A DNA stretch of 27,683 nt from an uncultured Helicobacteraceae bacterium (GTDB lineage Bacteria > Campylobacterota > Campylobacteria > Campylobacterales > Sulfurimonadaceae), in assembly GCA_903903705.1 (NCBI GenBank), contig CAIUZU010000236.1, positions 1-27,683 on the forward strand. The letters run 5' to 3'. The position numbers and the translations under genes were made by a program. The notes beneath the pieces are model-generated. The model saw only the letters and a program-made list of their open reading frames with translations, was not told where the DNA came from and made no database searches. This document shows, in pieces, positions 1 to 27,683 of the stretch (the first letter of the stretch is position 1; every line of letters begins with the position of its first letter).

Positions 1-113
1 GTGTTTTTCCCCTATATTAAGGGATTTTGTAGTGTTTTTCTAGTGTTTCTGTACCGTTTCTGTACCGTTTCTGTAGTGTTTTTTAGTGTTTCTGAGTCTC
101 TTTAGTGTTTCTG
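1..113. repeat. 11-bp direct repeat (iteron-like) array
   Basis: Near-perfect 11-bp units of the form TAGTGTTTCTG follow one another at about 30, 41, 52, 63, 74 and 84, and again at 103 after an 8-bp interruption. Two units are TACCGTTTCTG, and two have T in place of C or are one base short. A truncated unit at positions 1-10 suggests the array runs off the left edge. The period is close to one helical turn, and the array lies just 3' of the replication helicase gene. That placement suits replication-initiator iterons, a copy-control site or telomere-proximal repeats. The repeats are seen directly; the role is inferred. Confidence 0.75.
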
Positions 114-125
114 AGAATATTTTGT

Positions 126-2015
126 TTAAAAAATATCCTCTATCATCTCTTCAGCAGTTTTTTTACCTGTAAATACGAAAGTTTTTTGATTAAAATAGAA
201 TGTTTTTAATTCTTCATGTTGGTTGATTTGTCTAAATTTTTCACTCTGAGTAAGTTCAATCAACTTCATGACTCCGTCAATGTGTCTATTTTCTTCCCAC
301 TTGAGCTTGATTAGGGTGGCTTGATTTAATACTAAATTCCAGAAGTTACCAAATTTTGGATCGCTTTTTAGAATGTGCTCGATATTTGTAACAACACTGA
401 ACCATTTAAGACTTGTATTTGACAATAGACCTGCTTTGAACTCTTCCATGAACATAGTTTTCATAATTATATTTGTAGCAGGAAATGGAGTTGATTTTTT
501 AGTTTTTAAAGTACCAGACTCTCCATTTATCAAACTCTCAATTTCTGACTTGATTAGTATGATATCTTGGGCATCTTGAATAGCTTCTTCAAGTATCTCA
601 TCTATAGTTTCGACATCTTGACTTCTAAATGCTGTCTTGAGAACTGCTTGAGTAGTAGAAGTTGCATCTTGAATAGCTTTTTTAGTTTTATTTTGAATAG
701 TTGACATGGCTAATTGTTTATTAAACTTGCACATTTTCAAGTGAACCAAAAAAGCATCACGCTCTTTTTCTAATAGCTCTATAAATCCTGTTAGATCTAA
801 ACTCATACCCTGAGCTACTTGAAACAGTGTTTTTGATTTAGTCTCTATTACTGATAAACGCTCGTCGCTTTGATCCATTGGGATTGGTAAATCCTCATTA
901 CTTAAAAAGATACAGTTAGCCGTAAATCTTATCATGTAAGGATTTGTATGCATTGTTCTAATTGAGATATTTTCTTCTGACACTATGAGCTTGATTTTAT
1001 TTGCAATATCTTTATCTTTGTGAAAGTCGCCTTTGACTTCATCAAATGTAATAAATAACTTATCTTCAAGATAACTATTAAAGTTGTCTGATAGGTTTGC
1101 ATTTGTAGCTACAAAACAATTACTCTCATGCATCGCATATTCTATGATTTTAGATGCAAATACACCTTTACCCGTTCTTTGGATACCTTTAAGAATAATT
1201 GCAGTTTTCGTCTTTTTCGCTGTATTTAAAATCGTACTGAGCCAATTCAGCAAAAATACCCTCTCATCTATATATGGAGCTATGTTCTCAAGCAGTGCAT
1301 TGATTATTGGATATCTCTGCGGCATTGATATTTCTACAAATTTTTCAATGTTTAAAATATTTTTTACATGTACATCTAAAAAACCATTTGGCTTATAAGT
1401 ATTGAAAAACTCTCCGTAAAATGCAGGTTTTAAAGGTGCAAATTCTTTGATATACGGTTTAAAATTTCTTAGTATAGTAGTTCTAAGTTTTGTGTCTATA
1501 TGTACGCCTGCAAGTTTTTTAGACTCAAGGTCGATGTATTTATTTATAGTTGCAGGTTTGAATCTATCAGTTCTGATGCGGTCATGCTCTACACCGTCTT
1601 TATCGATATCCACATACCTTGATATTCTCACATACATATCAGTGATAGCATCATAGAAAAGAGTAGCTTTCCCGAGTCTATCATAAGAAGCGTTTTTTTT
1701 GGCATATTTAAAATAAGCCGCCTCCAGCTCGCTTAATTTTTCATCTAATTTTGCAGATCCCTCATATCTTTTTTCAATCTCTTTTTTTTCTTCTAAAAAC
1801 GCATTAAATATTAAAGATGATTTATTGTCATTATGAAGTTTATTTTCTTCTCGGATTTGATTCACATCTACAAGGTATTTAGGCACTTCATCAAAATAAT
1901 CATCACTCGGCGTTAAACTTTTTTTTGCACTCTCTTTTATAGCCTGAATTTTTGAAGTAATAGAGTTAGCCTGTTGCGTCACATTATTGTTTTGCTGCTC
2001 TGTCACGGTACTCAT
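126..2015 (-). CDS. SF3/DUF5906-type replication helicase (P4/D5-like)
   Basis: This 629-aa protein looks like the DNA helicase half of a phage/plasmid replication system. A Walker A motif (GIQRTGKG, residues 277-284) is followed by a Walker B (LFITFDE, 320-326), a sensor-1-like segment (FLSNEDLPIP, 370-379) and an arginine in DERLSVIE (about 386). This is the order of the P4/D5/DUF5906 superfamily 3 core. The N-terminal 200 residues and the C-terminal 230 residues are not recognised. Its ATG overlaps the stop of the upstream primase gene (ATGA, 2012-2015), so the two are translationally coupled and probably act together in origin unwinding and priming. It lies next to the 11-bp repeats at the left edge. 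Family is confident; the exact replication mechanism is inferred. Confidence 0.85.
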   Translation of the reverse strand: MSTVTEQQNNNVTQQANSITSKIQAIKESAKKSLTPSDDYFDEVPKYLVDVNQIREENKLHNDNKSSLIFNAFLEEKKEIEKRYEGSAKLDEKLSELEAAYFKYAKKNASYDRLGKATLFYDAITDMYVRISRYVDIDKDGVEHDRIRTDRFKPATINKYIDLESKKLAGVHIDTKLRTTILRNFKPYIKEFAPLKPAFYGEFFNTYKPNGFLDVHVKNILNIEKFVEISMPQRYPIINALLENIAPYIDERVFLLNWLSTILNTAKKTKTAIILKGIQRTGKGVFASKIIEYAMHESNCFVATNANLSDNFNSYLEDKLFITFDEVKGDFHKDKDIANKIKLIVSEENISIRTMHTNPYMIRFTANCIFLSNEDLPIPMDQSDERLSVIETKSKTLFQVAQGMSLDLTGFIELLEKERDAFLVHLKMCKFNKQLAMSTIQNKTKKAIQDATSTTQAVLKTAFRSQDVETIDEILEEAIQDAQDIILIKSEIESLINGESGTLKTKKSTPFPATNIIMKTMFMEEFKAGLLSNTSLKWFSVVTNIEHILKSDPKFGNFWNLVLNQATLIKLKWEENRHIDGVMKLIELTQSEKFRQINQHEELKTFYFNQKTFVFTGKKTAEEMIEDIF

Positions 2016-3058
2016 TTGCTCTCTCCAGATTGTAGATAATCCACAAAATCAAGACCACTATTAAAATCTAAAAAGTTATTGATCTGCAGACCTGATTGAG
2101 ATACAAAACTCTCATGAGCTTTAGCTCCTGCCTTGTCTCCGTCAAACATTCCAACGATGCTGTATCCTCTTTCGTGGTAGCCTCTAATATATGCTATTAA
2201 ACTATCACTTATCTTGTTTGATGAACTCTCAAGAGTGATAAAGGGTACTGAATAAATAAGAGCATTTAAACCATTTTTTATGCCCTCTCCGACTATCAAA
2301 AACTTATCGGCATCTGACTTATTTAAAATTGTTTCAACTTCTTTTTTAAAAGGGTAAAGGAAATTATCGCCTCTATTGTGCGAGTTTTTATAAATGTATT
2401 TTGGGTTGTCCCATTTGTCGTAGTTCTCTGGTTTATTTGGTCTGTATGCAATTATGTCAACTATTTTGTTTGTATCGTCTTTTAGTATAATGCTTAAACA
2501 TTTAAAGAAATCGTTCCAACCTAAAATATGAGTAAAAAGATAATCAATTTTTCTTTTATATTCTGCAGGTAATTTTGTCGTTTCAAATAGTTTTGAAAAC
2601 TCTTTTAACACCAATAATTCTATGAGATTATTATTTTTATCAAGATGTTCAACAGGTTTCTTAGAACCCACTGCTTTAAGCTCTAAAGATCCTATATAAC
2701 CGAGCTTTTGAAAGTCAATAACCTTTTTTGACTCAGCTTCCTCTTTTCTTTTTATCTGTAGAGCAGGGTCAACCGTGTAAGTATCAAGTGAGCTTAACTC
2801 TTTTAGTCTATCTATACCTGCTTTTGTATCAAGTTTTTCAAAATACATAACAAGGTCAAGAACTGAACCGCCTGTAATGTCTCCGTTGAAGTTACTAAAA
2901 ATTTGTTTTGCAGGATTTATGACGATGCTTGAGTCATTTTTATATTTATAATTCGCACCGTTCTTAATAAGTTCGCCGTACATTTCGGCTACTGTTACGA
3001 TATCAAGAGATTGTTTTAACTGGTCGACAGTAGGTTCTTTGTTCATATTATTGCTCAT
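2012..3058 (-). CDS. DnaG-like primase with TOPRIM domain, cysteine-free N-terminal domain
   Basis: The protein has 348 aa. Residues 10-75 resemble the CHC2 domain of DnaG primases, ending in a TGGSVLDLVMYF segment, but no zinc-ligand cysteines are present there; the only cysteine lies much further on, in FFKCL. A TOPRIM domain follows: a glutamate in IVGEGIKNG (about 258) and DxD in MFDGDKAG (about 306-308). TOPRIM primases make RNA primers, so with the coupled helicase gene downstream this forms a self-contained replication module. The CHC2-like assignment is weaker than the TOPRIM call. A hairpin (3127-3150) separates it from the upstream RHH gene, so it may have its own promoter in the AT-rich stretch 3060-3088. 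Confidence 0.82.
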   Translation of the reverse strand: MSNNMNKEPTVDQLKQSLDIVTVAEMYGELIKNGANYKYKNDSSIVINPAKQIFSNFNGDITGGSVLDLVMYFEKLDTKAGIDRLKELSSLDTYTVDPALQIKRKEEAESKKVIDFQKLGYIGSLELKAVGSKKPVEHLDKNNNLIELLVLKEFSKLFETTKLPAEYKRKIDYLFTHILGWNDFFKCLSIILKDDTNKIVDIIAYRPNKPENYDKWDNPKYIYKNSHNRGDNFLYPFKKEVETILNKSDADKFLIVGEGIKNGLNALIYSVPFITLESSSNKISDSLIAYIRGYHERGYSIVGMFDGDKAGAKAHESFVSQSGLQINNFLDFNSGLDFVDYLQSGESK

Positions 3059-3088
3059 TTAATTTTATTGTTTTTTTAGTTTTAAATA

Positions 3089-3122
3089 GCTACAATACGA
3101 ACAACCACGAACGGCTTGTAGC
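3089..3122. promoter_or_regulatory. Inverted repeat enclosing tandem ACGAAC repeats upstream of primase
   Basis: GCTACAA (3089-3095) and TTGTAGC (3116-3122) form a 7-bp inverted repeat. Between them ACGAAC occurs twice, at 3097 and 3107, a 10-bp period. The element lies immediately upstream of the replication operon. It could be an initiator or regulator binding site, or a leader hairpin. No function can be shown from sequence alone. Confidence 0.4.
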
Positions 3123-3126
3123 CATT

Positions 3127-3150
3127 AAGGGTAAACTAAAATTTACCCTT
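3127..3150. terminator. Hairpin between RHH gene and primase
   Basis: A perfect 9-bp stem AAGGGTAAA / TTTACCCTT surrounds a 6-nt loop. It lies 11 bp past the stop of the RHH gene. The U-tract is poor in either direction (TCTTACTTT on the plus side), so it may be a weak terminator or attenuator. It separates the regulatory genes from the replication genes. Confidence 0.5.
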
Positions 3151-3160
3151 TCTTACTTTA

Positions 3161-3361
3161 TTATCTCATCATATTATTCTTAAGAAAATTCTCTATTAAA
3201 ACTTGAATTGTTAAAGATTTATTCAATCTATTTTTTTTACAAAATACATCAAAATCATGTAGTACATCAGCACTTAAAGTATGTGTAATTTTCTGTTTTT
3301 TATACTCAAGCGGAAATAAACTCATATCTCTTGGTGTTGTGTAATCTAAATTCTCGTCCAT
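3161..3361 (-). CDS. Small ribbon-helix-helix-like DNA-binding protein
   Basis: The product is 66 aa. The second in-frame ATG (3361) is chosen because a GGAG Shine-Dalgarno sequence lies 8 nt before it, inside the first codons of the longer 71-aa version, and nothing similar precedes the earlier ATG at 3376. The C-terminal part, HTLSADVLHDFDVFCKKNR then a predicted helix LTIQVLIENFL, has the strand-helix-helix pattern of CopG/Arc-type regulators. It sits between the Cro-side regulators and the replication genes on the same strand, so a role in copy or replication control is plausible but inferred. Target sites are not identified. Confidence 0.65.
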   Translation of the reverse strand: MDENLDYTTPRDMSLFPLEYKKQKITHTLSADVLHDFDVFCKKNRLNKSLTIQVLIENFLKNNMMR

Positions 3362-3443
3362 TTTAAGAAACTCCATAAATAAATATTCAGTATGCTATTA
3401 CATAAGGGCTTAATATATGTTTAAAAGTAATACATTCGCAAAG

Positions 3444-3938
3444 CTATTTAAAATTAAAAAAATACTCCTTTTCTTGAAATTCACTCTTTTTATTTTGGTT
3501 AATTATCTCTTGAATACTTCTAAGAGACAGTCCGTATTCATTTGCCAACTTTTGATATCTGTAACCTTTTTTATGGTTATCATACCTAATGCACATATCT
3601 CTTTTGTAGATAAGATACTCATTGAACTGTGGAATAAGTTCTGTATCTTTTTTGTACTTTTGTTTAAAACTTTCTAGCGATATGTCGCTATTTTGCAGAT
3701 CTGATATAACAAAAGCTAAAAGAGCAACCTGCTCTTGAGATAATTTTTTATTGATTCCTCGTGCGGAATTTCTTTTATCCGTATCGTAGTATTCATCTCT
3801 AAAAGAGTGATAGTCTTGTTCTGTTATCTCATAGTTGCCTTCAAACATAGTCGCTTTTAAATACCCCTTACGAATGTAATAGTTGACATTACTTCGTTCA
3901 GTTCCTAAAAAAAAGGCTATATCTGAGGTTGTGTACAT
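3444..3938 (-). CDS. Two-HTH DNA-binding protein (MerR/excisionase-like N-terminus, Mor-like C-terminus)
   Basis: In this 164-aa protein, residues 1-50 (TTSDIAFFLGTERSNVNYYI then KGYLKATMFEGNYEITEQDY) look like a winged-helix/HTH_17 excisionase-type domain. Residues about 120-150 (YQKLANEYGLSLRSIQEIINQ) look like a second helix-turn-helix of the Mor/sigma-region-4 type. The start codon overlaps the stop of the Cro-like gene (TAATG at 3936-3940), so it is co-expressed with it. Its place in the early leftward operon suggests a transcription activator of later genes, by analogy with phage early operons. That role is inferred; the exact family is not recognised. Confidence 0.65.
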   Translation of the reverse strand: MYTTSDIAFFLGTERSNVNYYIRKGYLKATMFEGNYEITEQDYHSFRDEYYDTDKRNSARGINKKLSQEQVALLAFVISDLQNSDISLESFKQKYKKDTELIPQFNEYLIYKRDMCIRYDNHKKGYRYQKLANEYGLSLRSIQEIINQNKKSEFQEKEYFFNFK

Positions 3939-4144
3939 TATTTGTTATTTTCCTTTAGTTCTTGAACTTGTACCCAAGTTCTAGCAGGAATGCCTAAAGC
4001 GTCTTCAATTAAAACCGCTTTTTTAAGTGTAGGCACTGAATAACCGCTTTTATATTTTTGAGCCATATCCCGAGTTACTTGAGCAACTTCGGCTAATTCA
4101 AGTGGGGAAATGCTTTTAATTATTTTTATATAATTTTCATTCAT
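3938..4144 (-). CDS. Cro-like HTH regulator
   Basis: The 68-aa product contains a helix-turn-helix: ISPLELAEVAQVTRDMAQKYKSG, in which LAEVAQVTRDMAQKY is the HTH. ATG 4144 is preferred over the upstream ATG at 4243, because the longer form would run through the whole divergent promoter/operator region. The Shine-Dalgarno is poor and the distance from the likely promoter is short. It is divergent from the S24 repressor gene, the classic cI/cro arrangement, and heads the leftward operon with the two-HTH gene. A 17-bp dyad (4153-4169) lies directly upstream and probably controls its promoter. The Cro role is inferred from context. Confidence 0.72.
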   Translation of the reverse strand: MNENYIKIIKSISPLELAEVAQVTRDMAQKYKSGYSVPTLKKAVLIEDALGIPARTWVQVQELKENNK

Positions 4145-4152
4145 GCTTGCGA

Positions 4153-4169
4153 GTATAATTAATTTATAC
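4153..4169. promoter_or_regulatory. 17-bp operator candidate O1 (cro side)
   Basis: GTATAATTAATTTATAC is a dyad GTATAA-N5-TTATAC directly upstream of the Cro-like gene. It overlaps AT-rich sequence that could serve as the leftward -10 box. Exactly matching dyads recur at 4225, 4948 and 21422, which supports its being a real protein binding site. Confidence 0.7.
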
Positions 4170-4203
4170 TTAAAAATCATTAAAGCTAAATAATGCTCAT
4201 TGC

Positions 4204-4220
4204 GAATAATTAAATTATTC
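4204..4220. promoter_or_regulatory. 17-bp operator candidate O2 (variant)
   Basis: GAATAATTAAATTATTC is a 17-bp perfect dyad around a central A. It differs from the GTATAA-N5-TTATAC consensus by one symmetric substitution. It lies between O1 and O3 in the divergent intergenic region. The three-site layout recalls lambda-like operators, but the binding protein is inferred. Confidence 0.5.
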
Positions 4221-4224
4221 CTAT

Positions 4225-4241
4225 GTATAATATAATTATAC
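4225..4241. promoter_or_regulatory. 17-bp operator candidate O3 overlapping the repressor promoter
   Basis: GTATAATATAATTATAC is an exact copy of the dyad GTATAA-N5-TTATAC. It contains a TATAAT -10 box (4226-4231) pointing toward the repressor gene, which starts at 4259. Occupation would block repressor transcription, suggesting autoregulation or Cro action. Confidence 0.7.
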
Positions 4242-4258
4242 ATTCAAGGAGTTATATT

Positions 4259-4948
4259 GTGTTTAACGATAATTTAAAAAAATATAGAGGCTTAAAAGGG
4301 CTTACACAAGAACAATTAGCGGCTAAAATAAATAATATTCTTATCGATAGAGACTATAAAAAAAGTAATGTTCAATCTTGGGAACGAGATGTAAGTCCAA
4401 AATTAGAAGTTATAACCGCAATAGCCGATATATTGAATATACCTGAGCAGTTTTTGTTCGACGATAGCAAAGAAACAATAAATAAAATAATAAGCAAAGA
4501 AGCTCCATCATTGAAAATGATTGTAGAGCATACCTTGAAAATTCCTCTTTTAGATGGTTATGTCGGTGCAGGTAGTACAGGTATGATTGATAGATTTGCT
4601 GTAAATGATTATGTTTATATAGACAATTTATCCATAAAACCAAAATACGCAAATCAAACGATCATAGCTCTAACCGTTAAAGGTGACAGCATGAAACCGT
4701 ATGTTGATGATGATGATATGGTTTTGTTTCATCCTATCGAGGACGGACAGTATCATCTTAGTGATGGTAAATATATTATTCGAACCATTAACGGCATAAT
4801 GGTTAAAAATCTGTCTTTTAGAAGCAATGGTGATATAGTTATATCATCATGTAATAAAGGCTATAGCGATGAGATCATCAAAAGTTTTGAGAGTCAGGAG
4901 TGTCTTGATATACTTGGAATTGTAGTAGGTAGAATTTTAAAGAGTTAG
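4259..4948 (+). CDS. CI/LexA-like phage repressor (HTH + S24 peptidase)
   Basis: The product has 229 aa from GTG 4259, chosen because GGAG lies 7 nt upstream; the upstream ATG at 4223 would translate the operator region. Residues 1-65 form an HTH (YRGLKGLTQEQLAAKI, then SNVQSWERD recognition part). The C-terminus is an S24 self-cleaving peptidase: Ala-Gly candidate cleavage site in GYVGAG (about 104-105), catalytic Ser in VKGDSM (144) and catalytic Lys in GIMVKNL (183), the usual spacing of about 39 residues. Such repressors hold a prophage silent until RecA-promoted autocleavage after DNA damage. It is divergent from the Cro-like gene and flanked by 17-bp dyads. The stop codon shares one base with a dyad ahead of vapD. 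Confidence 0.93.
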   Translation: MFNDNLKKYRGLKGLTQEQLAAKINNILIDRDYKKSNVQSWERDVSPKLEVITAIADILNIPEQFLFDDSKETINKIISKEAPSLKMIVEHTLKIPLLDGYVGAGSTGMIDRFAVNDYVYIDNLSIKPKYANQTIIALTVKGDSMKPYVDDDDMVLFHPIEDGQYHLSDGKYIIRTINGIMVKNLSFRSNGDIVISSCNKGYSDEIIKSFESQECLDILGIVVGRILKS

Positions 4949-4964
4949 TATAAAAGTGTTATAC
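4948..4964. promoter_or_regulatory. 17-bp operator candidate upstream of vapD
   Basis: GTATAAAAGTGTTATAC is an exact GTATAA-N5-TTATAC dyad. It lies between the repressor stop and the vapD Shine-Dalgarno sequence and would overlap or sit just behind a vapD promoter. It suggests that the prophage repressor or Cro also controls vapD. Confidence 0.68.
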
Positions 4965-4982
4965 TTTCACAAAGGAAAAAAT

Positions 4983-5273
4983 ATGTATGCAGTAACATTC
5001 GATATAGACACAAATTGCTTAGGCGACCAATACCACAATGATTCAAGCACTAATGCTTATGGAGATATTCGCAAGTTCATGGAAGCCAATAATTTTGCTT
5101 GGCAACAAGGAAGCGTATATTTTGGAAATGATAAAATAACTGCAGTAACTTGCGTTCTTACGATTCAACAACTAGCAAAAAAATATCCATGGTTTACGGC
5201 TTGTGTAAAAGATGTTCGTATGCTTCGTATAGAAGAGAATAACGATCTTATGCCTGCTCTTGGACTAGTTTAA
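4983..5273 (+). CDS. vapD: VapD-family endoribonuclease (Cas2-like fold)
   Basis: The 96-aa product matches the VapD family over its whole length: N-terminal MYAVTFDIDTNCL, central WQQGSVYFG, AVTCVL, and the C-terminal block RMLRIEENNDLMP. ATG 4983 is chosen because AAGGA lies 8 nt upstream and family members begin at this methionine. VapD proteins are Cas2-related RNases that act as toxins in some toxin-antitoxin loci and are common on Campylobacterota plasmids (family knowledge). No VapX-like antitoxin gene is seen beside it. A 17-bp operator-like dyad precedes it and an intrinsic terminator follows at 5301-5332. It may serve in plasmid maintenance or host take-over; this is inferred. Confidence 0.92.
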   Translation: MYAVTFDIDTNCLGDQYHNDSSTNAYGDIRKFMEANNFAWQQGSVYFGNDKITAVTCVLTIQQLAKKYPWFTACVKDVRMLRIEENNDLMPALGLV

Positions 5274-5282
5274 AAAAAAAGC

Positions 5283-5372
5283 GTGTCTTAGCTGCAGAGC
5301 AAAAGCATGGCTCTCCGGTAATGCTTTTTTTTGTGACTTTCCCTGGCACAAAGATTGTGACTCAATAAGCTA
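5283..5372 (+). repeat. GTGAC-24 repeat element, copy A (internally shortened)
   Basis: Boxes begin at 5283 (GTGT), 5307 (ATGGC), 5333 (GTGAC) and 5357 (GTGAC): steps of 24, 26 and 24 bp. The first half carries AGCTGCAGAGCAAAA and CTCTCCGG as in copy D. The second half, from TTTTTGTGAC to ATTGTGACTCAATAAG, matches copy E. Copy A therefore looks like D and E joined with the zinc-ribbon coding spacer removed. It overlaps the stop of the minus-strand gene at 5362. Confidence 0.65.
5301..5332 (+). terminator. Intrinsic terminator after vapD
   Basis: Stem AAAAGCAT (5301-5308) pairs with ATGCTTTT (5321-5328) around a 12-nt loop and runs into a T tract to 5332. It is 28 bp beyond the vapD stop and embedded in repeat copy A. 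Confidence 0.75.
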
Positions 5373-6180
5373 CTTTTGACAGCTCTTGAAAAAAAACATT
5401 AAGCGTAATTCCGCCTTGATCATTGTATCTTGCTTGGTCAAATTTTCTATTGGATGAACCACCTATTTTATATAACTCTTTGATATCGCTTACCGATAAA
5501 GTATTTTTCATAACTTTTATAGCATCTTCTTTTTTAACAGACCCTTTGTAAGAAACTTTCGTTTGAGATGGATTATCTATATTTGTAGGTACTATTTCTA
5601 TTGTAACGGTTTTAAAATCAGTATATAAAAATGTTTGATAAACTGTATCAATGAAAGCTCTGTGTATATCTGCTTTTATCCACTCAGACTCATCAATGGA
5701 GTGATATTTAATATATAAAACTACACTATTATTAGATATAGTTTTTATATCGTAATTACCTCCCCACTGCTCCATAACATCTGATACATTATTGAGTTTA
5801 TTGACTGTTACAAGCGGTTCTTCTCTTGGCAACTCTAATTTTTTATTACACCATTGTATAACTTCACTAAAATATAGGTCTTCATTTTTTGTTCTTGTAA
5901 ATTCATCCATACAGTTTTTATAACTGTCTTTTAGTTTTTCATCCCATTTGTTTGATTTTATAAAAACCTCACTTAGCAAAATTTGTGTTTTTTCATCTTG
6001 CACTTTATAATTTTTAAGAGTCATTTTCTCTATGTCAATTTTTTCTTTTTTATGACTCGTTGGCTCTATCAACTCTTTTTTAACAGGTGTTTGTTGCTCT
6101 TGAGGCAGTAAGCTTCCCAATATTCCAAGAGCAAAAAAGCCTACAACTAAATACATCAACCATTTTTTTAACTTAGCCAT
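5362..6180 (-). CDS. Membrane-anchored protein of unknown function
   Basis: The product is 272 aa. ATG 6180 is preferred because AAGGGA precedes it closely; the upstream ATG at 6198 lacks such a site. Residues 1-28 (AKLKKWLMYLVVGFFALGILGSLL) form a signal anchor. The rest is hydrophilic, first Lys/Glu-rich and then mixed, consistent with a periplasmic domain. No family is recognised. It is a lone minus-strand gene between the immunity region and the late operon, the typical place of a lysogenic-conversion 'moron'. A TATAAT box on the minus strand (6215-6210) gives it its own promoter. Its 3' end overlaps repeat copy A. Confidence 0.7.
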   Translation of the reverse strand: MAKLKKWLMYLVVGFFALGILGSLLPQEQQTPVKKELIEPTSHKKEKIDIEKMTLKNYKVQDEKTQILLSEVFIKSNKWDEKLKDSYKNCMDEFTRTKNEDLYFSEVIQWCNKKLELPREEPLVTVNKLNNVSDVMEQWGGNYDIKTISNNSVVLYIKYHSIDESEWIKADIHRAFIDTVYQTFLYTDFKTVTIEIVPTNIDNPSQTKVSYKGSVKKEDAIKVMKNTLSVSDIKELYKIGGSSNRKFDQARYNDQGGITLNVFFQELSKVAY

Positions 6181-6209
6181 AACATTCCCTTGTACCATAT
6201 ATTTATCAG

Positions 6210-6215
6210 ATTATA
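6210..6215 (-). promoter_or_regulatory. -10 box of the anchored-protein gene
   Basis: TATAAT reads on the minus strand about 30 bp before the chosen start at 6180. The -35 region is not distinct, as is common in Campylobacterota promoters. Confidence 0.45.
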
Positions 6216-6229
6216 ACAAAAAAACCACA

Positions 6230-6259
6230 TTGAATAATCCACCCAACATTTAATAAAAT
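6230..6259 (+). promoter_or_regulatory. Candidate late-operon promoter
   Basis: TTGAAT (6230-6235) and TAAAAT (6254-6259) are 18 bp apart and lie about 30 bp before the first gene of the tail operon. In such AT-rich DNA this match is weak evidence. No 17-bp operator dyad lies here, so the late genes may be driven by an activator instead. Confidence 0.3.
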
Positions 6260-6289
6260 TTATCTTCAAAATCAAAATTTAGGTTCATA

Positions 6290-6652
6290 ATGTCAGAAAG
6301 AATTTTTGAAAAAACGGTTGATGTCTATTTTCAGTACGGTGTACTTGGAGTAACCATTGTGTTGCTGATGCTAATCTCAAGCGTTTTGTTGTTCCAAATC
6401 CTCAAAGATAAAAAAAGTGATGAGCAACTTTCTGATGCTCTTCAAAAAACTACAGACAATCAAGAGAAATTCGTTTTGATGTATCAAGAAAGTCAAAAAC
6501 AACACAAAGAAATAGTTGGTATTTTAAATGAAACTTTAGAAATTGAGCGAGCAAATACTAAAGAGTGTTACATAGGCGTAGTCAACAAAATAGATAAAAT
6601 GCACTTAGGTCAAGAACGTCTGTTAGATTTGTTAAAAAGAGACAACAAATGA
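6290..6652 (+). CDS. Small membrane protein, holin candidate
   Basis: In this 120-aa protein one membrane segment (about 17-39, GVLGVTIVLLMLISSVLLFQ) is followed by a long charged coiled-coil-like tail. The start of the membrane part, FQYGVLGVTIVLLML, resembles BhlA/UviB-type holin-like proteins. The stop overlaps the start of the gpV gene (ATGA, 6649-6652), so it opens the tail operon. In R-type pyocin loci a holin also precedes the tail genes (known). The holin role is inferred; a structural or chaperone role cannot be excluded. Confidence 0.5.
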   Translation: MSERIFEKTVDVYFQYGVLGVTIVLLMLISSVLLFQILKDKKSDEQLSDALQKTTDNQEKFVLMYQESQKQHKEIVGILNETLEIERANTKECYIGVVNKIDKMHLGQERLLDLLKRDNK

Positions 6653-7167
6653 TACAGTACGGCAAGATAACTGAGTTCAGATACACAACCGACAAAGCAG
6701 GTAAAAAGCTTGAAGTAAAAGTTAGTGTTGATGAGAGAGTTACAAATTGGCTTCCTGTTAAGACTCAAGCATCCTCGTTTTTAACGATACATACTCCCGT
6801 AAGAATTAATGATCAAGTTATAGTTTTTAACCCATTTGGAAATAATGAAGATGGATTTGTAGATAGAAATCTAACCTATAAAGATATCCCACTTCCCGAC
6901 AAAGCAGACGAAGACACTCTTGTTTTTATATTTGAAGATGAAACAGTTTTTACACACAACACAAAAACTAAAAAAATTGACTTTAAAACTCCGTGTGATC
7001 TAACACTTGAAGCAAACATTTTAACCATCAAAGCCGCTCATACAAAATTTGTAGGCGGTAAAATCTCTCATGACGGTATAGATATCTCCAAAACTCATAA
7101 TCATCCTCAAAACGCAGGTAATCATTACGGTGGCGGTGCGAATACTTCAGCACCAAACGGACTATAA
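6649..7167 (+). CDS. Baseplate central spike protein (P2 gpV-like)
   Basis: This 172-aa protein forms the membrane-piercing tip under the baseplate of contractile tails. An OB-fold-like N-terminal region (1-95) is followed by a repetitive beta-rich section (TVFTHNTKTKKIDFKTP, then LEANILTIKAAHTKF) typical of the triangular beta-helix of gpV. At the C-terminus, H150-x-H152 with a further His at about 159 corresponds to the iron-binding HxH apex described for P2 gpV and phi92 gp138. Length is close to P2 gpV (211 aa). It is the first gene of the V-W-J-I baseplate cassette and is coupled to the gene before it. Confidence 0.88.
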   Translation: MIQYGKITEFRYTTDKAGKKLEVKVSVDERVTNWLPVKTQASSFLTIHTPVRINDQVIVFNPFGNNEDGFVDRNLTYKDIPLPDKADEDTLVFIFEDETVFTHNTKTKKIDFKTPCDLTLEANILTIKAAHTKFVGGKISHDGIDISKTHNHPQNAGNHYGGGANTSAPNGL

Positions 7168-7168
7168 A

Positions 7169-7498
7169 ATGATAGAAATTACGCATAGCACTTTATCGTC
7201 TAAACTCGACGGATATGCAGTTACTGCAGAGGATAGTTTTGTAGATGCATTGACAACTTTAAAAGGAAGCGTGATAGGAAATCCAGAGTACGGAACTATT
7301 TTGCCAAAGCTAAAGCACAAACCATTTAATAATTCTTGGATCATAGATTTTAAGAGATGTTTAAAAGATGCATGCAAGCACGACCCGAGGTTAGAGTTTA
7401 AAAGTGCCGTTGTTGATGATAGCAATGTAGCCGAGGGCAGTATATCTTTTATCGTAAGTTTTGGATACTACACATTAGAAGGTGTCGTAAATGTATAA
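7169..7498 (+). CDS. Baseplate wedge protein (gpW / GPW_gp25 family)
   Basis: The product is 109 aa from ATG 7169, just after the gpV stop. An earlier in-frame ATG at 7130 would overlap gpV and lacks support. The central part, GSVIGNPEYGTILPKLKHKPFN, carries the GPW_gp25 pattern (GE/NPEYGT then helix), and the later part (DPRLEFKSAVVDD, then ISFIVSFGYY) matches the family's C-terminal strands. P2 gpW and T4 gp25 link the baseplate core to the sheath. The stop overlaps the gpJ start (7491-7498). Confidence 0.88.
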   Translation: MIEITHSTLSSKLDGYAVTAEDSFVDALTTLKGSVIGNPEYGTILPKLKHKPFNNSWIIDFKRCLKDACKHDPRLEFKSAVVDDSNVAEGSISFIVSFGYYTLEGVVNV

Positions 7499-8597
7499 CG
7501 ATTTAGAAAAAAAACTCTCTCTTCTACAAGAACCTACAGCTTTTAAAATCAAAAGTTTTGATGAGCTTTTGCACGAAAATATAGAGCTTGCAAAAGAGAT
7601 ACTCGGTAGCGAATGGCTTCCTCTTGAGTCAGACTCATATATGAAAAAACTAAGAGTTTTGACACTAAGACAAATCCACAATCAAGCAGACAAAAAAGAG
7701 ACGGTTAAACAGTTTTTAGTAACGACTGCTACAGGTGTCGATTTGGATCATCTTGGTAGTTCGGTTGGTATCTTTAGAGATAAAGGCGAGTATCCATATA
7801 CGAATTTTGAGTTTAAACTCTTAGCTCCATCGCATGAAGATTTAACGATACCTGCAGGATTGATATTAAATAGTAAAGATGATGGATACAAAGCTCACAC
7901 CGTTAATAGTATTCTCATAAAAGCAGGTAGTTTAAGTGTTATCGTAAGAGCAGAACTAGAAGAGTATGTTACGCAAAGCGATATCAAAACCGAACATTTA
8001 GTTACCGAACTGACTTTTGCAGTGGATATCAAACAGCTTGATATTTTTAAAAACGGTGCGGATGCCGAAAGTGATGATAGATATAGACTTAGGATCATAG
8101 CTTCAAACGATAAACATTCAACTGCAGGCAGTGTCGAAGCTTATAAATATTTTGCATATAGTGCAGACAGCAGGATAAGCGATATTTCCATTCCCGATGA
8201 TAATGAGCCGCTGGATGTAAATATATATCTTGCCTCTTTTGATATTGTTGATGATGTGATGATAGATAAAGTGTATCAAGCTTGTAACGAAAAATACACC
8301 AGACCTCTTGGCGACAATCTAACTGTAGCACCTGCAGAGATAGTGTATGTTGATTTGAGTGCGACCATAGAACTGTTTGATTTGTTGAAACAGGTTGAGA
8401 TAGACAGTAAAATAAAAGCAAATTTCAAAGATTCTTTTTTTATAGGTCAAAATTTTGTCAAAAGTGATTTTATACGAAAGTGTCACATAGACGGTGTTTA
8501 TAAAGTAGATAGCGAGTTTGAGGACATAAAAGTTTCAAACAAACAAGTAATCAAAATAGCTTCTTTTGATTTTACATATAAACAAGCTGCACTATGA
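7491..8597 (+). CDS. Baseplate assembly protein J
   Basis: The 368-aa product has the Baseplate_J arrangement: an N-terminal helical region with a TLRQIHNQAD segment, a TATGVDLDHLGSSVGIFR motif (about 82-99) that is highly typical of gpJ, a beta-rich middle with SDDRYRLRI (193-202), and GSVEAYKYFAYSADSRISD (212-230). P2 gpJ has about 300 aa. It is overlapped by gpW upstream and by gpI downstream (ATGA at 8594), so the wedge proteins are translationally coupled. It builds the baseplate wedge with W and I. Confidence 0.92.
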   Translation: MYNDLEKKLSLLQEPTAFKIKSFDELLHENIELAKEILGSEWLPLESDSYMKKLRVLTLRQIHNQADKKETVKQFLVTTATGVDLDHLGSSVGIFRDKGEYPYTNFEFKLLAPSHEDLTIPAGLILNSKDDGYKAHTVNSILIKAGSLSVIVRAELEEYVTQSDIKTEHLVTELTFAVDIKQLDIFKNGADAESDDRYRLRIIASNDKHSTAGSVEAYKYFAYSADSRISDISIPDDNEPLDVNIYLASFDIVDDVMIDKVYQACNEKYTRPLGDNLTVAPAEIVYVDLSATIELFDLLKQVEIDSKIKANFKDSFFIGQNFVKSDFIRKCHIDGVYKVDSEFEDIKVSNKQVIKIASFDFTYKQAAL

Positions 8598-9403
8598 ATT
8601 TATTACCAAATAACTCAACATTAGCAGACCAACAGTTCGCATCACTGATAGACTCAAAATCAACTCTCTCTTTTAAAGAGTTGTATGTAAATCCTCTAAG
8701 TTGTAATAGTTCACTTTTAGAGCATATAGCACTTTTAAAAGGTGCAAATATTGAAAATATGCTTGAGAGCGAAGCAAGATTATATCTAAGCACTTTTACA
8801 AAAAAATCAGTCGGAACCGTAGGTGCGGTTGAAGATGCCATAAATGTATGTTTTGATGATGCAAAGCTTGTAGAGTGGTTTGACGATAAAGAAAATCTCA
8901 AAAGAGGGATGTTCAATGTAGATGTAAATCTGAAAAACGACACATCACTGATTTACGATGATAGGCTATTTTCCCTTTCTACAAGATTGATCAACAATGC
9001 AAAAAATGTCAGAAGCAAATTAGATGCTTTTACTCTAAAGATACAATCCGCAGGACATGTCGGTTACACATCGGCTTTGGTGCAAGATATCAATCTAAAA
9101 AATGATTTTGAATTTACAGGCAGAGCTTCAGTAGATTTGTCCCTGCTCTCAGCATCAATCTCAAATATCGCCTTAACAAACGAGCTAAAAACACATATAT
9201 CAATGTGTGCTTTTGAAATTTCACACGGTGTTTCTACAGCCGTAAAACTAGAAAATGATGCATATCAAAATCTTCAAAGTGAGATAAATATAAATACAGG
9301 ATTCGGAGGTGTAATGGATGTAAATCTTGATAACGAACTCATCTTTAAAAATGAGGCAAATGTAAATTTAAACATAAGAGGAGGAGTTACATGGGTGTTT
9401 TAA
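8594..9403 (+). CDS. Tail protein I (baseplate periphery) with C-terminal extension
   Basis: The protein has 269 aa, against about 176 in P2 gpI. The N-terminal 175 residues follow the Tail_P2_I pattern: LLPNNSTLADQQFASLID, then SCNSSLLEHIALLKGANIENM in place of the usual LP-x-LAW segment, then KKSVGTVGAVEDAIN-like residues. From about residue 110 on, an Asn/Asp-rich repetitive region recurs with VNLKND-type motifs (VDVNLKND, DINLKND, DVNLDNE, NVNLNIRG). That suggests beta-repeat extension linking to fibres. gpI connects wedges to tail fibres in P2. It overlaps the next gene by 13 bp. Confidence 0.8.
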   Translation: MNLLPNNSTLADQQFASLIDSKSTLSFKELYVNPLSCNSSLLEHIALLKGANIENMLESEARLYLSTFTKKSVGTVGAVEDAINVCFDDAKLVEWFDDKENLKRGMFNVDVNLKNDTSLIYDDRLFSLSTRLINNAKNVRSKLDAFTLKIQSAGHVGYTSALVQDINLKNDFEFTGRASVDLSLLSASISNIALTNELKTHISMCAFEISHGVSTAVKLENDAYQNLQSEININTGFGGVMDVNLDNELIFKNEANVNLNIRGGVTWVF

Positions 9404-9861
9404 CAGCAGTGCCTAACAGCGAGGGTGTTGAACTGCTAAAAAAAGAGTTGTTTGAAAAAATAACTAAATTCGCACTTGCCGATGAAAATGGCGAGATCTA
9501 TTTTACCGACACGGTGCATTCGATTTATTTTGATAGCGACGGAGTCCTTACGGTCTCTGCATTGATACCAAAAGAAGAGCATTTTACAGTGTGGAATAAA
9601 TGGGTAAAACTGCTTAGTGATGAAGATAAGGTTATTGCTGACATAGAAACGCCTGCTATTCAGTTTGTAAAAGGCGTAGGTGGCGAGCAGACCGTAAAAC
9701 TTACGGTTGGCGGTAAGGCTGGAGAGGTGGTATTTAAAAAAGATGAATACATAACACTTGGGGAGATGAACGGTTTGTATATCAGTGCTATCGAAGCACT
9801 GACTACAAAAGTCTTTCAACTTGAAAATAAATTAATAAAAAAAGGGATTTTAGATGTCTAA
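9391..9861 (+). CDS. Fibre-module protein of unknown function
   Basis: The 156-aa protein is not recognised. It has a beta-rich middle (IYFTDTVHSIYFDSDGVLTVSA) and a C-terminal helix (MNGLYISAIEALTTKVFQLENKLIKKG) that may be a coiled coil. It sits exactly where P2 has the start of tail fibre gene H, after gpI. It overlaps gpI and the following fibre gene (8 bp), which supports co-assembly. It is probably a baseplate-to-fibre adaptor; that is inferred from position only. Confidence 0.6.
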   Translation: MGVLTAVPNSEGVELLKKELFEKITKFALADENGEIYFTDTVHSIYFDSDGVLTVSALIPKEEHFTVWNKWVKLLSDEDKVIADIETPAIQFVKGVGGEQTVKLTVGGKAGEVVFKKDEYITLGEMNGLYISAIEALTTKVFQLENKLIKKGILDV

Positions 9862-11377
9862 GATGTTAGAAAATTTAATAGAGCAAGCAACGGAACTTTT
9901 AAAAAGATATGACGGTGCTGTTCTTTTACTAGAAAAAAAAGCCGAGGATTATTCGGTTAGGTTGGCACATGAAACTGATGACAGTATCGCACTACTTAAA
10001 AAAGAGATAGCTATATTGGATGTTGATGAAACGATCAATATTCTCAGATCTGTGTCAAATAAAAATATCGAAGCATTAACGGTTAAAAGTCAAGAGATAA
10101 CTGCTGAGATGGAACAAAAGTTACAAAACTTAGATATAGAGCAGGTTATCGCAGATTTTAAAACTGAAGCGGATGCGATAGTAAAAAGTATTAAAGATGA
10201 AGTTGTTACAACATCTCCAAATAATATAACTAATTTTACAATATTGAGTTCTAAAAATATTAAACTCAATCGTGATGCGAGTTGTATACAAGGTAATTCA
10301 ACCTACAGTTCACTAATTAAAGTTGCTAAAAATCGTTTCGCGATTGCTAAACTTTTATATGGTAGTGGTCGTACGGAAGCTACTCTCACACCTTTTAGCA
10401 TTGACGGAAACGGTAAATTATCGGTTTCAGAACCTGCTCAAATGTTCTTAAACACTTCAGGTGCAGGTATATCAACGACGCAATTCTTTAGTGCTGACAA
10501 CACGGGTAAACTGTTTGCTTATGGGCATAACATGTATCCGGGTCAAAGTTCACATCAATTTGGTTATTTCTATGGTCGTGTTAATGAAAACAACAATGTT
10601 GTAGATGTTGGTTATTCAACAGATCCAAACTACCATCAAAACAATGGACAGTATGGCGGAATGTTAGATGGAGACGGTAACGGATTTTATGCGGATGGAA
10701 GCTCTTACAATCAGTCTGATTCAAAACAGAGAAGTATCCATATTAACTATAGTGGAGACACTCCGAGCTTAAAAGTTCATAACCCAAGTTCAGACACTTC
10801 AACAGGTTATGCATCCCACTTCATAGGTCAAGAAGGTGTGTCAAATGCAGGTATAACAGGTATCGTTCATTATAGAACTAGTGCCAATGCTTACAAAGAG
10901 AGAGCATTTAACAGTGATGGATCTAGCGCTGAATATGAGATCTCAGGTTGGGACAGTGAGATGGTAGCCTTTGTTCTATCTAATGGCAAAGTACTAAATA
11001 TTACAAGAGGTTCAGCAGGTTATATTGCTTGTGTATATGCCGCTTACAACAACAGAACCATAGTGAACGATATAAACTTTGATCTTAATCATTTTTATCC
11101 TTATTGGTCAAATGCAAATATCACAAATGTTGCTAAAGATACTTGGCTAATTTTTAATTATCAAATACGAGCGATATTTACGATGCACATCAATCCTGAT
11201 ACTTACGAAATGACTATTATTGATGGAATTGATAGTGGCTTGTTGACAGGAAATAACTCTCAACTTTCTGTAAAAGTTGGTGGTGCTAGTAATGAATTCT
11301 TGATTGTTTCTCAACATCAAGAGAATAATTTTCAAACGGTTAAAGTTATTAAGAATCCATTAAAGATGAAGAAGTAG
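9854..11377 (+). CDS. Tail fibre / receptor-binding protein
   Basis: In this 507-aa protein the first 120 residues are almost continuously heptad-like and charged (EQATELLKRYDGAVLLLEKKAED, then DIEQVIADFKTEADAIV in separate segments), indicating a trimeric coiled-coil shaft. From about 130 to the end it is rich in Gly, Asn, Ser, Tyr and aromatic strands (GYFYGRVNENNN, YGGMLDGDGNGFYADGS), as in receptor-binding tips. No family is recognised for the tip. Position after gpI and before a small accessory gene matches the fibre plus chaperone layout of contractile tails, and this would set target range. The tip's base and codon texture seems different from the shaft, which would fit module exchange, but this was judged by eye. 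Confidence 0.72.
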   Translation: MSKMLENLIEQATELLKRYDGAVLLLEKKAEDYSVRLAHETDDSIALLKKEIAILDVDETINILRSVSNKNIEALTVKSQEITAEMEQKLQNLDIEQVIADFKTEADAIVKSIKDEVVTTSPNNITNFTILSSKNIKLNRDASCIQGNSTYSSLIKVAKNRFAIAKLLYGSGRTEATLTPFSIDGNGKLSVSEPAQMFLNTSGAGISTTQFFSADNTGKLFAYGHNMYPGQSSHQFGYFYGRVNENNNVVDVGYSTDPNYHQNNGQYGGMLDGDGNGFYADGSSYNQSDSKQRSIHINYSGDTPSLKVHNPSSDTSTGYASHFIGQEGVSNAGITGIVHYRTSANAYKERAFNSDGSSAEYEISGWDSEMVAFVLSNGKVLNITRGSAGYIACVYAAYNNRTIVNDINFDLNHFYPYWSNANITNVAKDTWLIFNYQIRAIFTMHINPDTYEMTIIDGIDSGLLTGNNSQLSVKVGGASNEFLIVSQHQENNFQTVKVIKNPLKMKK

Positions 11378-11386
11378 GGACATAAA

Positions 11387-11956
11387 ATGAATAAAAGAAA
11401 CATAACATTATTAACAGCTTATTTAGCAATATGCACAGTTGAGAGTGATCGTGCAATTTTAGAAATTGCAATAAATGAATGTAAGAGTGGCAACACTCCA
11501 ACTTTACCAATCCATATAACAGCTTCGTTGCTTTTGGGTAGTGATGAACTTTTACCTACAGATACCGACTTCGTATCTGACGAGTTTAAAGCTAGATTGG
11601 AAATAGCTAAACAGGAACTCGCTTATCTGCCAATTGAAGAGCATATCTATTCGATGTATTCAGAAAAGAAACAAGCTCAAGATAACGGGTGGGTTCAAAA
11701 CTTTACAACAAAGTTAAAAGCTGGTGGTATAACTGATGTTGAAACTCAAATCGTAACGATGGCAAGTTCTTTTTTAACAGGTAAAAAACTTAACAAAATT
11801 CTAACAGGTGTTGACGGAGCTGTTAAACCGATGTATGAAAAACTTGTAGAAGTTGCGGTTAAAAATGAATGGGCTTACCTTTGTATTGGAGAGGGTAAAA
11901 AAGCTATAGCTGAGAATAGGGAAGCGGTATATCCTGAGTTTCCAAAATTTGACTAA
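11387..11956 (+). CDS. Possible tail-fibre assembly / accessory protein
   Basis: The 189-aa product has no recognised domain. It has a helical N-terminal half, and its C-terminal part (WVQNFTTKLKAGGITDVETQ, LTGKKLNKILTGVDGAVKPM) looks globular. A GGGA sequence precedes the ATG. It lies between the fibre gene and the sheath gene, the site of gpG-type fibre chaperones in P2-like tails. The chaperone role is inferred from position only; it may instead be a second fibre-related component. Confidence 0.5.
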   Translation: MNKRNITLLTAYLAICTVESDRAILEIAINECKSGNTPTLPIHITASLLLGSDELLPTDTDFVSDEFKARLEIAKQELAYLPIEEHIYSMYSEKKQAQDNGWVQNFTTKLKAGGITDVETQIVTMASSFLTGKKLNKILTGVDGAVKPMYEKLVEVAVKNEWAYLCIGEGKKAIAENREAVYPEFPKFD

Positions 11957-11965
11957 GGAGTACTT

Positions 11966-13156
11966 ATGCCAAACGGAATAAAAATATTACCAACAAAAAA
12001 CAAAAGTGCAACGGCGACGATTATCACGAGTACAACCGTGATAGGTCTTGTCGGCACGGCAGTTTTGGCAAAGATGGATGAAGCTATCTTGGCAAAACTG
12101 GGGGACGAGAGCCAATCTAAACTTTTAAGATTTGGAAATGCTGATGAGGCTTTAGAGTTTTTTGCAGAGCAAGAAGGAACTATAAGAGAAGATCTATGGG
12201 ATATCAAAATGCAAAATGTAAAATCTCCCGTTGTTATCTCTTTAGTAGAGATTGGCGATGCTCACGAGGGTAAAACTCCTCAGACCTTTTATGACGATGC
12301 GGAGTTAAAAAGTGCAGTTGTCGTAGCTGTAGGAAACTTGCAAAAAGCAAGAACGCTTTTTGGTGCAAAAGTAAGAATCGCAATAGCTTCATATTTTTCG
12401 CATGATGATACGGTTAGAAACGCACTCGATAGTTTTGTAACAGGTACTAAAACGATAGCAATCGTAGATATGAATCTAAATAATGTAACAGATGCCATAG
12501 TAGAGCTTCAAGAGCTTGGTTCTATGAGATATCTTGCATTTCCATTTTATCGTGTCGTATGGTCTGTTTTTGAAGATAAAACGGTTACTAAACCTAACTC
12601 AGCAGTCGTGGCAGGTCACATAGCTTATTGGGATGCGATGCTCGGTGAGTTCGGTTCTGCTTTCGACCATGCAAATAAACTCATCTATGATGTAGAGGGT
12701 TGTGTAATTCCTCTCACATACGAAGAGGGCGAAGATACATGCGATGTTAATCAGATTGTAAACGCTGGCGGTGCTCTAATCATAAACGACGACGGAAATC
12801 GTCTTTATAACTTTGAAACACCGAGCGATGATGCAAGATTTAACAAGCTTGAAACGATTCGTTTTTTCGACCTTATAAATGAAAATCTGCAAAAATCTTT
12901 AAAAAAACATAAGCACCGCCCGACAACTGATGTTCTTACACTTGCAAAAGCGGATGCGGAAGCTTTTCTTCTAAAAGCGATCAACTCCGGTGCAGCAATC
13001 GGTGCTAAAGTTTGGTGGTCTAACAAAAACAACGGTGCAGAAATCGCCGCAGGTATCTTGTATATGGATTACGATGCAGGTAACAATGTCGGTGTAAGAG
13101 CGATTGTGATCCAACCTTATGCAACAAATGAATACTACACGGTAGAAGGGTTTTAA
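11966..13156 (+). CDS. Contractile tail sheath protein (P2 gpFI-like)
   Basis: The product is 396 aa, the same length as P2 FI (396). An AAGGAG site precedes the ATG. The N-terminus (STTVIGLVGTAVLAKMDEAI) is the typical 'pxTsvigivGtA' segment of the family. The C-terminus (AGNNVGVRAIVIQPYATNEYYTV) resembles the sheath handshake region. It forms the contracting outer cylinder that drives the tube through the target envelope. The adjacent tube gene follows after 2 bp. Confidence 0.92.
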   Translation: MPNGIKILPTKNKSATATIITSTTVIGLVGTAVLAKMDEAILAKLGDESQSKLLRFGNADEALEFFAEQEGTIREDLWDIKMQNVKSPVVISLVEIGDAHEGKTPQTFYDDAELKSAVVVAVGNLQKARTLFGAKVRIAIASYFSHDDTVRNALDSFVTGTKTIAIVDMNLNNVTDAIVELQELGSMRYLAFPFYRVVWSVFEDKTVTKPNSAVVAGHIAYWDAMLGEFGSAFDHANKLIYDVEGCVIPLTYEEGEDTCDVNQIVNAGGALIINDDGNRLYNFETPSDDARFNKLETIRFFDLINENLQKSLKKHKHRPTTDVLTLAKADAEAFLLKAINSGAAIGAKVWWSNKNNGAEIAAGILYMDYDAGNNVGVRAIVIQPYATNEYYTVEGF

Positions 13157-13158
13157 AA

Positions 13159-13635
13159 ATGACTAAAAACGGATTAGGGCAACCAAGCCAAAACCTCACG
13201 GGTCTATCAATTATGATAGCAGGTAAAAACACATTTGGTTACACAGACGATGGAACAAAAGCTCCAGCGTTTGAGTTTGAAATAGTAAACGAAGAGAGTA
13301 CAGGTCTAGTAAAACAACCTAAAATGACTATTGCAGTCAAAAACTTAGGTGCTGAGTATATTGCTCACATGAGTGCAGGATTACCTTTCGTTTTAAAAGG
13401 AAACATTAGAGAAAGCGGAGAGGACAAACCTCTTCTCATTACTGCTCAAGGTCAGCTTCAAAAGATGAGCGGAGATATAAAAGAGGGCGATTCTGTAAAA
13501 AGAGAGTTTGAGATCCGTGTTGACATGTACTCTGAGATCGTTGATGGACTTCCAACCATCATTTACAGCAGAAATCCTTACAAATGTATTTTAGGCGGCA
13601 TCGACATGGCACCTGATTTTAACTCAAATTTATAG
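13159..13635 (+). CDS. Tail tube protein (P2 gpFII-like)
   Basis: The 158-aa product is near the FII length of 172. Features are GQPSQNLTGLSIMIAGKNT at the N-terminus, KMTIAVKNLGAEYIAHMSAG in the middle and RVDMYSEIVDGLPTIIYSRNPYKCILGGIDM near the end, the last resembling the FII family's closing segment. It polymerises into the inner tube within the sheath. It is followed by the E/E' chaperone genes, the order conserved in P2 and R-type pyocins. Confidence 0.9.
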   Translation: MTKNGLGQPSQNLTGLSIMIAGKNTFGYTDDGTKAPAFEFEIVNEESTGLVKQPKMTIAVKNLGAEYIAHMSAGLPFVLKGNIRESGEDKPLLITAQGQLQKMSGDIKEGDSVKREFEIRVDMYSEIVDGLPTIIYSRNPYKCILGGIDMAPDFNSNL

Positions 13636-13645
13636 GAGGCACTAG

Positions 13646-13939
13646 ATGGCAAAAACAGAAATTGAATACGGTCAGAAAAAAGTTACTCTCTCGAGACTTT
13701 ATCCTTTTGGCGAAGTTGTAGAGATACAAATCGGTAAAGAGACAAAAAAAGTTACCGAACTGACTCTAAACGAGTTAAACGGTTTTGATGATGAAATCAT
13801 CACGAATGAGACCGAAAAAAATAAAAAAATAGGCGGATATGTTCAGATATCCGTAAGTGCAGGGATTGAGTATAAAGAAGCTCTTTCTTTGGCGAATAAA
13901 GACAGTTCCAAAATTATGGAAGTATTGCAGGGTTTTTAA
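13646..13939 (+). CDS. Tail assembly chaperone gpE (zero-frame product)
   Basis: The 97-aa product has an AGGAGG-like site (TAGGAGGCAC) ahead of the ATG. The N-terminal KVTLSRLYPFGEVVEIQIGKETKKV fits the gpE/gp41 family of small chaperones, which wrap the tape measure protein during tail assembly. Its gene ends in a slippery GGGTTTT heptamer followed directly by TAA, so this is the abundant unshifted product and a longer E+E' protein is also expected. Confidence 0.82.
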   Translation: MAKTEIEYGQKKVTLSRLYPFGEVVEIQIGKETKKVTELTLNELNGFDDEIITNETEKNKKIGGYVQISVSAGIEYKEALSLANKDSSKIMEVLQGF

Positions 13940-14115
13940 TTCGGCTTGGCGGCTCTAAGGCTACTAAGCTTGAAGCCTACTCTTTGGTAAGCGAGTTTTT
14001 TCTTTTAACAGTAAAAGAGCAAAAACAATTATCGATACGAGAGTGGTTTGATTACTACAATGTAGCTATTAAAAAGCATAAACAAAAGCTTGAGTGGATG
14101 AGCTTAAATCGTTAA
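13646..14115 (+). CDS. Tail assembly chaperone gpE+E' (-1 frameshift product)
   Basis: The canonical -1 slippery heptamer G-GGT-TTT lies at 13930-13936, with TAA as the next zero-frame codon (13937-13939). Slipping back one base opens a frame of 59 more codons to TAA 14113-14115, giving about 156 aa. The shifted part begins LIRLGGSKATKLEAY and contains LSIREWFDYYNVAIKKHK. It has no start codon of its own nearby. A -1 frameshift at exactly this gene is conserved in P2-like and lambda-like tails (E/E', G/GT). Together with position before the tape measure region this makes the call strong, though translation is not shown. Confidence 0.85.
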
Positions 14116-14177
14116 AACAGTCCTGCCCTGTTTAGGTAGGTTGGGTAACCGTAAAAAAAATCAAAAAAGGATCTATC

Positions 14178-14528
14178 ATGGAAAAAGTCAAATCGTTTAA
14201 CGAAAAAGAGCAAAGAGAAGCAGTACATGCGGCTCTTACGGCAGAAGGTGTAGAGGTTACAAAAACTCTAGTAGATAAGATTATGGACAAACAATCTGAA
14301 TTAGCTTTTAATGCACTTGTTGCAGGTTCAAGCATTAAATTCAACGGTTTGGGTACTTTAGAAGTTCGCCCACATACAGAGAGAAAGTACAAGCTTCCAA
14401 ACGGAACTATGGGAACTGCTCCAGCAGGTTTTCATGTAGGATTTGTTGAGTCAGACAAACTTCTTGAAGCTATGAATGCTCCTGTAGAAAACAATACGGT
14501 TCCTGCGACGGTTCCTGCAAAAGTTTAA
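14178..14528 (+). CDS. HU/IHF-like DNA-binding protein
   Basis: The 116-aa protein has the HU fold pattern: helical N-terminal residues 1-45 (AALTAEGVEVTKTLVDKIM), then SSIKFNGLGTLEVRPHTERK, equivalent to HU's 'G.GtF.v..r..r' strand and arm start, then an arm-like PNGTMGTAPAGFHVGFV and a final helix SDKLLEAMN. A Pro/Val/Ala tail (PVENNTVPATVPAKV) is extra. AAAAAGG precedes the ATG. HU-like proteins bend DNA, and it is odd to find one inside a tail operon. It is followed by a strong hairpin, so it may be transcribed to a higher level than the tape measure gene. Confidence 0.75.
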   Translation: MEKVKSFNEKEQREAVHAALTAEGVEVTKTLVDKIMDKQSELAFNALVAGSSIKFNGLGTLEVRPHTERKYKLPNGTMGTAPAGFHVGFVESDKLLEAMNAPVENNTVPATVPAKV

Positions 14529-14545
14529 AAAAAGTAAGGTGTCCA

Positions 14546-14574
14546 AGAGTCGAGAAAATCTCCGTCTCGACTCT
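14546..14574 (+). terminator. Hairpin after the HU-like gene
   Basis: A perfect 10-bp stem AGAGTCGAGA / TCTCGACTCT surrounds a 9-nt loop and is followed by AAATATATTTTT. It is probably a partial terminator or attenuator inside the late operon, as genes resume at 14701. Confidence 0.6.
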
Positions 14575-14579
14575 AAATA

Positions 14580-14681
14580 TATTTTTAAAATCCCAAATGT
14601 GTTTCAGTAGCTGAACAAAAATGTGACATATCGATTTAAATTTAGTGTGACTCTCCGGATGGGTTTGGGATTTTAAAAATA
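14580..14681 (+). repeat. GTGAC-24 repeat element, copy B, inside an 18-bp inverted repeat
   Basis: Boxes GTGT, GTGAC and GTGAC begin at 14599, 14623 and 14647, exactly 24 bp apart, and the last continues CTCTCCGG as in copies A and D. The array fills the loop between perfect 18-bp inverted repeats at 14580-14597 and 14664-14681 (arm TATTTTTAAAATCCCAAA). The whole unit lies between the HU-like gene and the tape measure gene and could fold into a large cruciform or RNA stem. Confidence 0.75.
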
Positions 14682-14700
14682 GATTTTACAAAGGTATTTT

Positions 14701-17316
14701 ATGGCTGAACTTGGTGCGATATCGTTAAACATGTTTTGGAATCCAAGTATAAAGGGTTCGTCATTTCTCCAAGCAAGTATGAAAAACATTCATACTTATG
14801 CGACAAAACTTGATAAAGTAAATATTTTAGGTGCTACGAAATTTTCTCTTCTTGATAGAAATCTAAAACAACTTGATAATCACTTGGGACATATTAGAAG
14901 TCAGACTGCTAAAATAAGTGCTAATCCTATCAGGTTAGATATTTTAACAAGCCGAAATAGTTTAAAAGAAGCTCGCAAAGATATGACTGCGATTGAACAT
15001 GATGCGAAACAAGTTGCATTTTGGACTAAAAAAACAAATGAAAATCTAAATAAACCTATACAAGAATTTCCATATAAAAAAGCACCGATAATAGATACAA
15101 ATAACCAACCTGCTAATCCAAAAGACAAGATTCGAAAAACTCCAAAAAACAATGCTCGGGATATCAGTAATAGTGCAATGGTTGGTGCCACAGCGGCTAT
15201 AAGTGCCATTGTACTTCCTATTAAGGCTAGTATAGATTTTGAAAGCACTATAGCAGATGTTTCTAAAGTTGTAGATTTTTCAGGAGAGGAGGATGTAAAA
15301 AAGTTTTCAAAAGAGTTGTTGGGTCTAACGCATGTGATACCGTTGGTTGTTGGACAATTAGGCGAAATTTCGGCAAGTGGCGGACAGCTCGGAATCGCTC
15401 GAAAAGATATTATAGATTTTACGACTGTCGTCGCAAAAATGAGTACCGCTTTTGATATGAATGCAGACGATGCAGGTGATTCTATGGCGAAACTTATGAA
15501 TGTGTACGGCGGCGGAATTAAAGGCGTTACCGTGCTCGGCGATGCGATAAATCATTTAAGCAACAATTCTGCATCAAAAGCTAATGACATAGTAAATGTT
15601 CTCGGTCGTATCGGCGGTAATGCGAAAGTTTTAAATTTAACTGCAGTTCAAGCATCAAATCTTGCAAGTGCATTTTTAGCTCTAGGTAAACCGCCCGAAA
15701 TGGTCGGAACTGCTCTTAATTCAATGTTTGGAGCATTCGGTAATATTGAGGGGCAATCAGGAAAATTTAAAAGTGCTTTAGCATCCATGGGTCTTAATGC
15801 AGATAAATTTCAAAAAGAGATAAGAGCTAATCCGCAACAAGCTATAAGCAAGTTTTTGACGACATTAAACAGCATGGACAAAGCAGACCAGACAAGAATA
15901 TCTTATAACATGTTCGGTAAAGAATTCGGCGATGATATGTTGCTTCTATCTGGCGGAGTTGAACATTATGCAAAAGCTATTAAATCAACGGCAAGTGAAA
16001 CAAGCTATTTGGGAAGTATGCAAAAAGAGTTCGAAACGAGAGCGGCAACGACTCAAAATAGTCTAATTTTATTGGGAAATAAAACTACAGAATTTTTTAT
16101 TGTTTTGGGTAATACAACTCTTCCTTTCATAAAACAAGCAAGCAGTTACATCGGGGATTTAACAATCGGTATGACTGCAATGACTGAAAAATTCCCTCAA
16201 GCTTCTAAATATATTTTTGGACTCGGCTCAGCGTTCGTAGTCGGCAGTATCGCACTTGCGGCTTTCGGTCTCGTTGCCTCGGGTGTCGGCATGTCGTTAG
16301 CAGTTCTTACTTCTCCGATGTCTTTGATAGTTTTAGGCGTAATGTCAATCGCCGCCGCAGGCACTTATCTTTACACTCAGTTCGAGGGTATTAAAACTTC
16401 AGTTGATAGTTTCTTTACTTCTCTTTCTAGCGGATTGTCGCCCGTGGTTGAAGAGTTCAAAGGGTTGTTCGGCGGTCTGTTTTCAAGTGTAGGCGGTCTG
16501 TTTAGTTCTTTGTCGCCCGTATTCTCAGTTATCGGGACTGTTTTAGATGCCGTCGGAATTAACTTTTCAAATTTAGGAGCAGTTATATCCGGTGTTTTTA
16601 GTATCGCAATTACGCCAATAAAATGGGTTTTGAGCGCACTCACATGGATGATAAATTTAGGCACGATGGTAGTCGATGGTTGGGTGCTCATGGGTCAAGC
16701 TGCCGGCTCTATTTGGAGCGCAATAGCGGACTCAATCAAATCTCCTTTTGTAATTTTGTTTGATTGGATAGATAGTAGGTTTTCAGCGGTTATGGGCGTA
16801 GTTGAGAAAGTAAAAAACATAGCTTCAAGTGTCACAGGGTTATTTGGTTTTGAAGATAAGCCAAAAATCCTAAAAGCAGAACCTTCTGTTGCAAATAATG
16901 TTAACTTCAATAAAAAAGTGTCTGGAGTTGAAACCGCAAAGAGCATAGCAGATGTAAAAACAATCAAACAAGAAAACATGCTAGATAAGCCAAAAGTTCT
17001 GAAGACAGAATCTATAGTAAATAATATCAGCTTTAGAAAAGAGCTTCCTAAAACTTCTTTTTTAAAAGAATTAGAGATACCGACCGTTCCGCTTGAGAGT
17101 GTATCTGATGTTACAAATACTCAACTCAACCAGACTAAAAATCAACTTCAAAACAATACTAATCAAAAACAGATCGCTCAAACGATAACCAATCAGATTA
17201 CGGTTTATGCGAGTGACGGAAAGGTGGACTATGAAGACTTAAAAGAAAAACTAAGAAGAGCCAACAAAGAGTTAGCTCATGATGAGCAAGATTTGCAATT
17301 TGCAGATGTATCTTAA
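14701..17316 (+). CDS. Tail tape measure protein (P2 gpT-like)
   Basis: This 871-aa protein sets tail length. Residues about 150-420 carry the TP901-type tape measure core: IKASIDFESTIADVSKVVDF, then LGLTHVIP, then SASGGQLGIARKDI and DSMAKLMNVYGGG. A hydrophobic stretch with several membrane-like segments follows at about 505-560 and 620-680, as is usual, and the C-terminus is helical and charged. Its size is near P2 gpT (815 aa), so the tail should be of roughly P2-like length. It follows the E/E' genes as in P2, but with the HU-like gene and repeat copy B in between. Confidence 0.92.
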   Translation: MAELGAISLNMFWNPSIKGSSFLQASMKNIHTYATKLDKVNILGATKFSLLDRNLKQLDNHLGHIRSQTAKISANPIRLDILTSRNSLKEARKDMTAIEHDAKQVAFWTKKTNENLNKPIQEFPYKKAPIIDTNNQPANPKDKIRKTPKNNARDISNSAMVGATAAISAIVLPIKASIDFESTIADVSKVVDFSGEEDVKKFSKELLGLTHVIPLVVGQLGEISASGGQLGIARKDIIDFTTVVAKMSTAFDMNADDAGDSMAKLMNVYGGGIKGVTVLGDAINHLSNNSASKANDIVNVLGRIGGNAKVLNLTAVQASNLASAFLALGKPPEMVGTALNSMFGAFGNIEGQSGKFKSALASMGLNADKFQKEIRANPQQAISKFLTTLNSMDKADQTRISYNMFGKEFGDDMLLLSGGVEHYAKAIKSTASETSYLGSMQKEFETRAATTQNSLILLGNKTTEFFIVLGNTTLPFIKQASSYIGDLTIGMTAMTEKFPQASKYIFGLGSAFVVGSIALAAFGLVASGVGMSLAVLTSPMSLIVLGVMSIAAAGTYLYTQFEGIKTSVDSFFTSLSSGLSPVVEEFKGLFGGLFSSVGGLFSSLSPVFSVIGTVLDAVGINFSNLGAVISGVFSIAITPIKWVLSALTWMINLGTMVVDGWVLMGQAAGSIWSAIADSIKSPFVILFDWIDSRFSAVMGVVEKVKNIASSVTGLFGFEDKPKILKAEPSVANNVNFNKKVSGVETAKSIADVKTIKQENMLDKPKVLKTESIVNNISFRKELPKTSFLKELEIPTVPLESVSDVTNTQLNQTKNQLQNNTNQKQIAQTITNQITVYASDGKVDYEDLKEKLRRANKELAHDEQDLQFADVS

Positions 17317-17330
17317 TATAAAGGAAAAAA

Positions 17331-18077
17331 ATGAAAAAAATAAGTGTGCACAGTTTACAAGCTGTAAGAAGTTTCGCGGAGAACCATAGTGTTCATAAAT
17401 TGAGTTTAAAAAAAAGCAATAAGAATGCTAATGCGAGTTTTAAAATAAGAACTAGTTCTAAGCCTTTTCCTGAAACTTTTGCTTATTATGAAGCAGAGTT
17501 GTTTGATGGAGAATATTCTCTTTTAAAAGGTTTTGTTGTAACTGTATTACAAAAATGTTTTACAAAAAAATCTATTAAATTAAGCATTGAAGAGTTAAAC
17601 AAAGTGATTGATTTTATTGAAACAAATATGTATCAAGATGTTTGTTTAGACCAACCGATGTTAACTGATAAGATGAGAGATGGATTTGATTTTGTTGTAG
17701 GTCAGATTATTGTTTTGGGTTGCAGTGTTGAAGACGGTGGGAATAATGAATTTGAGTTACCTGCAATTGTTACAAAAATTCACCCAAGAGATATTAATGA
17801 ACACTATCAATATGACTTCATATTTCCTTTGAGAGGAGCTTGTGAATTTGTTAGTTGGGGAAAAGACGAAAAAAGATATTTGTGGCGTTTTCATCGTAAA
17901 GAAGTAGTAAGACCTCCGACTTGGTTTTTAGATGGATTTTTAAAAGAGACATCTAATTGTTTTACAGTTGCGGATTGTGATTTGGTGTTGGACAACCTAT
18001 TTTATATAGATAAGAATGTAGATAAAAAAGAAGATATGAAACTAATTTATCCATTTAGATATGAAGGAAAAAAATGA
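17331..18077 (+). CDS. Unknown protein inserted in the tail operon
   Basis: The 248-aa protein is not recognised. It begins with a basic segment (KLSLKKSNKNANAS), then mixed alpha/beta sequence with several Cys and Trp residues (LGCSVEDGG, GACEFVSWGKDEKRYLWRFHRKE, RPPTWFLDGF). AAGGAAAAAA precedes the ATG. The stop overlaps the start of the secreted nuclease gene (ATGA, 18074-18077), so the two behave as a coupled pair. P2-like tails have gene U directly after T, so this pair interrupts the conserved order. The DNA looks more AT-rich than the flanking tail genes, judged by eye, consistent with later acquisition. It may be a partner of, or protector against, the nuclease; this is speculation. 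Confidence 0.6.
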   Translation: MKKISVHSLQAVRSFAENHSVHKLSLKKSNKNANASFKIRTSSKPFPETFAYYEAELFDGEYSLLKGFVVTVLQKCFTKKSIKLSIEELNKVIDFIETNMYQDVCLDQPMLTDKMRDGFDFVVGQIIVLGCSVEDGGNNEFELPAIVTKIHPRDINEHYQYDFIFPLRGACEFVSWGKDEKRYLWRFHRKEVVRPPTWFLDGFLKETSNCFTVADCDLVLDNLFYIDKNVDKKEDMKLIYPFRYEGKK

Positions 18078-18613
18078 AAAAAATAATATTGGTTCTAGCC
18101 TTGGTGGCTAGTTTGTTTGCTTTAGACAATTGGGACGAAGCGAAGGTTAAATATGTGCTTGACGGCGATACTTTGATGTTGCAAAAAGGAGATAACGAAC
18201 CTTTCAAAGTTCGTTTAATTGCGATAGATACTTTTGAGACTAAAATCAATGAGAGAGCAGCTTTGCAGTTGCAAACTCTAAAGGATATACATCCCAATAA
18301 TCCGCAACATAAAGATAGATATGTTCATTCATTCAACAAAGTTATGGAACTTGGAAACAAAGCTAAGGATTATGTACAAAATAAGTATCTAGACAGAGTA
18401 GTAAAATATCGCAGTTACGGTTTTGACAAATACGATAGAGAGCTTGTTTGGATTGAAGTTTTGAATTTCTCTTTAGTTCGTAATGGTCTGGCACTCTACT
18501 ATCCAAACAACCAGATATCGCCTCAAGAGAAAGCTTATCTTTTGGATCTAAGTCGTGAAGCAAATCTTGAAAAAAGAGGGATTTACAATAGGTTAGGCAA
18601 TGATTTCAAATAA
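18074..18613 (+). CDS. Secreted staphylococcal-nuclease-like (SNase) nuclease
   Basis: The 179-aa product has a signal peptide (residues 1-17, KKIILVLALVASLFA) followed by an SNase fold. Active-site positions are present: Asp30 in VLDGDTL, Arg47-Asp52-Thr53-Glu55 in VRLIAIDTFE, and Arg122 in FDKYDRELVW, matching the Arg/Glu/Arg triad and calcium ligands of the family. It should degrade DNA or RNA outside the cytoplasm. The C-terminal part runs to KRGIYNRLGNDF. It sits between tape measure and gpU, where P2-like tails carry no gene, and its 3' end overlaps gpU by 14 bp. Whether it is a cargo, a conversion gene or a DNA scavenging enzyme is not evident. Confidence 0.85.
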   Translation: MKKIILVLALVASLFALDNWDEAKVKYVLDGDTLMLQKGDNEPFKVRLIAIDTFETKINERAALQLQTLKDIHPNNPQHKDRYVHSFNKVMELGNKAKDYVQNKYLDRVVKYRSYGFDKYDRELVWIEVLNFSLVRNGLALYYPNNQISPQEKAYLLDLSREANLEKRGIYNRLGNDFK

Positions 18614-19025
18614 ACTTATAAGCGGTCTTGTAAGTAGTCTCATAAGCGGTCTTAGCATGGGCAAGCTTGGAGACTTTGAATTTTATATGTCAAAAAACGA
18701 ATATAAAAAGATATCTCAAACATTAACTGCAGAGCATGGCGTTTTTACTCCCATTAAGGGGCAAAAACGCTTTAGTGATTCAGGCGGTTACACTCGTGAA
18801 CTCTCTCTTGAGGGTGTTTTAGTAGTTCAACCGCTTGGTGCTCTTAAGAGTTTGGAAGATTATTTGATTGCTCGAAAGCCTATACGATTTACTACACTTA
18901 ACCATGATTTTGAAGTTTTGATATCTTCTTTAAACATTACTCAAGAGAAGTTTTTAGATGACGGAAACTACACCGTGCAAACTTACAACATTTCTTTAAA
19001 AGAGGTTTATGATGAGCTTGTATAA
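18600..19025 (+). CDS. Tail protein U (P2 gpU-like)
   Basis: The product is 141 aa. Key segment MGKLGDFEFYMSKNEYKKISQT matches the gpU opening ('lG.f.F...t..y..l'). RFSDSGGYTRELSLEGVLV and LEDYLIARKPIRFT follow the family's middle part. P2 gpU (159 aa) is a tail tube-end or completion protein. It overlaps the nuclease gene and is followed by gpX with a 17-bp overlap, so it is part of the U-X-D cassette despite the insertion upstream. Confidence 0.85.
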   Translation: MISNKLISGLVSSLISGLSMGKLGDFEFYMSKNEYKKISQTLTAEHGVFTPIKGQKRFSDSGGYTRELSLEGVLVVQPLGALKSLEDYLIARKPIRFTTLNHDFEVLISSLNITQEKFLDDGNYTVQTYNISLKEVYDELV

Positions 19026-19236
19026 GTGTAGTGATGGAGATAGAATCGACTTGATAGTGCTTAAACATTATGGCGATTTAAAACACCTGAACGATGTTGT
19101 AGCCGCAAATAAACAGCTTTTTGGCAAGCCTTTGATTTTGCAAAACGGAACTACTATTGAACTCCCGACTTTTGAAACTCAGCTGCGGAATAAAAGTGTG
19201 ACACTACCGGCGAAGATAAGAGAGCCATTATGGTAG
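19009..19236 (+). CDS. Tail protein X (LysM-like)
   Basis: The 75-aa product begins with MM; the second Met (19012) is an equally good start. YKCSDGDRIDLIVLKHYGDLKHLNDVVAANKQL followed by LILQNGTTIELP is the LysM-like pattern of phage tail X proteins (TAIL_X family), in which Q-D-T/D-x-D-x-I-x-x-R/K-x-Y-G is typical. It overlaps gpU upstream and gpD downstream. Confidence 0.85.
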   Translation: MMSLYKCSDGDRIDLIVLKHYGDLKHLNDVVAANKQLFGKPLILQNGTTIELPTFETQLRNKSVTLPAKIREPLW

Positions 19237-20165
19237 TTGATACCATAGAACTTATGATTGACGGCAAAGAGGTGGCAATTGAAAATGTACTTAGCCTCTC
19301 ATTTTCTGATGAAGTCGGTATAAAATCAGACAAAGTTACTCTTAGCGTTTTGCCAAATTTTCCAAAACCAAAACCAAGTGCAAAGGTAGAACTCGTCCTC
19401 AAAAGTTTAAAAAACGATACGGTAGTAGAAGAGTTGAACTGTGGTTTGTTTCATGTGCAAACCGTAACTCGCACAAACAATAAAGCTTTATCAATTACGG
19501 CTACAGGTGTTGAGTTTAACGAAAAACAAAAAGACAAGATATCTCATCATTATGTTGATACAAAACTCTCGAGCATCGTCAAAATTGTTGCTGATAGATT
19601 GGGTCATAAAGTTAAGTTTCAAACTACAGACACACAAATAAAATCACTCAACCAAACAAATGAGAGTGATATCAATTTTCTTGAGAGAATATCTAAAGAC
19701 TACAATGTATTTTTTTCAATCAAAAATGACTTCATATATTTTATAAACAGAGATGATGAGGCTTTACCTGTAACTAAGATTGATGTATCTAAATGTAGCA
19801 GCTCTTCCTTGAAACATTCCACAAAAACTTACTATAACTCATGCGAAGCTTCATGGCATGACTTAGATGGTGGCAAAACCGTAAAAGTTACTGTTGGGGA
19901 TGGTACACCTGTTATAAAAATCAAAAGTGCATACCAAGACGAGGAGGATGCAAAAGCAAAAGCCGAAGCTAAATTAAAATCAATCAACAAAGGCACGGTT
20001 AAAGGCTCTCTTTCTTTAAAAGGATGTGCTGTTTATGCAGGTACTAAAGTAGATCTGTTTAATACATACAACAACGAAGATGATGGTTTGTTTAGTGTAG
20101 AGAGTTGCAATCATAGCTATAACCGTAGTGATGGTTGGAGTACTTCAATTGAAATAGAAAATTAA
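19230..20165 (+). CDS. Tail hub protein D (P2 gpD-like)
   Basis: The product has 311 aa. SLSFSDEVGIKSDKVTLSVLPN near the N-terminus, ISHHYVDTKLSSIVKIVADRLGH in the middle, NQTNESDINFLERISKDYNVFFSIKNDFIYFI and the closing segment FSVESCNHSYNRSDGWSTSIEIE are characteristic of phage late control D / gp27-like hub proteins. The hub forms the centre of the baseplate above the gpV spike. It closes the structural tail operon. Length is close to P2 gpD (387), slightly shorter. Confidence 0.9.
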   Translation: MVVDTIELMIDGKEVAIENVLSLSFSDEVGIKSDKVTLSVLPNFPKPKPSAKVELVLKSLKNDTVVEELNCGLFHVQTVTRTNNKALSITATGVEFNEKQKDKISHHYVDTKLSSIVKIVADRLGHKVKFQTTDTQIKSLNQTNESDINFLERISKDYNVFFSIKNDFIYFINRDDEALPVTKIDVSKCSSSSLKHSTKTYYNSCEASWHDLDGGKTVKVTVGDGTPVIKIKSAYQDEEDAKAKAEAKLKSINKGTVKGSLSLKGCAVYAGTKVDLFNTYNNEDDGLFSVESCNHSYNRSDGWSTSIEIEN

Positions 20166-20178
20166 AGGAGTTAAAAAG

Positions 20179-20565
20179 TTGAAAGTAGGTTTTAGAGAAA
20201 AAAGAATTTTATTATCGGTTTCGCAAAACGGAGATATTAGAACAACTTGGTCAGAGCTGACATATTACACAGAGGTTGTAGAACCTCAGTTGATTTTAGT
20301 ACCTATCGGTTTTGAAACTGATTTGGGAAGTATTCCCCGAATATTTCAAAGTTTTATACCAAAAGACGGAATAGCCATCTTCGCTTATATTCTGCATGAT
20401 TATCTTTATAAAACAGGATTATTTACAAGAGCACAAACTGATCGCATACTTGATGAAGCGATGAAGTCGTTGGGTGCTAGTTTGGTTCACAGAAAAGCCG
20501 TGTTAAACGGTTTAAGAGTCGGTGGTTGGGTGGCTTGGAACAAACATAGAAAGGCAGATAAATGA
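20179..20565 (+). CDS. DUF1353 protein
   Basis: The product is 128 aa and starts with TTG 20179, preceded by a strong AAGGAG at 20164-20170. IGFETDLGSIPRIFQSFIP, YILHDYLYKTGLFTRAQTDRILDEAM and GLRVGGWVAWNK fit DUF1353, a family frequent in phages next to lysis or tail genes, with no established function. It ends overlapping the lipoprotein gene (ATGA, 20562), which suggests a place in the lysis/maturation cassette. Confidence 0.85.
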   Translation: MKVGFREKRILLSVSQNGDIRTTWSELTYYTEVVEPQLILVPIGFETDLGSIPRIFQSFIPKDGIAIFAYILHDYLYKTGLFTRAQTDRILDEAMKSLGASLVHRKAVLNGLRVGGWVAWNKHRKADK

Positions 20566-20816
20566 AAAAACTTTTGATGGGTATCTTAGTTTTGTTTTTG
20601 GTTCTGTTGCTGAGCGGTTGTTCTACTGCTTACGGTACGGGAAAAGTAATCTATAAAGGTGCAAAAACTGCATATATAGAGCTAGACCTTGAAGATGAGA
20701 ACTTAGAGAGAATAGATAATATATTTGTTGTTTATGACAAAGTTAGAACTTCAGTTGTTGAGGAAGTGCAAAGAAAAAAGCAGGTTGCGAGTATTTTAAA
20801 AGTACAAGAGCCTTAG
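20562..20816 (+). CDS. Small lipoprotein, outer-membrane spanin candidate
   Basis: The product is 84 aa. A hydrophobic signal ends in the lipobox LLSGC with Cys20, so it should be a lipoprotein. The mature part (64 aa) is charged and partly helical. A small lipoprotein beside a muramidase in a phage lysis region is often an o-spanin (known). No partner i-spanin was recognised, unless the holin-like gene or another small gene serves. Role is inferred. Confidence 0.65.
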   Translation: MKKLLMGILVLFLVLLLSGCSTAYGTGKVIYKGAKTAYIELDLEDENLERIDNIFVVYDKVRTSVVEEVQRKKQVASILKVQEP

Positions 20817-20835
20817 TAAGATGTTGGTGGTAAAA

Positions 20836-21336
20836 ATGGAAAAATTCAATAAAGCATTTGAAGTAGTTATAGGCAATGAAGGTGGGTATGTTTTTGACAA
20901 GGACGACAAAGGCGGTGAGACTAAATTTGGCATATCAAAACGAAGTTATCCCGATTTGGATATCAAAAATCTTTCTTTAGAAGAGGCTCGAGAGATTTAC
21001 CTCACGGATTTTTGGAATACAGAACGAGGAAATCTCGAAATGTTGCCTGAAAGTGTAGCAATAGAAGTTTTTGATACCGGTGTCAATATGGGCATAGAGA
21101 TGGGTAGAAAGATTTTGCAAAGGTCTTTAAACTTGTTAAATAGGATTGAAACATTGTATCCAGATTTGAAAGTTGACGGTTGGTTAGGCGATACAACACT
21201 TAAAGCACTTGAGAAAGTAGAGACAAGTAAACTGCTCAAAGTGCTTAACGGTCTTCAGTTCATGAAATACTACAGCATAGTAGAGCATGATCACAGTCAA
21301 GAAAAGTTTTTTGCAGGCTGGATTGAAAGGGTCTGA
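20836..21336 (+). CDS. Endolysin: GH108 N-acetylmuramidase
   Basis: The product is 166 aa from ATG 20836, which follows GGTGG; ATG 20821 adds five residues and lacks a clear site. The N-terminal FEVVIGNEGGYVFDKDDKGGETKFGIS is the GH108 signature, with catalytic Glu in NEGGY (about residue 15). DTGVNMG and GWLGDTTLKALE (peptidoglycan-binding-like end) follow. It cleaves the glycan strands for host lysis. No signal peptide is seen, so a holin is needed. It is the last gene of the plus-strand operon. Confidence 0.9.
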   Translation: MEKFNKAFEVVIGNEGGYVFDKDDKGGETKFGISKRSYPDLDIKNLSLEEAREIYLTDFWNTERGNLEMLPESVAIEVFDTGVNMGIEMGRKILQRSLNLLNRIETLYPDLKVDGWLGDTTLKALEKVETSKLLKVLNGLQFMKYYSIVEHDHSQEKFFAGWIERV

Positions 21337-21355
21337 AAATACTTAACAAATAGCA

Positions 21356-21387
21356 CAGAGAGTGATACTTCGAACTCCCACTCTCTG
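21356..21387 (+). terminator. Hairpin after the endolysin gene
   Basis: A perfect 9-bp stem CAGAGAGTG / CACTCTCTG encloses a 14-nt loop, 20 bp after the endolysin stop. There is no T tract, so termination would be weak or factor-dependent. Confidence 0.45.
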
Positions 21388-21421
21388 AACTGTAATACTA
21401 TCAAATACATAATTAAAATAT

Positions 21422-21438
21422 GTATAACTGAATTATAC
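21422..21438. promoter_or_regulatory. 17-bp operator candidate upstream of dam
   Basis: GTATAACTGAATTATAC is an exact GTATAA-N5-TTATAC dyad, 25 bp ahead of the dam start. The same dyad occurs in the immunity region and before vapD, about 17 kb away. It points to control of dam by the prophage repressor or Cro. Confidence 0.68.
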
Positions 21439-21463
21439 TTAGATAGAAAAATAGGAGTTCTAT

Positions 21464-22255
21464 ATTAATACTACAACATTAAAACCGCCACACGGTTGGG
21501 TCGGTGGAAAATCAAAACTTGCAAAGCAGATAGTCGGTCTTATACCAAATGAACATGAGTTATTTGTAGAGGTCTTTGGAGGTGCGTTAAATGTGCTATA
21601 TGCTAAAGAGTTACCTGCAAGGTCAAAATATAGAGAAGTCGCAAATGACTTTAACAGCGACCTTATCAATTTGCATAGATGCATCCGCAGCAATCCGTTA
21701 CTTTTACAAAAATACCTAAATGAGTTGCTTATCTCTCGAGAGCTGTTTAGCGATATAAAATTAAGCAATATGAAACCACGAGACTTCGTAGAGAAAGCAG
21801 CATTTTATTTCTATCAGCTCCAGATGAGTTTTGGAAGTAAAGGCGATAACTTTGCTATGAGTGCCAAAAGCAGAAAACCTAAAAATATTTATAGAGATTT
21901 TACAAAATGGTCTCAGAGGCTCAAAATGGTAACTATTGAAAATATGGATTTTCAAAAACTCATAGAAAATTATGATCAAGAAGAAGCATTTTTTTACTGC
22001 GACCCTCCGTATGTCGGAACTGAGTCATATTATAAGAATAAAAAGACTTTTGATTTAAACGACCATAAAAGGCTGTATAAGACTCTAAAAGGTGTTAAGG
22101 GTAAGTTTCTACTATCTTATAACGATTGTGAGTTTGTGAGGGGTTTATATGCCGATTTTCGTATAGTAGAGAGTGATAAGTTTGAATACACTCTCGGTAA
22201 GAATGTTCATGGCAAAAATAAATCTGTTCGGGAGCTGTTTATAACGAATTATTAA
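21464..22255 (+). CDS. Dam-type adenine-N6 DNA methyltransferase (D12 class), ATT start
   Basis: The product is 263 aa if translation starts at ATT 21464. GGAG lies 6 nt before it, and an in-frame TAG at 21452-21454 rules out a start further up. No ATG, GTG or TTG occurs before GTG 21593, and that start would lose the essential N-terminus. The extension encodes PPHGWVGGKSKLAKQI and FVEVFGGALNVLY, the SAM-binding FxGG motif of D12 methylases. The catalytic motif is FYCDPPYVGTESYY. It methylates adenine in DNA; target site unknown. It follows a repressor-type operator and ends at repeat copy C and a terminator. It may guard the replicon against host restriction. Confidence 0.85.
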   Translation: MNTTTLKPPHGWVGGKSKLAKQIVGLIPNEHELFVEVFGGALNVLYAKELPARSKYREVANDFNSDLINLHRCIRSNPLLLQKYLNELLISRELFSDIKLSNMKPRDFVEKAAFYFYQLQMSFGSKGDNFAMSAKSRKPKNIYRDFTKWSQRLKMVTIENMDFQKLIENYDQEEAFFYCDPPYVGTESYYKNKKTFDLNDHKRLYKTLKGVKGKFLLSYNDCEFVRGLYADFRIVESDKFEYTLGKNVHGKNKSVRELFITNY

Positions 22256-22258
22256 AGT

Positions 22259-22292
22259 GTGTTTCAGCAGCTGAAAAATATGTGACGGACCA
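22259..22292 (+). repeat. GTGAC-24 repeat element, copy C (partial)
   Basis: GTGTTTCAGCAGCTGAAAAA is nearly identical to the first unit of copy B. GTGAC follows at 22282 (23 bp on) and then GGACCA as in copy D. The element starts just after the dam stop and is cut off by the terminator hairpin. TTTCAG-CAG-CTGAAA is itself a small palindrome. Confidence 0.6.
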
Positions 22293-22293
22293 G

Positions 22294-22325
22294 TAAGTAA
22301 AAGCGATTTAGTTCGCTTTTACTTA
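22294..22325. terminator. Bidirectional terminator between dam and the 61-aa gene
   Basis: A perfect 13-bp stem TAAGTAAAAGCGA / TCGCTTTTACTTA with a 6-nt loop separates two convergent genes. It includes the stop codon of the minus-strand 61-aa gene. T-rich sequence lies on both sides. Confidence 0.8.
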
Positions 22326-22508
22326 ATATTCGTTTTTTATCAAATGTACGATTCGCTTAGGATTGTCAACTTTGCCTGTTTTCATAATCTCTATGCAGTA
22401 ACCGTCAAAGTTATCTAAAAAGTCTCTTACATCACCACTGTTGATAGTGTGATTTATTTTGTTTACCTCTTTTTCCACTAGCTCTACTGCTTCTTCAAAA
22501 CTTAACAT
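22323..22508 (-). CDS. Small acidic/helical protein of unknown function
   Basis: The 61-aa product has an AAAGGAG site directly before its ATG, which makes it a confident gene. It begins with a helix SFEEAVELVEKEVNKI and later has DVRDFLDNFDGYCIEIM. No family is recognised. It is the last gene of the long minus-strand operon, 60 bp beyond the dcm stop, and ends inside the terminator shared with dam. Repeat copy D lies between it and dcm. Confidence 0.7.
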   Translation of the reverse strand: MLSFEEAVELVEKEVNKINHTINSGDVRDFLDNFDGYCIEIMKTGKVDNPKRIVHLIKNEY

Positions 22509-22530
22509 GTTGACTCCTTTAAAAAAGATG

Positions 22531-22602
22531 GTGTACTCCAGCTGCGGAACAAATGTGACAGGACCACTTTACAAAACCGTGACTCTCCGGAGAGAATTTC
22601 TT
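22531..22602 (+). repeat. GTGAC-24 repeat element, copy D
   Basis: Boxes GTGT, GTGAC and GTGAC begin at 22531, 22555 and 22579, exactly 24 bp apart. They carry AGCTGCGGAACAAAT, AGGACCA and CTCTCCGGAGAG, the last a 12-bp palindrome. The array overlaps the last codons of dcm. With copy E it brackets the zinc-ribbon coding part of dcm. Confidence 0.75.
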
Positions 22603-23444
22603 CTCAAGCGTTCAGCTCTTTTTCTACAAGATGAGTCATAATATTTTTTACGACCTGTCAAAACTCTTTTACAACCACAAGGGCATCTCTCTTTTTGTGA
22701 CTGGGCCAGGACAAATGATTGTGACACATTAAGTTCGTTTAAATGTGACTGGGCAGCTTTTTTAACGGCATCTGCTAGAACTCTGCCAATAACCAAAGGT
22801 ACACCGTTACCTACTGCTCGTTTTTTTCCTGCTACATTAAAATCGGGCAGGTCGTAATCATCGCTCAAGCCTTGTAGATAACAAAGTTCTTTAAAACTCC
22901 GGTCGTCACTTGCTAATGCACATGAGTTTTCAACTCCGTCCATGTTGCCTCTCGGTATGTCTAAATATAAATCGTTCTTAGAGCCGAACTGTATGTGTCT
23001 CAGTCGGCTTGTGTCGGAGTACCAACCTTGATTTATATCTAATCTTTGGTGTGAGTAGGTTTTGAGAGTTCGTGTGGCTATATCTCTGTTTACAATGTCA
23101 AAATGTTTGTAGCTACCATCTACTATGCAATCTTCAATCAGGTCTGTAACATTTGGAATGCCTTTAACATTTTCGAGCAGATACCAATCAGGCTCACACT
23201 CTCCGACCACTCTTAAAAACTGATATACCATCTCTAAAGAGTAATTTCCTCTATCTCTTTTTAGAGTGCTAAAGTCTTGGCATGGACTACCGCCGATAAT
23301 ACCGTCAAACTTTCCTTTAATACCTTTAAAATCTCGTATATCTTGTCCTGTTATGAGATCTCCTGCAGAAACAACCACAAAGCCTTTTTCTCTAAAAGCT
23401 TGGTCTAGTAACCCGATGCCGCTGAATAGGCTTAGAACCAACAT
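22569..23444 (-). CDS. C5-cytosine DNA methyltransferase (Dcm family) with zinc-ribbon tail
   Basis: The product has 291 aa. The catalytic core is complete by about residue 229: motif I LFSGIGLLDQAF, motif IV GGSPCQDFS with catalytic Cys55, motif VI ENVKG (Glu91), then SRLRHIQFG and motif X AVGNGVPLVIGRVLADAV. The target sequence cannot be read from it. Residues 232-251 are encoded by repeat copy E. A Cys-rich ribbon follows (CPCGC at 254-258, SSCRKRAERLRR at 271-282), and the last codons lie in copy D. The tail thus appears added by a repeat element. The ATG overlaps the stop of a 38-aa membrane protein gene (TAATG). It likely protects the replicon against restriction. Confidence 0.9.
   Translation of the reverse strand: MLVLSLFSGIGLLDQAFREKGFVVVSAGDLITGQDIRDFKGIKGKFDGIIGGSPCQDFSTLKRDRGNYSLEMVYQFLRVVGECEPDWYLLENVKGIPNVTDLIEDCIVDGSYKHFDIVNRDIATRTLKTYSHQRLDINQGWYSDTSRLRHIQFGSKNDLYLDIPRGNMDGVENSCALASDDRSFKELCYLQGLSDDYDLPDFNVAGKKRAVGNGVPLVIGRVLADAVKKAAQSHLNELNVSQSFVLAQSQKERCPCGCKRVLTGRKKYYDSSCRKRAERLRRNSLRRVTVL
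22692..22762 (+). repeat. GTGAC-24 repeat element, copy E (inside dcm)
   Basis: GTGAC boxes begin at 22697, 22721 and 22745, exactly 24 bp apart, in the reverse strand of the dcm coding sequence. On the protein this gives an 8-residue period (SHLNELNV, SQSFVLAQ, SQKE). The part from TTTTTGTGAC to GTGACACATTAAG aligns with the second half of copy A. Confidence 0.75.
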
Positions 23445-23560
23445 TACTGTTTATCTAAGCTTTTTAAAAAAGCTTTTTCAATTTGTTTGATTGCAACAAT
23501 GACAAATATCGCAAAAGGAATACCAAAAATAACCAATAGGAGCAGCTGCACATCACTCAT
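23444..23560 (-). CDS. 38-aa single-pass membrane protein
   Basis: This small gene is tied at both ends: its ATG overlaps the stop of the gene upstream (ATGA, 23557-23560) and its TAA overlaps the dcm ATG (TAATG). The product is a membrane segment (QLLLLVIFGIPFAIFVIVAI, about 5-24) with a short basic tail (KQIEKAFLKSLDKQ). Tight coupling on both sides supports real translation. Possible roles are a small holin or superinfection factor; none can be proved. Confidence 0.65.
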   Translation of the reverse strand: MSDVQLLLLVIFGIPFAIFVIVAIKQIEKAFLKSLDKQ

Positions 23561-24006
23561 GCTGATTTTCCTATTATTTTTAAGTCTTTTACGCTGTTAA
23601 ATTTTTTACTTAATTTTTGAACTGTTTCAATATCTTTGCTGCAAACAAGCCCATCTTTACAGAACATATATATTCTTTTGTAGATAGCTCTTCCATCTTT
23701 CGTTAAAATCACATCCCCACCTTTTCCATCTTCACTTAAACTTGCAAAGATACGCAAATCTTTTTTTCTATTTGGAAGTACTCTATCGCTGTCGCTTGCT
23801 AACATATCAGGAAAGTGAATTGCAAGTGTTGATAAGTCGATTTCTGTCAGAAGCAATGATAATCCTGAAGATGCTCTATGTTTATATCTTCCATTTGTTA
23901 TAAAATGATTATCTTCACAGTCTTTCACATAAGAACCCTCTATATATTCATCGCTTTCTATCTTCTTTGCCCTATAAATTATTGTTGCTGTCTGCACATC
24001 ACTCAT
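23557..24006 (-). CDS. Phage protein of unknown function, YopX-like N-terminus
   Basis: The product is 149 aa. The N-terminus (IIYRAKKIESDEYIEGSYV) resembles the opening of YopX-type phage proteins ('frak....W..G.y'), but the rest is not recognised. The C-terminal half has IYMFCKDGLVCSKDIE. The ATG overlaps the stop of the gene upstream (ATGA at 24003), and its stop overlaps the next gene, so it belongs to the coupled minus-strand operon. Confidence 0.6.
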   Translation of the reverse strand: MSDVQTATIIYRAKKIESDEYIEGSYVKDCEDNHFITNGRYKHRASSGLSLLLTEIDLSTLAIHFPDMLASDSDRVLPNRKKDLRIFASLSEDGKGGDVILTKDGRAIYKRIYMFCKDGLVCSKDIETVQKLSKKFNSVKDLKIIGKSA

Positions 24007-24293
24007 AAGATTCTCCCCTCTGCTATTATATTTTTGAATCTGAAATAATAAGTTTCCCCAACCTTTTCAAAATGATTGACGAATATTTCAAGCACATTGG
24101 CAAGTGTCTCATTTATTTGTAGATTTATTTCATTTCCACTCGCCATCTCGACAATAGTATTTTCTAAAAATAACATAACTTCATCATTTGGATTAGTATG
24201 TTTATCTTCTACTATTTCATCTGTAAACATATCCCATATATTTAAAAGTTCGTTTTCATCGACCTTTGCAAATTTTATATTTAGTTGTGTCAT
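24003..24293 (-). CDS. Unknown acidic protein
   Basis: The product is 96 aa from ATG 24293. That start overlaps the upstream stop (ATGA at 24290) and follows GGAGCAGAGCAG, so it is preferred over an ATG at 24332 lying inside the upstream gene. The protein is acidic and helical (DENELLNIWDMFTDEIVED). No domain is recognised. It is part of the coupled accessory operon. Confidence 0.6.
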   Translation of the reverse strand: MTQLNIKFAKVDENELLNIWDMFTDEIVEDKHTNPNDEVMLFLENTIVEMASGNEINLQINETLANVLEIFVNHFEKVGETYYFRFKNIIAEGRIL

Positions 24294-24664
24294 CTGCTCT
24301 GCTCCTGTATAGTTTTGCCACAATATGGGCAATGTTTAAAGTTATTTTCTTCAATACCGCCCTCCATAAACTGGAAGACATTTCCACAATTTGTATCCCA
24401 TGTCTCGCCTATGTACATGTCGTTTTCGTGGTTGATTTTCCAAACGCACTTATCTTCTTCAACTACCTCAAACCACTCATCTATCCGCTCTTCTCTGTCG
24501 TTGTAACCAAACACAAAATCTATCATCTCGCCAACTCGTGGATGATGAAGTTTTAACCCGTACTTATGCTCATAAAGAGCAACCTGCAAAATATCACCTT
24601 TTTCAAAAGTCAAAAGCCCATATTCCCAGTCTTTTTTTAACTTTAGTTTTGTTCCGAATTGCAT
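24290..24664 (-). CDS. Small protein with C-terminal zinc ribbon
   Basis: The product is 124 aa. GGAGG lies 7 nt before the ATG. The N-terminus (LKLKKDWEYGLLTFEKGDILQV) looks like an SH3-like/KOW beta-barrel. The C-terminus has Cys pairs (NCGNVFQF, FKHCPYCGKTI) typical of Lar/zinc-ribbon phage proteins. Lar-type restriction alleviation is one possible role, but the match is limited to the zinc ribbon. It overlaps the upstream gene by 22 bp. Confidence 0.6.
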   Translation of the reverse strand: MQFGTKLKLKKDWEYGLLTFEKGDILQVALYEHKYGLKLHHPRVGEMIDFVFGYNDREERIDEWFEVVEEDKCVWKINHENDMYIGETWDTNCGNVFQFMEGGIEENNFKHCPYCGKTIQEQSR

Positions 24665-24945
24665 CTATCAACCTCCACGCTCAATCTTTTTTTATCTTCT
24701 GAGATGAATACTATTAAGCCATGCTTCTCGAGCTCTTTTTTAAGAGTTTCTGCACAGAATGGATAATCTCCTTTAAATAATTTTTCATCTTCATCTACGG
24801 GATAGTTTCCTTTGCTTGTAACCCACCATTTAGATACTCCATTGTCATAATGATAATCTTCGTATCTATCTGCATAGATGATGACTTCATAGATCCCATT
24901 CCCATATATAAGTTGTTCAACCTCTCTATTTGAAAGTTTCCGCAT
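24643..24945 (-). CDS. Unknown protein
   Basis: The product is 100 aa from ATG 24945, chosen because this ATG overlaps the stop of the 34-aa membrane gene (TAATG, 24943-24947). The longer form from 24963 would lie inside that gene. It begins RKLSNREVEQLIYGNGIYEV and is rich in Tyr, Asp and Trp (DRYEDYHYDNGVSKWWV). No family is recognised. Confidence 0.6.
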   Translation of the reverse strand: MRKLSNREVEQLIYGNGIYEVIIYADRYEDYHYDNGVSKWWVTSKGNYPVDEDEKLFKGDYPFCAETLKKELEKHGLIVFISEDKKRLSVEVDRCNSEQN

Positions 24946-25049
24946 TACCCATTCTCTCCCCATTTTCTCTTTGTTCGTTTATACCATTTTACAAACACCA
25001 CACCCAATACCAAAACCGCCAAAATACTTAAAACCACTACCATGAACAT
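24945..25049 (-). CDS. 34-aa membrane protein
   Basis: The ORF is short but its ATG overlaps the stop of the 27-aa gene and its TAA overlaps the next ATG (both TAATG). The product has a membrane segment (VVVLSILAVLVLGVVFV, about 4-20) followed by a basic end (KWYKRTKRKW), a positive-inside single-pass topology. Coupling at both ends supports expression. Function is unknown. Confidence 0.6.
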   Translation of the reverse strand: MFMVVVLSILAVLVLGVVFVKWYKRTKRKWGENG

Positions 25050-25132
25050 TATAAAAACCTCTCTGCCAACTCTTCTAATTTTCGTTCAAATTTATCAAAT
25101 AAACTATTTGCTTTTTTTACTAATTTTGCCAT
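25049..25132 (-). CDS. 27-aa amphipathic peptide
   Basis: AAAGGGCATAAG precedes the ATG. The product, beginning AKLVKKANSLFDKF and ending ELAERFL, is one charged amphipathic helix. Its stop overlaps the ATG of the 34-aa membrane gene. It may be a small regulator or merely a coupling leader; evidence is limited to the Shine-Dalgarno site and overlap. Confidence 0.45.
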   Translation of the reverse strand: MAKLVKKANSLFDKFERKLEELAERFL

Positions 25133-25251
25133 CTTATGCCCTTTAGGATATAATACGGTTATCTAAAAACTGCTCGACCAAAAGTATTTTTAGACTCCGT
25201 AAATGGTTAGCTCTCACGAGCGACTGTTTACCTCCTCTTTTTTAGATTCCC
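25133..25251 (-). other. Intergenic stretch with an orphan strong Shine-Dalgarno
   Basis: AGGAGG reads on the minus strand at 25236-25231 but no ATG follows at a normal distance. A GTG at 25217, 13 nt further, opens a 24-aa frame ending at 25143 (MRANHLRSLKILLVEQF at its start if GTG is read as Met). It may be a short peptide gene with unusual spacing or a decayed gene. A small GCTC-GTGA-GAGC hairpin overlaps the GTG. Confidence 0.3.
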
Positions 25252-25422
25252 TTATTCATCAATTAAATTACTAACAACATCTCCATAATAGTTTTTCATC
25301 GTGTCAAACATTATTTTTAAACATTCTTTTGCTTCATCCTCATCTAAATTTTGATTTTCCAAAATTCGAAGTAGTCTTTCTCTTAATTCCTCTTTATTGT
25401 CACTATCGTATTTATCAAACAT
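25252..25422 (-). CDS. 56-aa acidic protein, partition-operon member
   Basis: The ATG follows the RHH gene's stop by 3 nt, and AAAAAGG upstream of it provides a Shine-Dalgarno site. The product (FDKYDSDNKEELRERLLRIL at its start, DEDEAKECLKIMFDTM in the middle) is strongly acidic and helical. No family is recognised. Its place directly after the partition genes suggests co-regulation with them. Confidence 0.6.
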   Translation of the reverse strand: MFDKYDSDNKEELRERLLRILENQNLDEDEAKECLKIMFDTMKNYYGDVVSNLIDE

Positions 25423-25425
25423 TGC

Positions 25426-25725
25426 TTATACCTTTTTATGTAACTCATAGTTAGACAAAAACAACTTTTTAGCCACTGCATTTGGAGTTCTAAACTCCTT
25501 TGATGTTAAGCTCTCTAAGTAAGCCAGTTGCTCATCATCAACTACAAAAGCTATTTTATTTGTAGCTTTGCTCTGTCCTGCAGTCGGACGACCTGCCTTT
25601 TTATCCTGTTGTGTCACACCCGCTTTTAACTCTTGATGTTCTTTTGCTTTTGCATCAGCTCCCTCAAAAGTATTTATTTGTTGTTGACTTAAAGCCTCGT
25701 CAAGGCTAAGTTTTTGTTTTGCCAT
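25426..25725 (-). CDS. RHH partition adaptor (ParB/ParG-like)
   Basis: The 99-aa product has a flexible N-terminal part (1-55, rich in Gln, Lys, Ala) and a C-terminal ribbon-helix-helix candidate (NKIAFVVDDEQLAYLESL, then TPNAVAKKLFLSNYE). This is the build of small centromere-binding partners of ParA such as ParG: disordered arm plus RHH. The ATG overlaps the ParA stop (TAATG, 25723-25727). It probably binds a centromere site, which I could not identify. Confidence 0.72.
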   Translation of the reverse strand: MAKQKLSLDEALSQQQINTFEGADAKAKEHQELKAGVTQQDKKAGRPTAGQSKATNKIAFVVDDEQLAYLESLTSKEFRTPNAVAKKLFLSNYELHKKV

Positions 25726-26336
25726 TATTTTTCCTCTATAGCTGATTTTTCTTTTAATAGATCTTCATATGTCTCGTCATTATTTAGAACATACTTTAAG
25801 ATAGCTTTGTATTCAGGTATGAAGTTTCTACCGTCATGAGCTATCTTTTTGCTTTGAGCAACTAGCTCAAGCGGACTCTCGCCAAATTCTAAAGCATTTT
25901 TTAGCATTTTAGTTTTTCTAAGAGGCAAGACTTCAATCTGCGGAAATTTTGCTTGTATAGATGCTTTTACCTCATTAAAATCTTGCTCACTCTCGAGTCT
26001 TGTAGCAATAACTAAAAACCGTTCATTAAATTTTGAGAGTTCGGTTATAGTTTTTATTGCCTTCATTTTGCTGTTTAAATCGTTAATACATGGAACGATA
26101 ACAATATCGCAATGCTTTATAATATCGGTTACACCTGCATCGACGAACCCTCCAAAGTCATAGACTGTTTCGTCTATAATTTTTAAATCTTTAGTAATTT
26201 TTGCCATGCTTGGATAAACCAACTCGATAACACTATCATCATTTGAAATGAGATAATAATCAAGCTCTTTTGCAAGAGCAAAACTAATCGCTGTTTTACC
26301 TGCTCCACCGTCAATAGTTGCAACTGCTATTTTCAT
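25725..26336 (-). CDS. parA: ParA-family partition ATPase
   Basis: The product has 203 aa, the size of small ParA/ParF-type ATPases. The Walker A is TIDGGAGKTAIS (residues 8-19). ParA proteins normally have Lys at the first position of KGGxGK[ST]; here it is Asp9, although the second, phosphate-binding Lys is kept. Walker A' / switch-like DFGGFVDAG and the CDIVIVPC strand (with LNSKMKAIKTI after it) fit the family. It would move plasmid copies to daughter cells with the RHH adaptor. The start ATG follows the protelomerase stop with no gap, so replicon-end processing and partition are one operon. Confidence 0.88.
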   Translation of the reverse strand: MKIAVATIDGGAGKTAISFALAKELDYYLISNDDSVIELVYPSMAKITKDLKIIDETVYDFGGFVDAGVTDIIKHCDIVIVPCINDLNSKMKAIKTITELSKFNERFLVIATRLESEQDFNEVKASIQAKFPQIEVLPLRKTKMLKNALEFGESPLELVAQSKKIAHDGRNFIPEYKAILKYVLNNDETYEDLLKEKSAIEEK

Positions 26337-27623
26337 CTATTCGCCTTTCATCGTCATATAGTGTTCAGTTGTAACAAGACGGTCTTTGTTTATCTCATGA
26401 CCGAGTACATCCGACTTAAAGTTTATCTCTTCTCTATCAGTTCCGTTCTTTTTGCCAAATTTCAGATATACAAGTTCAGCATAGATCTCTCTTGCATCGT
26501 GGAAAGTGTAGTTTGTACCTGTAAGTTTTTTGAATGAACGGTTGAAGATATGATTGTATTTACTGTTTACTTCTGTATTTTTAAGAGTTGTCGTATCAAT
26601 ATCTGCTCTAAGCTGTTTAACAAGACTTGCCAAAAATTCAAAATCATCATCTAATGAGTAAGCTTTAATTTCAGAACCCTCAATGCCTTTTTTAGAGATA
26701 CCTTTATAAAACCATTCGTTGTCTTTTTTTATAATCTCAAGACTTTTTAAGATCTCAACACTTCTACGACCTGTTACAAGAGCAAGATAAGAAGCGTATA
26801 GGTAAGCTCTTGCCTGCTCAAGTGTTTGTTGTTTCGCCATAGGTATGTCGTTGTTTACAATTTGAGTTTTTAACTGTCCGATTATGTTTTGAATCTGAGT
26901 TGCATCGAAAACCTCTTTATCTTCTAAGTTGTCTAAAACTTTCTCTGTGTCAACCTTTTTGATACGCTCATAAACATCGCTAGGAACACTAAAGAGTTCA
27001 AGTGCTAAATCTCTAAATTCATCATCAACATCTTTGATCACATTTCTCATATCAGCATAGTATCTTGCAACGGTTTTGATTTTACGACCGCCCATCCAAC
27101 AATAAGGTATAAATTTAGTAACCGTTAGCATTGTCTCTCGTTTACTACTGCTGTTTAACAGCTCTTCTTTAAAAAGGTCTCTAACATCTTTTAGGCTAGA
27201 CACACCGTAGAAGATTTTAACAGTCTCTTCATGTGTTTTTTCCTCCTGCGGCATATTGTCTTGAATAGCTTGTTTAACAACCGTATCAATAGACTGAGTA
27301 ACCTCATCTGCTATATCAGAGCTATGGATATCACTGCTAACATTTATTTCTTGATTTTTAACCGTGTCCTGCAGGTCTTTGACTTGCTCAGTCAATGCTT
27401 TAATCATTTCGACTAGTTGAGTATTGTCAGCTGAAACTTTAGCTATAGGTTCTTTATATAGCTCCCAATCTTTTTCTTTAGCCGTCATGATGTTATATAG
27501 TTTGCCGTTATTATCAGTTATTTGACCGTCTTTATTCATAGATATAAATCTATTTTTTCCCCATGTAGCGGCTCTAATCTTGTCACCGCTCATCAACTTC
27601 GTAAGTGCTGTATTCTTAAGCAT
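26337..27623 (-). CDS. Protelomerase (telomere resolvase) with N-terminal Tad2/DUF2829-like domain
   Basis: The 428-aa protein is close in size to TelA/ResT and shorter than TelN. The C-terminal half has a tyrosine-recombinase-type active site: Arg286/287 in ALVTGRRSVEI, Lys311/312 in GISKKG, His375-x-x-Arg378 in TFHDAREIYAEL, His409 in VLGHE, and Tyr422 in TTEHYMTMK close to the C-terminus. The HDAREIYA block and the GH...Y end resemble telomere resolvases more than integrases. These cut and rejoin a palindrome to make hairpin ends of linear replicons. Residues 5-57 (ALTKLMSGDKIRAATWGKN, then EKDWELY) resemble the DUF2829/Tad2 phage domain. It heads the par operon, as expected for an N15-like plasmid prophage. 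An ordinary recombinase is the alternative. Confidence 0.75.
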   Translation of the reverse strand: MLKNTALTKLMSGDKIRAATWGKNRFISMNKDGQITDNNGKLYNIMTAKEKDWELYKEPIAKVSADNTQLVEMIKALTEQVKDLQDTVKNQEINVSSDIHSSDIADEVTQSIDTVVKQAIQDNMPQEEKTHEETVKIFYGVSSLKDVRDLFKEELLNSSSKRETMLTVTKFIPYCWMGGRKIKTVARYYADMRNVIKDVDDEFRDLALELFSVPSDVYERIKKVDTEKVLDNLEDKEVFDATQIQNIIGQLKTQIVNNDIPMAKQQTLEQARAYLYASYLALVTGRRSVEILKSLEIIKKDNEWFYKGISKKGIEGSEIKAYSLDDDFEFLASLVKQLRADIDTTTLKNTEVNSKYNHIFNRSFKKLTGTNYTFHDAREIYAELVYLKFGKKNGTDREEINFKSDVLGHEINKDRLVTTEHYMTMKGE

Positions 27624-27683
27624 CGTGTAGCTCCTTAGTTTCTTATCTAACTGTTGGAAGTATATAGAAATAAAACTTAAATA
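27624..27683. other. Right-edge sequence upstream of the protelomerase gene
   Basis: This 60-bp AT-rich stretch holds the protelomerase Shine-Dalgarno site (AAGGAG on the minus strand) and probably its promoter. In N15-like elements the telomere resolution site is upstream of the resolvase gene. No long palindrome is visible here, so the site, if present, lies beyond the edge or was lost at a contig end. Confidence 0.4.

Follow-up and report, generated by a model that had tools for sequence, protein, structure and literature searches.

The window, by which we mean the whole 27,683-nucleotide stretch of DNA analysed here, is the entire contig G000:C236 from a probably Sulfurimonas-type bacterium, and it does not run from telomere to telomere. 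Between positions 6290 and 21336 it carries forward-strand genes for a contractile tail in an order that we take to be P2/R-pyocin-like. A sequence-only reading had placed the tail genes in this order, and family and PHROG matches bear out its assignment of the spike, W, J, I, sheath, tube, tape measure, U, X and D proteins. The series opens with a small protein with an N-terminal membrane segment (6290..6652), a holin candidate by its conserved position that has no confident family, followed by a gpV-like baseplate spike (6649..7167; phrog_9992, 4e-11), a W/gp25-like baseplate wedge protein (7130..7498; phrog_43, 9e-8; Pfam GPW_gp25 0.026, under cut-off), baseplate protein J (7491..8597; PF04865, 2e-21), and tail protein I (8594..9403; PF09684, 1.5e-9). 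A protein next to the fibre that has headed-phage homologues (9391..9861) precedes the tail fibre and probable receptor-binding protein (9854..11377) and a probable fibre chaperone (11387..11956), the latter two having no confident family match. The tail sheath (11966..13156; phrog_23, 1e-29; Pfam sheath 5e-5, under cut-off) and the tail tube (13159..13635; PF04985, 4.5e-7) are followed by a gpE-like tail assembly protein, assigned by position and a weak match to phrog_19421 (13646..13939; 4e-4), an HU-like DNA-binding protein (14178..14528; PF00216, 1.2e-5), and the tape measure protein (14701..17316; PF10145, 6e-28; TIGR01760, 2e-61). The remaining genes encode a protein found in some relatives with no confident family match (17331..18077), an SNase-like nuclease (18074..18613; PF00565, 4e-10), tail proteins U (18600..19025; PF06995, 5e-10) and X (19009..19236; PF05489, 5e-8), baseplate hub D (19230..20165; phrog_52, 1e-59; Pfam GPD under cut-off), a DUF1353 protein (20179..20565; PF07087, 6e-19), a lipoprotein that is a spanin candidate (20562..20816; weak Rz-like matches, 0.018 and 0.035), and a GH108 muramidase (20821..21336; PF05838, 7e-21; PF09374, 4e-12). 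Profile scans of the window therefore recovered a complete contractile tail with its baseplate and a GH108 endolysin as lysis gene, the holin and spanin being candidates only; no tail-closing protein was identified. In a tblastn search of phage records, the sheath matched 61 records, all at less than 60% identity, the best (33%) being Helicobacter pullorum phages.

The tail genes are flanked by plasmid functions, with replication genes at the left end and the protelomerase and par genes at the right, as had been read from the sequence earlier. The first 125 nucleotides (1..125) form a repeat-rich stretch at the contig end beside the helicase stop codon, which may contain origin iterons and matches positions 1207-1287 of G004, 1203-1293 of G006 and 778-859 of G009. 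On the reverse strand follow a replication helicase (126..2015; DUF5906/P4-type primase C-terminal, PF19263, 3e-21; TIGR01613, 2.5e-10, under cut-off), a primase with a CHC2 zinc finger (2012..3058; PF01807, 1.4e-6), a Mor-like/HTH regulator (3444..3938; PF08765, 8e-5, under cut-off), and a small HTH protein (3938..4243; PF01381, 6e-6). The forward strand encodes a LexA/CI-type S24 repressor (4223..4948; PF00717, 5e-12; PF01381, 1e-10); all 12 of the 12 copies compared keep its Ala-Gly site and the Ser and Lys. The earlier description of the element as repressor-controlled fits this protein, and we infer that the tail operon may be regulated by DNA damage. A VapD-like cargo protein (4956..5273, forward; NF041506, 1.5e-20, under cut-off; PF09827, 3.5e-6) is followed on the reverse strand by a protein with an N-terminal membrane segment matching a PHROG profile of unknown function (5362..6198; phrog_3403, 1e-14), which we speculatively regard as an immunity candidate. 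In relatives, this slot, judged by eye, is often occupied by other small proteins with an N-terminal membrane segment. To the right of the tail lie a Dam-type adenine methylase whose true start is probably upstream (21593..22255, forward; PF02086, 1e-19) and, on the reverse strand, a C-5 cytosine methylase as cargo (22569..23444; PF00145, 1e-16), a putative small partition partner with a conserved position beside ParA and no Pfam match (25426..25725), a ParA-like ATPase (25725..26336; CbiA 0.002 and ParA_partition 3e-5, both under cut-off), and the protelomerase, or telomere resolvase (26337..27623). The last matches PF16684 over the cut-off (2e-8), which places it in the ResT/TelK/TelN family, and residues R285, K310, H374, R377 and Y421, presumably catalytic, are invariant in a seven-row alignment. 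A dyad at 14600 and 22260 was considered as a conserved operator and rejected, since it recurs in only three of 14 elements (the window, G001 and G007).

Relatives of the window were recruited via the protelomerase gene (telN), sheath or helicase, yielding 21 IMG/VR records that carry the same kind of tail, whole or in part; G243:C144 and the 9.4-kb contig L033, which lacks ends, are not among them. Two records found via the fibre, the headed L132 and L131 (a 7.1-kb piece resembling L132), were kept out of the relative counts. Megablast of the first 25 kb of the window against 50,697 phage records gave no match, nor did tblastn of its telN against plasmid and phage records.

The absence of terminase, portal and capsid genes from the 27.7 kb, as claimed by the sequence-only reading, was upheld by Pfam and PHROG profile scans of the window. 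Five window proteins gave weak matches with a head label, none of them to terminase, portal or capsid: the tube (phrog_55 'head closure', 5e-6, the same protein being named tail tube FII by Pfam), gpE (phrog_19421 'head decoration', 4e-4), the tape measure protein (phrog_578 'head closure', 0.007), the gene at 5362-6198 (phrog_24741, 0.033), and the sheath (PF02924, 0.044, under cut-off). The TerL profile phrog_2 matched none of 19 sequences (17 IMG/VR records, the window's own bin and one Sulfurospirillum bin), but at genome scale it also missed the TerL of the headed controls G137 and G305; phrog_38 and Portal_Mu were therefore used with these two as positive controls. The TerL profile phrog_38 found both controls (1e-90 and 3e-124) and none of the 21 IMG/VR records or the own bin; G114, the bin that includes the Sulfurospirillum tail contig, gave a weak match (4.7e-4, 62 positions) on a different contig. 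Portal_Mu matched only G137 and G305, with 0 of 21 IMG/VR records, none in the own bin and 0 of 14 named control genomes. The phrog_12 profile (0 of 19 sequences) was not counted as head evidence. Eleven head proteins of G137 and G305 used as queries gave best E values of 0.47 in 20 sequences and 0.63 in four more. The TerL, portal, gpF and protease of these controls find each other but their capsid proteins do not; given this and the 0 of 14 control genomes for Portal_Mu, a capsid protein that has diverged might escape these searches. In G004 and G006, ten ORFs without an assignment were scanned against families, and the rest were judged by size and BLAST.

Head genes could in principle reside elsewhere in the same cell, on another replicon. 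The own bin is 79% complete, which leaves the host and any second replicon in doubt; such a replicon could be missing from it. This bin gave no match to TerL (PF03354, phrog_2 or phrog_38) or Portal_Mu, and we know of no tailed phage split over two replicons; this arrangement is very unlikely.

Comparison with relatives suggests that the window lacks about 1.1-1.3 kb at the left and 0.3-0.4 kb at the right (about 1.4-1.7 kb in total) of a molecule of about 29 kb, the relatives measuring about 25-28 kb. The window itself has no terminal palindrome, its contig stopping short of both expected ends. A left-end gene of one relative was absent from the own bin in a search that had no positive control. 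A search of 19 sequences gave nine perfect palindromes with arms of at least 12 nt; every one lay no more than 5 nt from a contig end, and none was internal. They were found in seven of the 17 IMG/VR records first tested and in none of four later ones, and are as hairpin telomeres would give. Assembly alone can create a fold-back at a contig end, though in this case different samples show the same position and core. G006 and G410 (26,659 and 27,145 bp) read into a perfect palindrome at each end. A third relative, G004 (26,593 bp), has such a palindrome at its right end; its sequence begins about 18 nt from where G006 has its left centre. The telN of G410 is 38% identical, and its telomere core differs at both ends. 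G413 and G003, which have a left and a right palindrome, are probably one molecule, because their broken ends match in blocks of 252 and 247 bp (99.6 and 100%), although G413 has about 170 bp that are missing from G003 within the overlap.

These ends bear on whether the window is an ordinary telomere phage whose head genes lie beyond the contig. Contractile-tailed telomere phages exist: in the available text, Valp1 is described with a 60-nm head and a genome of 42,988 bp, and phiHAP-1, VHML and Vp58.5 are given as further examples. Valp1 as described there shares with the window a protelomerase, a linear plasmid state and a contractile tail, but differs in its head and in genome size, the tail plasmids measuring about 25-29 kb with no head genes found. 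Among records known here from telN alone, P0081 is on a 29,790-bp contig and P0054 (50% identical) on one of 45,892 bp, the latter speaking for a telomere phage. Against this, G006 and G410 are palindromic at both ends with no head genes found, and the window, compared with relatives, is short by about 1.4-1.7 kb; we regard a telomere phage as very improbable. The sequence-only reading had named a terminase, portal and capsid set on the same replicon as the observation that would speak against it. No head or packaging genes were found in the window or its relatives, G006 and G410 included, which supports its proposal of a tailocin borne on a linear plasmid.

Loss of head genes is one route of prophage decay, and the J and tube genes of G410 seem to be frameshifted, as might be expected of a decaying defective phage without function. 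The tail ORFs are otherwise mostly intact across widely diverged records, and dN/dS was at most 0.30 in 61 of 67 ratios (16 genes, seven pairs; dS exceeded 1 in 31 of the 67 values, and two gene pairs yielded no ratio). Higher ratios were obtained for the tape measure gene (0.48 twice), X (0.70), J (0.41) and the spike (0.34 and 0.36). The tail plasmids thus appear to be mostly under purifying selection. The sheath tree unites 19 plasmid-type sheaths in a single group with full support, which likewise argues against decay, making it an extremely improbable explanation; the tree needs two changes for the tail plasmids, and a single change, as for a single origin, appears in 22% of bootstrap trees.

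The fibre cassette of the window is shared with L132, a headed, integrase-bearing phage record, in which the fibre P0217 is about 59% and the adjacent chaperone 54% identical. Such phages therefore meet these plasmids, and the gene at 11387-11956 is probably a fibre chaperone that travels with the fibre. A structure model was made for P0217, which heads the alignment. The model is helical at the N-terminus and rich in beta structure elsewhere; its matches, mostly propeller-like, are only suggestive, because its mean pLDDT is 57.7 and it does not represent the window copy. A diversity-generating retroelement directed at the tail fibre is present in the relatives G010 and G413 but not in the window. 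Both relatives have RVT_1 and bAvd, and of the differences between their repeats, 17 of 17 and 11 of 13 fall on template adenines. Among the headed prophages, G305 has homologues of the reverse transcriptase, Avd and fibre, and G137 of Avd and the fibre.

The shared fibre and chaperone are also compatible with a reverse satellite. Such a plasmid would provide the tails, which the retroelement diversifies in some members, and borrow heads, perhaps with packaging, from co-resident helper phages in order to move between cells; it would kill when no helper is present and transduce when one is. Capsid-forming satellites borrow tails, the reverse arrangement. An element killing only for its host would need another route of spread, a point in favour of such borrowing. 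The terminase, portal and head-closure genes were not confidently recognised, nor was a head-tail joint identified, and the lysis set and S24 repressor suit a plain tailocin; a tail-donor role is very unlikely.

Pyocins comprise a contractile tail, a fibre with its chaperone, lysis genes and a DNA-damage-type regulator. The window, as known from its genes, resembles R-type pyocins and P2-type tailocins in its tail, fibre with probable chaperone and lysis genes and in having no head, and its S24 repressor may be a regulator of this type; unlike the chromosomal R-type pyocin loci it is probably a self-replicating hairpin-type plasmid that has a repressor of its own. The headed Mu-like prophages G137 and G305, from the same order, have related tails (sheath 31-35% identical) but possess TerL, portal and capsid and lie within long chromosomal contigs. 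Afp/PVC-type extracellular contractile injection systems (eCIS) are also headless contractile particles, but have another tail type and neither a hairpin plasmid nor a phage lysis cassette. An eCIS delivering a toxin is exceedingly unlikely here: such systems can be plasmid-borne and a relative, G408, has a PAAR protein, but the tail of the window is P2-type, comprising tape measure, U, X and D, and goes with a phage endolysin, and the AAA+ ATPase that marks eCIS is absent from its 40 ORFs in Pfam scans. To our knowledge, the known R-type tailocins all lie at chromosomal loci, and to this extent the earlier statement that known tailocins are chromosomal is retained. It does not carry over to contractile particles in general, since Afp-type eCIS can be plasmid-encoded according to the available portion of PMC10598620. 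The word 'plasmid' does not appear in the accessible part of the tailocin review PMC12090994, and among the matches listed in open-licence PubMed Central (preprints not included), in the portions available, none concerned a protelomerase-borne tailocin or a retroelement in a tailocin.

Taken together, the window covers the greater part of a linear plasmid whose genes specify a complete contractile tail but no head, most likely a tailocin-type killing particle and not a virus. It is highly probable that this is an R-type tailocin under S24 repression, the main cargo of a protelomerase linear plasmid of a Sulfurimonas bin, with induction, assembly, killing and benefit being inferred. As long as the tail genes are silent, the plasmid would be copied by its helicase and primase, the protelomerase would resolve its ends, the Par proteins would partition it, and the S24 repressor would hold the tail operon off. 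DNA damage would be expected to cause self-cleavage of the repressor, turning on the tail and lysis genes; the producer cell would then lyse, and the headless contractile tails would bind and pierce sensitive kin. The plasmid would benefit if surviving plasmid-bearing siblings were protected, as with a colicin plasmid.

Tailocins are usually regarded as host-domesticated chromosomal loci. A family of plasmids with a tailocin as main cargo would, if true, be the tail-particle counterpart of colicin plasmids, in which the weapon belongs to a mobile element and would be shaped by selection acting on the plasmid as well as on the host. The retroelement of two members, if it does rewrite the fibre tip, would make the particle a bacteriocin with built-in target diversification, and the persistence of phage tails as mobile weapons becomes a directly testable question.

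The window spans the entire contig C236 (27,683 bp) of its bin, which comprises 429 contigs and 1.76 Mb with a completeness of 79%. The RNA polymerase beta subunit of this bin is 94-95% identical to Sulfurimonas-named proteins, suggesting that the host is probably Sulfurimonas, provided that the plasmid-like contig was binned correctly. A single plus-strand block (6649-21336) encodes spike, W, J, I, sheath, tube, tape measure, U, X, D and a GH108 endolysin, with Pfam, PHROGs and NCBIfam matches that bear out the contractile tail set claimed by the sequence-only reading; the Pfam matches of W, sheath and D are below curated cut-offs, and all three are backed by PHROG matches. To the left of the block lie a helicase, a primase and regulators including an S24 repressor; on its right follow methylases and small genes, a ParA-like ATPase together with its small partner, and finally a ResT/TelK-type protelomerase. 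A VapD-like gene (4956-5273) adjoins the repressor. The true start of the Dam-type methylase probably lies upstream of the first listed start codon (21464-21593), since several relatives have a longer N-terminus. None of the 40 window ORFs scanned against Pfam matched a terminase, portal or capsid, in agreement with the claimed absence of head genes from this stretch, and five weak head-labelled matches (tube, gpE, tape, the gene at 5362-6198, and sheath) leave this absence unaltered.

Viral contigs were searched with the sheath, the protelomerase and the helicase, and this tail type was found, complete or in part, in 21 IMG/VR records of up to 27,498 bp. The number of independent elements is below 21: G001 shows 99.9% identity to G007 over 17 kb, and the broken ends of G413 and G003 match each other. 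The protelomerase is present, whole or partial, in 14 of the 21 records, and the remaining records stop before its position. Nineteen sequences (17 records, the window and L033, a 9.4-kb contig without ends) were surveyed for perfect palindromes with a minimum arm length of 12 nt. Seven records carry nine of them in total. Each lies no further than 5 nt from the end of its contig, with no internal example, which is the pattern that reads running round a hairpin produce; four later-found records have no terminal palindrome of this kind. Palindromes occur at both ends of G006 (26,659 bp) and G410 (27,145 bp), whereas G004 (26,593 bp) has the right one, and its sequence begins some 18 nt from the position at which the left palindrome of G006 is centred. 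The palindrome of G413 is on the left, its arms measuring 127 nt, and that of G003 on the right; both contigs are among the closest relatives of the window (helicase 86%, protelomerase 84%). Their broken ends share two blocks, one of 252 bp (99.6% identity) and one of 247 bp (100%), which suggests that they are probably one molecule, with approximately 170 bp between the blocks found in G413 alone. An assembly fold-back artefact could possibly explain a single contig, but the position and core of the palindromes repeat in records from different samples. One core is common to most of these telomeres; G410 has a different core at both ends and a protelomerase just 38% identical to that of the window, the pattern that a joint change of enzyme and site would give. 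Compared to G004, G006, G410 and G413/G003, the window is short of about 1.1-1.3 kb on the left, a stretch which in relatives holds one small gene of unknown function, and of 0.3-0.4 kb on the right.

Head genes outside the window, which the sequence-only reading had allowed for as the mark of an ordinary telomere phage, were not borne out in these relatives. The terminase large subunit (TerL) family phrog_2 was absent from all 19 genomes or records searched and present in 11 of 14 named control genomes. At genome scale, phrog_2 failed to detect TerL in the nearest relatives with heads, the Mu-like prophages of G137 and G305, and therefore their own best family, phrog_38, was used. It matched both prophages but neither the 21 records nor any part of the window's bin. 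The same tail is present on a contig of a Sulfurospirillum bin, G114, in which a very weak phrog_38 match (4.7e-4, 62 positions) lies on another contig. The headed phage L132 (record G420), with its portal and capsid genes, also gave no phrog_38 match; a negative result in a fragment is therefore weak evidence by itself, and the argument depends mainly on the records in which both ends are present. The Mu portal family (Portal_Mu) was likewise absent from all 21 records, including the both-ended G006 and G410; it matched in G137 and G305, and the 14 named control genomes all gave no match. Eleven head proteins of the two prophages used as queries gave nothing below E 0.47 in 20 sequences and nothing below E 0.63 in four further ones; between G137 and G305 themselves such queries detect TerL, portal, gpF and protease but not the capsid proteins. 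Ten unassigned ORFs of G006/G004 matched no PHROG head family, apart from one endolysin labelled "internal virion lysozyme motif", and the unassigned ORFs of at least 250 aa in G006 and G410 are all fibre-region or phosphoadenosine-phosphosulfate-reductase-like.

A search of 5.8 billion proteins revealed at least 94 protelomerase homologues. Among the matches listed, the longest contig exceeds 20 kb in 13, of which 11 measure 22.1-27.8 kb (some probably the same as the IMG/VR records); the other two are 29.8 kb and 45.9 kb long, and the 45.9-kb contig is the main potential threat to the reading of a headless element. A fibre 97% identical to that of the window was found on a 29,624-bp contig, near the size inferred for the window's element. 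Within the order, 31 of 398 genomes have the sheath and four the protelomerase, namely the window's bin and three distant ones. The 31-kb contig G243:C144, from another family, encodes a related tail, a distant protelomerase and Par genes, its ends are inversely similar (score 35 versus a null maximum of 23), and a head gene was sought there and none found.

The region from I to sheath is unlike in most elements. G010 (oriented 1390-4970) and G413 (oriented 10974-13720) contain a diversity-generating retroelement aimed at the tail fibre, with a reverse transcriptase and bAvd recognized by Pfam; where the template repeat and the fibre gene's 3' end differ, the template has an adenine at all 17 positions in G010 and at 11 of 13 in G413. 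No such retroelement is present in the window, and the reverse transcriptase is absent from the other plasmid-type elements searched, save for the G413 copy running on into G003. The fibre of the window shares about 59% identity, and its putative chaperone about 54%, with the counterparts in L132 (IMG/VR 3300021978_000002), a headed phage with an integrase. The chromosomal tails of G190 (a genome of the same genus) and G305 have homologues of transcriptase, Avd and fibre; that of G137 has homologues of Avd and fibre. The G190 cluster (C7, 355000-374781), a contractile tail with fibre-retroelement genes cut by the contig end, may be a chromosomal tailocin, because neither TerL family nor Portal_Mu matches in this genome.

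Cargo genes also vary. A repeated dyad with a GTGAC-type block (window 5290-5361, 14600-14660, 22256-22300 and 22530-22591), perhaps a cassette site, marks borders where the window's cargo is unlike that of its near-copies G001/G007: these have an HNH-like ORF before the tape gene, and the window has a cytosine methylase. G408 encodes a PAAR-motif protein directly after the spike gene (oriented 7440-7724), a phosphoadenosine phosphosulfate reductase-like gene is present in G006 (by family scan) and in G410 and G411 (by sequence likeness), and endolysins vary between elements.

The dN/dS was at or below 0.30 in 61 of 67 ratios (simple count; 16 genes, seven pairs), the values being rough in the 31 ratios with dS above 1; the exceptions were tape (0.48 twice), X (0.70), J (0.41) and spike (0.34 and 0.36). 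In the sheath tree, 19 plasmid-type sheaths form one group with full support, and those of G243, G416 and G417 fall nearer chromosomal and headed sheaths, which points to one or two origins of the tail plasmids. Among the open-access PubMed Central papers listed, none showed a tailocin carried by a protelomerase plasmid or a retroelement within a tailocin; Afp-type systems on plasmids are known, according to the review PMC10598620.

The Ala-Gly site, Ser and Lys of the S24 repressor, which have established roles in LexA and CI, are kept in 12 of 12 copies, suggesting that DNA damage is likely to release the tail operon. R-pyocins kill by piercing. DNA damage would lift S24 repression and switch the tail operon on, lysis would free the tails, and these would kill in the R-pyocin fashion. 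A candidate for sparing carriers is a small protein with an N-terminal membrane segment, encoded at a constant site between repressor and tail and often differing between elements. The gain of the element would be that of colicin plasmids: carriers would survive, and plasmid-free and foreign kin would die.
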